Notes under the pieces: model-generated | What the model was told of the DNA's origin: nothing | Seen by the model: the letters and a program-made list of their open reading frames with translations, nothing else | Database searches by the model: none | Source of the DNA: Frigoribacterium faeni | GTDB lineage: Bacteria > Actinomycetota > Actinomycetes > Actinomycetales > Microbacteriaceae | Length of the DNA stretch: 64,000 bases | Direction: 5' to 3' | NCBI RefSeq assembly: GCF_007988805.1 | Contig: NZ_BJUV01000001.1 | Span: forward strand, 1-64,000 | Translations under genes and position numbers: made by a program | Shown: piece after piece, positions 1 to 64,000 of the stretch | Position numbering within the stretch: the first letter of the stretch is position 1 | How the letters are laid out: each line of letters opens with the position of its first letter

Positions 1-38
1 GTGCGGCCGGTCGCCCCCGGCGGGACCCGTGGTCGAGT

Positions 39-190
39 CGATCAGTCGTCTTCGAGGATGCTGTCGGGCTGGATGGGTCATCTGCACCACCGGGCCGCCG
101 CCGCTGGCGCGTCGTCGACCCGGCGCGCGGATCGACATCCGATCAGTCGTCTTCGAGGATGCTGTCGGGCTGGATGTCGATCCGCGCGCC
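39..190. repeat. Partial tandem duplication of the nusA 3' end plus a 19-bp inverted repeat
   Basis: A 37-bp sequence covering the last codons and stop of nusA (140-176) is repeated exactly at 39-75, offset by 101 bp. Separately, 122-140 and 172-190 are a perfect 19-bp inverted repeat that places the nusA stop codon in the loop. On the nusA (minus) strand this would fold into a long hairpin around the stop, followed by a second, orphan copy of the tail. It may act as a terminator or attenuator before ylxR/infB, may be a scar of template switching, or may be an assembly artefact near a contig edge. Positions 1-142 otherwise hold no gene I can support. Confidence 0.8.
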
Positions 191-1132
191 CGTCAGCTTC
201 GCGGCGAGACGGGCGTTCTGGCCCTCCTTGCCGATGGCCAGCGAGAGCTGGTAATCGGGGACGAGGGCGCGCACGGCCTTGGTCGACGCGTCGATGACGA
301 AGGCGGACGAGACCTTGGCCGGAGAGAGGGCGCTGGCGACGAACGCGGGCAGGTCGCTGGAGTAGTCGACGATGTCGATCTTCTCGTCGTTCAGCTCGGT
401 GGTGACGGCGCGCACGCGCTGCCCCATCTCGCCGATGCAGGCACCCTTGGCGTTGACGCCGGGCTCGGTGGCGCGCACGGCGATCTTGGTGCGGTGCCCC
501 GCCTCGCGGGCGAGCGAGACGATCTCGACCACGCCGCTGGCGATCTCGGGGACCTCCAGCGCGAACAGCTTGCGGACGAGCGACGGATGCGTGCGCGAGA
601 CGGTGATCTGCGGACCCTTCGTGCCCTTGCTGACCCCGGTCACGTAGACGCGGATGCGGGAGCCGTGCTCGTACTTCTCGCCGGGCACCTGCTCCTCGGG
701 CGGCAGGATCGCCTCGACGGTGCCGAGGTCGACGTGCACCATGCGCGGGTTGGGCCCCTGCTGGATGACGCCGGCGATGATGTCGCCCTCGCGGCCCTTG
801 AACTGGCCGAGCACCTTGTCGTCGCCGATGTCGCGGAGACGCTGGTTGATCACCTGCTTCGCGGCGAAGGCGGCGATACGGCCGAAGTCGCTCGGGCTGT
901 CGACGGACTCGCCGATCACCTCGCCCTCGTCGTCGCGCTCGATGGCGTACACCGACACGTGGCCGGACTTTCGGTCGAGTTCGACGCGAGCAGCCGGCAC
1001 GCGGCTCTCGGGCTGGTTCGTGTGCTTGAGATAGGCCGTCAGGATGGCCTGCTCGATGATGCCCACGAGCTCGTCGAAGGGGATTTCACGCTCGCGCTCC
1101 ATGAGGCGCAGCACACTCAGGTCGATGTCCAC
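143..1132 (-). CDS. nusA: Transcription termination/antitermination protein NusA
   Basis: NusA binds RNA polymerase and nascent RNA and controls pausing, Rho-dependent and intrinsic termination and antitermination. The 329-residue protein has the usual actinobacterial length and order: an RNAP-binding N-terminal domain (about 1-105), an S1 RNA-binding domain (about 112-183) and two KH domains (about 185-322) with GEMGQR and GKEGQNAR loops; the acidic C-terminal repeats of proteobacteria are absent. It starts with GTG, and GGAGG lies 6-10 bases upstream. It follows proS on the same strand after a 165-bp gap holding a hairpin. rimP, which often precedes nusA, is not here. The 3' end is duplicated downstream (see 39-190). 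Confidence 0.97.
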   Translation of the reverse strand: MDIDLSVLRLMEREREIPFDELVGIIEQAILTAYLKHTNQPESRVPAARVELDRKSGHVSVYAIERDDEGEVIGESVDSPSDFGRIAAFAAKQVINQRLRDIGDDKVLGQFKGREGDIIAGVIQQGPNPRMVHVDLGTVEAILPPEEQVPGEKYEHGSRIRVYVTGVSKGTKGPQITVSRTHPSLVRKLFALEVPEIASGVVEIVSLAREAGHRTKIAVRATEPGVNAKGACIGEMGQRVRAVTTELNDEKIDIVDYSSDLPAFVASALSPAKVSSAFVIDASTKAVRALVPDYQLSLAIGKEGQNARLAAKLTGARIDIQPDSILEDD

Positions 1133-1239
1133 TGAGGGCCTCCACTATTCAGATCTGCAGGCTGCGCGCGCGGTGGCGCACACAGCATCCCTCTACGGTA
1201 CCCGAGTGGGGAGCACGGGACGGACCGTTCTCGGACGTC

Positions 1240-1292
1240 GGCACCGCGCCTCCCGATCTCGACGGCGTGTCGAGCCGAGGAGGCGCGGTGCC
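1240..1292 (-). terminator. Hairpin after proS built from the GGAGGCGCG repeat word
   Basis: A perfect 14-bp inverted repeat: 1240-1253 pairs with 1279-1292, with a 25-base loop. It begins six bases past the proS stop codon, so it is positioned as the proS terminator. No T-run follows, as is common in high-G+C actinobacteria. Each arm contains the word GGAGGCGCG (one arm also has the longer GAGGAGGCGCG), the same word that builds the ispG terminator hairpin at 11201-11254. Confidence 0.75.
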
Positions 1293-1297
1293 GGCGG

Positions 1298-3061
1298 TCA
1301 GGAGGCCCGCGGCGCGGTCAGCGCGGCGACCGCCTCGGCGACGGGGAGGGGTGTCCGCTCCCCCGTGCGGCGGTCCCACAGCTCGACGACGCCCTCGCCC
1401 GCCGACCGGCCGACGACGACGATCCGGGGAACGCCGAGCAGCTCGGCGTCGCCGAACTTGACGCCGGGCGAGACCTTGGGGCGGTCGTCGTAGAGGACGT
1501 CGAGACGGTGCGCCTCGAGATCGGCGGTGAGCTTCTCGGCCACCTCGTAGACGACGGGGTCCTTGCCGGTGGCGACGACGTGCACGTCGAAGGGCGACAC
1601 GTTCTCGGGCCAGACGAGGCCCTTCTCGTCGTTGTTCGACTCGGCGATGACCGCGAGGATGCGCGTGACGCCGATGCCGTACGAGCCCATCGTCACCGTG
1701 ACCTGCTTGCCGTTCTCGTCGAGCACCTTGAGGCCGAGCGCCTCGGCGTACTTGCGCCCGAGCTGGAAGACGTGTCCGATCTCCATGCCGCGGGCGGTCT
1801 CGATCGGACCGGAGCCGTCGGGGGCGGGGTCGCCCTCGCGCACCTGCGCCGCCTCGATCACGGCGTCGGCGACGAAGTCGCGGCCGGCCACCAGACCGGT
1901 CACGTGAACTCCCCGGCGGTTGGCGCCGGTCACCCAGGCGGAGCCGTCGACGACACGGGGGTCGACGACGTAGCGGATGCCCGACTCGGACTCGAGCCCC
2001 AGCGCCTGCGGTCCGATGTAGCCCTTGACCAGGACGGGGTTCTGAGCGAAGTCGGCGTCGCCCGCCGCATCGACCTCGGCCGGCGCGAACGCGACCTCGA
2101 GTCGCTTCATGTCGACGTCGCGGTCGCCGGGCAGACCGACCACGACGAGCTCGCGGGTGCCGTCGAGGTGACTCAGGGCGACCACGACGTTCTTGAGGGT
2201 GTCGCCGGCCGTCCAGGCGCGTCCGTCGCCGCGCGCGTGCGCGTCGTTGAGCTGACCGACCAGCGTGTCGATCGTCGGGGTGTCGGCGGGCGCGAGCTCG
2301 ACGGCCGGGGGCTGCCCCTCGATCGGGATCGCCTCGGGCGCGATCGTCGTGAACGCCTCGACGTTGGCGGCGTAGCCGCCGGCCGAGCGCACGAAGGTGT
2401 CCTCTCCGACCGCGGTGGGGTGCAGGAACTCCTCGCTGCGCGAGCCGCCCATCGCCCCGGCGTCGGCCTTCACGATGACGTACTCGAGACCGAGCCGCGT
2501 GAAGATGCGCTCGTAGGCGTCGCGCTGCGCCTGATAGCTGGTGTCGAGACCGGCGTCGGACGCGTCGAACGAGTAGGCGTCCTTCATGGTGAACTCGCGC
2601 CCGCGCAGGAGTCCGGCACGGGGACGCGCCTCGTCGCGGTATTTGTCCTGGATCTGGAACAGCGTCAGGGGCAGGTCCTTGTACGACGAGTAGAGGTCCT
2701 TCACCAGCAGTGTGAAGGCCTCCTCGTGGGTCGGCGCCAGGAGGTAGTCGGCGCCCTTGCGGTCCTTCAGGCGGAACATGCCGTCGCCGTACTCGGTCCA
2801 CCGGCCCGTGGCCTCGTAGGGCTCGCGAGGCAGGAGCGCCGGGAAGTGCACCTCCTGCGCCCCGGCGGCGGTCATCTCGTCGCGGATCACGGCCTCGATC
2901 CTGGCCTTGACCCGCAGGCCGAGCGGCAGCCAGGCGAAGACGCCGGGTGCCTGGCGCCGGATGTAGCCCGCGCGCACGAGCAGACGGTGGCTGGTCACCT
3001 CCGCATCGGAGGGATCTTCACGGAGGGTTCGGACGAAGAGCTGGGAGAGACGCGTGGACAC
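1298..3061 (-). CDS. proS: Prolyl-tRNA synthetase
   Basis: Cytoplasmic class II aminoacyl-tRNA synthetase that charges tRNA-Pro. At 587 residues it is the bacterial type: the N-terminal catalytic core carries class II motifs, including the stretch with [12 protein letters not shown] (about 150-162). A YbaK-like editing insertion, which hydrolyses mischarged Ala-tRNA-Pro, occupies roughly 230-390. A C-terminal anticodon-binding domain (about 490-580) includes the VVGRSAGEG region. The GTG start gives the expected [16 protein letters not shown]-terminus. It lies upstream of nusA and is separated from it by a hairpin, so the two are probably distinct transcripts. Confidence 0.97.
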
Positions 3062-3083
3062 GCCCCTAGCTTATGGGCTGACC

Positions 3084-3902
3084 TCACCAGGGCTTGCCGT
3101 CGTACTCCCCCGGGTTCTGCTCGTAGTACCGCTGCCGGTCGTTCTCCTGCTGCTGCTCGCGCTGACTCCGGTCGCCCTGGTCGCGCAGCTGGTCGAGGGG
3201 ATCGGACGACCCTCCTCCGCTCTCGCCGTCGGCGCCTCCACCCTGGCCGGGCTCCCCGTCGTCGCCCGCCTGAGGATCGCCGCCCTCCTGCTCCTGCTGC
3301 GCCTCGTCCTGCTTGTCGCCGAGGCGGCCGTCGGCCTGCTCGAGCGGTTCGGACGTGTCGGGCCGGGCGGGGTCCTCGGGGGGCTGGAAGCAGCCCTCGG
3401 GCGCCTCGTCGACGGCCTGCCGCCCTTGGGCGAACAGCGCCTCGGCGTCCGCGTAGCGCAGCTCGAGCAGGGCCGCATCGCCCTGCGCCTCGATGGTGAG
3501 CACGAGATCGGTGCGGATCACGCACGAGATCGTCGGGTCGTCGGGCGCGAGCTCGAGCGCCGTCGCGAACTCGGTGCGCGCCACGTCGAGCACGCCGATC
3601 TGCGCGTAGCCCGTGCCGCGGTCGAAGTGGTGCACCCACGGCTCGATCACGTTGGCGATGCCGAGCGGCTCGCTGAGGCTCGTGCTGCGCTCGAACTCCC
3701 GATCGGCGTACGACCACTGCGTGAGAGCCGCGAAGACGGGCATGCTGAGCAGCTTCGCCGCCACGAGCAGCACGATCAGCACGACCGGCAGCGACCAGAG
3801 CAGGAGCCGCCGGCGAAGACGCCGGCGGTACGCCCCGATGGCCGCCTCGTCGTCGGCCGGCGTGCGGTCGTCGACGGGCGGGGGCGCGAGCACGGTCGTC
3901 AT
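3084..3902 (-). CDS. Membrane protein with TPR-like segment, BatC/BatE-like position
   Basis: A 272-residue protein of unassigned family. It has a short cytoplasmic N-terminus, an Arg-rich stretch (RRRLRRRLLL) and one strong membrane segment at about 33-55. A middle part (about 95-160) contains a tetratricopeptide-like helix pair around YAQIGVLDVARTEFATAL. The C-terminus is a low-complexity Glu/Gln/Gly/Asp-rich tail (about 185-272) ending in an acidic and aromatic segment. It overlaps the upstream vWA gene by 4 bp (ATGA) and ends the MoxR/DUF58/vWA operon, the place taken by BatC or BatE TPR proteins in Bacteroides-type Bat operons. That role is inferred from position. Confidence 0.75.
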   Translation of the reverse strand: MTTVLAPPPVDDRTPADDEAAIGAYRRRLRRRLLLWSLPVVLIVLLVAAKLLSMPVFAALTQWSYADREFERSTSLSEPLGIANVIEPWVHHFDRGTGYAQIGVLDVARTEFATALELAPDDPTISCVIRTDLVLTIEAQGDAALLELRYADAEALFAQGRQAVDEAPEGCFQPPEDPARPDTSEPLEQADGRLGDKQDEAQQEQEGGDPQAGDDGEPGQGGGADGESGGGSSDPLDQLRDQGDRSQREQQQENDRQRYYEQNPGEYDGKPW

Positions 3903-4969
3903 GGGCGGGCCCCTCTCTCGGTGCCGGGACCCGAGGAGGCGCGTGCCGGGTCGTCGCGCCGCCTCACCCGGATCTCCGCCAGCGCCCGGACCACCACGAA
4001 GACGTCGACGAGCACGAGGAGGAACAGCGGGATCGCGGGGATCCAGTACAGGTCCGTGACGCTCTCGGCCCGGCCGTCGGACGAGGTGACCCTGCCGTCG
4101 CGGGCGTCGGCGACCGCCGCGTCCACCGAGGTCCGCGCATCGCGGTGGACGTACGGGACGCCCAGCTGGTCGGCGATGCGCCGCAGGGCGTCCTCGTCGA
4201 TCGTCGAGATCGCGTCGGGCTCTCCCGGGAGCGAGCGGTCGACGATGTACTCGTCCGTCGAGTACCGGTCGCCGTAGCCGTCGAAGACCTTCATGCGGCC
4301 GCCCTCGCTCGTTCCGTAGCCGAACACGGCTCCGCCGTCGACGTCACCGGCGGACCCGGCGAAGGAGCCGGGCTCGGTGTCGGCGGTCTGCTCTCCGTCA
4401 CCCAGGTAGTACACGACGTTGGCCCGCCCGGGGTCGCTCTCGCGCGCCTCCTCCAGGCGGTCGGCGAGGAGATCGTCGGCCTCCGTGATCGAGCTCCCGC
4501 TCGAGTAGTAGGTGATCTCCTGGTTCATGACCTGCGCGGCGGTGACGACGGCGGCGCTGTCGTCGGTCAACGGCGTCCGCAGCACCGCGGAGCTGTCGAA
4601 CGAGATCAAGGAGAAGCGGGCACCGGCCAGCTGCTCGGTCACGGCGCCGATGTCGGCTCGCACCCCCTCGAGACGCGGGGCGCCGTCCCCCCAGTCCTCT
4701 GCGGCGATGCTCGAGGTCGTGTCGACGACGAAGAAGACGTTCAGATCGGCGGCCGACGCCGCCGACGAGCCGCCGGGCACGCCGGGCCGCACGGCGATCA
4801 CGAGCAGCAGCGCAGCGATCGCGGACCGGCGAGCCCAGGCGCGGACGAGGCGGCCGTTGCCTCGTTCGGCGACGACCCGCCAGACCGTGAACCCGAGGAG
4901 GAGGACGGCCGCGACCGCGAGCACGCCGACCGGGAGCACCGGGTCGAGGACGAGGGCGAGCGGGGTCAC
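3899..4969 (-). CDS. Membrane-anchored von Willebrand factor A domain protein (second of pair)
   Basis: A 356-residue vWA protein with two N-terminal membrane helices (about 12-33 and 47-64), a vWA domain (about 76-250) and a C-terminal helix (about 310-330) before a basic tail. The metal-ion site motif is altered: the DxSxS consensus reads DTTSS, which keeps Asp and the last Ser but has Thr in the middle position. It resembles BatB of Bat operons, where MoxR ATPases and vWA proteins cooperate in protein assembly or metal insertion. It overlaps both neighbours by 4 bp, so translation is coupled. The substrate is unknown. Confidence 0.85.
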   Translation of the reverse strand: MTPLALVLDPVLPVGVLAVAAVLLLGFTVWRVVAERGNGRLVRAWARRSAIAALLLVIAVRPGVPGGSSAASAADLNVFFVVDTTSSIAAEDWGDGAPRLEGVRADIGAVTEQLAGARFSLISFDSSAVLRTPLTDDSAAVVTAAQVMNQEITYYSSGSSITEADDLLADRLEEARESDPGRANVVYYLGDGEQTADTEPGSFAGSAGDVDGGAVFGYGTSEGGRMKVFDGYGDRYSTDEYIVDRSLPGEPDAISTIDEDALRRIADQLGVPYVHRDARTSVDAAVADARDGRVTSSDGRAESVTDLYWIPAIPLFLLVLVDVFVVVRALAEIRVRRRDDPARASSGPGTERGARP

Positions 4970-5967
4970 AGGCGCACCCGCCAGAGGAGCGCGAACGCGC
5001 CCAGCGCGACGAGGAGCCCGGCGATCGCGAGGCCCGCGGGGTCGTCGGTGACGACGAGTCGGCGCGTGCCGGTGAAGAGGCCGGCCTCGCGTTCGTCGAT
5101 CTGCTCGATGATGCTCGCGACCGAGGTCTCGTCGTCGAGCGCGTAGTAGGCGCCGTCGGTCGACTCGACGACCGTCTTCAGCTCGGCGGCCACCTCGTCG
5201 GCGACCGCGTCGGTCGAGTAGTCCGCCGGGTTCAGGGCGTAGACGCGCACGTCGCGGTCGACGGCGAGCTCACCGGCCTCGGGCAGGGTGACGAGCGCCT
5301 CGCCGTTGACGTAGTTGTCGGTCGCGAGGATGACCGAGCGGGGCCGGGTGCTCTCGCCCTGGTCGTCGAAGCCGAGCACGCACGAGGCGAGGCCGTCGCC
5401 GATCAGCGAGGCGCCTCGCCCGAGGTCGGTGCCGGACCAGTAGCGGGTGCCGTCCTCGCCCACGGTGTCGAACGAGGTGCGGTACTGCTCGAGCTGCGTG
5501 CGGACGAAGTCGTAGTCGTCGGTCAACGGGAACGCGGTGACGGACGAGCTGTCGAACAGCGACAGCCCGATGCGCTCCCCGTCGAGCCCCTCGGCGAGGC
5601 GCGAGAACGTCTCGACGATCTGGGAGTCGACCTCGGTCATGGACCCGGAGACGTCGAGGCAGAGGACGATGTCGCGCTTGTACGACTGCGGCTCGACCAC
5701 GTCGACGCTCGAGACCCGAGAGGACAGCAGGGCGCCGACGCCCGCGAGCCCGACCACGGCCACCAGCGTGGCGACGAGGACGACGCGGTAGCGGGCGACG
5801 AGGCGCCGGTAGACGGGCAGGCTCGTCAGTCGCTCGCCATGAGCCACGGGCGTGCCGAGCCGTCGCAGACGCTCGCGGTCGCTTCGACGTCGACGGAGGT
5901 GGAGGAGCACGGCGCCCGCGGCGATCGCGGCGAGCACGAGGGGCATCCACCAGAAGATCACCCCCAT
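4966..5967 (-). CDS. Membrane-anchored von Willebrand factor A domain protein (first of pair)
   Basis: A 333-residue BatA-like protein. The ATG at 5967 gives a hydrophobic N-terminus (MGVIFWWMPLVLAA) and a second helix near 60-82. The vWA domain (about 95-290) has an intact metal-ion site, DVSGS, and the supporting LTDDY and ATDNYV segments; a membrane helix closes the C-terminus. The reading frame extends further upstream, but that extension is Arg/Pro-rich and overlaps the neighbouring gene, so I reject it. It overlaps the upstream small membrane-protein gene by 10 bp and the downstream vWA gene by 4 bp. Confidence 0.88.
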   Translation of the reverse strand: MGVIFWWMPLVLAAIAAGAVLLHLRRRRSDRERLRRLGTPVAHGERLTSLPVYRRLVARYRVVLVATLVAVVGLAGVGALLSSRVSSVDVVEPQSYKRDIVLCLDVSGSMTEVDSQIVETFSRLAEGLDGERIGLSLFDSSSVTAFPLTDDYDFVRTQLEQYRTSFDTVGEDGTRYWSGTDLGRGASLIGDGLASCVLGFDDQGESTRPRSVILATDNYVNGEALVTLPEAGELAVDRDVRVYALNPADYSTDAVADEVAAELKTVVESTDGAYYALDDETSVASIIEQIDEREAGLFTGTRRLVVTDDPAGLAIAGLLVALGAFALLWRVRL

Positions 5968-6437
5968 GAGCGCACCACCTCGCGTGCGGTCTCGACCGCT
6001 CGGCCCGGATCGCCGGGGTGGAGGCGCTGGAACGCCGGCGGATAGAACTGCTCGACGGCGCCCGTCAGGCGGGGAAGGTCGGACTCCCTCAGGTCCGCGA
6101 GGGTCATCACGTGCGTGTCGACCCCGTTCGTCTCGTGCACGAAGAAACGCAGGAGCAGGCTCAGTCGCGAGTGCACGGCGCGCTCGTCGAGGCGGCCGCT
6201 CGAGGAGGCGGCCGCGACCTCGTCGATGAGACCGAGGTAGCGGTCTCTCAGGGACGGGAGATCGACCATCCGCCCGCGCCGCGCCTCCCGGACGGCCTTC
6301 GGCAGTCGACGGGCGGTGAACCGGAGCACGAAGAGGTACCACGCGACGACCAGCGCCACGAGCAGCAGTCCGAGGACGAGCCACAGCACCCAGCCGGGGT
6401 ACTGGTAGGGGCCGAAGAAGCCGTTATCGTCGAGCAC
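5958..6437 (-). CDS. Small single-pass membrane protein of the MoxR/vWA operon
   Basis: A 159-residue protein with one N-terminal membrane helix (about 14-38) and a helical, Arg-rich cytoplasmic domain. I do not recognise a characterised family; small one-helix proteins of this kind commonly sit between DUF58 and vWA genes and may link them. The start is GTG; the gene overlaps DUF58 by 14 bp and the first vWA gene by 10 bp, so it is almost certainly co-translated with them. Confidence 0.78.
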   Translation of the reverse strand: MLDDNGFFGPYQYPGWVLWLVLGLLLVALVVAWYLFVLRFTARRLPKAVREARRGRMVDLPSLRDRYLGLIDEVAAASSSGRLDERAVHSRLSLLLRFFVHETNGVDTHVMTLADLRESDLPRLTGAVEQFYPPAFQRLHPGDPGRAVETAREVVRSWG

Positions 6438-7311
6438 GGCGGTGCTTCTCGATCACGGCGAACAGGGCGGGCACGACCTCGGCCCGGCTGGCGATCCGCT
6501 CGCTGCTGATGCCGAGCGAGCGCAGCTCGTGCTCGGTGGCGGTGCGGCGCGCCTCGTCGGCGCGGTCGAACTCCCGCCTCAGCAGGGGGCTCTCGCGCAG
6601 ATAGGCGGGCAGGCCCGCCATCTCGTGGACGTCGTAGACGTCGGAGGCGTGGCCTGTACGGGTCATCAGATCGGCGTCGCCGATCGTCAGCCAGACGATC
6701 TCGTGCTGCGCGCGCAGACGCCGGAGGAGGCGGTCGAGCCGCTCGTCGAGCGCGACGTCGTCGGTCACGACGAGGAGCATCGACCGCCGACGGATCCCCC
6801 GCGCGACCCAGCCGAGCACGCCTGCCAGGTCGCTCCGCGCCGCGTCGAGCGTCGCCCTCCGGTCGACCTGACGCAGGAGCATCTCGAGGTGGGCCTCGGT
6901 GCCGCCCGCCGGATGGGCCCGCGTGCCCGACTCGTCACCGGTGACGAGGGAGACCGTGTCGCCGTGGGTCGCGGCGATGTAGCCCAGCGCGCCCGCGGCC
7001 ATGATCGCGATGTCCTTCTTGGTCTCGCCGCTCGCGGCGGTCGCCGCCATGTTGCGACCCGTGTCGACGACCAGCACCAGATGCTGCCGACGACTCGCGA
7101 TGTAGCGCTTGACCAGGGGCTCGCCGTGCCGGGCGGTGGCCTTCCAGTCGATGTCCTTCACGTCGTCGCCCGCCACGTACGCCCGCAGGTCGTCGAAGTC
7201 GTGGCTGCGCCCGTGGTGGACCGACGCGTACCCGCCCTCGAGCAGGTCGAGGGTCCGTCGGTGGGCGCGGAGGGACATGGTCGTCCGGACCCGCAGCAGC
7301 AGGCTGGCCAT
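6424..7311 (-). CDS. DUF58 domain protein
   Basis: A 295-residue DUF58 protein. Family members are partners of MoxR ATPases and carry a vWA-like fold. The signature is seen as LRAYVAGDDVKDIDWKATAR (about 43-62), followed by the LVVDTGRNM and VVTDD segments. It has no membrane helix, unlike the second DUF58 protein of this window. I chose the ATG at 7311, 5 bp after the moxR stop; the frame extends much further upstream as an Arg/Pro-rich shadow of moxR. It overlaps the next gene by 14 bp. Confidence 0.9.
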   Translation of the reverse strand: MASLLLRVRTTMSLRAHRRTLDLLEGGYASVHHGRSHDFDDLRAYVAGDDVKDIDWKATARHGEPLVKRYIASRRQHLVLVVDTGRNMAATAASGETKKDIAIMAAGALGYIAATHGDTVSLVTGDESGTRAHPAGGTEAHLEMLLRQVDRRATLDAARSDLAGVLGWVARGIRRRSMLLVVTDDVALDERLDRLLRRLRAQHEIVWLTIGDADLMTRTGHASDVYDVHEMAGLPAYLRESPLLRREFDRADEARRTATEHELRSLGISSERIASRAEVVPALFAVIEKHRRARR

Positions 7312-7316
7312 CGAGG

Positions 7317-8348
7317 TCAGGGAGTCTGAACCGCGCCGAAGACGGCGTCGATGACGGTCTCGGGCGCGATCTCGTCGGCGGCGGCCTCGTAACCGAGGAT
7401 GACCCGGTGCCGGAGGACGCCGTGGCGGAGGTGCTTGACGTCCTCGGGGATCACGTAGTCGCGGCCGTGGAGCAGCGCCAGGGCCCGCGCGGCCTGCGTG
7501 AAGGCGATGCTGGCGCGGGGGCTCGCCCCGAACTGGACGTAGTCGGCGAGGCTGCCCGGGATGTACTGCTGCGGGTGCCGAGTCACGTAGACGAGCTGCA
7601 CGATGTAGGTGACGATCGACGGGTCGACGTAGACGCGCTTCGCCAGCCCCTGGAGGAACAGGACGTCGTCGAGGGAGACCCCCGAGGCGGCTTCGGGCGT
7701 CGCCTCGTCGTAGACGCCCGACTCGATCCGCCGGATGATCTCCGCCTCCTCGGCGGGCGACGGGTAGTCGAGCACCTCCTTGAGGAGGAACCGGTCGAGC
7801 TGGGCCTCGGGCAGCTGGTAGGTGCCCTCCTGCTCGATGGGGTTCTGGGTCGCCAGGACGAGGAAGGGGTGCGGCAGCTTGTGCACGACGCCGCCGATGC
7901 TCGTCTGTCGCTCCTGCATCGCCTCGAGCATGGCGCTCTGGGTCTTGGCGCTCGACCGGTTGATCTCGTCGAGGAGGACGAAGTTCGAATGGACCGGACC
8001 GAGTCGCGTGACGAAGGTCGACTTCTGGGCATCGTAGATCTGCGTGCCGGTGATGTCGCTCGGCAGGAGGTCGGGCGTGCACTGGATGCGGGTGAAGGTG
8101 GCCGCGACCGCCTGGGCCAGCGTCTGCGCCGCGGTGGTCTTGGCCAGGCCCGGCACGCTCTCGAGGAGCACGTGCCCGCCCGTGATGAGGGCGATCAGCA
8201 GGGTGTCGCGGAGGCCGGTCTGACCCACGACCTTCCGCGAGAACGCCTGGGACACCGCACCCACGACGTGGCGGGCCCGCTCGAGCTCCGCCGGGTCGAT
8301 CGGCCCGCGGGCCGGGGCGGGTGGCTGGGGTGTCGCGGTGTCCGTCAC
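7317..8348 (-). CDS. MoxR-family AAA+ ATPase
   Basis: A 343-residue AAA+ ATPase of the MoxR/RavA branch, thought to act as a chaperone for vWA-domain partners. The Walker A region reads ESVPGLAKTT (about 63-72), the family's usual GLAKT variant. Walker B lies in FVLLDEINR, and sensor 1 in VLATQNPIEQEGTYQLPEAQLDRF is a MoxR hallmark. The start is GTG. It is the first gene of the Bat-like operon, 28 bp after metI on the same strand, so some read-through from the met operon is possible. Confidence 0.95.
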   Translation of the reverse strand: MTDTATPQPPAPARGPIDPAELERARHVVGAVSQAFSRKVVGQTGLRDTLLIALITGGHVLLESVPGLAKTTAAQTLAQAVAATFTRIQCTPDLLPSDITGTQIYDAQKSTFVTRLGPVHSNFVLLDEINRSSAKTQSAMLEAMQERQTSIGGVVHKLPHPFLVLATQNPIEQEGTYQLPEAQLDRFLLKEVLDYPSPAEEAEIIRRIESGVYDEATPEAASGVSLDDVLFLQGLAKRVYVDPSIVTYIVQLVYVTRHPQQYIPGSLADYVQFGASPRASIAFTQAARALALLHGRDYVIPEDVKHLRHGVLRHRVILGYEAAADEIAPETVIDAVFGAVQTP

Positions 8349-8376
8349 CCGCCCACTGTAAACCAGGCCTCCGACG

Positions 8377-9036
8377 TCACCGCCGGAGCGCCCTCCGCGC
8401 CAGGGTGTTCCCCAGGAACTGGACCAGCTGCACGAGCACGATGATGAGCAGGACGGCCGCCCAGGTCACCACGGGGTCGAACTGCCGGTAGCCGTACAGC
8501 AGGGCGAAGGCGCCGAGGCCGCCGCCTCCGACGTAGCCGGCGACGGCCGACATGTCGACGAGCGCCACGAAGACGAACGTGTAGCCGAGGATGAGCGGGC
8601 CGAGCGCCTCGGGCAGGATGATGCTCCGGATGATGCGGAACGGTCCGGCCCCGGCCGCTCGCGCGGCCTCGACGACCCCCGGCTGCACCGTGAGGAGGTT
8701 CTGCTCGACGATGCGGGAGATCGCGAACGACGCCGCGAGCGACAGGGTGAAGATGATGGCCGAGTTGCCGACCCCGCTGCCCACCGCGACCCGGGCCAGC
8801 GGTTGCGCCGCCGCGAGGAAGATGATGAACGGGATGGGCCGGAAGACGTTGACGACCACGTTCAGGACGCCGAAGACGGCGCGGTTGTCGAAGAGCGCGC
8901 CTCCTCGGGTGAGGTAGAGCGCGAGTCCGAGCAGGAGCCCGCCGAGACCGCCGAACAGCAGCGTCAGGGCGACGATGTAGACGGTCTCGTAGGCGGCCTG
9001 CCAGAGCAGGGGCTGGAGCTCGATGAGGGAGTCCAT
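8377..9036 (-). CDS. metI: Methionine ABC transporter permease
   Basis: Inner-membrane permease of a methionine-type importer. The 219-residue protein has five hydrophobic segments and the BPD permease EAA-like loop EAARAAGAGPFRIIRSIILPEAL (about 122-144), which docks onto the ATPase. Length matches MetI (about 217). It starts with ATG one base after the metN stop, giving tight coupling. It contains one copy of the GAGGAGGCGCG word on the complementary strand, at 8896-8906. Confidence 0.93.
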   Translation of the reverse strand: MDSLIELQPLLWQAAYETVYIVALTLLFGGLGGLLLGLALYLTRGGALFDNRAVFGVLNVVVNVFRPIPFIIFLAAAQPLARVAVGSGVGNSAIIFTLSLAASFAISRIVEQNLLTVQPGVVEAARAAGAGPFRIIRSIILPEALGPLILGYTFVFVALVDMSAVAGYVGGGGLGAFALLYGYRQFDPVVTWAAVLLIIVLVQLVQFLGNTLARRALRR

Positions 9037-9037
9037 G

Positions 9038-10066
<1,029 letters not shown>

Positions 10067-10089
10067 GGTTCTCCTCGTCACGGGCGGAA

Positions 10090-10130
10090 CGGCCCGACCC
10101 GCGCACCAGCGTGGCACACGGGTCGGGCCG
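10090..10130 (-). terminator. Intercistronic hairpin between metQ and metN
   Basis: A perfect 12-bp inverted repeat, 10090-10101 with 10119-10130, and a 17-base loop lies in the 82-bp gap between the metQ stop and the metN start. In binding-protein transport operons such structures often stop part of transcription or stabilise upstream mRNA, making the binding protein more abundant than the ATPase and permease. That role is inferred. Confidence 0.6.
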
Positions 10131-10148
10131 GGAGTCGATCGGGCGGCG

Positions 10149-11072
10149 TCAGCCGTTCTGCTCGACGAGCTTCTTCGTGTCCTCCAGCGACGACTGCAGG
10201 TCGGCGACGGGCACCTTGACGGTGACCGCGGTCCCGCCGGAGTTCTCGACGACGCCGTCGGTGACCGACTGGGTGTCCTGGTAGATCTCGACGAGCTTCT
10301 TGTAGGTCTCGTCGTCCGCGTCGCCCGCACGAGCGGCGAACACGTTGACGTAGGGCAGCGCGGCGGGGTCGTTGGGGTCGTCCTGCGCGATGACGTCGTC
10401 GACCGAGAGACCGGCCTTCGTGGCGTAGTCGTTGTTGATGATGGCGCCGTCGAAGTCGGGCAGCGACGTGGCGGCGAGGTCCGCGGCGACCGGCGTCACC
10501 GTCACGGTCGAGGCGTCCTCGTCGATGTCGTTGATCCCCGAGAAGATGTCGCCGCCGTCCTTCAGCTCGATGAGGCCGTTGGACTGCAGCACGAGCAGCG
10601 AGCGCGCCAGGTTGCTGGCGTCGTCGGGGACGGCGATGGTGTCGCCCTTCTGGAAGTCGCTCACGTCGGTGTACTTCTCGGAGTAGAGCGGCAGCGGGTA
10701 GATCGCGGTCGACCCGATGGGGACGAGGTCGGCGTCGGCGGCGACGTCGTACTGCGCCAGGTAGACGATGTGCTGGAACTGGTTCAGGTCGAGCTCGCCC
10801 TCCGTCAGGGCGGGGTTCGGCTGCTCGTAGCTGCCGAAGTCGACGATCTCGACGTCGATGCCCTCGTCGGCGGCGGCATCGGCGAAGGTCGACCAGTAGG
10901 GGTCGCTCGCCCCGACGACGCCGATCCGCACGGTGTCGTCGGACGAGCCGCCCCGCGACACGGCGATGCCGATGCCGACGGCGGCGAGGACGACGACGAT
11001 GACCGCGATGATGGCGATCAGTCGGCCGGGGCCCTTCTTGGGGGCGTCGATCAGGGGGGTGGCGTCGCTCAT
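10149..11072 (-). CDS. metQ: MetQ/NlpA-family substrate-binding protein, membrane-helix anchored
   Basis: Extracytoplasmic binding protein, probably for methionine. The 307-residue protein has a polar N-terminus (MSDATPLIDAPKKG), a membrane helix at about 18-38, then a NlpA-type domain starting DDTVRIGVVGASDPYWSTFA; LDLNQFQHIVYL and VPDDASNLARSLLVL are typical MetQ blocks. No lipobox Cys is present, so it is tethered by an N-terminal helix rather than as a lipoprotein. The ATG at 11072 has GAGAGG upstream. It is the first gene of metQNI. I saw no SAM riboswitch in the about 130 bp before it. Confidence 0.9.
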   Translation of the reverse strand: MSDATPLIDAPKKGPGRLIAIIAVIVVVLAAVGIGIAVSRGGSSDDTVRIGVVGASDPYWSTFADAAADEGIDVEIVDFGSYEQPNPALTEGELDLNQFQHIVYLAQYDVAADADLVPIGSTAIYPLPLYSEKYTDVSDFQKGDTIAVPDDASNLARSLLVLQSNGLIELKDGGDIFSGINDIDEDASTVTVTPVAADLAATSLPDFDGAIINNDYATKAGLSVDDVIAQDDPNDPAALPYVNVFAARAGDADDETYKKLVEIYQDTQSVTDGVVENSGGTAVTVKVPVADLQSSLEDTKKLVEQNG

Positions 11073-11200
11073 GGTGATCCTCTCGGTGGCACAGGTACGC
11101 CTCGAGGCCGGCTGCTGTGCGGACCGTCGAGGCCCATCCATGATGACGCACCGTCGGCTCGCACCCGACATCGGCAGGTCACACGACGACACATGAGGAC

Positions 11201-11254
11201 GGACGTCGAGGAGGCGCGATGCAGGTCGTCCTGCACCGCGCCTCCTCGATGTCC
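11201..11254 (-). terminator. Long hairpin after ispG built from two GAGGAGGCGCG words
   Basis: 11201-11225 and 11230-11254 are 25-bp arms differing at two positions, with a TCGT loop. On one strand one of the two differences is a G-T wobble. It starts 16 bases after the ispG stop and so is placed as the ispG terminator, insulating the downstream metQNI operon. Both arms contain a full GAGGAGGCGCG word (11208-11218 and 11237-11247). Together with the hairpin after proS this is a repeated way of building terminators here. Confidence 0.85.
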
Positions 11255-11269
11255 GCGCGTCGGCCGTCG

Positions 11270-12418
11270 TTAGACGGTGAGCACCTGGGGCGAGCCCGTC
11301 TCGCCGGGGGGCATCTCGGCCGCGAGGCGGTTGGCCTCGTCGATCAGGGTCTGGACGATCTCGGACTCGGGCACGGTCTTGATGACCTCGCCCTTGACGA
11401 AGATCTGGCCCTTGCCGTTGCCGGAGGCGACTCCGAGGTCGGCCTCACGGGCCTCGCCGGGGCCGTTCACCACGCACCCCATGACGGCGACGCGCAGCGG
11501 GACGGTCATGCCCTCGAGCCCGTCGGTGACGTCGTTGGCCAGCTTGTAGACGTCGACCTGGGCCCGACCGCAGCTGGGGCAGCTGACGATCTCGAGCTTG
11601 CGCTCGCGGAGGTTGAGCGACTGGAGGATCTGGAGACCGACCTTGACCTCCTGCGCCGGGGGTGCGCTGAGGCTCACCCGGATCGTGTCGCCGATGCCCT
11701 CGCCGAGCAGGATGCCGAACGCCGTGGCCGACTTGATCGTGCCCTGGAACTCGGGCCCCGCCTCGGTGACCCCGAGGTGCAGGGGCCAGTCGCCGCGTTC
11801 GGCGAGCTGGCGGTAAGCCTTCACCATGACGATGGGGTCGTTGTGCTTGACCGAGATCTTGAAGTCGTGGAAGTCGTGCTCCTCGAAGAGCGAGGCCTCC
11901 CAGACGGCGGACTCGACGAGCGCCTCGGGCGTCGCCTTGCCGTACTTCTGGAGGATGCTGGGCTCGAGCGAACCGGCGTTGACGCCGATGCGGATCGACA
12001 CGCCGGCGGCCTTCGCGGCGGCGGCGATCTTGCCGACCTGGTCGTCGAACTTGCGGATGTTGCCGGGGTTCACCCGCACGGCCGCGCAACCGGCGTCGAT
12101 CGCCTGGTAGACGTAGTTCGGCTGGAAGTGGATGTCGGCGATGACCGGGATCTGACTCTTCTTCGCGATGATCGGAAGGGCCTCGGCGTCGTCGCGACTC
12201 GGCACGGCGACCCGCACGATGTCGCATCCCGACGCGGTCAGCTCGGCGATCTGCTGGAGCGTCGCGTTGATGTTCGGCGTCGGCGTGGTGGTCATCGACT
12301 GGACGCTGACGGGGGCGTCGCCGCCCACGAGCACCTTGCCGACCTTGATCTGCCGCGTCTTGCGGCGCGGGGCGAGGACTTCGGGGACCTTCGGCATTCC
12401 GAGATTGACTGCTGGCAC
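11270..12418 (-). CDS. ispG: 4-hydroxy-3-methylbut-2-enyl-diphosphate synthase (GcpE)
   Basis: Cytoplasmic [4Fe-4S] enzyme of the MEP isoprenoid pathway that reductively opens 2C-methyl-D-erythritol 2,4-cyclodiphosphate to HMBPP. The 382-residue protein has the TIM-barrel N-terminal part ([24 protein letters not shown]) and the cluster-binding part with Cys in SCPSCGR and [11 protein letters not shown]. The GTG at 12418 gives the conserved [20 protein letters not shown] start; an ATG seven codons in is the alternative. It sits with rseP and dxr, the standard actinobacterial grouping, and is followed by a strong hairpin. Confidence 0.96.
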
Positions 12419-12459
12419 GAGTGCAATCGTAATCCTCGGCGCTGGAAGCCGAGTGACCG

Positions 12460-13794
12460 TCAGCCGAACAGATCGATCGGATTCACGATGTCCGCGTAGA
12501 TGAGCAGCGCGCTCATGCCGCCGAGGAGGATGACGACGGCGAAGGTCAGGGGGATGACCTTGGCCGTGTCGACCGGACCCGGGTCGGGTCGACGGAACAG
12601 CGTGGCGAACCCTCGACGCACCGCCTCGATGAGCGCACCGGCCACGTGACCGCCGTCGAGCGGCATGAGCGGGATCAGGTTGAAGACGAAGAGCGCGACG
12701 TTGAGGCTGCCGACGAGATTGACGACGTAGGCCGCGCGATCCACGATCGGCACCGAGTCGAGGCTGACGATCTCGCCGGCCATCCGGCCGACTCCGACGA
12801 CGCTGACCGGTCCGTTCGCGTCGCGCTCTCCCCCGCCGAACGCCGCCTGCGCGACTCCGACGAGGCGCTGGGGCAGGTGGATGATGAGGTCGACGACGTG
12901 CGTCACGTTGTTCCAGACCGCGGGCAGCACGGCGGTGACCGGCTGCTGGACGGTCTCGCTCGCGAAGCCGATGCCGACGAAGCCGACGTCCTGCGTCTTC
13001 GGGGACCCGTCGGCGTTCTCCTCGATCTGCCCCGTGCTGTCGTCGACGACGTACCGCTCGGACAGGGTCGGGGTCACCTCCAGGGTCTGCTCGGCGCCGT
13101 CGCGCTCGACGACCACGTCGAGGGTCGTGCCGGCGGAGTCGCGGAGGACGGCGCTGACCTGGTCGCCGTCGCTCATCGTCGTCCCGTCGATCGAGACGAT
13201 GCGGTCGCCGTTCTGCATCCCGGCGGCGAACGCGGGGGCCGGGGTCGCGTCGGTCGGGCACGAGGTCTCCGTGGAACCGGCGGGCAGGACGCACTCGTTG
13301 ACGAGCCCCACGGTCGTGCTGGACTGCGCCACGCCGAAGCCGCAGAGGACCACGCCGAAGAGCACGATCGCGATGAGGAGGTTCATCACCGGCCCGCCGA
13401 GCATGATGATGATGCGCTTGTAGACCGGCAGCCGGTAGAAGGTGCGGGCCTCGTCGCCCTCGTCGATCGTCTCGGCGCTGGCCGTGCGGGCGTCCTGCAC
13501 GAGGGTCTGGAAGAACCCGGTGCTGGCCGTGCGCGCCGCCTCGCCCTTCTTGGCCGGCGGGAACATCCCCGACATCGAGATGTAGCCGCCGAGCGGGATC
13601 GCCTTGACGCCGTACTCGGTCTCGCCCCTCTTCCGGGAGAGGATCGTCGGGCCGAAGCCGATCATGTACTGGCCGACCTTGACCCCGAACCGCTTGGCCG
13701 GAACGAGGTGGCCCACCTCGTGCAGGGCGATCGAGACCGCGAGCCCGATCACCATGATCAGGACGCCGACGATGAAGAGCAGAACGGTGAGCAC
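12460..13794 (-). CDS. rseP: Site-2 intramembrane zinc metalloprotease (RseP/Rip1 family)
   Basis: Membrane protease that cuts transmembrane anti-sigma factors or other substrates within the bilayer. The 444-residue protein has the active-site HEVGH motif (25-29) in the first helix, a PDZ-like domain in the middle (about 180-270, around [20 protein letters not shown]) and a C-terminal helix with LMPLDGGHV, the LDG motif whose Asp is the third zinc ligand. The GTG at 13794 puts the first helix at the N-terminus as usual; longer starts add a Cys/Arg-rich segment. It lies between dxr and ispG. Confidence 0.94.
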
Positions 13795-13880
13795 CGGGCA
13801 AGGGTAGCCGCAGCGGACCGGGAACACGCCGCGCTCCACCCCAGGCGTTGCTGGGAGCGGCCTGGTCGGGGGCCGGCCCC

Positions 13881-13904
13881 GGCCGGACCCGGGCCCGTCC
13901 GGCC
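13881..13904 (-). terminator. Probable terminator of dxr
   Basis: An 8-bp inverted repeat, 13881-13888 with 13897-13904, with an 8-base G/C loop, sits 5 bases after the dxr stop. The surrounding 60 bases are almost pure G/C with further possible pairings. No T-run. The rseP start lies 87 bases further on. Confidence 0.5.
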
Positions 13905-13908
13905 CGGA

Positions 13909-14985
13909 TCAGCCGGCCAGCAGGGCGTCGGCTTGCCGCCGTGCCCACCTCTCGGCCTCGAGGACCCCCTCGAGCGTGGACGCGCCTCCCTCGTGACGCT
14001 CGACGACCTCGCTGACGGTGTCGAGGATCCCGAGGTAGCCCACGCGCCCCTCGTGGAACGCGAGCACGGCCTGCTCGTTGGCGGCGTTGAAGACGGCCGG
14101 GTAGGTGCCCCCGGCCCGACCCACCTGCTTCGCGAGATCGACGGCGGGGAACGCCTCGGAATCGAGCGGCTCGAAGGTCCACGAGGAGGCGGTGGTCCAG
14201 TCGAGGGGACGGCCGACTCCCGCCACGCGGTCCGGCCACGCGAGCCCCAGGGAGATGGGCAGACGCATGTCCGGCGGCGACGCCTGGGCGATCGTGGAGC
14301 CGTCGACGAACTCGACCATGGAGTGCACGATCGACTGGGGGTGGACGGTGACGTCGATGTCGTCGTAGTCGACGTCGAAGAGGAGATGGGCCTCGATCAC
14401 CTCGAGCCCCTTGTTCACCATCGTCGACGAGTTCGTGGTGACCACGAGGCCCATGTCCCAGGTGGGATGCGCGAGGGCCTCCGCGGGGGTGACGTCCGCC
14501 AGCGAGGCGCGCGAACGACCGCGGAACGGCCCGCCGGACGCGGTGAGGACCAGCCGGCGCACCTCGCCGGTCGCCCCGGAGCGCAGCGCCTGCGCGATGG
14601 CCGAGTGCTCGGAGTCGACGGGGACGATCTGACCGGGACGGGCCCGGTCGCGGACCAGGTCCCCCCCGACGATCAGGCTCTCCTTGTTCGCCAGCGCCAG
14701 GGTCGCCCCCGACTCGAGCGCCGCCAGGGTCGGGGCCAGACCGACGGAGCCGGTGATGCCGTTCAGGACGACGTCGGCCTCGACGTCGCGGACGAGGGCG
14801 ACCGACTCGTCGGTGCCGAGGGCCACGTGCTCGACGCCGAAGCGTGCGGCCTGCTCGGAGACGAGGTCGCGGTTCGTACCGGCCGACAGGCCGACCACCT
14901 CGAACAGCTGCGGGTTCGCAGCGATGACGTCGAGGGCTTGAACGCCGATCGAACCGGTGGACCCGAGGATGGTGATGCGTCGCAT
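13909..14985 (-). CDS. dxr: 1-deoxy-D-xylulose 5-phosphate reductoisomerase
   Basis: Second enzyme of the MEP pathway: NADPH-dependent conversion of DXP to MEP. The 358-residue protein carries the NADPH-binding GSTGSIG (about 8-14), the NKES metal/substrate block in [13 protein letters not shown] and the catalytic-loop region [10 protein letters not shown]; length is typical (about 390 in E. coli, shorter in actinobacteria). ATG start. It is grouped with rseP and ispG, so two MEP enzymes flank the protease. Confidence 0.96.
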
Positions 14986-15056
14986 GAGCCCACCCTACGG
15001 TCGCGTCCGACCCTCCGCCGCGTCGACCCCTCGGGTCGCGCAGGGTGCCGGTCGCG

Positions 15057-16070
15057 TCAGGCGACCGCGAGGATGTCGATGACGAACACCAGGGTGTCGG
15101 TCGGCTCGATGCCGGCGCCGGCCTCGCCCGCCTCGCCGTATCCGTCGGCAGGAGGCACGATCACGACCACCTGCGAACCGACCGTCTGCCCGATCATCGC
15201 CTGGGCGAAACCGGACACGACCTGATCGGTCGAGAAGGGAGTCAGCGTGCCCTTGCCCCAGCTCTCGTCGAAGACCTCGCCGGTGCGCCAGTTGGTGCCC
15301 TGGTACTGGACGGTGACGTTGGCCGGATCGGGCACGACGGCGCCGTCGCCCTTCTTCAGCACCTCGATCCGCAGGTCGGCGGGCGGGTCGTCGTCCGGGA
15401 CCGTCACCGTGGGACGGCCGTCGTCGGCGAGCTCGACCTCGGGGAAGCCGCTCTGCACGGGCTGATCGGCGCCCGTGGCCCGCGTCGGCACGATCGAGAA
15501 CGTGTCGACGACGATGACGGTCGCTGGATTGGGAGCGTCCGTGCCGGGCGAACCGGGCTGCATGTCGGCGGCCGAGGCGACCGTGACGGTGCGGGATCCC
15601 GCCTGAGCGCACGACAGCGCACCCTCGATGCCCGGCACGTAGAAGTCGCCGCTGATGGTCAGCTGCTCGCCTGCGGAGCCGGTGTACCCGGCCGTGCTCA
15701 GCTCGGCTCCCGTCTCGGCGTCGAAGACGGTGATCGCCACCTGCACGACGTCGCCCACCTCCGTGGTCGGTCCGTCGCCCGGCACGACCACGGTCTGCTG
15801 GGTCTCGGCGGCCGTGAGCGGCGCGGGGAGGCCGATGCTCGGCTTCTCCCCGAAGGCACCGGAGACGTCGACCGAGTCGGACTCGGCCCCGGACTCGAGA
15901 CAGGTGGTCGGCGCCGCCGCGGCCGTGCTGTCGTCCCCGGTCGGGGTCGGCTCCGAGCCGCCCGTGCACCCCGCCACGAGGGCGACCACGATCACGGGGA
16001 GCACGGCGACGGCCCACGGCCTCCGCCGGGTGGCCGGGGTGGTCGAGGAGGCGCGGAGCGGTCTGATCAC
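15057..16070 (-). CDS. Lipoprotein FKBP-type peptidyl-prolyl isomerase, two-domain
   Basis: Secreted, lipid-anchored prolyl isomerase that likely helps fold extracytoplasmic proteins. The 337-residue protein has a signal peptide with lipobox VALVAGC (Cys at about 35). A weakly FKBP-like domain (about 70-190) follows, then a canonical FKBP domain (about 230-337) that keeps [28 protein letters not shown] and FVIDIL, the active-site residues. The GTG start at 16070 has no clear Shine-Dalgarno sequence, so the true start is uncertain. A GAGGAGGCGCG copy (16045-16055) falls in the first codons. It is followed by, and paralogous to, the next FKBP gene. Confidence 0.88.
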
Positions 16071-16102
16071 GGAGGTCGCGGGTCTCGATCGGTGCAGCGG
16101 GG

Positions 16103-16669
16103 TCAGCCGACGGCGAGGATGTCGATGACGAAGATCAGGGTGTCGGTGGCCGTGAAGGCGGCCCCCTGGGGCACGTTGTCGCCGTAGCCGTCGGCCGGCG
16201 GGATCGACACGATGGTCTGCGAGCCGACGGTCTGGCCGACCATCCCGTCGGCGAAGCCGGTGATGACCTGGCTCGTGCCGAACGTGGCCGGTTCGCCGCG
16301 CTGCCAGCTGGAGTCGAACGTCTCGCCGGTCTGCCAGACGACGCCCTCGTACTGGACGGTGACGGTGTCGCCGTCCTGGACGACGTCGCCGTCGCCCTTC
16401 TTGAGGACCTCGACCTGCAGGTCGGTCGGCGGCTCGGTGTCGGGGACCGTGACCGTCGGGGCGCCGTCGTCGGCGAGCTCGACCGTCGGGAACCCGGGGG
16501 TCGGGTCCTGGGGCTCGCCCGTCGCGCGGAGCGGCACCTCGGTGCTCGCCGAGGCGCTTGGCGTGGATGCTCCCCCGGCGGTGGACTCCTCACCGGCATC
16601 GGTGCCGCCGCAGGCGGCGAGCGCGAGGACCAGGGCGGGGACGGCGAGGAGGGCGAGGGGACGGCGCAT
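16103..16669 (-). CDS. Lipoprotein FKBP-type peptidyl-prolyl isomerase, single-domain
   Basis: A 188-residue lipid-anchored FKBP: signal peptide with lipobox LALAAC (Cys at 20), a Thr/Ser/Ala-rich linker, then one FKBP domain (about 80-188) with VTVQYEG, FDSSW, VITGFADGMVGQ, PPADGYG and FVIDILAVG. The C-terminal 100 residues closely match those of the neighbouring two-domain FKBP, so the pair arose by tandem duplication. The ATG at 16669 has GAGAGA upstream; longer starts precede the signal peptide with Arg/Ser-rich sequence and are rejected. Confidence 0.92.
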   Translation of the reverse strand: MRRPLALLAVPALVLALAACGGTDAGEESTAGGASTPSASASTEVPLRATGEPQDPTPGFPTVELADDGAPTVTVPDTEPPTDLQVEVLKKGDGDVVQDGDTVTVQYEGVVWQTGETFDSSWQRGEPATFGTSQVITGFADGMVGQTVGSQTIVSIPPADGYGDNVPQGAAFTATDTLIFVIDILAVG

Positions 16670-16792
16670 GGGGATCTCTCGGTCGGAGGGCGGGGACGGT
16701 GACGGTGACGCGGTGCCGCCATCGGCACGGCGACCCCGGCCATTCTGCCTCACGGCCGGCAGCGGTGGCTGAGTGGGGGCGCCGCCCCCGGT

Positions 16793-17296
16793 TCAGCCGG
16801 CTGCGGCGTCGCCCGTCGCCGGGTCGCCCGCGACCACGATCCGGGGTTCGTGCTCGACGGGGAACGCCACCGACGAGGCGATGAAGCACTTGCGCGCGGC
16901 CTCGGCGTGCAGCTCGCGCGCGCGCTCGGCCATGGAGGCGTCGGCGACCGTCACGACGGGGCGGAGGGTGACCGAGGTGAACCGGCCGCCGCCGTCGGAG
17001 GTCTGGGTCATCCGTCCGACGGCGGAGTCCTCGTAGGCGACGACGACGACGCCGCCGGTCGCCGCGACGTGCAGGTAGCTGAGCAGGTGGCACTGCGCGA
17101 GGGCGCCGAGGAGCATCTCCTCCGGGTTCCAGCGGTCGGCGTCTCCGTGGAACGTCCGATCGGCCGAGGCGGCGATCTCGTGCAGCTTGCCGTCGGCGCT
17201 CAGCGTGTTGTCGCGTCCGTACGACCGGTAGGACACGGTCCCGACGTCGCGGGCGCCCGTCCATCGGAGGCCGACGGCGTAGTCGTGGTCGAGCAT
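16793..17296 (-). CDS. OsmC/Ohr-family peroxiredoxin
   Basis: A 167-residue cytoplasmic thiol peroxidase-like protein of the OsmC family, which reduces organic hydroperoxides. The two reactive Cys are present, in ALAQCHLLSYLH and ARKCFIASSV, and the WNPEEMLLGALAQCHL block is typical. I chose the ATG at 17296 because AGGAGG lies 5 bases before it; a longer frame exists. It is divergent from the asparaginase gene, 44 bp away, so their promoters overlap. Confidence 0.92.
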   Translation of the reverse strand: MLDHDYAVGLRWTGARDVGTVSYRSYGRDNTLSADGKLHEIAASADRTFHGDADRWNPEEMLLGALAQCHLLSYLHVAATGGVVVVAYEDSAVGRMTQTSDGGGRFTSVTLRPVVTVADASMAERARELHAEAARKCFIASSVAFPVEHEPRIVVAGDPATGDAAAG

Positions 17297-17340
17297 GGGG
17301 CCTCCTGGGTCGGGGTCTGGCGGTCGGTACACTCCCCATC

Positions 17341-18375
17341 ATGACCGACCTGCGCCGTTCCGCTCCATCCGCCGTCCCCCGCCGACCGCTGACGGTCGAG
17401 GGGAGCGTCGAGCTGGCGGTCCTGACCCGGTCGGGTCTCGACGAGAGCCGGCACGTCGGGGCCGGCGTCGTCGTCGACAGCGCCGGCTCCGTGCTCCGTG
17501 CCGTCGGCGACGTCGGGGCCTCGATCTATCCGCGTTCGTGCCTCAAGCCGTTGCAGGCCCTGACCGTGATGCGCTCCGGGGTCGAGCTCGAGGGGCCTCA
17601 GGCCGTCCTGGCCACGGCCAGCCACGCCGGGACGCCCGAGCACCTCGCGGTCGTCTCGTCGCTGCTCGAGCGTTCGGGCAGCGTCGAGGACGACCTGCTC
17701 TGCCCCGCCGACTGGCCGGGCGACCGGGCGAGCGCCCGCAGGGCTCCGGAGGCCAGGAGGCTCGCGATGAACTGCTCGGGCAAGCACGCGTCGTTCCTCC
17801 TGGCGTGCGCCGAGAACGGCTGGGATCCCGCGACGTACACCGACCTCGACCACCCCCTGCAGCGGGCCACGCGCGAGACCGTGGCCGAGTTCACGGACGA
17901 GACCATCGATCACGCCGGCGTCGACGGCTGCGGCGCGCCGGTCTTCGCGACGACGATCACGGGGCTCGCCCTCGCCGTCGCCCGCGTCGCGGGCGCCGCC
18001 GGAGACGGGACGCCGTCGGGCGACCACCGTGCCGGCGCTCTGGTGCGAGCCGTGCTGGCGGACGCCTGGGCCCTCGACGGACCCGGCCGGGCCAACACCG
18101 TCGCGATCGACGAGCTCGGACTCTTCGCCAAGCTCGGGGCGGAGGGCGTCCTCGTGATGGGGACCCTCGACGGGATCGGCACCGCGGTCAAGGTCCTCGA
18201 CGGGAACCTGCGCGCGGCCACGATGGTCGCCCTGCATCTGCTGGTCGGTCAGGGTGCGGTCGACGCCACGGCGGCGGAGGGGGTCGTCGAGGCCACACGC
18301 GAACGGGTGCTCGGAGCGGGGCACGACGTCGGTCGCATCCGGCTCGGAGACGGGGTGCTCGCGGCCCGGGCCTGA
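17341..18375 (+). CDS. Asparaginase of the Rhizobium etli type (asparaginase II family)
   Basis: Probable L-asparaginase hydrolysing asparagine to aspartate and ammonia. The 344-residue protein belongs to the family of R. etli thermolabile asparaginase, unrelated to the E. coli type. It keeps the catalytic-region blocks PRSCLKPLQA (about 60-69) and CSGKHASF (about 142-149), and the zinc-site region DGCGAPVF (about 198-205), with a further Lys in LFAKLGAEG. The ATG at 17341 is used. It is one of few plus-strand genes and converges with the EccC-like gene, 17 bp apart. Confidence 0.9.
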   Translation: MTDLRRSAPSAVPRRPLTVEGSVELAVLTRSGLDESRHVGAGVVVDSAGSVLRAVGDVGASIYPRSCLKPLQALTVMRSGVELEGPQAVLATASHAGTPEHLAVVSSLLERSGSVEDDLLCPADWPGDRASARRAPEARRLAMNCSGKHASFLLACAENGWDPATYTDLDHPLQRATRETVAEFTDETIDHAGVDGCGAPVFATTITGLALAVARVAGAAGDGTPSGDHRAGALVRAVLADAWALDGPGRANTVAIDELGLFAKLGAEGVLVMGTLDGIGTAVKVLDGNLRAATMVALHLLVGQGAVDATAAEGVVEATRERVLGAGHDVGRIRLGDGVLAARA

Positions 18376-18392
18376 AGCCGCCGACCCCGGCG

Positions 18393-19274
18393 TCAGTCCC
18401 CCTCGCGGCACGAGACGTAGTCGAGCTCGATCGGGGTCCGGCACGCCGCGCCCGCACGGAGGACGACGACGGCCGTGCCGTCGTCGGCGATCTCGATCAG
18501 GGTGTCCACGCGGCCCGCATCCGCTCGGGTCCGCCCGTCGCGGACGGTGAGCTCTCCGGCACCGAGCATCCTCGCCTGGAGGCGGAAGCCGTCGGCGGCT
18601 GCTCGGGCCAGGACGCCCGGCCCGACGACTCCCACGACTCCCCTGGCCTCGATGCAGAGAGGGCCGTCGGCGAGGGTCGCCGCATCCTGCTCGAGCCGGG
18701 CCAGCGCGAGCACGCGATCGTCGTCGGGACCCGCACCGGCGTCCGCCCGTCGCCGGGTCGGCGCCGCCCCTCGCGACAGCCGGAGTCGGCTCTCGACGGC
18801 GCCCCGCCCCAGGACGAGGTACCGCCGACGCCGTCCCTCCGGGTCGTCGTCCCCCGGGTGGCCGGCGGTCGCATCGTCCCGGACGGACCGGGCCGTCGTG
18901 CGGCTGCCCGGGAACAGGGTCTCGAGCTCGAGGCGCTCGAGCCGGTGGTGGGCGAGGACGCTCGCGCGGGCCGCCTCCAGGTCGTCGTCGAAGCGGCGCC
19001 CCTCGCGCCGTGCCGTCGCCGGCGCGCCGATGAGGGCCTCGACGGCCCAGGCCGCGAGGACCGCGACCAACGCGATCGCCGCGGGGAGGATCACGCCGAC
19101 GCACCGTCCCGACGCGACGGCGACCGCCGCCGCGGTCACGACGGCCGTGAGCACCGGCGCCCGGACGGTCGCCGCGCGCGGCGGCGGGCTGGGGACGACG
19201 ACGACACGGCCACCGGGAGGGACGGCGCGGCCGCCGCCGGGAGAGCCGAGGGGACGGTCGTCGACGGGGAGCAC
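18393..19274 (-). CDS. Short EccC/FtsK-like N-terminal fragment, no ATPase domain
   Basis: A 293-residue protein with a Pro/Gly-rich start, two adjacent membrane helices (about 39-80), an Arg/Asp-rich helical region and a C-terminal part with DGPLCIEARGVVGVVGPGVLAR. That layout resembles the N-terminal half of actinobacterial FtsK/SpoIIIE proteins of EccC type (type VII secretion), but the gene stops before any Walker A ATPase domain. It could be a truncated relic, a split subunit or a distinct regulator. The GTG start has weak GAGGG upstream. It is the last gene of the kinase/FHA cluster. The family call is inference. Confidence 0.6.
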   Translation of the reverse strand: MLPVDDRPLGSPGGGRAVPPGGRVVVVPSPPPRAATVRAPVLTAVVTAAAVAVASGRCVGVILPAAIALVAVLAAWAVEALIGAPATARREGRRFDDDLEAARASVLAHHRLERLELETLFPGSRTTARSVRDDATAGHPGDDDPEGRRRRYLVLGRGAVESRLRLSRGAAPTRRRADAGAGPDDDRVLALARLEQDAATLADGPLCIEARGVVGVVGPGVLARAAADGFRLQARMLGAGELTVRDGRTRADAGRVDTLIEIADDGTAVVVLRAGAACRTPIELDYVSCREGD

Positions 19275-19363
19275 GCCCTCAGAGCATCATGACTCCGACG
19301 ACGGGCGGGGCGGTCCCCGACGGCCCTGGGGAGAGCCGGCCGGACGTCACCGGTGTGGAGGGC

Positions 19364-21139
19364 TCAGGCGATGACGAAGAACTGCTCGCCGATCTCGACC
19401 CGGCAGCCACGGGCGACGCGCACCCGGGTCCCGGGTTCGAGACGCCGGGCCGGCTCGTCGCGGGGGCGGACGATCGTGCCGTTGCCGGACCAGCGGTCGC
19501 TGAGCCAGAGCTGCCCGTGCTCCTGTCCGAACTCGAGGTGGGTCTTCGAGACGGACTTGCCCGGGTCGACGATGCGGACGAGCTGGTCGAAGCGCTCTCC
19601 CGGCTGGGGCAGGGGGGCACGGCCGACGAGTCCGGTGCCGTCGACCGTCACGCTCTCGCCGGTGCTGAACTGCAGGACGAACTCGGATCCCATCGGGCCC
19701 CGACGGACGATCCTCGTCTCGTCGACGTCGTCGTCCGTGTCGACGGTGGCGGGTCGCAGCGGCTCCCGGGGTCGCCAGGCGGTCTCGGGCGCGGTCGGGC
19801 GTGCCTCCGGGGCCGGGGACTCCTCCACGGTCGGGGGCGCCTCCGCGGCCGGGGGAGCCGTCGGAGACGCGGACGAGGTCGGCGGCGGCGTCAGGTCTGC
19901 GGGTTCCGGGAACGCCACGGGGCGGTCCTCCCGGGACGGCTCCTCGACGTCGTCCCGCCGACGACGGTCACGACGGCTCCGGTCGCGACGGTCTCGGCCG
20001 CCACGGCCGCGGTCACGGTCGCGACGGTCGTCGTCGGTCCCCGTGCCGGCGGGCCCGGTCGCGTCGGCGACGGCCGCTCCGGGCTCGGCCGCGGCGATCG
20101 CCGGGTCGGCGGCGCTCTCGACCTCCGATGAGGCGGCAGGCGCTCCACCGCGGAGGATCGGGACGATAGGGCCCGTGAACGACAGGGCCACCGACTGGAC
20201 GACCGCACCGCAGACCCCGCAGAAGATGTCGTCCTCGTGGACGTCGGCACCGCACTGGGTGCAGCGCTCGACGCCGGCGGCCTGACCCGGCTCGACGAGG
20301 GGCACCGGGGCCGCGGCAGGCGTCGCGCTCGCCTGCGGCAGCACCGGCTCGACTCGCACGGTGTCGCCCGGTCGCGGAGTGGAGGCGTCGACTCCGGGTG
20401 TCGCCGCGTCGTGCGACGACCTCGCGGCGGGTTCCGTCGCGCTCGGGGCCGCTGGGGCGTCGTCGTCGGCCGACGGGGTCTCGGGCTGCGCGTCGGGGCG
20501 GGACGGGTCGAGGTCGGAGGCTCCGCCGACTCCTTCGTCGGGCGTGGCGCCCGCCTCGTCGGTCTCGGGGAGCGGCGTCGCGGACGCGACGGGTGTGAGG
20601 GAGGCCGTCCAGAGCGGAGCCGTCGACGGCCGAGGGCCGTCGTCGGATCGGGAGTCGGGCTCTCGCAGCGGGGCGGGCACGGGGGTGGGCACCGGGGTGG
20701 GGGCGACGGCCTGGGGTGGGGAGGACACGGGCTCGGGACGACCCGCGCCTCCTCGGGGCGCCGGCCCTCCCGGGCCGTCGGGCTCGGACGACGTCGCGGG
20801 CTGCGAGGACGTGGGCGCGACTGCGTGGGGGGCCGCGTCGGGGGTCTCGTCACGGCGCGCGGCGGGCTCGTCCGTCGGGGGCGCGTCCCGCCACGCGGGC
20901 GGGTCGAGCGGCGCGTCGGTCCGGTCGGCGGGCTCCCGGTCGCGGAGCCACCAGGGCTGCTCGCCCGACGACGCCGGGGTCGGTCGCTGCGGGCTCCACG
21001 CGGGCGGGCGTCCGTCGCGCTCGTCGGCGCCGCGGGGGCGATCGGGAGCCGACGTGTCGACTCCCGAGAGCGTGCGACCGCACTCGCCGCAGATCATCGC
21101 GCCGACGGGCAACGGGCTGGCACAGGTGGGGCACTGCAT
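19364..21139 (-). CDS. Zinc-ribbon and FHA-domain protein
   Basis: A 591-residue, probably cytoplasmic adaptor. It starts with a zinc ribbon (CPTC and CGEC, residues 3-21). A very long Pro/Thr/Ala/Asp-rich linker with predicted phosphorylatable Ser/Thr follows, then a second zinc ribbon (CTQCGADVHEDDIFCGVCG, about 295-315). Another charged linker with an Arg/Asp repeat (RDRDRGRGGRDRRDRSR) precedes the C-terminal FHA domain (about 480-591), with GRAPLPQP and SKTHLEFG. FHA domains bind phosphothreonine, so the PknB-like kinase of the cluster is the likely partner. I chose ATG 21139, which puts the ribbon at the start. It follows the transglutaminase-like gene by 13 bp. Confidence 0.88.
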   Translation of the reverse strand: MQCPTCASPLPVGAMICGECGRTLSGVDTSAPDRPRGADERDGRPPAWSPQRPTPASSGEQPWWLRDREPADRTDAPLDPPAWRDAPPTDEPAARRDETPDAAPHAVAPTSSQPATSSEPDGPGGPAPRGGAGRPEPVSSPPQAVAPTPVPTPVPAPLREPDSRSDDGPRPSTAPLWTASLTPVASATPLPETDEAGATPDEGVGGASDLDPSRPDAQPETPSADDDAPAAPSATEPAARSSHDAATPGVDASTPRPGDTVRVEPVLPQASATPAAAPVPLVEPGQAAGVERCTQCGADVHEDDIFCGVCGAVVQSVALSFTGPIVPILRGGAPAASSEVESAADPAIAAAEPGAAVADATGPAGTGTDDDRRDRDRGRGGRDRRDRSRRDRRRRDDVEEPSREDRPVAFPEPADLTPPPTSSASPTAPPAAEAPPTVEESPAPEARPTAPETAWRPREPLRPATVDTDDDVDETRIVRRGPMGSEFVLQFSTGESVTVDGTGLVGRAPLPQPGERFDQLVRIVDPGKSVSKTHLEFGQEHGQLWLSDRWSGNGTIVRPRDEPARRLEPGTRVRVARGCRVEIGEQFFVIA

Positions 21140-21152
21140 CGTGAAGAGACCT

Positions 21153-23510
21153 CTAACGCTCGGGACGTGTCCGGCCATGGTATCCGCGCAGGGAACGCCA
21201 GGAGACCGCGGCCTTCAGCCGCTGCCACCTCGTCGCCCCGGTGTCGAGCGAGCGTCGCATCTCGGAGACGGCCGTCCACACCCGGTCGGCGTCGTCACCC
21301 GACGGGGCCGAGGGGGCGAAGGAGGCGCGGTCCGCCACCCGGGCGAGCACGGCCGGGCGAGAACCCCCGACCACCGCGGCGACCTCGCTCCTCGTCGCCG
21401 CGACCGGCGTCTCGATCCCGTGATCGGCGAGAGCGTCGTGGAACTCCTGCCACCCCCCGGTGATCCGGGCGGCGGGATCGGCCTGGAGCCGGCGCCGTCG
21501 ACGACGACGCCATTTGACCGCGACGATCACCAGGAAGGGCGCGGCCACGATGCCCACGACGAGGCCGGAGATCGCGGCGATCGTCGCGGCCAGGACGACG
21601 ATGCCCACCCAGGCGGGCGGCAGGTCGGCGTCGTCCTGCTCCGACTGCGGCGGAGTCTGCTCGTCGCGGACCTGGGGCTCACGCGGCGGGGGCTGCACGA
21701 CGGACTCGGGGCGCTCGAGACGGCTCGGGTCGAGCACCTGGTCGTCCGGGATGGGGCGCTCCTCGGGCACCGGGTCGAGGGCGACCCAGCCGAACTCCGC
21801 GGTGTCGACCTCGATCCAGGCCGTGACGTCGCCACCGGTGATCGTCGCCGCCTCCCCCGTCGGCGTGTCGCCGTCCGCCGTGAAGCCCATGACGACCCGC
21901 GAGGGGAACCCGATCTCCCCGGCCATCAGCGCGGCCGCCGTCGCGTACTGCTCGGCGTCGCCGATCATGACCGGGTCGGTGAACAGCTCGGCGATCCGGT
22001 CGGAGCCGTGCCCCGAGCGGCTGGCCGGCTCGTCGGCCGACACCCCGTGGCTGATGTATCCGTCGGATCGCAGGGCGGACAGGGCGGACTGGAGCCGTGC
22101 ACCGGTCCCCTCGACCCCGCGGACGTCGTCGGCGAGCGCCGTCGTCAGCGCCTCGGGCACGTCCGCGGACGCCGGCACCGTCGCCGATCCGGGGGTGAGA
22201 TCCGCGAGCTGCTCGGGGGTCGGCTGGACCGGGAGGACGACGTCGACCCGGTACGAGTCCCCCGCCGAGATGCCGCCGTCGACGGCGGCCGTCCCGCTGA
22301 CGTCGTTGTAGACGAAGTCGTCCCGACGGGCCTGTCCGTCGGCTCCCTCGAACGCGATCGACTCGAGCCGGCCGACCGTGGGGAGCCAGACGTCGTCGTA
22401 GGCGCCGACCTGCACAGCCAGCGTCGTGCGGTCGCCGTCGACGCCCGACTGGTCGATCGACGACGGGACGCGGTCGAACGATCCGGATTCGCTCGTCACA
22501 CGGGGGCTGCCGACCGTGTACGACACGCCGTCGTACGTGTCGAGCGTGGCCAGGCGGAGGAGCTGCCCCGCACCGAGCCCGCGGACCGTGAAGAGCGTGC
22601 TGTCGACGGTCGGCTGCTGCTCGTAGACCCGGAACCGCGTGAGGGGGCTCACGAGCTCGCGCGGGTCGAAGGGCTGCTCGACGAGGGTCCGCGCCACGGT
22701 GCGCGGAGTCGACGACGGAGACGCCTCGACGACGGCGGCGGCCACGGCCCCCGAGACGAGGACCGTGACGACGGTGCCCGCGACGGCTCGGGCCGCGACC
22801 GTCCGGTGTCCGTACGACCGCGTCGACCTCGCGACGTCGCCCGAGCGCTCCAGGGCGGCCCGACGGCGTCGGAGTCGCCACCAGACCGACCAGGCGATGG
22901 CGACGGACAGCATCGCCAGCCCGCTGATCACGGGCGACCAGGCCTCCTGGGGGCCCAGGACGATGCCCGCGAGGTACAGCCCGACGGGAGCGAGGACGGC
23001 GAGCTCGCCCCGACGGGAACGGAGGGCGATGGTCAGCCCGACGACGGTCGCGAGCAGGACGAGGATGAACGCCGGGACGAGGAGGGACTCGTAGCTGCCC
23101 ACCGGGAGCGTGATCGTCAGCAGCCGCTTCCAGCCCAGGGCCGTCGCCGCGAGGAGCTCGCCGAACCCGTCGGCGGTGGGCAGGACGCCGGCGACGGCCC
23201 GGGAGGGGATCGCGAGGGGGACGCCCAGCACGAGGTAGACGAGCACCGTGGCGAGCAGGACGGAGAAGCTCGACAGCCGCGACGCGGCACCGGCGACGGC
23301 GACGACGGCCCCGACGACGACCGTGACCCCGACGAGGAGGACGAACTCCGCGCTCCGGTAGACCGGCCAGAGCGTCGACGCCGCGATCACGACCGCGAGG
23401 ACGTGCAGACCCGTCGCGGTGGTGACGAAGGAGGCGCGGAGACGGGGCCGCCTGACCCGCGTGCGCCGTCCGGTCGCCGCCGACCCCTCGCCGCCGTCCC
23501 GGACGCTCAC
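21153..23510 (-). CDS. TgpA-like membrane protein with degenerate transglutaminase domain
   Basis: A 785-residue membrane protein: basic N-terminus, about six hydrophobic helices in the first 215 residues, a large extracytoplasmic part, and a last membrane helix (about 625-655) before a basic cytoplasmic tail. The extracytoplasmic part has a transglutaminase-like core, but the Cys position reads GDAEQYATA (about 515-523, Glu at the Cys site) and the His position reads DVTAWIEV (about 559-566, Thr at the His site); the Asp of the triad (LDP) remains. It is therefore unlikely to be catalytic. It overlaps DUF58 by 4 bp (GTGA). Confidence 0.87.
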   Translation of the reverse strand: MSVRDGGEGSAATGRRTRVRRPRLRASFVTTATGLHVLAVVIAASTLWPVYRSAEFVLLVGVTVVVGAVVAVAGAASRLSSFSVLLATVLVYLVLGVPLAIPSRAVAGVLPTADGFGELLAATALGWKRLLTITLPVGSYESLLVPAFILVLLATVVGLTIALRSRRGELAVLAPVGLYLAGIVLGPQEAWSPVISGLAMLSVAIAWSVWWRLRRRRAALERSGDVARSTRSYGHRTVAARAVAGTVVTVLVSGAVAAAVVEASPSSTPRTVARTLVEQPFDPRELVSPLTRFRVYEQQPTVDSTLFTVRGLGAGQLLRLATLDTYDGVSYTVGSPRVTSESGSFDRVPSSIDQSGVDGDRTTLAVQVGAYDDVWLPTVGRLESIAFEGADGQARRDDFVYNDVSGTAAVDGGISAGDSYRVDVVLPVQPTPEQLADLTPGSATVPASADVPEALTTALADDVRGVEGTGARLQSALSALRSDGYISHGVSADEPASRSGHGSDRIAELFTDPVMIGDAEQYATAAALMAGEIGFPSRVVMGFTADGDTPTGEAATITGGDVTAWIEVDTAEFGWVALDPVPEERPIPDDQVLDPSRLERPESVVQPPPREPQVRDEQTPPQSEQDDADLPPAWVGIVVLAATIAAISGLVVGIVAAPFLVIVAVKWRRRRRRRLQADPAARITGGWQEFHDALADHGIETPVAATRSEVAAVVGGSRPAVLARVADRASFAPSAPSGDDADRVWTAVSEMRRSLDTGATRWQRLKAAVSWRSLRGYHGRTRPER

Positions 23511-24955
23511 GACGCCGCCACCCGGGACAACGACTTCTGGAGGTCGTCGAGGTACCCGATCGTCAGGACGGTCAGGTCGGCGACCCGGCGCAGGCCCGGT
23601 ACGGCCTCCGGGTCGCAGACGATGGCCACGACCTCGACGCCGAGCGGGAACTGCAGGGCCGCACCCCGCATCTCGGCGAGGCTCGTGGTGGAACCGACCA
23701 CGAGGAACGCGACCGAGATCCCCGCGACGCGGTCCCGCGCGACCCGGGCGACATCGGTGATGACGAGCGCGGACTCCGCGCGCTCGACGACGGCCAGGTC
23801 GTCGAGCAGACGGTTGCGCGTGATCGTGCTGAGGGCGCGGACGGCCAGCGTCTTGCGCTTGGCGAAGTCGGGTGTCCTCTCGCTCACGACGACGCTCACC
23901 TCACGGGCGTCGCGGATGGCGCGCGCCCCGAGCGACCCCGCGGCGCTGACCGCGAGCTCGAACTCCTCGTCGGTGGCGAAGTCGGACGTCGCGAGGCTCA
24001 GGGCGATGACGAGGTGCGATCGGCGGCTGGCATCGAACTGCCGCACCATGTACGCGCCCGCCTTCGCCGTCGACTTCCAGTGGATGTTCCGCCGCTCGTC
24101 ACCCGGCTGGTATTCGCGGAGGGCGTGGAACGAGAGGTCGTCGGGCGCCAGATCGCGGGTCGGGCTGCCCTCGAGGTCGCGGATGAGGCCCGTGCTGGTG
24201 CTCGGGATCCCGATGGTCGCCGGGTGCACGAAGAGCTCGGTGACCGTCGCCCATTCGAGCTCGCGACGCACGAGGCCCACGGCGTCGCCCCGGACGGTGC
24301 GAGCGGGTCCGATCCGGACGACGCCGCGCCGTCCGGTCGGCACCGGGAACGACTCGGCGACGGCGTCGCCGGAGCGCAGGCCGGGCAGCCCCACCTCGAC
24401 CAGGGCGTCGCCCACCGGGATCTCGACGGTCACGCCGAGGACGCGACGCCTCGAGGGGTTGGCGACCCGCACCTCCCCGGAGGCGGGTTCGCCGACCGAC
24501 ACGCGTTCGTGCGGCACGACCAGGTCGATGTCGACGGCCGTCCGTCCGATCAGGAACAGGGCGGCGAGCGCGATCATCACGAGGGCCGCGAGGCCGATGG
24601 TGAGGAGCTCCACCCAGCCGAGGAGGCGGCCGCCGGCGAGGCCGATCGGCACGAGGAGGAGGACCGTCCAGCCGAGGGGCGTCACGACGGAGGACGCGCC
24701 CCGCCAGAGCGCGGTCGACCCGCGCCGCACGGCCCGGAGCACCTTGACCGCCACGACGATCGCGTCGGCCACCGGGCCCGTGCGCTGGCCGACCAGGCGC
24801 GTCCGGGCGTTCGTCAGGCCCTGCGTTCCGGTGAGGGACGACGAGTCCGCCCGTGTCTCGCTGCGCGGGGAGGCCTTGGTGGCGGCGCGACCCCGGCCGG
24901 CGCCGGTGACTCCCCCGTCGTCGGCTCCGCGTCGTCCGGTGCGGGACGCGTTCAC
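23507..24955 (-). CDS. DUF58 membrane protein
   Basis: A 482-residue DUF58 protein with two hydrophobic helices near 95-140 and the signature LREYQPGDERRNIHWKSTAK (about 290-310). Unlike the other DUF58 protein here it has a long N-terminal, Arg/Ser-rich tail and membrane helices. It is coupled by 4-bp GTGA overlaps to the MoxR gene before it and the transglutaminase-like gene after it; the MoxR-DUF58-TgpA trio is a recurrent actinobacterial module. Confidence 0.92.
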   Translation of the reverse strand: MNASRTGRRGADDGGVTGAGRGRAATKASPRSETRADSSSLTGTQGLTNARTRLVGQRTGPVADAIVVAVKVLRAVRRGSTALWRGASSVVTPLGWTVLLLVPIGLAGGRLLGWVELLTIGLAALVMIALAALFLIGRTAVDIDLVVPHERVSVGEPASGEVRVANPSRRRVLGVTVEIPVGDALVEVGLPGLRSGDAVAESFPVPTGRRGVVRIGPARTVRGDAVGLVRRELEWATVTELFVHPATIGIPSTSTGLIRDLEGSPTRDLAPDDLSFHALREYQPGDERRNIHWKSTAKAGAYMVRQFDASRRSHLVIALSLATSDFATDEEFELAVSAAGSLGARAIRDAREVSVVVSERTPDFAKRKTLAVRALSTITRNRLLDDLAVVERAESALVITDVARVARDRVAGISVAFLVVGSTTSLAEMRGAALQFPLGVEVVAIVCDPEAVPGLRRVADLTVLTIGYLDDLQKSLSRVAAS

Positions 24956-25923
24956 ACGGCGACCCGCTCCGCCGGCGGCGGGGTCTCGATGAGGAGCTGG
25001 CTCACGACGCTGGACGGGGTGACGCCGTCGAACTCGGCCTCGGGGTCGAGCACGATGCGGTGCGCGAGGACGGGCTCGGCCAGCGACTTCACGTCGTCGG
25101 GGACGACGTAGTGACGGCCGGACGAGGCGGCGTAGGTCTTGGCGCAGCGCACCAGCGCGAGCGCGCCTCGGACGCTGACGCCGAGTCGGACCTCGTCGGC
25201 GGTTCGGGTCGCCTCGACCAGGCGAGCGACGTAGTCGTTGATGCTGGGCTCGACGTGCACCGTGCGGGCGAGTTGCGCCATCTCGGTGACGACGTCGGCG
25301 CGGACGACCGGCGGGATGGAGCCCTCGTGCACCCGGGTGGCCGAGCCGGCGAGGATCCGGACGGTCGCCGCGTGGTCGGGGTAGCCGATGGAGGTCTTCA
25401 TGATGAAGCGGTCCAGCTGCGCCTCGGGGAGCCGGTACGTGCCGGCCTGCTCGACCGGGTTCTGCGTGGCGATCACCATGAAGGGCCTGCCGACGTCGTG
25501 GCTGATCCCGTCGACCGTGACCCGCCCCTCCTCCATGACCTCGAGCAGGGCCGACTGCGTCTTCGGGCTCGCCCGGTTGATCTCGTCCGCGAGGACGACG
25601 TTGGCGAAGACGGGCCCTCGGTGGAACTCGAACTCGCCGCGTCTCTGGTCGTAGATGCTCACGCCGGTGATGTCGCCCGGCAGCAGGTCCGGGGTGAACT
25701 GCACCCGGCTGCTCGTGCCCTGCACGCTCTGCGCGATGGCGCGCGCCAACGAGGTCTTCCCGGTGCCCGGGACGTCCTCGAGCAGCAGGTGGCCCTCGCT
25801 GAGCATCGCCGTGAACGAGAGCCGGACGACGAAGGTCTTGCCCAGCAGCACCTGGTCGACGCCCGCCACGAGACGCCCGAAGACGTCGGAGAACCAGGTG
25901 GCCTGCTCGGGGGTCATGCTCAT
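24952..25923 (-). CDS. MoxR-family AAA+ ATPase (second copy)
   Basis: A 323-residue AAA+ ATPase. Walker A is EDVPGTGKTSLA (about 49-60), the more usual GTGKT form; Walker B and sensor blocks (VLADEINR; VIATQNPVEQAGTYRLPEAQLDRF) are intact. Likely a chaperone for the DUF58/TgpA-like partners downstream or for the giant surface protein upstream. It is 19 bp after the surface-protein gene and overlaps DUF58 by 4 bp. Two in-frame ATG codons begin the gene; I use the first. Confidence 0.95.
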   Translation of the reverse strand: MSMTPEQATWFSDVFGRLVAGVDQVLLGKTFVVRLSFTAMLSEGHLLLEDVPGTGKTSLARAIAQSVQGTSSRVQFTPDLLPGDITGVSIYDQRRGEFEFHRGPVFANVVLADEINRASPKTQSALLEVMEEGRVTVDGISHDVGRPFMVIATQNPVEQAGTYRLPEAQLDRFIMKTSIGYPDHAATVRILAGSATRVHEGSIPPVVRADVVTEMAQLARTVHVEPSINDYVARLVEATRTADEVRLGVSVRGALALVRCAKTYAASSGRHYVVPDDVKSLAEPVLAHRIVLDPEAEFDGVTPSSVVSQLLIETPPPAERVAV

Positions 25924-25942
25924 GCGATCGTGGGCTCTCTGG

Positions 25943-28900
25943 TCAGGGGGTGGGGCCGGTGGTGGACGGGGCGGGCGCCTCGGCGCAGCGGGCGATCGCC
26001 GCGCCGGGGTCGACGTGACCGTCGACGGTCGCCTTGACCTCGACCGACGTCGCGCCCTCCGGGACGATGCTCGACGTGGTGTACGCGTCTCCGCCGGCGT
26101 CGGTGCTGCTCCTGCCGCCGGGCAGCGTCTCGCCCACGAACGTCACGACAACGGACGTTACGGGCGATCCGGCGTTGCGCGGCAGCGACGCTCCGAGGGG
26201 CGAGCCGACGGTGCAGGTCCCGACCGTGGCACGGGTGTCGACGGGCGTCCCGGTCGCGGCGGACGACGCCGGCCCGCACTCGTCGCGCGTCTGTCCGGCA
26301 CGGCAGGCGCGGAACGTCACGTCGATCGGGACGCCGTTCCCGTTGTCGTCGAGGACGACGCGGTCGGACGGGATCGGGTTCCAGGCGCCTCCTCCGACGC
26401 GGTACTGGTAGAAGTCGACCGCCCCGGAGGCCGCGAGAGCGCCGATGGAGGCCTTGAAGAGCCCGCCCGTGCCGTAGGCCGCCACCGTGATCGAGCCCGT
26501 CGTCTGCCCGGGGGGCGTCACGCTCTCGGTCGACGCTCCGGCGCTGGAGCAGAAGAGCCCGTTGCTGGCGACGACGGTGTAGGTGTACGTGGCATCGCGT
26601 TCGGGTGACTCGCTGTAGGTGGTCGTCGTCATGCCCGACGCGACCCGCGTGCCCGTGCCTGCGCATCCCGTGACGGTCGAGCCCGAGGTCGAGCGGTACA
26701 CGTCGAAGCGCGGGGCGTCTCCTCCCGACGCCGAGGGCACCGTCCACGAGACCGAGACCTGGTTCCGCGTGGCCCCCGCACGGACGGCGAACGAGCCGGG
26801 GGTCCCCACGGCGGTGGCCCGGACGGCGGCGCTCCTCGACCAGTCGGCGGCGCTGGTCACCTGGGCGCGGTTCGAGGCGTGGACGCGCACGTCGTACCGG
26901 CCGCCCGGCACGAGTCCGCCGATCGTCGTCGAGGTCGACCCGGTCGTCTGTCCGCCCGGCGCGTTCGTGCCGGTGATCTCCACGGTGTAGCCGGTCACCG
27001 CGGTGCCTCCGGCCGGCCGGCCCACCGCGTCCCATCGGATGTCGAGAGCCCCGGGGGTCGACGACGACGGGACGACCGTGACCCCACCGGGTGCGGCCGG
27101 GACGAAGTCGGCGCTGTACGGGGCGCTCGGCGCGCTCGCCTCGGACGAGCCGATGCCGTTGGTCGCCACGACGGCGAAGCGGAAGGTCTGCTCGGGGTCG
27201 AGGTCGGTGAGCGTGCAGACCGTCGAGAGTCCGCAGTCCCTCGAGTAGGTCGAGCCGGCCGAGCCCTCACCCGTCAGCCGGAAGCCGGTGATCCGCGAGT
27301 TGTTCGCGTTGGGGGCCGCGTAGCTGAGCGTCAACTGCCCGCCGGTGGAGTTCCCGATGCGGACGGGTGCGACGGGCGTGTCGGGGACGTCCTGCACGGA
27401 GATGGTCACGTTGCCCCAGACGGAACGGTCGCCGTCGCCCGTCGCGTCGGCCACCTGGTACTGGAGGTTGGTGTCGCCGGGAGAGGCGGACGCCGCCACG
27501 GACACCGACAGCGTGCGGGAGTCGGCGCTCGGCGACACCGTGACGCCGGAAGGCACCGAGGCGCCGCCGAGGCCTCGGATGGCCACGACCCGCAGGGGTT
27601 GACCCGGGAACGGGTTGCGCGCCTGGTCGTTCGCCAGGACGTCGACGCGCGCGGAGGCTCCCCGGGCGACGACGACCGAGTCCGCTGCGGGGACGACCAG
27701 CGGCCGGGTCGACCCGACGACCGCCAGTCGGACCGCCCCGCCCTGTCCCGTCGAGGCGGCGTCCGACACGGTGACGGGAAGCGTCGCCGTGGTCCCCTTG
27801 GGCGTCGACGACCCGGCCGTCACGGTGAGCTCCCGCCCGGAGAGCGAGGAGGTGAATCCGTCGTCGGACAGGCGCCCCAGGGTGAATCGCAGTTCGTCGG
27901 TGTCGTCCGGGTAGGGGTAGGTCGTGACACGGGTCAGATCGATGGTGCGCGACTGCCCGGGCTCGAGATCCACGGACGTGCCGGTGAACGACGGGGGCTG
28001 ATTGTCGCGCGGGGTCACCGTGATCGGCAGGACCAGCGTCGCGGTGCGACCGTCCGGATCATCGGACGAGCGACCGTCCGTCACCTCGAAGGACACCGAC
28101 GCCGCTCCGAAGAACAGGTCGGCCGAGGTGAACCGCAGCGTCGTGTCGTCGACGACGAGATCGTCGCCGTTCGCATGGGTGGCCCGCACCGAGCCGGAGT
28201 CGGTGAGGCGCACCCCGCGGTCGCCGGCGGCGATGACGTAGTCGTTGAGATCGATCCGCAGGGTGTCCTCGCTGACGACGGACAGCGGACCCGCCGACCG
28301 GTCGAGCTGCGGAAGGGCGTCGTCGAAGCCCGGTACGCGGATGAAGGCACGCGACCGCACGGCGGGGTCGTCGGGGTGGGCCACCCAGAACGGGATGATC
28401 TGGCTCGCGTCCGTGATCGCGACCCTGATCCGACGGCCGTCGGTGACCTCCGACGTCGAACCGTAGCCCGGCTCGACGCCGAGCCCCAGCGTCGACACGG
28501 GGCCGTCGGCGAAGAAGACGTTGGCCATGACGTCGACGTCGACCGTCGTCCGCCCGGCGATGTCGCCGAGGTCGAGCACGCTGTCGTCGGCGATCGGCGG
28601 GTTGACCGGAGCGTCCGGGTCGACGGTGACGGTCACGAAACTCGAGCTGGAGCCTCCCTGGGCGTTCTCGACGGTGTAGACCGCCCCGTACCTCCCGGCG
28701 GTGTCCGGCGGCGTGACCGTCACGAGTCCCCCCTCGGCGACGGACGCCGTCACGGCGTCGTCGTTCGGCTCGACGGCCGTGACCGTGAGCTCTCCCCCGT
28801 CGGGATCGGAGTCGTTGTCGAGGACCCGGATCGTGATGGAGCCCCCCGGTCTCATCGTGACGTCGTCCGCCACCGCGACGGGGTCGCGGGATCCGTCCGA

Positions 28901-31789
28901 ACGCTCGGATATCCCGATGCGGACGGTGCCGGTGGCACGAGCCCCCAGACCGTCGATGACGCTGTAGGTGAAGGTGTCGGTGCCGGCGGAGTAGGGACCG
29001 GCCTGGTACTCGAGGCGGTCCGCACCGGCCATGGACACGGACCCCTTCTCGGGGTTCGTGGCGATGCCGACGAGCTGGACGCTGTCGCCCTCGGGGTCGA
29101 TGCCGTCGAGGGGCACCCCGATCCGGACCGACTCGCCCGCGACGACCCGGGCCGTCACGGTCTCGGGCACGGGAGGGGTGTTGGTCGTGACGTCGGCCTC
29201 GCGGACGGCGATGGTGACCTGCGCGTCGGCGGTCTGACCGTCCTCGCCCTCGATCGTGTAGACGGCCGTCACGTTGCCGGGTGTGGACGGCGCGAGGTAA
29301 CGGAGCTCGTTCGACGCCGCGAACAGCAGCCCGCCACCGGAGGGGACGTCGCGCTGGAGGTCGTGGGCCAGCGTGATCTCGTCGCCGTCGGGCTGCGAGT
29401 CGTTCGCCAGGACGTCGATGTCGACGACGTCGCCGACTCGGACCGTCACCTGATCGTCGGCGGCGATCGGCGGCTGGGTCTGCGCCCGCCGCGGTATCTC
29501 GACCACGGTGACGGTCCCCTCCGCCGACGCCAGACCGTTCGTCACGGTGTAGGTCAGCGTCACCGGGCCGTCGTCGAGCGGACCGGTGAGCACGACGCGG
29601 ATGTACCTCTGGTCGAGGGTCTCGACGCTGACTCCGCTGGACCGTGGCACCTCGGACGTCGACGTGACCATCAGCACGTTGCCGGCCGGGTCGCTGTCGG
29701 TCGCGACGACGTCGACGGTCTGGCTGCTCAGGGTCTCGACGAAGACGGTCTTCGGTGTCGTGATGGGGGTGCTGTTCACGTCGGGCGGGGACTGGACCTC
29801 GATGCGGATGGTGCCGCTCGCGGTCTGATCGCCGTCGGTCACCGTGTACTCGAGGTCGTGCGTCCGGACCTCGTCGCTGACGAAGAGGAAGGTGCCCGCG
29901 TCGTAGCTCGGCGAGATCTCGGCCCCGGTCTTCGCGGGGACGCTGTTCAGCGTGACCGCACCCGTGCCGCCGTGGGCGTAGACGAGCGGCCTGATGGTCT
30001 TCTGCTGTCCGGCGTAGGCCTGGACCGAGAAGGAGTCCGCCGTCAGAGGCGTGTCACCCGCCGCGGACACCGTGATGCGCAGCACCCCGTTCGCCTCGGC
30101 CCGACCATCCGAGACCGTGAGCGCCACGTCGACCGTGGTCGCGCCCTCCCCGCTGTCCTGATAGACGACGTCGCCCGCCGGGGTGAACGACACCGCGGCG
30201 TCGGCCGACGCGCCCGTCAGGTAGAAGGCGTCCCCGTCGGGATCCACCCAGTCGCCGAGCGCGGGCGTCGTGACCCGGCCGGAGGTCGCCACGGCGGCCG
30301 TCGTCGTCCGCACCTGGACGGGCGGGCTGTTCTCGTCGGCCCCCTGCACCGAGAGCGTGACCGTGGCGGTGTCCTGCCCGCCCCGGCCGTCGGAGATCGT
30401 GTAGTCGAACGCGTAGCGGCCGCTCGCGTCGTCGTCGACGGTCACCAGGAGCTGCTGTCGGTCGTTGATCAGATCGACGCGCCCGAAGGTCTCGTCGACC
30501 GCCGAGATCGAGTCGATCACGAGCGGGTCGCCGTTCGGGTCGAAGTCGTTGAGGAGCACCGACAGGGTCGTCGCCCGCCCCGGACGGACGCCCGACTCGT
30601 CGTCGAGCGCGACCGGCGGCTTCTGGTCGGGGTCGAGCTCCGGGCTGTCGTCGGCGGAGTCGTTCTCGTCGTCCTGCGGCTGCTGGTCGCGATCCAGCAG
30701 CGCAGCCCAGTTGTCGATCACCCGTCCGTCGGACTGCACGGCCCAGCTCCGTCCTCCGACCGGGTCGTTGAGGATCGCGCGTCGACCGTTCACCTGGAAG
30801 ACCAGCTCGGCGTTGCCGGGCACGCCGTCGAGCCGGGTCACGCCTCCTCGCGAGGTCGAGCAGTCGCTCCAGGCCGTGCCGTCCGACCACGCCGCCTGGA
30901 TGCAGCCGTCGACGACCACGGGGCGGGCCGGCCGACCGGACCGGTCGGAGACACGGGTGTCGATCCCCTCGCCGGAGAAGGGCACCGTGATGAGTCCCGT
31001 CGAGGTCGCGACGAGCACGCCGTCTCCCGCGTCGCTGCTGGTCTGGAGGGCGATGCCGTCTCCGATCCGGTCGGAGAGATCGACGTCCCGGCCGTCGAGG
31101 ACGAGCGTCCCGGTGGACTCGTCCAGAACCGCCCAGTGCGTGCCGACGGAGGCGACCTGGAACGGGCCGGGACCGGCGAGGTCGACGGGGTGGGTCTCCT
31201 CGACGTCGAGTCCCTGCGAGGTGTCGACCCTCGAGACCGTTCCGCTGTCGGCCGAGTACACCACGAGTGCGCCGTCGGGCGAGAGGCCCGTGACGATCTC
31301 GCCTCCGAGACCGAGGTCGGGCTCCGAGTCGCTCGCGAACGAGTCCAGCTCGGCGACCGGGAGCGTCCAGAGCTCTCCCGTCCCTCCGGAGACGACGATG
31401 GCCTGGTCACCCCGGACGAGGACGTCGGGTCGGTCCGGAGGGAGCGGCGTGCTGACCTCCACGGTCGCGGTCGCGGTGTCGACGACACCGGCGGTGGCGC
31501 TGCTCCGGTCGACCATGACGACGGCCTCGGGCCCCTGCGCGACGGCGACGTCCGATCCCTGGCTCCGGACGGCGCTGTTCAGTTCGCCGACGTCGACGTT
31601 GGCCCGACCGATGGCGGTCCGGGACCCGTTCGCCGCCCAGACCGTCCCGTCGTCGAGGTCGAGACGTCGCGACTCGTAGCCCGTGCTCGTGATCGCGACC
31701 CCGGCGACGAGCCCCGCGATGACGACGCTGCTCACGGCCGTGGCGACGGCGGACCGATGGCCCCTCGCCCAGTCGACGAGACGACTCAT
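25943..31789 (-). CDS. Giant surface protein: propeller-like head, cadherin/Ig-like repeats, FN3 repeats
   Basis: A 1,948-residue, membrane-tethered extracytoplasmic protein. A short cytoplasmic N-terminus (MSRLVDWARGHRS) precedes one membrane helix (about 14-36). A Gly/Asp-rich region (about 40-420) has a beta-propeller-like look. There follow about eight to ten Ig/cadherin-like repeats marked by NDFDPNGDP, DPDGDA, DSDPAGN, NDSQPDGDE and NDSDPDGG (likely Ca2+ sites), then at least three fibronectin type III repeats (from about 1500). No LPXTG or C-terminal anchor is seen. The ATG at 31789 overlaps the kinase stop by 4 bp, so kinase and surface protein are co-translated. Likely adhesion or wall-spanning scaffold; function unproven. 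Confidence 0.9.
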   Translation of the reverse strand: MSRLVDWARGHRSAVATAVSSVVIAGLVAGVAITSTGYESRRLDLDDGTVWAANGSRTAIGRANVDVGELNSAVRSQGSDVAVAQGPEAVVMVDRSSATAGVVDTATATVEVSTPLPPDRPDVLVRGDQAIVVSGGTGELWTLPVAELDSFASDSEPDLGLGGEIVTGLSPDGALVVYSADSGTVSRVDTSQGLDVEETHPVDLAGPGPFQVASVGTHWAVLDESTGTLVLDGRDVDLSDRIGDGIALQTSSDAGDGVLVATSTGLITVPFSGEGIDTRVSDRSGRPARPVVVDGCIQAAWSDGTAWSDCSTSRGGVTRLDGVPGNAELVFQVNGRRAILNDPVGGRSWAVQSDGRVIDNWAALLDRDQQPQDDENDSADDSPELDPDQKPPVALDDESGVRPGRATTLSVLLNDFDPNGDPLVIDSISAVDETFGRVDLINDRQQLLVTVDDDASGRYAFDYTISDGRGGQDTATVTLSVQGADENSPPVQVRTTTAAVATSGRVTTPALGDWVDPDGDAFYLTGASADAAVSFTPAGDVVYQDSGEGATTVDVALTVSDGRAEANGVLRITVSAAGDTPLTADSFSVQAYAGQQKTIRPLVYAHGGTGAVTLNSVPAKTGAEISPSYDAGTFLFVSDEVRTHDLEYTVTDGDQTASGTIRIEVQSPPDVNSTPITTPKTVFVETLSSQTVDVVATDSDPAGNVLMVTSTSEVPRSSGVSVETLDQRYIRVVLTGPLDDGPVTLTYTVTNGLASAEGTVTVVEIPRRAQTQPPIAADDQVTVRVGDVVDIDVLANDSQPDGDEITLAHDLQRDVPSGGGLLFAASNELRYLAPSTPGNVTAVYTIEGEDGQTADAQVTIAVREADVTTNTPPVPETVTARVVAGESVRIGVPLDGIDPEGDSVQLVGIATNPEKGSVSMAGADRLEYQAGPYSAGTDTFTYSVIDGLGARATGTVRIGISERSDGSRDPVAVADDVTMRPGGSITIRVLDNDSDPDGGELTVTAVEPNDDAVTASVAEGGLVTVTPPDTAGRYGAVYTVENAQGGSSSSFVTVTVDPDAPVNPPIADDSVLDLGDIAGRTTVDVDVMANVFFADGPVSTLGLGVEPGYGSTSEVTDGRRIRVAITDASQIIPFWVAHPDDPAVRSRAFIRVPGFDDALPQLDRSAGPLSVVSEDTLRIDLNDYVIAAGDRGVRLTDSGSVRATHANGDDLVVDDTTLRFTSADLFFGAASVSFEVTDGRSSDDPDGRTATLVLPITVTPRDNQPPSFTGTSVDLEPGQSRTIDLTRVTTYPYPDDTDELRFTLGRLSDDGFTSSLSGRELTVTAGSSTPKGTTATLPVTVSDAASTGQGGAVRLAVVGSTRPLVVPAADSVVVARGASARVDVLANDQARNPFPGQPLRVVAIRGLGGASVPSGVTVSPSADSRTLSVSVAASASPGDTNLQYQVADATGDGDRSVWGNVTISVQDVPDTPVAPVRIGNSTGGQLTLSYAAPNANNSRITGFRLTGEGSAGSTYSRDCGLSTVCTLTDLDPEQTFRFAVVATNGIGSSEASAPSAPYSADFVPAAPGGVTVVPSSSTPGALDIRWDAVGRPAGGTAVTGYTVEITGTNAPGGQTTGSTSTTIGGLVPGGRYDVRVHASNRAQVTSAADWSRSAAVRATAVGTPGSFAVRAGATRNQVSVSWTVPSASGGDAPRFDVYRSTSGSTVTGCAGTGTRVASGMTTTTYSESPERDATYTYTVVASNGLFCSSAGASTESVTPPGQTTGSITVAAYGTGGLFKASIGALAASGAVDFYQYRVGGGAWNPIPSDRVVLDDNGNGVPIDVTFRACRAGQTRDECGPASSAATGTPVDTRATVGTCTVGSPLGASLPRNAGSPVTSVVVTFVGETLPGGRSSTDAGGDAYTTSSIVPEGATSVEVKATVDGHVDPGAAIARCAEAPAPSTTGPTP

Positions 31790-33234
31790 CCGCCCGGCTC
31801 CGCCGTGCATGTCTCCGCGCTCGGCGCTCCCGTCTTGCCCGCCCGGTTCACCCGGACCGTGATGCAGACCTCGCCCTGATCGGGGGCGTCGCCCATGACG
31901 AAGCGGGTGGTCGTCTGCTGGCTCGTGTCGGTTCCCGAGTCCGTCTCGGCGACGATCACGTAGGCGTCCCCTGCCCGGAGGCCCGGGTCGTCCCACTCGA
32001 ACGTCACGGATGAACCCGTCCGCGTCGCCTCGACGTCGGACACCCGCGGGATCTCCGTCGAGTCGGCCCGGACCAGGACCAGGGTCGCGGCCGCCCCGAG
32101 GGCGATCACGACGACGGCCGCCGCGACGAGCAGCCAGACCACGGCGAGCATCCGCCCACTGCGTCCGTCCGCCCTGGTCCCCGTGCCCGTCCCCCGAGGA
32201 ACGGCGCGACCACGGCTCAGCTCGGAGCCGTGCACGGCGGACGCCTGGGCCTCGGTCACCCGGCGACGACGTCTCCGCCGTCGGCCGGACGATCCGAGCG
32301 GCGCGGCCCCTCGGAGGCGCGTGCGGTCCTCGAGATCGGCCACGGTGGCCAGGGCCCAGTCGTCGACGGCCACCTCGATGGACGTCGGCGACAGCCCGAG
32401 CTCGGTCTCGACCTGCTGGAGCTCGCGGATCAGCTCGAGGACGCTCGACTGCCGATGCTCAAGACGACGGGACATGGCCTTGGCGAGGACGCGCTCGAGA
32501 CCGGCGGGCACGTCGGTCCGACCGGTGGGGGCGAGTCTGGCCTTGTCGATCCGACCGATGAGGTCGGACGCGGTGTTCCTGTCGCTGCCCAGGATCTCGA
32601 AGGGGCTCCGGCCGGCGAGCAGCGAGTACACGGTGGCCCCGAGCGACCAGACCTCCGACTCGATGGTGCCGTCGGTCTCGTCGAGCAGCACCTCGGGCGC
32701 GGACCACGGGATGGACATCCCGACGATGTCGTTGGGTTCGCCCTCGCCGAGGGACGAGGCGATGCCGAAGTCGGACAGCACCGGGTGCCCGTAGGCGGTC
32801 GTCAGGATGTTGGACGGCTTGATGTCGCGGTGCAGCACGCCCTGCCGGTGGGCGGTCTCGACGGCGCTGCCGATCTTGACGCCGATGCGCAGGACGTCGG
32901 CCACGGGGATGCGGTCGCGACGGTAGCGCTCGCTGAGCGACGACGAGCAGAGCTCCATGACGAGGTACGGGCGACCGTCCGCCGACACGCTGGCCTGGTA
33001 GACCGTCAGGATCGACGGGTGCCCGCTGAGCTGGGCCATGAGGTTGGCCTCCGCCTGGAACATCCGCCGCACCTGATCGTCGACGGCCTCGCTCAGCATG
33101 ACCTTGACGGCCACCTGCCGACGGGGCATGTTCTGCTCGTACAGGAACACGTCGGCGAAGCCGCCCGATCCGAGCACCCGGACGTGCGTGAAGCCGGGCA
33201 GCACGGGGGGCTGGGACGGCAGTCGTCGCGCCAC
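31786..33234 (-). CDS. PknB-like Ser/Thr protein kinase with extracytoplasmic FN3-like domain
   Basis: A 482-residue membrane kinase. The cytoplasmic domain has the Gly loop GSGGFADV (22-29), Lys44, the catalytic HRDIKPSN (135-142), DFG (155-157) and APE (about 178-180), so it should be active. The activation loop is short on Thr. A Gly/Arg-rich juxtamembrane segment leads to one membrane helix (about 362-388) and a short extracytoplasmic domain (about 396-478) that looks like a single FN3 fold with two Cys, instead of the PASTA repeats of typical PknB. The GTG start is preceded by AAGGAGG. Likely phosphorylates FHA partners encoded around it. Confidence 0.94.
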   Translation of the reverse strand: MARRLPSQPPVLPGFTHVRVLGSGGFADVFLYEQNMPRRQVAVKVMLSEAVDDQVRRMFQAEANLMAQLSGHPSILTVYQASVSADGRPYLVMELCSSSLSERYRRDRIPVADVLRIGVKIGSAVETAHRQGVLHRDIKPSNILTTAYGHPVLSDFGIASSLGEGEPNDIVGMSIPWSAPEVLLDETDGTIESEVWSLGATVYSLLAGRSPFEILGSDRNTASDLIGRIDKARLAPTGRTDVPAGLERVLAKAMSRRLEHRQSSVLELIRELQQVETELGLSPTSIEVAVDDWALATVADLEDRTRLRGAAPLGSSGRRRRRRRRVTEAQASAVHGSELSRGRAVPRGTGTGTRADGRSGRMLAVVWLLVAAAVVVIALGAAATLVLVRADSTEIPRVSDVEATRTGSSVTFEWDDPGLRAGDAYVIVAETDSGTDTSQQTTTRFVMGDAPDQGEVCITVRVNRAGKTGAPSAETCTAEPGG

Positions 33235-33304
33235 GTCGCCCTCCTTCTGACGGTCGGCCGGATGTCACTTCGGCGGATTCGCCGGTGTCGAGTCGGCGTC
33301 ATCG

Positions 33305-33334
33305 ATTGTAAGTGGGCGGCCGCCGGCCTGTGCC
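33305..33334 (-). promoter_or_regulatory. Candidate promoter of the kinase/surface-protein operon
   Basis: On the minus strand TACAAT (33305-33310) is a good -10 hexamer, in an AT-richer patch that is rare in this DNA. A partial -35 ending in ACA lies 18 bases upstream (33329-33334, GGCACA). It is 70 bases before the kinase start, in the 169-bp gap after the phosphatase gene. The -35 match is poor, so the exact element is uncertain. Confidence 0.45.
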
Positions 33335-33403
33335 CCGGGGTACATGGCCGGGGGACGACTCGAATGCCCCCATTTCAGGGGAGGGAGGATCCGCTCCGCC
33401 CTG

Positions 33404-34222
33404 TCAGTCGGCGGAGATCGCCCCGTCCGACGCCGGGTCCTCGTCGTCGCCCGTACCCCGGACGTCGATCACGACCGCCGTCACGTTGTCGCGCCCTCCG
33501 GCGTCGACCGCGGCGTCCACGAGGGCCGTCGCGGCCTCCAGCGTGTCGCCCACGGCTCCGAGGATCGCGGCGATGTGGACGGTCGGCAGCTCCTTCGTCA
33601 GACCGTCCGAGCAGACCAGGAGGCGCAGGCCGACCCGCGCGGGAACGCGCCAGTAATCGGGCCGCTGGTCCACGTCGAAGCCGACGGCCCGGGTGATGAC
33701 GTTGCTGTCGGGGTGGCCTTCGGCCTCGTCGGCGCTGAGCAGTCCGGCGTCGACCATCTCCTGGACGACGGAGTGGTCGACGGTGATCTGGCGCAGTCCG
33801 GCGGCGTCGAGGAGATAGACGCGCGAGTCGCCGACGTTGAACACGACGAACTCGTAGCCGTCGTCGCCGCGCGAGAGGAACGCGCCGGTCGCCGTGGTGC
33901 CGACGCCGAGCTCGGACTCCGCCGCCGCCACCGCGATGTCGGCGGTCGCCCGGCGCAGGGCCTCCTCGACGTCCTCGGTGGAGAGGACGGGGGCCGTCGC
34001 GACCTCGAGCATGCGGCGGACGACCGCGTCGCTCGCGACATCGCCCGCGCTGTGCCCTCCCATGCCGTCGGCGACGACGAAGAACGGCGACTCGGCGAGG
34101 TAGCTGTCCTCGTTGTGGGCGCGACGCCGACCGACGTCGGTCACGCCCGCCCAGTCGAGGACGAGGGAGTCGCCCTCGACGGTCACGGTATGGGCGGTCG
34201 TCGGGCGGCCGAGCTCTGTCAC
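33404..34222 (-). CDS. PP2C-type Ser/Thr protein phosphatase
   Basis: A 272-residue cytoplasmic PPM phosphatase that would reverse kinase action. Metal-binding Asp residues are in place: NEDSY (about 37-41), VADGMGGHSAGD (about 50-61), SDGL (about 209-212) and GGRDNVTAVV (about 244-253). It has no membrane helix, unlike PstP. It starts with GTG and overlaps the FHA gene before it by 4 bp. It precedes the kinase gene on the same strand, but a possible promoter lies between them. Confidence 0.93.
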   Translation of the reverse strand: MTELGRPTTAHTVTVEGDSLVLDWAGVTDVGRRRAHNEDSYLAESPFFVVADGMGGHSAGDVASDAVVRRMLEVATAPVLSTEDVEEALRRATADIAVAAAESELGVGTTATGAFLSRGDDGYEFVVFNVGDSRVYLLDAAGLRQITVDHSVVQEMVDAGLLSADEAEGHPDSNVITRAVGFDVDQRPDYWRVPARVGLRLLVCSDGLTKELPTVHIAAILGAVGDTLEAATALVDAAVDAGGRDNVTAVVIDVRGTGDDEDPASDGAISAD

Positions 34223-34719
34223 GTGTGGGGTTCTTCCTGGACGGTGGTTCGAGGAGGGGCGAGGATCTCGAGAGTGTTCCCGTCACCTAGGTCCACTATC
34301 GCGCCTGGGAGCGCCACGGTCGACTCGCCTTGCCGGAGTTTCACGGGATGTCGCGCCGGCAGGCGCACGACCGTGCCGTTGGTCGACCTCAGATCCGTCA
34401 CGACCACCACGTCGCCGTCCTGGCGGATCTCGACGTGACTGCTCGACACCTCCTGGGCCGGCGAGGGCACGACGACGAGGCGCGGGGCCGGGCCGCTGAC
34501 GAGACGCGGAGCGGACGGACGCCGCCCGACGATCACCGGGACGTCGAGCCGTTCGATCCGCTCCCCGATCCTGACCGCCGCGATCCGCGGCGGCACCACC
34601 GTCGTCGACGTCGAGGGCCCGCCGGTCGCGCCACGCGGTCGGAGGACCGTGTCGCCCCACGCGGCGATCACCGTGTCCTCCAGGTCGTCCCGGCGCGGTG
34701 CGGGTTCTCGGGTGCTCAC
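34219..34719 (-). CDS. Small FHA-domain protein
   Basis: A 166-residue cytoplasmic protein. About 80 polar residues (MSTREPAPRRDDLEDTV) precede an FHA domain (about 75-150) with VGRRPSAP, SSSHVEIRQD and STNGTVV, the phosphothreonine-binding loops. I chose the GTG at 34719 because GGAAGG lies upstream; a longer frame runs back into the gap before ogt. It is coupled to PP2C by a GTGA overlap and is the first gene of the phospho-signalling cluster. Confidence 0.85.
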   Translation of the reverse strand: MSTREPAPRRDDLEDTVIAAWGDTVLRPRGATGGPSTSTTVVPPRIAAVRIGERIERLDVPVIVGRRPSAPRLVSGPAPRLVVVPSPAQEVSSSHVEIRQDGDVVVVTDLRSTNGTVVRLPARHPVKLRQGESTVALPGAIVDLGDGNTLEILAPPRTTVQEEPHT

Positions 34720-34892
34720 CTGCCGGCCTTCCGTCGGACGTCGTTCAGGAGGCGCGGCTCGCCTCGATGCCCAGGCTAGCGTCCACGGGTGGGCACCTCG
34801 CCTCCCCTCCCCCGACGCTCGTCTCGGCGACTCGTCCACACCCGGCTCGGGTCAGGCCGTCCCGCCGGAAGGCCCCGCCCTACCGTGACGGC

Positions 34893-35453
34893 ATGCCAGA
34901 CCTCGTGCTCGTCCCCCCTCTTCCACCGGACGACGACGAGCTCGACGACGGCATCGGCTTCGTGCGCCTCGACAGTCCGATCGGCCGACTCGAGGTCGTG
35001 ACCCGGCATTTCGCCGTCGAGCGCGTGGTCGTGGCCGTCGACGAACCGTTGCCCCACGATGACGACGCCGAGCGGCCGGATGCCTTGCTCCATGCCGCCC
35101 GGCGCCAGCTCCAGGACTACTTCACTGGCCATCGCCGCCGGTTCGACCTCCCCCTGCGCATGCAGGGCACGTCCTTCCAGCGCTCGGTCTGGTCGGCCCT
35201 CGCCGACGTCCCCTGGGGAGAGACGACCACCTACGGGCGAATCGGCGGCGTCATCGGCAGCCCCCAGGCCGGCCGCGCGGTCGGCGGAGCGATCGCGGCG
35301 AACCCGCTGCCGCTGCTCGTTCCCTGCCATCGCGTCCTCGGCCGCACCGGAGGGGTCACGGGCTACACCGTCGGGCGCGGTGTGCCGACGAAGCAGTGGC
35401 TCCTCCGACACGAGGGGATCGTCTACCGCGAGGGACCGGTTCCCGTCCTCTGA
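34893..35453 (+). CDS. ogt: Methylated-DNA-protein-cysteine S-methyltransferase
   Basis: Removes O6-methyl groups from guanine in DNA by transfer to its own Cys, an irreversible suicide repair. The 186-residue protein has the active-site PCHRV motif (Cys at about 151) and the helix-turn-helix block (about 98-128) with TTTYGRIGGVIG; the N-terminal domain is typical in length. I chose the ATG at 34893 (MPDLVLVPPLPP), since a longer frame is a shadow. Its last 31 bp overlap the 3' end of the convergent yaaA gene. Confidence 0.92.
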   Translation: MPDLVLVPPLPPDDDELDDGIGFVRLDSPIGRLEVVTRHFAVERVVVAVDEPLPHDDDAERPDALLHAARRQLQDYFTGHRRRFDLPLRMQGTSFQRSVWSALADVPWGETTTYGRIGGVIGSPQAGRAVGGAIAANPLPLLVPCHRVLGRTGGVTGYTVGRGVPTKQWLLRHEGIVYREGPVPVL

Positions 35454-36208
35454 GCTCCCGGCTCCGCCAGGACGGATTCCGAGACGAGGAGGGTCTCGGC
35501 GCCCGCCTCGAGCACGATGCCTCGCATCCGCGCCCAGACGAGCAGATCGTCGAGCGTCGAGAGCTCCGGCCGGTCGGCCAGCAGGGCGGCGACGAAGAGC
35601 CCCTTGGACTTCTTGTTGAAGTGGTTCAGCGCCCGGCGGCCACCCGCGTCGCCGGAGACGACACGGACGTACGTCGACCGGCTGCCGAGAGGCCCCAGCG
35701 CCACGTATCCCTCCGAACGGAGGTCGACGACGAACTCCCCCGTGGCCTGCAGCACGGCGGCCACGTCGTCTCGCCAGGTCGACTTGAGACTCGCCCCCGG
35801 CAGCCGGGAATCGTGCGACAACCGGTAGGCCGGGATGGCGTCCCCCGCGCGGACCGGACCGAACAGCGCCGAATGGATGACGATGTGGCGCCGCGCCCAC
35901 TCCCACTGGGAGTCGGTCAGGGACGCCGCGTCGATCGGATCGAAGAGGACGCCGGTGTACCGCGCCAGGGCCGGCATGGTCGGCGAGGACTCGACCACGA
36001 GGTCGCGATCGATCTCCTGCAGCTGCCGAGGGCCGAGCTTCAGGGCCGCCCTGGCCGCCTCGGGATCACGCGCCAGCGTCGTCAGCCGAGCGATGACGTC
36101 CTGACGGACCCCCGTGAGCTCGGGGAACGAGAGATCGCCGAGCGACAGTCCGGACACACCACTGCCCCCGTCGAGTTTCGTCTCGGACGGGGGCAGCAGG
36201 AACAGCAT
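35423..36208 (-). CDS. yaaA: Peroxide stress protein YaaA (DUF328)
   Basis: A 261-residue member of the YaaA family, which in E. coli lowers free iron and limits Fenton damage during peroxide stress. The family blocks LLPPSETK at the N-terminus and the NHFNKKSKG motif near residue 190 are present, as are SALFGPVRAGDAIPAYRL and VDLRSEGYVAL. ATG start. It is downstream of the atp operon (24 bp after atpC) and converges with ogt, overlapping it by 31 bp. Confidence 0.93.
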   Translation of the reverse strand: MLFLLPPSETKLDGGSGVSGLSLGDLSFPELTGVRQDVIARLTTLARDPEAARAALKLGPRQLQEIDRDLVVESSPTMPALARYTGVLFDPIDAASLTDSQWEWARRHIVIHSALFGPVRAGDAIPAYRLSHDSRLPGASLKSTWRDDVAAVLQATGEFVVDLRSEGYVALGPLGSRSTYVRVVSGDAGGRRALNHFNKKSKGLFVAALLADRPELSTLDDLLVWARMRGIVLEAGAETLLVSESVLAEPGAQRTGTGPSR

Positions 36209-36231
36209 GGTGGTGCAGGTGGAGGACGAGG

Positions 36232-36492
36232 TCAGACGAGCTGCGCGTTGCGCGCCACCACGGTGACCGTGTCGTTCTCGACGGAGAGGAAGCCGTCGTC
36301 GGCGGTCGCCTCGACGGTAGAACCGTCGGACATCCGCACGCGGACCTGCCCCGTTGCCAGGATCGCCAGGATGGGCTCGTGTCCGGGGAGGATCCCGATC
36401 TCACCCTCGGCGGTGCGAGCGACGATCGACGACGCCTCGCCCGACCACACCTCGTGGTCGGCCGAGACGACGCTCACTGAGAGAGCAGCCAC
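36232..36492 (-). CDS. atpC: F-type ATP synthase epsilon subunit
   Basis: Central-stalk subunit that inhibits ATP hydrolysis. The 86-residue protein is the usual N-terminal beta-barrel type (GILPGHEPILAIL); the C-terminal helical hairpin is short, as in several actinobacteria. The GTG at 36492, 2 bp after the atpD stop, fits coupling; a longer frame overlaps atpD and is rejected. Last gene of the atp operon. Confidence 0.94.
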   Translation of the reverse strand: MAALSVSVVSADHEVWSGEASSIVARTAEGEIGILPGHEPILAILATGQVRVRMSDGSTVEATADDGFLSVENDTVTVVARNAQLV

Positions 36493-36494
36493 GA

Positions 36495-37994
<1,500 letters not shown>

Positions 37995-38894
37995 CTACTT
38001 GGACGAGCTCAGGGCGTCGGCGCCGCCCACGATCTCGGAGATCTGCTGAGTGATCTCGGCCTGTCGGGCGTTGTTGGCCAGACGGGTGAAGTCGCGGATG
38101 AGGGTGTCGGCGTTGTCGCTCGCCGCCTTCATCGCCTTCTGACGCGCGGCGTGCTCGGAAGCGGCCGACTGCAGCATCGCGTTGAAGATGCGGCTCTCGA
38201 TGTAGACGGGCAGAAGCGCATCGAGCACCTCGGTCGGGTCCGGTTCGAAGTCGTACAGCGGAAGGACGTCGCCCTCGCTCGGCTCGTCGATTCCCTCGAC
38301 GACCTCGAGCGGGAGCAGCCGGACGACCTCGGGCACCTGGCTCACCATGTTGACGAAGCGGTTGTAGACGATGTGGATCTCGTCGACGCCGCCCTCGTTC
38401 GCATCCGTCAGGAACTTCGAGACGACGGCGTCGCCGATCTCTTTGGCCGTGGCGAACTCGGGCTGGTCGGTGTTGCCCGTCCAGCTTTGCTCCGACTCGC
38501 GCTTGCGGAAGGCGAAGTAGCTCTGCGCCTTCCGTCCGACGATGTAGAAGACGACCTCCTTGCCCTGGCTGCGCAGCAGCTCGGCGAGTTGTTCGCTCTC
38601 CTTCAACGCGTTCGAGCTGAACGCGCCGTTGAGACCACGGTCGGACGTGAAGACCACGATCGCCGCGCGCTCGATGTTCTCGGGCTCGGTGGTGAGGATG
38701 TGGTCGACGTCCGAGAACGTCGCGACGGCGGACACCGCTCGCGTGATGGCACGCGAGTAGGGTCCGGACGCCTTCATCCGCGCCTGCGCTTTCTGGATGC
38801 GCGAGGCGGAGATGAGCTCCATGGCGCGGGTGACCTTCTTGGTCGTCTGCGCTGAGCGGATCCTCTGTCGGTAGACCCTGAGTTGGGCTCCCAT
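37995..38894 (-). CDS. atpG: F-type ATP synthase gamma subunit
   Basis: Central rotor shaft of F1. The 299-residue protein begins [20 protein letters not shown] and ends with the coiled-coil helix containing [40 protein letters not shown], both hallmark regions. Length is standard. ATG start; 44 bp after atpA. Confidence 0.97.
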
Positions 38895-38938
38895 GGTTCT
38901 CCTGTTGTCTCGTCAGTCGTGATCGTCGGCGGAACGCG

Positions 38939-40576
38939 TCAGCGCTTCGACTTGACGATCTTCTCCTGGTTGACGTCGTCGGCGTCGGTGGCCGTGAACT
39001 CCTCGCGTCCGACGGAAGCGAGCGGCTTGCCCTCGCCCGTCTGGAACTCCTGCTTGAACGAGTCGATGCCGGAGTCGAGGCTCGACACGATGTCGTCGCT
39101 GAGCACGTTGGTGTCGCGCAGCTTCGTGAGGACATCGGTGTTGCGGCCCATGTAGTCGAGCAGCTCGCGCTCGAAACGCAGGATGTCGGGCACGGGCACC
39201 TCGTCGAGCTTGCCGTTCGTTCCGGCCCAGATCGAGACGACCTGCTCCTCGACGGGGTACGGCGAGTACTGCGGCTGCTTGAGAAGCTCCGTCAGTCGGG
39301 CACCGCGGGCGAGCTGACGACGGCTGGCCGCGTCGAGGTCGGAGGCGAACATGGCGAACGCCTCGAGCGAGCGGTACTGGGCGAGCTCGAGCTTGAGCGT
39401 TCCCGAGACCTTCTTGATGGACTTGACCTGGGCGTCACCGCCGACCCGGGAGACGGAGATGCCGACGTCGACCGCGGGACGCTGGTTGGCGTTGAAGAGG
39501 TCGGACTGCAGGAAGATCTGACCGTCGGTGATCGAGATCACGTTGGTGGGGATGTACGCCGAGACGTCGTTCGCCTTGGTCTCGATGATGGGCAGACCCG
39601 TCATCGAGCCGGCGCCGAGCTCGTCGGACAGCTTCGCGCAGCGCTCGAGGAGACGCGAGTGCAGGTAGAAGACGTCACCCGGGTAGGCCTCGCGGCCCGG
39701 CGGACGACGGAGGAGCAGCGACACGGCACGGTAGGCCTCGGCCTGCTTCGACAGGTCGTCGAAGATGATGAGGACGTGCTTGCCGCCGTACATCCAGTGC
39801 TGGCCGATTGCCGAACCGGTGTAGGGGGCGAGGTACTTGAAGCCGGCGGGGTCGGAGGCCGGGGCGGCGACGATGGTCGTGTACTCCATGGCGCCGGACT
39901 CTTCGAGCGCGCCCTTGACGGAGGCGATCGTCGAGCCCTTCTGGCCGATGGCCACGTAGATGCAGCGCACCTGCTTGGTCTCGTCGCCGGAGTCCCAGTT
40001 GGCCTTCTGGTTGATGATCGTGTCGATCGCGATCGCGGTCTTGCCGGTCTGGCGGTCGCCGATGATCAGCTGACGCTGTCCGCGGCCGACGGGGATCATG
40101 GCGTCGATGGCCTTGATACCGGTCTGCATCGGCTCGTGGACCGACTTGCGCTGCATGACGCCGGGAGCCTGGAGCTCCAGAGCGCGACGACCCTCCGTGG
40201 CGATGTCGCCGAGTCCGTCGATGGGGGCGCCGAGCGGGTCGACGACGCGACCGAGGTAGCCGTCTCCGACGGGGACCGAGAGGACCTCACCGGTGCGGGT
40301 GACCTCCATGCCCTCCACGATGCCCGAGAACTCGCCCAGGACGATCGCGCCGATCTCGTCTTCGTCGAGGTTCTGAGCGAGACCCTGCGTGCCGTCGGCG
40401 AAGCGGATGAGCTCGTTCGCCATGACGCCGGGGAGACCCTGGACGTGGGCGATGCCGTCGCTGGCGTCCGTGACGTAGCCGACCTCGGTGGTCGAGGCCT
40501 TCGAGGGCTCGTACGACGAGACGAAGTCCTTCAGCGCGTCGCGAATCTCATCGGGGCTGATCTTGATGTCTGCCAT
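38939..40576 (-). CDS. atpA: F-type ATP synthase alpha subunit
   Basis: Non-catalytic nucleotide-binding F1 subunit. The 545-residue protein has the P-loop [13 protein letters not shown] (about 171-183) and the [24 protein letters not shown] block. ATG start. The 61-bp gap between atpH and atpA contains a small hairpin (40595-40600 with 40609-40614) that may tune mRNA stability. Confidence 0.98.
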
Positions 40577-40637
40577 TGTGATTCCTATTCGTAGCGAGGC
40601 TTCAGGAGGCCTCGAGTCAGTGTGGGGGAAGCTGCGC

Positions 40638-41432
40638 CTAGCCGGCGAGTTGCAAGCGGAGGAGGCTGAGCTTCGTCGCGACGGTCCCGTCGATGACCTC
40701 GTCGCCGATCTGCACGCGCAGACCGCCGATGATGGCGGGGTCGACGACCTGGTTGATGCGGAGGCTACGCCCGAACTGTCGGGCGAGGCCTGCTTCGAGA
40801 CGGCTCGCGTGGGCGGGGTCGAGCACCGAGGCGCTGGTCACGGTGGCGACGAGCTCGTCCGACTGGTCGGCGACGATGTCGGCCGCGGTGCGGATCAGTT
40901 CGCCGATGCGCCGGCCGCGAGGCTGACTGACCAGGTGCGAGACGATGGCGAGCGTCTGCTCGCTCGCCTTGCCGCCGAGGAGCCGCTGGACGAGGCCCGT
41001 CTTGGCGGCGCCGTCGCTGAGCTTGGTTCCGATCGCCAGCTCGAGCTGAGCATCGGAACGGACCGCCGCGTCGAACGCGAACAGCTCGCCCTCGATGCTG
41101 GTGTCCGGACCGGCCGTTGTGGCGATGACCCGGAAGCCGAGTTCCTCGATGCCGGCCAGCAGGTCGTCCGAGGACGACCAGCGGCTGCCGACGACCGAGA
41201 CGAGCAGCGCTCGAGCGGCTTCGGAGAACGGACCGAAGAGCCGGTCGACGAGCTGCTTCTTGACCGCGACGTCGGTCGACGGATCGGCGAAGTAGGCCTG
41301 CAGCTGGACGGACCCGCCGATGACCCGGCCGGCGTCGAGCAGCTGCTCGCCCGTGGCCAGGTCGGCCGAGCCGCCGAGGTCGGCGAGAACCGACCGCGCC
41401 GAGCCGAGGGCCTCTCTGGACATGGAACCCAT
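40638..41432 (-). CDS. atpH: F-type ATP synthase delta subunit
   Basis: Peripheral-stalk subunit that attaches the b dimer to the top of F1. The 264-residue protein is longer than the 177-residue E. coli OSCP-type, as is usual in actinobacteria. The C-terminal motif [30 protein letters not shown] is characteristic. The ATG at 41432 is used; a second ATG three codons in is the alternative. It follows atpF by 2 bp. Confidence 0.95.
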
Positions 41433-41434
41433 CG

Positions 41435-41995
41435 TCAGTTGCCCGCCTTAGCGTTCTGCTCGGCCTCGAGGTCGGCCAGGAAGCGGTCGACCACGGCCGA
41501 CGCCTTGGCGTCGTCGTTGAGCGACTCGCCGATGACGCCCGATGCGAGATCGATCGCGAGCGATCCGACCTCGGCACGCAGCGAGGCCACGGCAGCCTGT
41601 CGCTCGGCCTCGATCTGCGCGTGCGCGGTGGCGGTGATGCGCTCGGCATCGGCCTGCGCCTGCTGCTTCAGCTCCGCCAGGATCTCGGCGCCTTCGGCGC
41701 GAGCGGCCTCACGGATGCGAGCCGCCTCGGCCCGCGCGTCGGCGAGCTGCTTCTTGTACTCGTCGAGGGCTTCGGCAGCTTCGGCCTGGGCGGCCTCCGC
41801 GTGCTTGATGCCACCTTCGATTCGCTCGGCACGCTCGTCCAGGATCTTGCGGAACCTCGGGATCGCGAAGATGCCGAAGAACGCAGCGATGACCACGAAG
41901 ACGACGAGGGACCAGAGGATGTCGTAACCAGCGGGGAAGAAGATGGCCGCCCCTTCGGGCGCACCGCCCTCGGCCGCGAGGATCGTCTCGATCAT
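41435..41995 (-). CDS. atpF: F-type ATP synthase b subunit
   Basis: Peripheral stalk, one membrane helix (about 25-48) followed by a long Ala/Glu-rich coiled coil. The 186-residue protein has the usual layout; the membrane segment is preceded by FFPAGYDILWSLVVF. ATG start; 20 bp after atpE. Confidence 0.96.
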   Translation of the reverse strand: MIETILAAEGGAPEGAAIFFPAGYDILWSLVVFVVIAAFFGIFAIPRFRKILDERAERIEGGIKHAEAAQAEAAEALDEYKKQLADARAEAARIREAARAEGAEILAELKQQAQADAERITATAHAQIEAERQAAVASLRAEVGSLAIDLASGVIGESLNDDAKASAVVDRFLADLEAEQNAKAGN

Positions 41996-42015
41996 CGGTG
42001 TGTCGTCCTAACTGA

Positions 42016-43151
<1,136 letters not shown>

Positions 43152-43159
43152 CCTGAAGT

Positions 43160-43251
43160 GTCGCGACGATTGGTGGGTTTGTCATCCGAACCCGCAGAGA
43201 ATCGCGGCCGGGGAACGGTCATTACCTTATCAACTGAACGAGCGTCGCGAC
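43160..43251 (-). promoter_or_regulatory. Upstream region of atpB with two GTCGCGAC palindrome copies
   Basis: The 140-bp gap between the AtpI-like gene and atpB contains GTCGCGAC at 43160-43167 and 43244-43251, each followed by a related GATTGG/GAATCGG extension. Between them is an AT-richer stretch (43220-43240) where a promoter for the atp operon is likely. The repeated palindrome may be an operator; I recognise no specific regulator. Confidence 0.35.
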
Positions 43252-43291
43252 GAATCGGCGCAGCTTATTTCACTCGCTGCAGCGTTCGCTG

Positions 43292-43720
43292 TCAGTCGCG
43301 CGGGGCTGCGGGGAGCGTCGCGTCGCTCACGTGCGACAGTCGACCGCGCACGACGACGAGGGCGTCGATGGCGAGGGTCCCCACGATCGACACGACCAGG
43401 GAGAGGAAGAGGACCACGTCGTTCACGAACGGCTGATCGCGCACCAGGAGGAGCAGGGCGATGAAGATCACCAGCTTGAGCAGCCAGGCCCCCATCACGA
43501 TGCCGAAGAACGCGGCGAGCTCGAACCGGATGGCCACGAGCATGCTGGCGGCCGTGATCGCGGCGAAGACGACGGCGAGGGCCGTGCCCAGCAGGGCGCT
43601 CCACAGGCCGTCGGCCCCTGCGACGAGGTAGCCCACTCCCCCGCCGACGACGGCGATGACGAGGGCCAGCACGGCCGTGTAGCGCAGGACCTGGACGAAG
43701 ATCGGTCGGGCGGCGTTCAT
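43292..43720 (-). CDS. AtpI-like membrane protein
   Basis: A 142-residue protein with four membrane helices. It sits where atpI (assembly or ion-handling helper of the ATP synthase) usually lies, directly before atpB, and has the general AtpI look, though sequence identity to characterised AtpI is low. ATG 43720, overlapping the wecA stop by 4 bp (ATGA). A longer frame upstream is a shadow of wecA. Confidence 0.82.
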   Translation of the reverse strand: MNAARPIFVQVLRYTAVLALVIAVVGGGVGYLVAGADGLWSALLGTALAVVFAAITAASMLVAIRFELAAFFGIVMGAWLLKLVIFIALLLLVRDQPFVNDVVLFLSLVVSIVGTLAIDALVVVRGRLSHVSDATLPAAPRD

Positions 43721-44997
43721 GGTCGTTCCTTCGGGGGTGTGAGTTCGGGCACCGCGGCCTGCGCGGCCGTGTCGGTGTCGGCGGGGTCGAGGGCGGAGGC
43801 GGCTTCGTCGAGCGGGTCGAAGCGACCCGATTCGCTCGCCTGGAGCTGGTCGGGGCTGGTCGCCTGGACGGCGATCTCGACGCGCTTGCGTCGGCTCAGC
43901 GGCGCGAGGGTCACCGCGGCGCAGGCGACCAGCCCCACGCCCAGGAAGATCAGCACGAAGTAGGTCGGTTTGACGAAGAGGAACATCAGGCACCCCACCG
44001 CGACGACGATGGTCCAGGCGTAGAAGATCAGCACGGCCTGGAAGTGCGAGTGGCCCATGTCGAGCAGCCGGTGGTGGAGGTGCTTCCGGTCGGCCGTGAA
44101 CGGGGACTTGCCGGCGCTCACCCTGCGCAGGACGGCCAGACCGAAGTCGAGCAGCGGGACGATGAGGATGGCGAACGGCAGGAGGATCGGGATGAATGCG
44201 GGCAGCAGGGCCGTCCGCGAGATCTGAGCGGGATCGATCTGACCCGTCACGGAGATCGCGCTGGTGGCCATCAGCAATCCCGTCAGGAGAGCCCCGGCGT
44301 CGCCCATGAAGAGTCGGGCCGGATGCCAGTTGAGCGGCAGGAATCCGAGGCAGGCGCCGATCAGCACGGCCGACAGCAGCGCCGCCAGGTTGAAGTACTC
44401 GGTCTGGTTGATCGTGATGGAGATGACGAAGCTGTAGACGAAGAAGACGCCGTTCGCGACGATCGCCACCCCGGCCACGAGCCCGTCGAGACCGTCGATG
44501 AAGTTCACGGCGTTCATGACCAGCACGACCGCGAGGATCGTGAGGATCAGCGACATGTAGGGCGACCCGATGGCGAGGCTCCCGCCGAGCGGCAGCGAGA
44601 CCAGTTGCACGCCCTGCCAGGCCAGCACCCCGGCCGCGATGATCTGACCGGCGAGCTTGGTCATCCAGTCGAGATCGTAGAGGTCGTCCACCACGCCGAT
44701 GATCACGATGACGGTCGCGGCGCCCATGATCGCCAGAGGCGGACCCGGGTCGGCGAACACGAGCCGGAAGTAGTCGACGTCGGAGATGAGGGGGAAGACG
44801 AACCAGGCCGAGAGGAGCGCCACCACGACGCCCGCCCACATCGCGACGCCGCCGAGCCGGGGAGTCGGCGTCTTGTGCACGTCGCGTTCGCGGATCTTCG
44901 GGTAGATCTTGTACTTGAGTCCGAAGCGCCAGGCGATGACCGACATGACGAAGCTGACGGCGGCCGAGATGGCCAGCGCCAGCAGGTAGTACCTCAC
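43717..44997 (-). CDS. wecA: Undecaprenyl-phosphate GlcNAc-1-phosphate transferase-like (WecA/TagO family)
   Basis: Membrane enzyme that moves a sugar-1-phosphate (usually GlcNAc) onto undecaprenyl phosphate, the first step of wall polymer or glycan synthesis. The 426-residue protein has about 11 membrane helices and the family motifs VVDDLYDLDW, NFIDGLDGL and the HLHHRLLDMGH loop. The C-terminal 60-residue acidic tail is an extension. GTG start overlapping tsaC by 4 bp. Confidence 0.94.
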   Translation of the reverse strand: MRYYLLALAISAAVSFVMSVIAWRFGLKYKIYPKIRERDVHKTPTPRLGGVAMWAGVVVALLSAWFVFPLISDVDYFRLVFADPGPPLAIMGAATVIVIIGVVDDLYDLDWMTKLAGQIIAAGVLAWQGVQLVSLPLGGSLAIGSPYMSLILTILAVVLVMNAVNFIDGLDGLVAGVAIVANGVFFVYSFVISITINQTEYFNLAALLSAVLIGACLGFLPLNWHPARLFMGDAGALLTGLLMATSAISVTGQIDPAQISRTALLPAFIPILLPFAILIVPLLDFGLAVLRRVSAGKSPFTADRKHLHHRLLDMGHSHFQAVLIFYAWTIVVAVGCLMFLFVKPTYFVLIFLGVGLVACAAVTLAPLSRRKRVEIAVQATSPDQLQASESGRFDPLDEAASALDPADTDTAAQAAVPELTPPKERP

Positions 44998-45671
44998 GCG
45001 ATCGCGTCGACCCCGACGACGCGTGTGATCTCGGTGTCGGGGAGCACGCCGTGCCGGACGATGCGCAGCACGCCGTCGTCCGCCGCGGTCGCGTCGACGA
45101 TCGTCGATCCGGTGTTCGCCCCGGCGCGGCGTTCGTAGCCGCCGCCGACCGGGCCCGCGTCGAGGTAGACCGCGACGTCGTCGCCGAGCATCTCACGGGC
45201 GTCGGCAGCCGACGTCGCCGCGGGCCGACCGGTGAGGTTCGCGCTCGACACGGCGAGCGGGCCCGTCTCCTCGAGGAGCTCGAGAGCGAGCGGGTGGCTC
45301 GGCATGCGGAGGGCCACCGTGCCGCGGGTCTCGCCGAGGTCCCAGGTGAGCGACGGTCGGGCGCGGAAGATGACGGTGAGCGGACCGGGCCAGAACTCGT
45401 CGAGCAGCGGTCGGACGATGCCGGGGACCGACTCGGTGAGGGCGGCGAGCGTGTCGTGGCCCTTGATGAGGACGGGCGGCGGCGACTGGCGCCCTCGCCC
45501 CTTGGCGTCGAGCAGACGCTGGACGGCGGCGGGGTCGAACGCGTCGGCGCCGATGCCGTAGACGGTGTCGGTGGGCAGCACGACGAGCTCACCACGCCCG
45601 ATCGCGGCACGGGCGAAGCGCATGCCGGCGAGCAGTTCGGAGTCGACGGAGCAGTCGTAGAGAGAGGCCAT
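44994..45671 (-). CDS. tsaC: Threonylcarbamoyl-AMP synthase (Sua5/YwlC family)
   Basis: Makes threonylcarbamoyl-AMP from threonine, bicarbonate and ATP for the t6A37 modification of ANN-decoding tRNAs. The 225-residue protein carries the family blocks VVLPTDTVYGIGADAF, WPGPLTVIFRA and AVSSANLTGRPA. ATG start. It lies between prmC (38 bp) and wecA (4-bp overlap), the standard actinobacterial neighbourhood. Confidence 0.96.
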   Translation of the reverse strand: MASLYDCSVDSELLAGMRFARAAIGRGELVVLPTDTVYGIGADAFDPAAVQRLLDAKGRGRQSPPPVLIKGHDTLAALTESVPGIVRPLLDEFWPGPLTVIFRARPSLTWDLGETRGTVALRMPSHPLALELLEETGPLAVSSANLTGRPAATSAADAREMLGDDVAVYLDAGPVGGGYERRAGANTGSTIVDATAADDGVLRIVRHGVLPDTEITRVVGVDAIA

Positions 45672-45709
45672 GACCTGTTGATGATAGTGCGACGGACCCT
45701 CGGGCCCGC

Positions 45710-46600
45710 TCAGCGCACCGCCGTGGTGGCCCGGTCTCGTCCGGTGAGGTCGGTGGTGGTGGCGGGTGAACGCCAGCCGTCGGCCTCGAGGATGGACCGG
45801 ATCGCGCCTCCCTGGAGTTCGCCGTGCTCGATGACGAGGGTCCCGCCGGAGTGCAGGAGGCGACGTGCGGTGAGCGACAGCGCCCGGACCAGCACGAGGC
45901 CGTCGTCTCCACCGTAGAGCGCGAGCGCCGGATCGTGCAGACGCACCTCGGGATCGCGCGGGATCATGCCGAGCGGGACGTACGGCGGGTTCGACACGAC
46001 CACCGAGACCGTGCCGTCGAGCTCGGGCAGGGCGTCGCGCATGTCGCCCTCGACGAGCCGGACGTTCGCCGCTCCCACCGACGCGATGTTGCGCCGGGTC
46101 CAGACGGCCGCGTCCGGCGAGAGCTCGACCGCCACGACGGACGCGTGCGGCACCTCCGTCGCCAACGCGAGGGCGAGTGCTCCGCTGCCCGTGCCGAGAT
46201 CGACCGCCACCGGATGCGGGGTCGCCGTGGCACGGAGCGCGTCGATGGCGAGTTGGGCGACGCCCTCGGTCTCGGGACGCGGCACGAAGACGCCGGGGCC
46301 CACGTGCAGCTCGAGCGAGCGGAACGCGGCCGTGCCCGTGATGTGCTGGAGGGGCTCCCGGGAGGCGCGTCGCGCCACGGCCGCGGACATCGCGTCGACG
46401 ACATCACGGGCGAGGCCCGCCCGTGTCACGGCGCGGGCACGCAGGACGCCCCGCTGCAGCCCGGTCACGTGGCCGAGCAGCAGCTCGGCGTCGACCTCCG
46501 GGGTCGGGACGCCGGCATCGCGCAGCACCGCCGACGCAGCCGCGAGGGCGGCGTCGACGGTGCTCACGGCGCGGAACGCGTCGGCGACCGGGACGGTCAC
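45710..46600 (-). CDS. prmC: Release factor glutamine methyltransferase (HemK)
   Basis: Methylates the Gln of the GGQ motif of release factors RF1/RF2, using S-adenosylmethionine. The 296-residue protein has an N-terminal helical domain and a Rossmann methyltransferase domain with [14 protein letters not shown] (about 155) and the catalytic NPPY (about 205-208). It overlaps prfA by 4 bp (GTGA), so the enzyme and its substrate are co-translated. Confidence 0.96.
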
Positions 46601-47679
46601 GACGCGGTGTCGCCGATCTCGGCGAGACGAGCCTCTTCGTCGGCCTGGATGCAGGAGTCGATCACGGGCCCCAGCGCGCCGTCCATGACGGCGTCGAGGT
46701 TGTACGCCTTGTAACCGGTGCGGTGGTCGGCGATCCGGTTCTCGGGGAAGTTGTACGTGCGGATCCGCTCGGAGCGGTCCATCCCCCGGATCTGGCTCTT
46801 GCGGGCGTCGGACGCGATCGCGGCCTGCTCCTCCTGCTGGCGGGCGAGGATGCGCGCGCGAAGGACCCGCATGCCGGCCTCGCGGTTCTGCAGCTGGCTC
46901 TTCTCGTTCTGCATCGCGACGACGATCCCGGTCGGGAGGTGCGTGATGCGGACCGCGGAGTCGGTCGTGTTGACCGACTGGCCGCCGGGACCGCTCGATC
47001 GATAGACGTCGATCTTGAGGTCGTTCTGGTTGATCTCGACCTCCTCGGGCTCGTCCACCTCGGGGAACACGAGCACGCCCGTGGTCGAGGTGTGGATCCG
47101 CCCCTGCGACTCGGTCGCGGGCACGCGCTGGACGCGGTGCACCCCGCCCTCGTACTTGAGGTGGGCCCAGACGCCTTGCGACGGGTCGCTCGCGTTCGAC
47201 TTGATCGCCACCTGGACGTTCTTGTACCCGCCGAGGTCGGAGTCGTCGCTCTGGATCATCTCGGTCTTCCAGCCCCGGGACTCGGCGAAGTGCAGGTACA
47301 TGCGCAGGAGGTCGGCGGCGAACAGAGCGCTCTCCGCGCCTCCTTCGCCTCCCTTGATCTCCATGATGACGTCACGGCCGTCGTCGGGATCGCGAGGGAT
47401 CAGGAGGCGCCTCAGGCGCTCCTGGGTCTCGTCGAGCCCCAGCTCGAGAGCGGGGACCTCGTCGGCGAACGCCTCGTCCTCCTTCGCCAGCTCCCGTGCG
47501 GCCTCGAGGTCGTCGCCCGCCTGCTGCCACGCCGAATGCGCAGCCACGATGCGGCTGAGCTCGGCGTAGCGACGGTTGATCCTCTTGGCGCGGGCGGCGT
47601 CGGCGTGGACGGCCGGGTCGCTGAGCTGGGTCTGCAGAGCGTCGTGCTCGGCCAGCAGCACCGCCACCGACTCGAACAC
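46597..47679 (-). CDS. prfA: Peptide chain release factor 1
   Basis: Recognises UAA and UAG and triggers peptide release. The 360-residue protein has the RF1 stop-codon tripeptide region PAT (in [14 protein letters not shown]) and the catalytic GGQ in [13 protein letters not shown]. Length is standard. GTG start, 3 bp after the rho stop. The L31 gene rpmE that often separates rho and prfA is absent. Confidence 0.98.
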
Positions 47680-47682
47680 GGG

Positions 47683-49905
47683 TCAGTGGTCCTTGTGGCC
47701 GTTGTCGTGCCCGTTGGCCGGGACCGACTTCTGGACCTGGACGAGGAACTCGACGTTGCTCTGGGTCTCGCGCAGGTTGCCGAGCACGATCTCGAGCGCC
47801 TTCTGCTGGTCGAGACCGGCCAGGGCACGGCGGAGGCGCCAGGTGATCTTGACCTCGTCGGGGCTGAGCAGCATCTCCTCGCGTCGGGTGCCGGAGGCGT
47901 TGACGTCGACGGCGGGGAAGATCCGCTTGTCGGCGAGGTGGCGCGAGAGACGGAGCTCCATGTTGCCGGTGCCCTTGAACTCCTCGAAGATCACCTCGTC
48001 CATCTTGGAGCCGGTCTCGACGAGAGCCGTCGCGAGGATGGTGAGCGAGCCGCCGTTCTCGATGTTGCGCGCCGCGCCGAAGAAGCGCTTGGGCGGGTAG
48101 AGCGCCGACGAGTCCACGCCGCCGGAGAGGACGCGACCTGAGGCCGGCGCCGCGAGGTTGTAGGCACGGCCCAGACGCGTGATCGAGTCGAGCAGCACGA
48201 CGACGTCGTGACCCAGCTCGACGAGGCGCTTGGCGCGCTCGATGGCCAGCTCGGCGACCGTGGTGTGGTCTTCCGCGGGACGGTCGAAGGTCGAGGCGAT
48301 GACCTCGCCCTTGACCGTGCGCTGCATGTCGGTGACCTCTTCGGGGCGCTCGTCGACGAGCACGACCATGAGGTGGACCTCGGGGTTGTTCTGCGCGATG
48401 GCGTTCGCGATCGACTGCAGGACGAGCGTCTTGCCGGCCTTGGGCGGCGAGACGATCAGTCCGCGCTGGCCCTTGCCGATCGGCGAGACCAGGTCGATGA
48501 TGCGCGTCGACAGCTTCTGCGGCTCGGTCTCGAGGCGGAGGCGCTCCTGCGGGTAGAGCGGGGTGAGCTTGCTGAACTCGACGCGCTTGGCGGCCTCCTC
48601 GACGGGCTGGCCGTTGATCGAGTCGATCCGCACGATGGCGTTGTACTTCTGACGGCCCTGACCCTGCTCGCCCTCACGGGGCTGACGGATCGCGCCGACG
48701 ACGGCGTCGCCCTTGCGCAGGTGGTACTTCTTGACCTGGCCCAGCGAGACGTACACGTCGCTGGCGCCGGGCAGGTAGCCGGTCGTCCGCACGAACGCGT
48801 AGTTCTCGAGGACGTCGAGGATGCCCGCGACGGGGATGAGGACGTCGTCCTCGGTGATCTCGGGCTCGAGGTCGTCGTTCTGGACGCTGCCGCGGCCGCG
48901 CTTGCGGTCACGCTGGCGACCACGACCCTGGCGGGCCTCGTCGGCCTGCTGGCCGTTCTGCGGGCCGTTGTTCTGGGGGCCGTTGCCCTGCTGGCCGTTG
49001 CCCTGCGCGGCCGGTGCCTGGTCTCCGCGACCGGAGTCGGCCTTCTCGCCGCCGTTCTGCTTGGCGGGCTCGTCCGACTTCGGGGCGTCGGTCTGGCCGC
49101 TCTGGCCGTTCTGACCGTTCTTGCGGTCGCCGCGGTTGCGGTTGCGGCTGCGGCGGCCACCGCCCTGCTGGCCGTTCTGCTGGTCGGCGCCGTTCTGGTC
49201 GGCGCCGTTCTGCTGCTCGGCGCCGTTCTGCTCGCTGCCGTTCTGGTCGGCGGTGTCGTCGCTCGGGGCGACGGCGGCCTCCGGCGCGCTGGCGGGGGCG
49301 ACGTCGGCCGACGGCACGGCCGCGGCCTCGGCGACGCTCGCATCGGTCGCTCGACGCGAGCCGCGACGGCCACGGGACGGACGCTCGGCGGCGGGGGCCT
49401 GCTCCACGGCGGCCTCGACCACGGGAGCCTCGGCCACGACGGCGGCGGGGGTCGTGGTCGGCGACTCGACGACGGGGCTCGTGCCGGTCTCGCCGGCGTT
49501 GACGTGGTCGCTGGCGCCACGCTGGGCCGGCGCACCGGCGGCGGAGGTCGCGCGGCGCGATCCGCGGCGCCGGGCCGCAGGGGCCTCGGCGACGGGGAGC
49601 TCGACGGACGCGGCGTCGGCGGTCGCGGCGTCGGCCGTCGGGGCCTCCGCCGAGAGGTCGAGCGTCGGCTGCGCGGCGGTCGTCGCGGCCGGGACGGACT
49701 GCTCGGCGGACCCCGAGGAGGCGCCGTCGGTCGCGGCGGCGGTGGCGGCCTCGGTCGAGGCGATGGCGGCGACGAGGTCGCCCTTACGGAGCTTGGACAG
49801 GCCGCTGATGCCGAGCGACGAGGCGAGAGCCTGCAGCTGCGGCAGGCGCATGGCGCTCAGTTCGGCGGTGCGATCGGTGGACGCGGAGGTGTCGACGTCA
49901 GTCAC
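47683..49905 (-). CDS. rho: Transcription termination factor Rho with long N/Q/G-rich insertion
   Basis: Hexameric RNA-dependent ATPase. The 740-residue protein has a SAP-like N-terminus (1-50) and a long disordered Ala/Arg/Pro-rich region. Next comes an Asn/Gln/Gly-rich patch (about 220-330, DQNGSEQNGAEQQNGADQ and NGQQGNGPQNN) before the RNA-binding domain (about 350-425) and ATPase (Walker A PPKAGKTLVLQ about 490; conserved TRLGRAYN). Insertions are typical of actinobacterial Rho, but such an N/Q/G patch is prion-like. GTG start. It follows thrB by 255 bp. Confidence 0.97.
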   Translation of the reverse strand: MTDVDTSASTDRTAELSAMRLPQLQALASSLGISGLSKLRKGDLVAAIASTEAATAAATDGASSGSAEQSVPAATTAAQPTLDLSAEAPTADAATADAASVELPVAEAPAARRRGSRRATSAAGAPAQRGASDHVNAGETGTSPVVESPTTTPAAVVAEAPVVEAAVEQAPAAERPSRGRRGSRRATDASVAEAAAVPSADVAPASAPEAAVAPSDDTADQNGSEQNGAEQQNGADQNGADQQNGQQGGGRRSRNRNRGDRKNGQNGQSGQTDAPKSDEPAKQNGGEKADSGRGDQAPAAQGNGQQGNGPQNNGPQNGQQADEARQGRGRQRDRKRGRGSVQNDDLEPEITEDDVLIPVAGILDVLENYAFVRTTGYLPGASDVYVSLGQVKKYHLRKGDAVVGAIRQPREGEQGQGRQKYNAIVRIDSINGQPVEEAAKRVEFSKLTPLYPQERLRLETEPQKLSTRIIDLVSPIGKGQRGLIVSPPKAGKTLVLQSIANAIAQNNPEVHLMVVLVDERPEEVTDMQRTVKGEVIASTFDRPAEDHTTVAELAIERAKRLVELGHDVVVLLDSITRLGRAYNLAAPASGRVLSGGVDSSALYPPKRFFGAARNIENGGSLTILATALVETGSKMDEVIFEEFKGTGNMELRLSRHLADKRIFPAVDVNASGTRREEMLLSPDEVKITWRLRRALAGLDQQKALEIVLGNLRETQSNVEFLVQVQKSVPANGHDNGHKDH

Positions 49906-50104
49906 GGGATGGGTTCCTTTCGCTCCCCCGCTCGGAACGGCGGGGCAGAGCTGGTCGCACCTCGTTGCCTCTGGCCTGCATGACTTCGCTGCAGGAGAGG
50001 CTCTCGGAGGTGCGGTGCACGACTGCCGGATCGGCAGGCGGACACTGCTGGATGTGCACTACGGGATGGTTGCGACCCGGGGACTCGAAGACGTGAAACC
50101 CCAT
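49898..50104 (-). CDS. Candidate 68-residue leader peptide of rho
   Basis: An open frame in the 255-bp rho leader: ATG 50104, stop overlapping the rho start by 8 bp. The predicted peptide begins MGFHVFESPGRNHPVV and contains two Cys and many Arg. I see no Shine-Dalgarno sequence before the ATG, so it may be fortuitous; but overlap with the rho start would suit translational coupling or an attenuator, like rhoL in enterobacteria. The rest of the leader has small inverted repeats (for example 50023-50028 with 50032-50037). Confidence 0.3.
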   Translation of the reverse strand: MGFHVFESPGRNHPVVHIQQCPPADPAVVHRTSESLSCSEVMQARGNEVRPALPRRSERGSERNPSRD

Positions 50105-50160
50105 GCGGCCCGGGTGCGATCGCGTCGACCTCTGGTCGGCGGAAACCTGCCCGAACGGTG

Positions 50161-51114
50161 CTAGATGCCCAGGAAATCTGAGTTTTCTACCGGGTGCGCT
50201 ACGACTGTAGCACCTTTGAGATCGACGGCCAGCATCAGCGCGTTCCACTCGGAGATGCCGTGCTCGGCCACCAGCTCGGCGGCGAACAGCCGCTGCGCGG
50301 GGTCGCTGCCGAGCACCAGGAGCGAGGGCCCGGCGCCGGAGACGACCGCCGCGAGACCGGCGTCGCGGAGCAGGCGGATGAGGACGTCCGTCTCGGGCAT
50401 CGCGCTCGCCCGGTAGCTCTGGTGCAGGCGATCCTCCGTCGCGGCATGCAGGAGCTCCGGGCTCTGGATCAACGCGGCCACCAGCAGCGCCGACCGCGAC
50501 ACGTTGAAGGTGGCGTCCTCGTGCGGCACCGAGGCGGGCTGGAGACTGCGCGCGAGCTTGGTCGACAAGGTCGACTCGGGGACGAAGACCACGGGCGACA
50601 CGCCCCGGTGGACGAGGAGGCGCTTGTGCGCCGGCCCCGAGGACGTGGTCCACGCGATGGTCAGACCGCCGAACAGGGCGGGCGCGACGTTGTCGGGATG
50701 ACCCTCGAGGTCGGTCGCGATGGCGAGGAGCTGCGCCGACGTGAACGCGACGTCGCCCTCGAGCAGCCCCTTCGCCGCCATGATGCCCGCCACGATGGCG
50801 GCGGCCGACGACCCGAGCCCGCGGCCGTGCGGGATCGCGTTGCGGGCGTCGAGGCGGAGGCCGGGGAGCTCTCGGCCGACCGACGCGTAGGTCGCGGCGA
50901 TCGCCCGCACCACGAGGTGCGAGTCGTCGGTCGGCACCTCCCCCGCCCCGACGCCGGTGACGTTCACCTCCACCCCCGTGCCCCGGGTCGACGTGACGAC
51001 GAGCTCGTCGTAGAGCGAGAGGGCGAGACCGAGCGTGTCGAAGCCGGGACCGAGGTTGGCCGACGTCGCCGGCACGCGGACCAGGACCGACCTCACGGCC
51101 GGACCGAGGGTCAT
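50161..51114 (-). CDS. thrB: Homoserine kinase
   Basis: Phosphorylates homoserine with ATP on the way to threonine. The 317-residue GHMP kinase has the nucleotide-binding loop [13 protein letters not shown] and the C-terminal GAGPSLLVL motif. I chose the ATG at 51114, which overlaps the thrC stop by 4 bp; longer frames are shadows. Last gene of the hom-thrC-thrB set. Confidence 0.96.
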
Positions 51115-52193
51115 GCAGACGCCGGGACGAGCCCGAGCACCTCGGCGACGCGCGCCGTGTCGCTCGCCACGACCGTGGGTTCGACGTTCGAGCCGTCGGC
51201 ACGGCGGAGCGCCCACTGCGGGTCCTTCAGACCGTGGCCCGTGACCGTGAGGACGACCGTGGCCCCCGCGGGCACCACGCCGGCGTCCGCGCGCTCGAGG
51301 AGTCCCGCGACGCTGATGGCGGAGGCCGGCTCGACGAAGACGCCGACCTCGGCGGCCAGGATCTTCTGCGCCGCGAGGATCGCCTCGTCGGTGATGGCGC
51401 CGAACCAGCCGTTCGTCAGATCGCGTGCCTCGAGGGCGAGCTGCCAGGACGCGGGGTTGCCGATCCGGATGGCGCTCGCGATCGTCTCGGGGGCCTTGAC
51501 GACCTCGCCGGCGACGATGGGAGCCGACCCGGCCGCCTGGAAACCGAACATGCGCGGCAGCCGGGTGGCCCGGCCGGCCTCGAGGTCCTCGCGGTAGCCC
51601 CGGGTGTACGCGGTGTAGTTGCCCGCGTTGCCGACGGGGATGAAGTGGAAGTCGGGAGCGTCGCCGAGCACGTCGACGACCTCGAACGCGGCCGTCTTCT
51701 GGCCCTCGATCCGGTCGTTGTTGACCGAGTTGACCAGGTGCACGGGGTAGTTGGCCGCGAGGTCGCGGGCGATGTCGAGGCAGTCGTCGAAGTTGCCCTG
51801 GATCTGCAGCAGCTGTCCGTCGTGCGCGACGGCCTGGCTGAGCTTGCCCATCGCGATCTTGCCCTCGGGCACGAGCACGGCCGCCGTGATGCCGGCGTGT
51901 GCGGCGTAGGCGGCGGCGGACGCCGAGGTGTTGCCGGTCGAGGCGCAGATGACGGCCTTCGCGCCGTGCTCGACGGCCTTCGAGATCGCCATGGTCATGC
52001 CGCGGTCCTTGAACGAACCGGTGGGGTTCATGCCCTCGTACTTGACGAAGACCTTCGCCCCGGTGCGGGCCGACAGGGCTGGAGCCGGGATGAGGGGCGT
52101 GCCGCCCTCGCCCAGGGTGACGATCGGGGTCGCCTCCGTCACGTCGAGACGGTCGGCGTACTCGCGCAGGACACCCTGCCACTGGTGGGCCAT
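51111..52193 (-). CDS. thrC: Threonine synthase
   Basis: PLP enzyme converting O-phosphohomoserine to threonine. The 360-residue protein is of the short (plant/archaeal-like) type and has the PLP Lys in [11 protein letters not shown] (about 58-68), the phosphate-binding GNAGNYTAY region and ASTGNTSAS. Its ATG overlaps the hom stop (TGATG), and its 3' end overlaps thrB by 4 bp. Confidence 0.97.
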
Positions 52194-53527
52194 CAGGCTC
52201 CTTCGACTCTCAGGACGCTCGTGACGGAGTTCACGACCGGGGATACTTCCAAGGCGGCGACCGTGGCGGCGAGAGCGGACTCGCGGGCGCGGTGCGTGCC
52301 GATGATCAGAGTAGCGGTGGCCGGCGACCCGGTCTCGCCGTGTGACGCCTCGGGGCGGACCCCGCCGGTCTGCTCGACGCTGTGGACGCTGACGCCGTGC
52401 TGGCTGAGCACCCCCGCCACCTCGGCGAGGACCCCGGGCTGGTCGGCGACGTCGAGGGTGATCTGGTACCGCGTCGTGACGTCGCCGATCGGGAGCACGC
52501 GCAGATTGGCGTGCGTCGACTCGGCCAGGCCGGGGCCGCCGATGACGTGGCGACGCGCGGCGGACACCAGATCGCCGAGCACGGCGGACGCGGTCTCGAC
52601 TCCGCCGGCGCCGGCGCCGTAGAACATGAGGTCGCCGGCCGCCTCCGCCTCGACGAACACGGCGTTCTTGGCGCCGTGCACGGCGGCGAGCGGGTGGTCG
52701 AGCGGCACGAGCGCGGGATAGACCCGGGCGCTGACGCCCTCGGCGCCATCGGAGTCCACGAGTCGCTCGCAGATCGCGAGGATCTTGACGACGTATCCCG
52801 CCTTGCGGGCGGCGACGACCTGCTCGTGCGTGACGCGGGTGATGCCCTCGCGGTGGACCGCCGACAGCGGCACGGTGGTGTGGAACGCGAGACTGGCCAG
52901 GATGGCCGCCTTCTGGGCGGCGTCGTAGCCCTCGATGTCGGCGGTCGGGTCCGCTTCGGCGTAACCGAGCTCGGTGGCCGTCGCGAGAGCCGACTCGAGC
53001 GTGTCGCCGTCGGTGTCCATCCGGTCGAGGATGAAGTTGGTCGTGCCGTTGACGATGCCCATGATGCGGACGATGCGGTCGCCGGCCAGGCTGTCGCGCA
53101 GCGGGCGGATGATCGGGATGGCCCCGGCGACGGCGGCCTCGTAGTACAGCTGCGCCCCGACCTGCTCGGCGGCCTCGAAGAGCTCCGGACCGTGGCTGGC
53201 CAGCAGGGCCTTGTTGCCCGTGACCACGTCCGCCCCCGAGCCGAGGGCCTTCAGCACGTGGCTGCGCGCGGGCTCGATGCCGCCCATCAGCTCGACGACG
53301 ATGTCGGCACCGAGGATGAGCGACTCGATGTCGGTCGTCATCAGCTCGCGGGGCAGGTCGACGTCGCGCTTGGCGTCGAGGTCGCGGACGCCGATCCCGA
53401 CGAGCTCGAGTCCGGCGCCGGCCCGCCCGGCCAGGTCGTCGGCCTGCTCGAGGAGCAGCCGGGCGACCTGGGACCCCACGGAACCGGCGCCCAGCAGGGC
53501 GACCCTCACGTTGCGGTATTCGATCAT
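52193..53527 (-). CDS. hom: Homoserine dehydrogenase with ACT domain
   Basis: NAD(P)H-dependent reduction of aspartate semialdehyde to homoserine. The 444-residue protein has the Rossmann [13 protein letters not shown] (about 13-25), the GNKALLA block, the NGTTNFIL catalytic-region motif (about 165) and a C-terminal ACT domain (about 350-444), the usual place for threonine feedback. ATG 53527 is used; the frame continues upstream as a lysA shadow. Confidence 0.97.
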
Positions 53528-53595
53528 GGCGTTCCGTTTCTCTGGATGGGTCCGCGGTCGCGCGGCTCGTGTCGGTGAGGAGGACGGGCGGCAGG

Positions 53596-54996
53596 TCACC
53601 CGAGGCCGGCGTCGCGCGCGAGCAGGTCGGCCTCGGTCTCGCCGCGGACGATCACGCGCGAGGCGCCGTCCCGCACGGCGACGACCGGAGGCCGGCCGAC
53701 GTGGTTGTAGTTGCTGGCCAGGCTCCAGCAGTAGGCGCCCGTCGCGGGCACGGCGAGGAGGTCGCCGGGCGACACGTCGCCCGGGAGGTAGTCGGCGAGG
53801 ACGACCAGGTCGCCGCTCTCGCAGTGCTTCCCGGCGACGCGCACGAGGGCCGGAGCAGCCGAGGAGGCGCGGCCGGCGATCGCGACCGAGTAGTCGGCCG
53901 CGTAGAGGGCCGTCCGCGCGTTGTCGCTCATGCCGCCGTCGACGCTGACGTAGCGACGCACGGCCTGCCCCGCGCCGTCGTCGAGCGACACGACGACGTC
54001 CTTGATCGTCCCGACCTCGTAGAGCGTCGTGCCCGACGGACCGATCACGGCGCGACCCGGCTCGACCGCCATCACCGGCACCGGGATGCCGAGCCGTCGG
54101 CACTCGGCCTCGACGATGTCGGCCAGGGCGGCCGCCAGCTCCCCGAGGGGCCTGGCGTCGTCGGCGCTCGTGTAGGCGATGCCGAAGCCGCCGCCGAGGT
54201 TCAGCTCGGGCACGTCTCCGTCGCGGAGGAGGTCGGCGTGCACGCCGAGGAGCCGCGCGGCCGCCTCGGCGAAGCCGTCCGAGCCGAAGATCTGCGAACC
54301 GATGTGCGAGTGCAGGCCGAGGAACCGCAGAGCCGCCCGGGCGCGGATCGACGCGACCACGTCGGGTGCGTCGGAGAGGGGCACGCCGAACTTCTGGTCC
54401 TCTCGAGCGGTCGCGAGGTACTCGTGCGTCGACGCGTGCACACCCGAGTTGACGCGCAGTCGGACGGCCTGCACGACGCCGTGCCGTTCGGCGGCCTCGG
54501 CGACGCGGACGACCTCGTCGGCGTTGTCGAGCACGATGACGCCGATGCCGGCCTCGACGGTGCGGTCGATCTCGGCGAGGGACTTGTTGTTGCCGTGGAA
54601 CCCCATGCGGGCGGGGGCGACGCCGGCGGCCCTGGCGACCGCGAACTCGCCGCCCGTGCAGATGTCGACCGACATGCCGGCCTCGCTGACCCAGCGAGCG
54701 ACCTCGGCCGACAGGAACGCCTTGGCCGCGTAGTACACGGAGACGGTGGTGCCGATGCGGCCGAACTCGCGGCCGAACGAGGCGACGGCGTCGGCCGCCC
54801 TCCCCCGGGCGTCGTCCTCGTCGACGACGTAGAGCGGAGTGCCGTAGGTCGCGGCGAGCTCGCCGGCCCGGACTCCGCCGACGACGATCTCGCCGGTGGC
54901 GTCGCGACGCGCCGATCGGGACCAGACGGACTCGTCGAGCGCGTTGGCGTCGGCCGGCTCACGGAGCCAGGCGGGGGCGAGGGGGTTCGGCGACAC
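53596..54996 (-). CDS. lysA: Diaminopimelate decarboxylase
   Basis: PLP-dependent last step of lysine synthesis, using meso-diaminopimelate, also a wall precursor. The 466-residue protein has the PLP Lys in YYAAKAFL (about 82-89), HSHIGSQ, the GGGFGIAY loop and ESGD (Cys-Glu-Ser-Gly-Asp) near the active site. The GTG at 54996 has GAGG upstream; upstream residues are Arg/Pro-rich shadow. One GAGGAGGCGCG word (53861-53871) is read here as part of RASSA. Confidence 0.96.
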
Positions 54997-55066
54997 GGAT
55001 ACCTCGGTGGTCGGGGACGGCGGGATCGGATCAGAGCCTAGCGACAGCGCGCACGGCCACGAGCCG

Positions 55067-55834
55067 TCAGGAGCAGGTGGCGCCCTCGTCGAGGGTCGCC
55101 GTCGAGAGGTCGAGCCCCGCCGACGACAGATCGACTGTGGCGCGCTCGGGAGTGACGGCGACATCGCTGATGGTCGCCTCGGCGGGGAGGTACTCGGCCA
55201 CGCACACGGACGTGGCGAAGTCCCCGAGGAACCGCGTGAGGTCGATCCGCAGCGACGTCTCGGGCAGCGAGGCGGCCGTGGGGGCGAACGCGATGGCCCG
55301 GCCGCCGTCGGCCACCGTGGGCGACGCGGACACGTCGACGGGGACGTCGCCGACGATCGGGATCTGGAAGGTCTTCTCGTAGGTGACCGATCCGTCGCCG
55401 AACGACACCGTGCCTCCTGAGTCGCGGACGCCCTGCAGGGCGTTCACCGTCGAGGCGTCGGCGGAGATCGTGCCCCGGACGGCGCCGGTCTCGCCGGCGA
55501 GGTCGGTCGGGACGTCGGCCGCGTCGATGCGGAAGCTCACCGGGTCGGACGCCGAGCCGGACGACAGGGTCACCGAATCGAGCGTGCCCCGAGAGAGCTG
55601 CCAGAGGATGGAGAGACCGTGGACGTCGACGGTCACGTCGTCGATGCCGGAGGTGGACTCGATCTCGGACGCCGCCCTGTCTTCGATGACCGCCCTCGTG
55701 ATGACGTCGGCGACGACGGCGACGATCGCGAGCATGGCCACCAGTGCGAGGAGGACGACGACCACGAGCAGGGGGCGTCGACGGCGTCGCCGGGTCACCG
55801 GCCTCTCGACGAGGAGGTCGTCGGGGGCGCTCAT
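55067..55834 (-). CDS. DUF2993 domain membrane-anchored protein
   Basis: A 255-residue protein with an Arg-rich N-terminus, one membrane helix (about 22-46) and an extracytoplasmic part of the DUF2993 (LmeA) family, related to a mannoside elongation factor of mycobacteria that acts at the cell envelope; the mannoside link is family knowledge and unproven here. It sits between argS (37 bp) and lysA, breaking their usual adjacency. ATG start. Confidence 0.8.
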   Translation of the reverse strand: MSAPDDLLVERPVTRRRRRRPLLVVVVLLALVAMLAIVAVVADVITRAVIEDRAASEIESTSGIDDVTVDVHGLSILWQLSRGTLDSVTLSSGSASDPVSFRIDAADVPTDLAGETGAVRGTISADASTVNALQGVRDSGGTVSFGDGSVTYEKTFQIPIVGDVPVDVSASPTVADGGRAIAFAPTAASLPETSLRIDLTRFLGDFATSVCVAEYLPAEATISDVAVTPERATVDLSSAGLDLSTATLDEGATCS

Positions 55835-55871
55835 CGGTCGCCCCCGGAGGACCGCGCCGTGCTGACGGCGA

Positions 55872-57536
55872 TCACATGCGGTCCGGTGCGCTGACGCCGA
55901 GCAGGCCGAGCCCGTTGCGGATGACCTGACCGGCCGCGTCGTTGAGCCACAGGCGGGTGCGGTGCAGGTCGGTGACGGCCTCGTCGCCGAGCGGGGTGAC
56001 GCGGCACGAGTCGTACCAGCGGTGGTAGGTGCCGGCCAGCTCCTCCACGTAGCGGGCCACGCGGTGCGGCTCGCGCAGCTCGGCGGCCTGGCGGACGACG
56101 CGCGGCAGCTCGGCGAGGGCGCCCAGCAGGGCGGCCTCGGTCGGGTGCGAGAGCAGGGCGGCGTCGAAGGCCTCGCGGGTGACGCCGGCGGCTTCGGCGT
56201 TGCGGGCCACCGCCCGCGTCCGGGCGTGGGCGTACTGGACGTAGAAGACCGGGTTGTCGTTGCTGCGCCTGGTGAGCAGATCGAGGTCGATGTCGATCGA
56301 GCTGTTCACCGGGCTCCGCACGAGCGAGTACCGACCGGCGTCGACGCCCACCGCGTCGACGAGGTCCTCCATCGTGACGACGGTGCCGTTGCGCTTCGAC
56401 ATGCGCAGCGGCTCGCCGTCGCGGAGCAGGTTGACCATCTGGCCGATGAGGATCTCGAGGTTCACCCCGGGCTCGTCGCCGAAGGCGGCGCACATGGCCA
56501 TCATGCGGCCGACGTAGCCGTGGTGGTCGGCGCCGAGCATGATGAGGTTCCGCTCGAAGCCGCGCTCGCGCTTGTCGAGGTAGTACGCCAGATCGCCCGC
56601 GATGTAGGCGGCCTCGCCGTCGGTCTTGATGATGACGCGGTCGCGATCGTCGCCGAACTCGGTGGTGCGCAGCCAGGTCGCACCCTCGGCCTCGTAGACG
56701 TGGCCCAGCTCGCGGAGCCGCGCGACGGCCCGGTCGACGGCCTTCGACTCGTGCAGCGCGTTCTCGTGGAAGTACACGTCGAAGTCGACGCCGAAGTCGT
56801 GGAGCGACGCCTTGATGTCGTCGAACATGAAGTCCACTCCGACCGAGCGGAACGTCTCCTGCGCCTCGTCGCGCGGCAGGGCGCGGACGTCGCCGTCGAC
56901 GGCGGCCATGACGCGGTCGGCGATGTCGGAGATGTACTGCCCGCCGTAGCCGTCCTCCGGGGTGGGCTCGCCCAGCGCACGGGCCAGCAGGCTGCGGGAG
57001 AACCGGTCGATCTGCCCGCCGTGGTCGTTGAAGTAGTACTCGCGCGTCACGAGGGCGCCCTGCGCCTGGAACACCCGGGCCAGGCTGTCGCCGACGGCCG
57101 CCCAGCGGACGCCGCCGAGGTGGATGGGACCGGTCGGGTTGGCCGAGACGAACTCGAGGTCGATGGTGACGCCCTCGTAGTAGTCGCCGCGGCCGTAGGC
57201 GTCGCCCTGCTCGACGATCGACTGCGCGAGCAGCCCGGCTGCGGCGGCGTCGAGACGGATGTTGATGAACCCGGGCCCGGCGACGTCCACGTCGGCGACC
57301 CCGTCGACCTCGGCCAGCTCACCCGCGATCTCGGTCGCGAGCTCACGCGGGCTGCTGCCGACGCGCTTGGCGAACTTCATGGCCACGTTGGTCGTCCAGT
57401 CGCCGTGGTCGAGGTTGCGAGGCCGCTCGAGGACGACGTCCGCGGGGGTCACCGCGACCTCGTCGGCCAGGCCTCGACGCTCGAGCACACCCGAGACGAC
57501 GGCGAGGAGGGACGTGGAGAGTTCGGCGGGAGTCAC
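55872..57536 (-). CDS. argS: Arginyl-tRNA synthetase
   Basis: Class I synthetase charging tRNA-Arg. The 554-residue protein has an N-terminal tRNA-binding domain (about 1-80), the HIGH-like HLGG (about 131-134) and RMSKRNG (KMSKS-type) motifs, and a C-terminal anticodon-binding domain. GTG start. It heads the argS-lysA-hom gene line and is divergent from the lipoprotein gene, 82 bp apart. Confidence 0.97.
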
Positions 57537-57618
57537 GGTGGACGATCTTACCGGCTGCGGCCTCCTCGGGACGCAGCCTCCGGTCGCCTCCCGAGGTCGC
57601 GTCGGTCAAGATGGGAGC

Positions 57619-58278
57619 ATGACGTCGAACCACCGCCGCGCCCGGAGCGGACTCCGTGCCGCCGCCCTCGTCGGACTCGCCCTCGCCTCCCTGTCGGCCT
57701 GCACGGCGACCGGCGCGACCTCGCCCACGACGCCTCCCTCGTCGGCGCCGGAAACGAGCGGCTCGGCGACCACCGCATCGCCGACCCCGACCGCGCCCGC
57801 TCTGGTGAGCACGCCGTTCGCCGCCGACTGCGCCGCGCTCGTCGATCCGGCGACCCTGGAGTCCAGCTTCCCCGGGCTCACGGTCGCGGACGCGCCCGAT
57901 CCGGGCACGGGAGTCGACGCCGCCGACGACGACGACGACGACGCCACCGCGACTCCGCTCCAGCAGGTCGCCGACGCCGACGGGACGCTGTGCGCCTGGA
58001 CCGATGCCGCGGGCGACGAGTTCACCCTCGGCGTCGCGCACTACGACGACGCGGGCCTCACCTCGCTCGCGAACGAGCTGGTGGCCTCGAGCAACTCCGT
58101 CCCGACCTACGGGGTCGAGGGGTACTTCCAGGTCGACGGCGGCACCGGCCGCGCGGACTTCTTCCCGCTGCCCTACTACGTCGTGCTCGAGTCGACGGCC
58201 TTCGTCGAGCCGGGCTCGGCCGAGCCGATGGCCGCCCAGGTGGTGGCGGCGCTCGACGCGACGGGCACGGCCGGCTGA
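57619..58278 (+). CDS. Secreted lipoprotein of unknown function
   Basis: A 219-residue lipoprotein: signal peptide with lipobox LSAC (Cys at about 28), a Thr/Ser/Pro-rich linker (about 30-65), then a small domain with DCAALVDP, CAWTDAAG and a six-Asp run (about 99-104). The two Cys spaced in the mature part suggest a disulphide. No characterised family recognised; actinobacteria encode many such lipoproteins of about 200 residues. ATG 57619 with GGGAG upstream. Confidence 0.75.
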   Translation: MTSNHRRARSGLRAAALVGLALASLSACTATGATSPTTPPSSAPETSGSATTASPTPTAPALVSTPFAADCAALVDPATLESSFPGLTVADAPDPGTGVDAADDDDDDATATPLQQVADADGTLCAWTDAAGDEFTLGVAHYDDAGLTSLANELVASSNSVPTYGVEGYFQVDGGTGRADFFPLPYYVVLESTAFVEPGSAEPMAAQVVAALDATGTAG

Positions 58279-58311
58279 CCCGCGCCTCCTCGGCTCCGGC
58301 TCGTCCGGCGG

Positions 58312-59070
58312 TCAGGCCGCGTGGGCCACGGCCCGGACCGACGCGACGGCGGCGCGCAGCCGTCCGAGCAGCGCCGGCAGCTGCGCACGGTCGGAACCGC
58401 GGTCCTCCGGGTGCCACTGCACGCCGGTGACGGGCGCCGAGCGGTGCTCCACGGCCTCCACCGTGCCGTCCGACGACCGGGCGACGACGCGCAGCCCGTC
58501 GCCGAGACGCCCGACGGCCTGGTGATGGGCGCTGCGCACCCGCGCGCCGACGCCCAGGGCGGCGGCCAGACCGCTGCCGGGCTCGATCGCGACGTCGTGG
58601 CCGACCATCGACCGATCGGCCGGGACGTCCGCGGCGCGGTGCAGGCCGTGCGCGTCGTCGAGGTGCTGCACGAGAGTCCCCCCGAGCGCCACGTTGATGA
58701 TCTGATGCCCGCGGCAGATGCCCAGCAGCGGGGTGCCGCGACCGATCGCCCGACGGACGAGCGCGATCTGCGCCGCATCGGCCACGACGTCGTGGCTCCC
58801 CTCGGCGACGTAGCCGGAGCCGCCGCCGTAGAACTCCGGGGCGATGTCCTCGCCGCCGAGCACGACGATCGCGTCGGCGGCGTCGCTCAGCCGGAGCAGG
58901 TCGTCGACGCCGAGGTCGCCGGCCGAGAGCCGGTCGGCCGCCCAGCCGCCCTCGCCCGCGTCGGCCAGCACCTGCGCCACCATCGTCTGCACGTACGCGT
59001 CGTAGCGCGGGGCGTGCGGGCGGCGGCGGGTCACCTCGACGACGGCGAGGCGGAGCGGGGCGCGGGACAT
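58312..59070 (-). CDS. Class I glutamine amidotransferase-like gamma-glutamyl hydrolase (peptidase C26)
   Basis: A 252-residue protein of the PuuD family, which in E. coli hydrolyses gamma-glutamyl-GABA in putrescine degradation. The catalytic Cys lies in LGICRGHQIINVALGG and the His and Glu in QWHPED. No other putrescine gene is nearby, so the substrate is uncertain. ATG start; 33 bp after the convergent lipoprotein gene, with one GAGGAGGCGCG word (58281-58291) in that gap. Confidence 0.87.
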   Translation of the reverse strand: MSRAPLRLAVVEVTRRRPHAPRYDAYVQTMVAQVLADAGEGGWAADRLSAGDLGVDDLLRLSDAADAIVVLGGEDIAPEFYGGGSGYVAEGSHDVVADAAQIALVRRAIGRGTPLLGICRGHQIINVALGGTLVQHLDDAHGLHRAADVPADRSMVGHDVAIEPGSGLAAALGVGARVRSAHHQAVGRLGDGLRVVARSSDGTVEAVEHRSAPVTGVQWHPEDRGSDRAQLPALLGRLRAAVASVRAVAHAA

Positions 59071-59143
59071 GACCCCATCGTCGTCACGTCCGCGCCGGGA
59101 CGCCAGCCGCGTTGCGTCACGTTACGACGCGCCGCGCCGCGCC

Positions 59144-59812
59144 TCAGGGCCAGAGGGAGGCGCGGGTCCAGCCGTCGCCGTCGCGGTCGTACCGCAGACG
59201 CACCTGGTCGCGCCCGCTCGTGGCCTGCCAGAACTCGATCGACGAGGGCTCGACCCGGTAGGCCGTCCAGTCGTCGGGCACGAAGTCGTCGTCCGCCGCG
59301 ATCCGCTCGCGCGCCGCTGCCAGGCTGCGCCGCGCCTCCTCGGGGTCGTCGACGACGGTGCTCTGCGGCACGGCGATCGCGCCCGCCCGCGAGTCGGGGT
59401 GGCGCGATGTGAAGTCGGCCTCGCTCGCGGCCCGCGGTCCGGCGACCGCGCGCCCGACGACCCGGATCTGTCGTCCGCGCTCCGACCAGAAGAAGGTCAG
59501 GGCCACGCGGGGATCGGCGCCGATCTGGCGACCCTTCGGGCTGAGCGACGACGAGGCGAACCAGAACGCGTCGTCGACGTCCTTGAGCAGCACGACGCGG
59601 GCGGCCGCCCCGCCTCCGGTGTCGACGGTCGAGAGCACCATCGCCTGCGGCTGGGCCACGCCGGCGTCGACCGCGTCGATCAGCCAGTCGACGACCAGGC
59701 TGCGCGGGTCGTCCGGCGACTCGTCGGCGACGAGGGCGGGCAGGTCGGGATGCGGGGGCTTGGCCCCGCGGAGACGGTCTCGCAGGGCGGGGGCGGGGGC
59801 GTCGGAGCTCAT
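59144..59812 (-). CDS. pdxH: Pyridoxamine 5'-phosphate oxidase-like flavoprotein
   Basis: Probable FMN-dependent oxidase making pyridoxal 5'-phosphate. The 222-residue protein has the PNPOx N-terminal FMN-binding region (MVLSTVD, RVVLLKDVDDAFWFASS, SPKGRQI, FFWSERGRQIRVVGR) and the C-terminal dimerisation block (WTAYRVEPSSIEFWQATSGRDQVRLRY). It is slightly divergent from E. coli PdxH. ATG start. It contains one full GAGGAGGCGCG word (59331-59341) and one core word. Confidence 0.88.
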   Translation of the reverse strand: MSSDAPAPALRDRLRGAKPPHPDLPALVADESPDDPRSLVVDWLIDAVDAGVAQPQAMVLSTVDTGGGAAARVVLLKDVDDAFWFASSSLSPKGRQIGADPRVALTFFWSERGRQIRVVGRAVAGPRAASEADFTSRHPDSRAGAIAVPQSTVVDDPEEARRSLAAARERIAADDDFVPDDWTAYRVEPSSIEFWQATSGRDQVRLRYDRDGDGWTRASLWP

Positions 59813-59905
59813 CCGCCCACCCTGCTCCCCCGACCCGAGCCGCGACCGGACGAGTCGCGCGTCGGAGGACCCGCCGAATCGCTGCTAGCCTTGTCGACGA
59901 CCCGG

Positions 59906-59977
59906 GCCCCCATAGCTCAGGGGATAGAGCACTGCCCTCCGGAGGCAGGGGCGAAGGTTCGAATCCTTCTGGGGGCA
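59906..59977 (+). tRNA. tRNA-Arg (anticodon CCG)
   Basis: A 72-base cloverleaf: acceptor GCCCCCA pairs with TGGGGGC, discriminator A, D arm GCTC/GAGC, anticodon arm CTGCC/GGCAG with loop CTCCGGA (anticodon CCG, Arg), T arm GAAGG/CCTTC with TTCGAAT. The 3' CCA is not encoded. It is upstream and convergent to a serine recombinase gene. Confidence 0.95.
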
Positions 59978-60040
59978 CCCTTCTCCTCGTCTCGACCGCG
60001 ATGGTCCTCCTCGTCGCAGGCGACGACGGCCGTCGTGCGA

Positions 60041-60640
60041 TCAGCCGAACGTCTGCGGCCGCGTGTCGTCCGCGCGGTCCTCGCCGCCGCCGGTCGAGTC
60101 GCGCTCCAGCTCCCGTCGGAGCAAGCGCTCACTGACCCCCAGGTGCCGGGCGATGTCGCGGACGGGCGCCTCGTCGGCCAGCATGTCGCGTGCGATGCGG
60201 AGTCGATGCCGGCTCACGGTCTGGCGCCGGGGCTGACGCGCATCGCGCTTCCTCCTCTCGGCCGCGAGACCGACCTCGGCCTCGACGGTCCGTTCGTGCG
60301 CGGCGAGCGCCGACGCGGCCCGGAAGAAGAACCTCCCCCACGGGCCGATCTCGTCGATCCCCTCGTCCAGGCTGCGGAGGGCGACACCGCGCTCGTCGAG
60401 GTCGGCCACGAGCGCGAGCAGGTCGGCGACCGTGCCTCCGAGGCGATCGAGCCGGGTGACGACGAAGACGTCGCCGTCGCGGAGCGAGGCCAGGGCGTCG
60501 GCCAGGAAGGGCCGCCGAGCCCGGAGCCCGGTCGCGCGGTCGATGTAGATGCGTTCGCAGGCGGCGGCTTCGAGTGCGGCCTGCTGCCGGTCGGGCGACA
60601 CGTCGTCGTCCGAGATCCGCGCGTAGCCCACGACGCTCAT
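60041..60640 (-). CDS. Serine recombinase (resolvase/invertase family)
   Basis: A 199-residue small serine recombinase. The N-terminal catalytic domain (about 1-125) has YARIS with the nucleophilic Ser10, and VVTRLDRLG and FFFRAASALAAHER; a helix-turn-helix region (about 145-185, VRDIARHLGVSERLL) recognises DNA. Such proteins invert or resolve DNA segments or act on mobile elements. It is immediately downstream of tRNA-Arg, but I find no duplicated tRNA 3' end, transposon ends or partners. ATG start with GGAGG upstream. Confidence 0.88.
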   Translation of the reverse strand: MSVVGYARISDDDVSPDRQQAALEAAACERIYIDRATGLRARRPFLADALASLRDGDVFVVTRLDRLGGTVADLLALVADLDERGVALRSLDEGIDEIGPWGRFFFRAASALAAHERTVEAEVGLAAERRKRDARQPRRQTVSRHRLRIARDMLADEAPVRDIARHLGVSERLLRRELERDSTGGGEDRADDTRPQTFG

Positions 60641-60667
60641 GGCCCGAACCCTCCGAGGGAGACGAAT

Positions 60668-60721
60668 GGCCCCGCCGAGGCGGGGCCGTGGTCTGGTCGC
60701 CTCACCCGCCGGGCGGGTGAG
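60668..60721 (-). terminator. Two adjacent hairpins after the 71-residue gene
   Basis: An 8-bp inverted repeat (60668-60675 with 60680-60687, loop CGAG) and a 10-bp one (60701-60710 with 60712-60721, nearly no loop) lie between the 71-residue gene stop and the recombinase start. They form a likely transcription terminator for the small gene and insulate the recombinase. Confidence 0.65.
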
Positions 60722-60730
60722 CCGCGTCGA

Positions 60731-60946
60731 TCAGCTGTACGTCAGGGCGATGACCGCGACGTCGAGGGTGCGGTAGGCCCCTTCGGCGCGCGTGGCCGAA
60801 CGGACGCGACCGCGCAGGACCTCGAAGCGGCCGTCGGTCTCGCGGACGAAGCCGATGACGCCGGCCGTGGGGGTCGAGACGCGGTGATAGCCCTCGCCCA
60901 GCGGGATGACCTCGGCGCGGGACGTCTTCTCGAGAACAGCTCCCAT
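60731..60946 (-). CDS. Conserved-looking 71-residue small protein
   Basis: A 71-residue basic, non-membrane protein starting MGAVLEKTSRAEVIPLGEGY and ending in a beta-strand-rich part. I do not recognise a family. Support for expression is good: a strong AGGAGG lies 6-8 bases before the ATG and two hairpins follow the stop. It lies between the recombinase and an EamA exporter. Longer frames upstream are shadows. Confidence 0.75.
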   Translation of the reverse strand: MGAVLEKTSRAEVIPLGEGYHRVSTPTAGVIGFVRETDGRFEVLRGRVRSATRAEGAYRTLDVAVIALTYS

Positions 60947-61045
60947 GGTGTTCCTCCTCTTGCTGTCGCCGGACCGGCACTGGTCCGACGGATGAAGAGT
61001 ACGCGTGGACACCCCGCGATCGGGGTACAGATCGCCCAGGAACCA

Positions 61046-61930
61046 TCACACGGGTGGTGGCTCGGTCGGTCGGGCGATCCGGCGCCGCGCCGTGGCCGTC
61101 ACGCCGACGCTCGCCGCGGTCACGAACGTCAGCGCGACCAGTTCGCGCAGGCCCAGCCGCTCCCCGAGCACGACCAGCCCTGCGAGCGCCGCGACCGCCG
61201 GCCCGAGGCTCGACAGCACGCCGAACACGCGCGTCGGCAGGCGGCGGAGCGCCACCATCTCGAGGGCGTAGGGAACGGCCGAGGTCGCCAGGGCGACGAT
61301 CGCGAAGACGCCGAGGAGGCGCGGGTCGGCCGAGACCGCGGCCGTCGCGTCCGCCGCGCCGAAGGGGACGACCACCACGGCGGCGACGAGCATCGAGACG
61401 GCGAGTCCGGACAGGGAGTCCCGGCGCCGTCCGAGGCTCGCGTTGGCGACGATGTAGCCGGCCCAGAAGGCCCCCGCACCGAGGGCCAGCACGACTCCGA
61501 TCGCCGGGATCGTCCCGCTCGAGTCGGAGCCGAGCACCACCACGCCGGCGAGCGCGAGCACCGCCCAGCCCGCGTCGAGCCATCTCCGGGTCTGCGCGAG
61601 CGCGACGACGAGGGGGCCGAGGAACTCCAGGGTGACCGCGACGCCGAGCGGGACGACGTCGATGGCGAGGTAGATGAGGGAGTTCATGCCGGCGAGCGCG
61701 AGGCCGAGGAGGACGACGCCGAGCCAGGTGCGGGCGTCCCAGCCCCGCACCCGGGGCCGGAACACGACGAGGAGGATGACGGCTCCGAAGCCGAGTCGCA
61801 GGGCCGCGGCCCCCATCGGGCCGAGCGCCTCGAAGTGCGTCCGGGCCAGGGCGGCGCCGAACTGGACGGAGAAGATGGCGGCGACCGCGAGGACGGGCGC
61901 GGGGACGAGCTCGAGCGACGGACGTCTCAC
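61046..61930 (-). CDS. EamA/DMT-family exporter (RhtA-like)
   Basis: A 294-residue inner-membrane transporter with about ten helices in two EamA repeats; blocks like LEFLGPLVVAL (about 103-113) and SLGPAVAALAGLVVLGERL (about 245) are typical of the threonine/homoserine-exporter branch. I chose GTG 61930 with GAGGAG upstream; upstream frames are shadows. One GAGGAGGCGCG word (61313-61323) sits inside as RLLG. Substrate is unproven. Confidence 0.88.
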   Translation of the reverse strand: MRRPSLELVPAPVLAVAAIFSVQFGAALARTHFEALGPMGAAALRLGFGAVILLVVFRPRVRGWDARTWLGVVLLGLALAGMNSLIYLAIDVVPLGVAVTLEFLGPLVVALAQTRRWLDAGWAVLALAGVVVLGSDSSGTIPAIGVVLALGAGAFWAGYIVANASLGRRRDSLSGLAVSMLVAAVVVVPFGAADATAAVSADPRLLGVFAIVALATSAVPYALEMVALRRLPTRVFGVLSSLGPAVAALAGLVVLGERLGLRELVALTFVTAASVGVTATARRRIARPTEPPPV

Positions 61931-62026
61931 GACGGGACTCTCCTCACAGGGACCGGCCGGACGGGACGGCGGTCGGGACGTGTGCCGCGGGCGGCCGTGG
62001 CCGCGACGCGGCACTACGATCGTGGC

Positions 62027-62434
62027 ATGCCCGACGCTCTCTCCGTCACCTCCTCGGTGATCGAGCTCTTCGGCTGGTTCGGCTTCGTCGTGGGGACGCC
62101 GTTCGTCCTCGCCGGAGCCGCGCTGCGGAGCCGCGCCCGACGCTACGAGGAGACGGTCGCCGTGGTCATCCCGGCCCCCGCGTACGCGCGCGTGGCGACC
62201 GCCCGCTGGATGGACTCCTGGGGCGACCTCCACGAGACGCAGTTCGAGGAGTACGCGATCGAGACGCCGGTCGAGACCGAGCTGACGGTGCACTACGACC
62301 CCCGCCGCCCCTCCCGGGCCCGGACGGATGCGCCGCATGAGGACGGGCGTGCGCTGACGATGGTCGGCCGGGTGCTGCTGAGCGTCGGAGCGGTGTGCGC
62401 CCTCGCCTCGGTGGCCCTCCTGTTCGTCGACTGA
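62027..62434 (+). CDS. Small membrane protein, DUF3592-like
   Basis: A 135-residue protein with two membrane helices (about 12-32 and 108-132) and a soluble loop with beta-strand character (TVHYDPRRPSRA). It resembles DUF3592 proteins, which have the same two-helix/beta layout, of unknown function. ATG 62027. It is divergent from the EamA gene, 96 bp away. Confidence 0.72.
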   Translation: MPDALSVTSSVIELFGWFGFVVGTPFVLAGAALRSRARRYEETVAVVIPAPAYARVATARWMDSWGDLHETQFEEYAIETPVETELTVHYDPRRPSRARTDAPHEDGRALTMVGRVLLSVGAVCALASVALLFVD

Positions 62435-62488
62435 CCGACGACGCGGACGGCGTCACTAGACTCGGCCCCAATCGTCGAGGGGAGAGTC

Positions 62489-64000
62489 GTGGGCGTCATC
62501 ACACGGGCAGTCCGGTTCGCGGCGGCGACGGCGTTCGGCGCCGTCGTCCTGATCGCCGGGACGACGATCGGCGTCTCCCCCGCCCATGCCGAGGCGCCCG
62601 TGGACCTCGCGGGCTCGTACGTGGTCGACCAGGCCGGTGTGCTCGATCCCGACGACGAGCAGCGGGTCGAGCAGTCGCTCGACACCCTCGCGGCCGAGAA
62701 CGGCACGAACCTCTTCGTCGTCTACGTCGACTCGTTCAGCTCGCCGTCCGATCGGACGGACTGGGGCCGGGCGACGGCCGAGCTGAATCAGCTGGGGGTC
62801 AACGACATCCTGCTCTCGGTGGCCGTCGACGACCGCCTCTACGACCTCTCGATCGCCGACGACTCCGCCGTCACCGCGGCGGACCAGGCGAGTCTCGAAT
62901 CCGACGTGCTCGTCCCCGAGCTGCGCGACTCGGACTGGGCGGGCGCCGCGACGTCGTTGGCCGCCGCGCTCGGTTCCGACGGGGCGGACTCCGGGGGCGG
63001 TGGCGACGCCACCTGGCTGCTCTGGACCCTGGGCGTCCTGGCCCTCGTCGTCGTCGTGGTGGTGGCCGTCGTCCTGCTGGCGCGCGGCCGTCGCCGCCGG
63101 CGGCTGCTCGAGCGGACCCGCGCCGAGCTGACCGAGCTCGAGCGCCGCGCGGCGGGCATGCTCGTCGCGCTCGACGACGAGATCACCGCGGGTGCCCAGG
63201 AGGTCGGCTTCGCGTCGGCGCAGTTCGGCGACGAGGCCGCCCGGCCGTTCGTCGCGGCCGTCGCCGCCGCACGCGAGAGCGCGCGTGAGGCGTTCGAGCT
63301 GAGGCAGCGACTGGACGACTCCGTGCCCGACTCGGACGAGCAGCGTCGCGAGTGGACTCAGCGCATCATCGAGCTCTGCGAGAGCGCCGGCGAGGCGCTG
63401 GACACGCAGTCGGACGCCTTCGACGAGCTCCGTCGCGCCGAGGACGACGCTCCGCGCGACGCCGCGGCCCTCACGGACGAGGCGCGCGTCCGCCGCGCCC
63501 GCCTCGACGACACGCGCGCCACCCTCGTCTCGCTCGCACGGACGTACTCCCCCACGGCCGTCGCCACCATCGTCGACAACGCCGACCAGGCCGATCGGCT
63601 GCTCGACTTCGTCTCGGAGTGCCGGTCGGCGGCCGAGGCCCACCTGACGTCCGCCGAGACCGGACAGGCCGTCGCCCGTATCCGCGCCGCCCGTCAGGCC
63701 CTCGGCCAGGTCGACCAGCTGGCCGACGCGGTCGACCGCTCCGCGTCCGCGCTCACCACGGCGGGCAGCACCATCCCGGCCATGACGGAGGATCTCCGGT
63801 CCGACCTCACGACGGCTCGATCCGTCGATCCGTCGAGCTCACCGTCCGGAGGCGACCTCTCCGCTGCCGTCACGGCCACGCAGGAGGCTCTGCGCTTCGC
63901 GGAGACGACCCGCGACGATCCGCTCGCGGTCATCGATCGTCTCGACACGGCGAACAGCCGGATGGACGCCGCCCTCGCGGCGGTCCGCGACGCCGAGACC
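62489..64000 (+). CDS. TPM-domain secreted membrane protein with long coiled coil (partial)
   Basis: Reading frame open to the window edge (504 codons, no stop). GTG 62489 with GGGGAGAG upstream. A signal peptide (cleavage near SPAHA-E, about 36) is followed by a TPM domain (about 42-165), a beta-propeller-like fold often linked to membrane protein repair or phosphatase activity, then a Gly linker, one membrane helix (about 178-200) and a long charged coiled-coil region. The 3' end is outside the window. Confidence 0.85.
   Translation, partial: MGVITRAVRFAAATAFGAVVLIAGTTIGVSPAHAEAPVDLAGSYVVDQAGVLDPDDEQRVEQSLDTLAAENGTNLFVVYVDSFSSPSDRTDWGRATAELNQLGVNDILLSVAVDDRLYDLSIADDSAVTAADQASLESDVLVPELRDSDWAGAATSLAAALGSDGADSGGGGDATWLLWTLGVLALVVVVVVAVVLLARGRRRRRLLERTRAELTELERRAAGMLVALDDEITAGAQEVGFASAQFGDEAARPFVAAVAAARESAREAFELRQRLDDSVPDSDEQRREWTQRIIELCESAGEALDTQSDAFDELRRAEDDAPRDAAALTDEARVRRARLDDTRATLVSLARTYSPTAVATIVDNADQADRLLDFVSECRSAAEAHLTSAETGQAVARIRAARQALGQVDQLADAVDRSASALTTAGSTIPAMTEDLRSDLTTARSVDPSSSPSGGDLSAAVTATQEALRFAETTRDDPLAVIDRLDTANSRMDAALAAVRDAET

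Follow-up and report, generated by a model that had tools for sequence, protein, structure and literature searches.

The genome of Frigoribacterium faeni, from which the 64-kb stretch analysed here (the window) originates, carries 835 copies of the non-palindromic word GAGGAGGCGCG in 3.38 Mb, almost evenly divided between the strands (407/428), whereas the reversed word occurs only 8 times. The word is present in all 16 congeners examined, at 315–879 copies per genome, and it is maintained as DNA. Judging from sequence comparisons, we consider with moderate confidence that it is a DNA uptake sequence, serving as a genus-wide self label.

Copies of the word in the window

The window contains 12 copies of GAGGAGGCGCG, six on each strand. 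Dinucleotide shuffles of the window gave an expectation of 0.49 copies, with none of 100 shuffles reaching 12, and Markov models of orders 1–5 built from the window gave 0.33–1.34. The 11 positions listed in the original prediction were all correct, but a twelfth copy on the minus strand (4443–4453) had been overlooked, and the strand division was consequently given as six and five. The shorter GGAGGCGCG occurs 24 times versus 6.57 expected. Half of these copies lie within full words; among the 12 that do not, the prediction had named 11, missing the one at 6280 and placing the one at 45803 one base off. With genes called by our own simple caller, instead of a published one, eight full words are genic and four intergenic.

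Two of the genic copies reside in the gene at 3899–4969, namely an antisense copy at 3933–3943 (plus strand), encoding RASS, and the sense copy at 4443–4453, encoding EEAR. RASS is also encoded at the antisense copy at 16045–16055 (plus) in the gene at 15057–16070. Two further sense copies are found at 8896–8906 (minus) in the gene at 8377–9036 and at 20744–20754 (minus) in the gene at 19364–21139, and another antisense copy at 53861–53871 (plus) in the lysA gene (53596–54996). The pdxH-type gene (59144–59812) bears a copy at 59331–59341 (minus), which is a full word in the window's own strain (G000) and in G002 and G003 and shows substitutions in the 13 others. The 9-base core at 59156–59164 (plus), at the 3′ end of the same gene, is exact in 15 of the 16 aligned congeners (own strain included) and altered in G009; protein constraint may contribute to its conservation. 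The copy at 61313–61323 (plus), antisense in the rhtA-like gene (61046–61930), is again a full word in G000, G002 and G003; among the other congeners, six have a C before AGGAGGCGCGG, four have AGGAGGCTCGG and three are not aligned.

Among the intergenic copies, the one at 1277–1287 (plus) pairs with GGAGGCGCG at 1245–1253 (minus) in a hairpin at 1240–1292 (minus strand; predicted fold of −46.4 kcal/mol, z −7.32). The copies at 11208–11218 (plus) and 11237–11247 (minus) form the two arms of a terminator-like hairpin at 11203–11252 (minus; −43.9 kcal/mol, z −9.81), downstream of ispG (11270–12397, minus). Both word-pair hairpins had been anticipated in the original prediction, and the predicted folds confirm them. 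The remaining copy, at 58281–58291 (minus), lies between convergent genes, 2 bases past the stop codon of the gene at 57619–58278.

Genus-wide distribution and dialect

In a 461-kb sample of the genome, 78 copies were found versus 3.4 expected from an order-3 Markov model, and for each word length between 9 and 14 the two most enriched words belong to it. The core is GGAGGCGCG(G), within an extended consensus of approximately CCGAGGAGGCGCGGKKC, on both strands. Elsewhere in the family (292 genomes) a close form of the word never exceeds 78 copies per genome, and elsewhere in the phylum (395 genomes) it never exceeds 59. Within this sampling the word is genus-specific, and we did not find another genus that shares it. 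One genome of another genus (G023) has 43 copies, which seem to belong to tandem repeats between genes, since all five copies in the 80 kb sampled are intergenic and the repeat units there contain the word. No comparable word with an equal profile was seen among the few top words from 80 kb of each of five other genera (G017 having three genes called and G034 lying outside the gene test). Within the genus, one species shows a dialect: GGAGTCGCGG has 373 copies in G006 versus 16–39 in the 15 other congeners. The excess on both strands, the presence in every congener, the conservation as DNA and this dialect all speak for a genus-wide uptake signal, as had been proposed from the window.

Copies within genes and at gene ends

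All six classes of frame and orientation are used by the 51 coding copies in the 461 kb, but 45 of them fall into four classes, so the word is independent of reading frame, as had been claimed, only in the sense that no class is empty. Antisense copies number 31 and sense copies 20. The two remaining classes, with three copies each, require AGG AGG or CCT CCT, codons which are rare here (AGG 2.4 and CCT 1.8 per thousand). Coding copies are unchanged in 17 of 23 cases in G003 and 17 of 24 in G002, versus 15.1% and 13.4%, respectively, of coding 11-mers of equal GC. Controls encoding the same peptide were unchanged in 4 of 50 (G003) and 2 of 55 (G002) cases, where one control place may enter the count repeatedly and the two genomes are not mutually independent.

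The word is 4.8-fold denser between genes than within them (0.594 versus 0.123 per kb in the 461 kb), and it is densest in convergent gaps (nine copies in 8.6 kb), followed by tandem (14 in 22.4 kb) and divergent ones (two in 9.3 kb). An opposed partner within 70 bp accompanies 30 of 48 intergenic core copies versus 26 of 138 coding ones. In the 461 kb, neighbouring words within 150 bases of each other are opposed in six cases and parallel in none, at a spacing of 22–85 bases, and five hairpins picked for folding gave z scores from −5.1 to −9.8. The opposed pairs at gene ends are predicted to form strong, putatively terminator-like hairpins. No clear bias towards gene ends exists within genes (quintiles 2, 4, 5, 2, 7 for sense and 7, 4, 7, 8, 5 for antisense copies), and the spacing of the copies is no more even than random (CV 1.12 versus 0.95).

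Alternative explanations

The G+C content is high, and EEAR, RASS and RLL use codons common in this genome, which could suggest that the word stems from base composition, favoured codons or GGAGG motifs for ribosome binding. Synonymous shuffling, however, left only 8.7 (sd 2.4) coding copies instead of 51, upholding the earlier claim that codon use fails to explain them. The rarity of the reversed word, the Markov expectations and the low counts in other genera likewise refute such an artefact, and GATGCCGA, which does look codon-driven, has a different profile with 10 sense, 131 antisense and two intergenic copies; we give this explanation practically no credence. A family of terminator hairpins or REP-type repeats spread by copying would account for the exclusively opposed close pairs and the strongly folding chosen hairpins, but 51 of the 78 copies in the 461 kb are coding, and 112 of the 138 core copies in coding sequence are unpaired. 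Moreover, at the three coding sites aligned across species the differences are point substitutions and not inserted blocks, which also counts against an insertion element, whereas the intergenic site at 58281 aligned with gaps and is uninformative. We therefore regard such a repeat family as very improbable.

The density and precision of the word would suit a Chi- or KOPS-type signal for recombination or segregation, which motors resembling RecBCD/AdnAB or FtsK would read directionally. Chi of E. coli is about 75% strand-biased. In the 241-kb contig C1, which seems to lie within one replichore because GGGGGAGT is distributed 0/19 along it, GAGGAGGCGCG is found 25/20 by strand, and a 75% bias is rejected (P 0.0035). 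The strand balance, here as well as genome-wide, largely refutes a polar signal, which we deem quite unlikely, and disfavours a polar repair signal as a form of the repair hotspot that the original prediction had offered as an alternative. More serious, though still unlikely, is that a chromosomal protein inside the cell (a nucleoid organiser, repair or methylation factor) binds the word and that selection keeps it at many sites, since any bound word kept genome-wide would give an equal excess, strand balance and conservation. HIP1 of cyanobacteria, an iterated palindrome that is lineage-specific and very high in copy number, resembles the Frigoribacterium word in the latter two respects, but the Frigoribacterium word is not palindromic, and at gene ends it occurs in opposed pairs. 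This preference for gene ends, the opposed pairs, the G006 dialect and the restriction to one genus of those sampled are less expected of a core chromosome protein.

A candidate uptake system and its known counterparts

As for the DNA uptake sequence, a putative surface receptor of the competence machinery, i.e., a Tad/Flp pilus with ComEA and ComEC, would favour word-bearing DNA. Such DNA would be imported and recombined more often, and an allele with the word would therefore spread through the population by copying more frequently than an allele that had lost it. This drive would build and keep the word where the cost to peptide or transcript is low, such as gene ends, terminator hairpins and permissive codons. 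A search for competence genes in the window's strain identified ComEC, ComEA, a Tad locus, within which a DUF4244 pilin-like protein is encoded, and dprA. Relatives without the word also have the machinery (Tad in 60/60 and ComEA in 57/60 genomes, congeners included), so the machinery alone fails to predict the word. A PilB-type ATPase is present in 13 of the 16 congeners and missing from G000, G002 and G003, the genomes richest in the word, which makes a ComP-like type IVa pilin unlikely as the general receptor.

In Neisseriaceae, the DUS is described as occurring in many genic and intergenic copies, with inverted pairs tied to terminators and dialects among related species (PMC3630211, in part). 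The Frigoribacterium word, a candidate uptake sequence, shares the genic and intergenic copies, the inverted pairs and a dialect, but it is a different word in another phylum, and three of the Frigoribacterium species lack the PilB-type ATPase. The USS of Pasteurellaceae is over-represented too, and its reverse complement is commoner in the reading frames of the genomes named in the accessible portion of PMC2346458, as antisense copies are among the Frigoribacterium coding copies; that word and phylum are also different, and a gene-terminus bias is not seen inside Frigoribacterium genes. Closer in phylogeny, the actinobacterium Micrococcus luteus needs comEA, comEC and a Flp/Tad pilus for transformation and has no comG cluster, according to the sections available of PMC6370729. 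G000 likewise possesses a Tad locus together with ComEA and ComEC. An uptake word of M. luteus is not mentioned in those sections.

Our literature search found no report of a DNA uptake sequence in the phylum Actinomycetota, and the available text of a 2013 paper on the Neisserial DUS described the requirement for a short uptake word as unique to Neisseria and Pasteurellaceae (PMC3630211). If our reading is true, the word would add a third case, arisen independently in a Gram-positive phylum of high G+C, and would show that DNA self-labelling depends on neither an outer membrane nor ComP. It would also offer a comparative test of whether uptake bias spreads such words, and it would point to natural transformation in Frigoribacterium, for which the literature search found no report of either uptake or transformation.

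Prophages in dprA

The dprA gene exists in all 16 congeners, but in G000 and G010 related but distinct prophages split it in two at the identical site. Its interruption in G000, the window's own strain, counts against the uptake reading. Both prophages carry no word in 36.7 kb, which only shows their foreign origin. The breaking of competence genes by mobile elements has been reported as a counter-measure to transformation (PMC4774983, in part). Tentatively, sequence-specific self-DNA uptake might have had an independent origin within Actinomycetota, confined to one genus and working via the Tad pilus instead of a ComP-bearing type IVa pilus and with species dialects, while label-free phages repeatedly enter dprA and switch transformation off. 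Accessory stretches contain one word in 21.7 kb versus 44 in 206.7 kb (P ~0.06); a wider accessory count, one word in 34.3 kb, took in a 12.5-kb tail that may merely extend past the sequence used from the relatives. In viral contigs, at least 120 stretches with a 14-base form of the word were found, with one match each in 79 of 80 among the matches listed.

Abundance and shape of the word

The full word GAGGAGGCGCG (11 bases) occurs 12 times in the window, six times on each strand, against 0.49 copies expected from dinucleotide shuffles and 0.33–1.34 from Markov models of order 1–5. All 11 positions listed in the original prediction are right, but a copy at 4443 had been overlooked. The 9-base core GGAGGCGCG is present in 24 copies (6.57 expected), and the called genes of the window contain 8 full words, compared with a mean of 1.42 and a maximum of 5 among 300 synonymous shuffles. 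The whole genome (G000; 3,377,980 bases in 83 contigs) carries 835 full words, 407 and 428 on the two strands, and 8 copies of the word read backwards.

We analyzed the shape of the word in a 461-kb sample of this genome, consisting of the window and 20 further stretches (L001-L020), altogether 14% of the genome. It contains 78 full words versus 3.4 expected from an order-3 Markov model, and for every word length between 9 and 14 the top two enriched words are parts of CCGAGGAGGCGCGGGTC. At positions 3-10, each one-base variant has only 0-5 copies, close to expectation, and some change is tolerated at positions 1, 2 and 11; one-mismatch sites of the full word total 129. Weaker information extends beyond the core, as C and C preceding GAGG, G following the core and, counting from the start of GGAGGCGCG, C at base 13.

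The core is common to the species sampled, with one congener, G006, deviating. An A precedes GGAGG in 26% of cases in G006 versus 58-78% in the six other congeners sampled, and GGAGTCGCGG reaches 183 per Mb of sampled DNA there versus 0-12. Whole-genome counts confirm that G006 carries its own dialect of the word, with 373 copies of GGAGTCGCGG versus 16-39 in 15 other congeners; the reversed control has 25-57 copies across the 16 congeners.

Distribution among relatives

The word is found throughout the genus, Frigoribacterium (Microbacteriaceae). Across 60 related genomes searched, G000 among them, each of the 15 other congeners holds 315-879 full words, compared with 0-43 in 21 genomes of other genera of the family and at most 36 in 23 genomes of the order outside the family. 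In a family sample (n = 299), AGGAGGCGCGG has 383-879 copies in seven congeners and at most 78 in the 292 non-congeners; the genome with this maximum, G092, has 27 copies of the reversed word. In a phylum sample of 396 genomes with G000 as the sole congener, AGGAGGCGCGG has 879 copies in G000 and no more than 59 in any of the other 395.

The pdxH-type protein of the window shows 79% identity with that of Frigoribacterium sp. CFBP 13712. Among named pdxH-type loci (15-21 kb each), eight from Frigoribacterium contain 6-12 copies of AGGAGGCGC and 0-6 full words, two from Frondihabitans contain neither, and three distant ones have 0-1 copies. A viral contig from IMG/VR (L149), perhaps a prophage with host flank, carries AGGAGGCGC four times in 9.5 kb and two opposed words, 23 bases apart, at L149:1039-1075.

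Maintenance as a DNA word

Codon use as the cause of the enrichment is ruled out by synonymous shuffling of the 461-kb sample, which left 8.66 coding copies (sd 2.35, maximum 16 of 100 shuffles) against 51 real ones. Insertion as the origin is not borne out by the three aligned coding copies, at 59156, 59331 and 61313, which lie in gap-free columns differing by substitutions when the 16 congeners are aligned around pdxH (three genomes being left out as unaligned at 61313). The peptide may be partly responsible for retaining the core at 59156. The intergenic copy at 58281 lies in a gapped alignment of little information.

We aligned contig C1 (241 kb) with two congeners, G003 and G002 (83% and 82% identity over the aligned parts). 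Coding copies remain unchanged in 17/23 and 17/24 gap-free cases, respectively, with 4 and 3 further copies unaligned or gapped, compared with 15.1% and 13.4% of GC-matched 11-mers from coding sequence. For controls that encode the same peptides but not by the word, the figures are 4/50 and 2/55, versus 17/25 and 17/26 for the word under the looser filter of this count (P 1e-7 and 3e-9). Because coding copies outlast both controls, the word is retained as DNA more than its peptide is. Intergenic copies are unchanged in 10/15 (G003) and 8/12 (G002) cases. The word is thus maintained.

Placement and opposed pairs

With our own gene calls for the 461-kb sample (421 genes, 90% coding), 51 copies lie in genes and 27 between genes or spanning a gene end, corresponding to 0.123 per kb genic versus 0.594 per kb intergenic. 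Of the non-genic copies, 9 fall in convergent gaps (8.6 kb in total), 14 in tandem gaps (22.4 kb) and 2 in divergent gaps (9.3 kb), the remaining 2 being located at a stretch edge; convergent and divergent densities differ with P = 0.03. Neighboring copies at most 150 bases apart form six opposed pairs, one of them within coding sequence, and zero parallel pairs. Among the copies of GGAGGCGCG, 30/48 intergenic versus 26/138 coding ones have an opposed partner no more than 70 bases away, one mismatch being allowed (P 5e-8). Five hand-picked hairpins of word pairs have energies of -40 to -46 kcal/mol (z -5.1 to -9.8). Inverted pairs of the neisserial uptake sequence have been tied to terminators (PMC3630211). 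The two strands are used in balance, with 25/20 copies in C1, 9/6 in C2 and 7/11 in C3. We looked for even spacing of the copies and did not find it, and no position bias inside genes is clear.

Competence genes and interrupted dprA

The best-supported reading, which we consider rather probable, is that the word works as an uptake signal. In the open-licence literature covered, preprints excluded, we found no report of natural transformation or competence in Frigoribacterium, nor, in the portions available, of uptake words in Actinobacteria. The genome of the window encodes ComEC with an adjoining ComEA (SLBB and helix-hairpin-helix domains). Its Tad locus includes a single T2SSE ATPase, a T2SSF protein, a TadE/G-like protein and a small pilin-like DUF4244 protein, whose TAEY...AAVGFAG stretch is similar to the printed Flp sequence of Micrococcus luteus, where Flp-type pili are required for transformation (PMC6370729). 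Tad ATPase matches occur in 60/60 relatives and ComEA in 57/60, congeners included; they are not genus-specific, and genomes commonly have the machinery but not the word. In addition, 13/16 congeners have a PilB-type ATPase (E about 1e-139; PilB being our own reading of the match) with a second ATPase beside it. In G000, G002 and G003, both are missing and the Tad ATPase is the sole T2SSE protein over the cut-off. These three species have the highest word counts of the genus (835, 809 and 879), so the second pilus would not be needed if the word acts in uptake.

We found dprA in 16/16 congeners. It is split in two in G000, with parts at C1:170167-170430 and C1:188500-188922, and likewise in the congener G010. 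The interrupting prophages, of about 18.2 kb in G000 (C1:170348-188500; L006/L007) and about 18.5 kb in G010 (C1:604222-622738; L258/L259), are inserted at the same place of dprA, as judged against G003 and G005. Both encode an integrase assigned to PHROG 95 that also matches a DNA invertase, hence of the serine kind, and the G000 element also encodes terminase, portal, head and tape-measure proteins. They are related yet distinct, because their integrases are 45% and their terminases 83% identical. Mobile elements breaking comK, comYC, comFA and comM have been interpreted as a counter-measure to transformation (PMC4774983), and pneumococcal prophages reside at transformation-inhibiting sites (PMC12637031); in the passages of these reports consulted, dprA does not appear as an insertion site. 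By analogy, the dprA-splitting prophages suggest that transformation has mattered in the genus. With its broken dprA, the strain of the window may not transform at present.

Neither element (G+C 60-61%) contains the full word or either of its two 9-base cores; about 7 full words are expected at the hosts' own densities. Word-free prophages would fit any reading, as foreign DNA would be without the word regardless. Without the G010 prophage, a test of accessory stretches for word depletion is marginal (P about 0.06).

Other words in the same genomes

Several other words were observed. GGGGGAGT, a candidate FtsK-orienting polar sequence, is strand-polar, with a 0/19 split along C1 (G000:C1 1-241000). 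In C2 (L010-L017), 14 plus copies up to 90501 are followed by 7 minus copies from 92019, and the flip falls at gcgctgataatgcacattatgtcagct, near C2:90870 (L014:10869-10895), which we take to resemble dif. GATGCCGA/TCGGCATC are enriched in one orientation in genes (10 sense, 131 antisense, 2 intergenic; 461 kb of G000), a profile that a codon-context effect would give. A second word, GCAGGAGTTGCCGAC, occurs in G003 (L031-L034) and G008 (L035-L038); AGGAGTTGCCG has 10 and 8 copies there (80 kb each), 16/18 of them intergenic and often clustered, and is absent from the three G000 contig parts searched. Outside the genus, G023 (L043-L046) contains the intergenic repeats GGGTTTCGAGAC and GCGGGTTGAGGAG, some in tandem and mainly at convergent gene gaps. 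In G016 (L047-L050), CGGATGCCGC is enriched, with 29 copies versus 1.3 expected in 80 kb, in both orientations and without intergenic bias.
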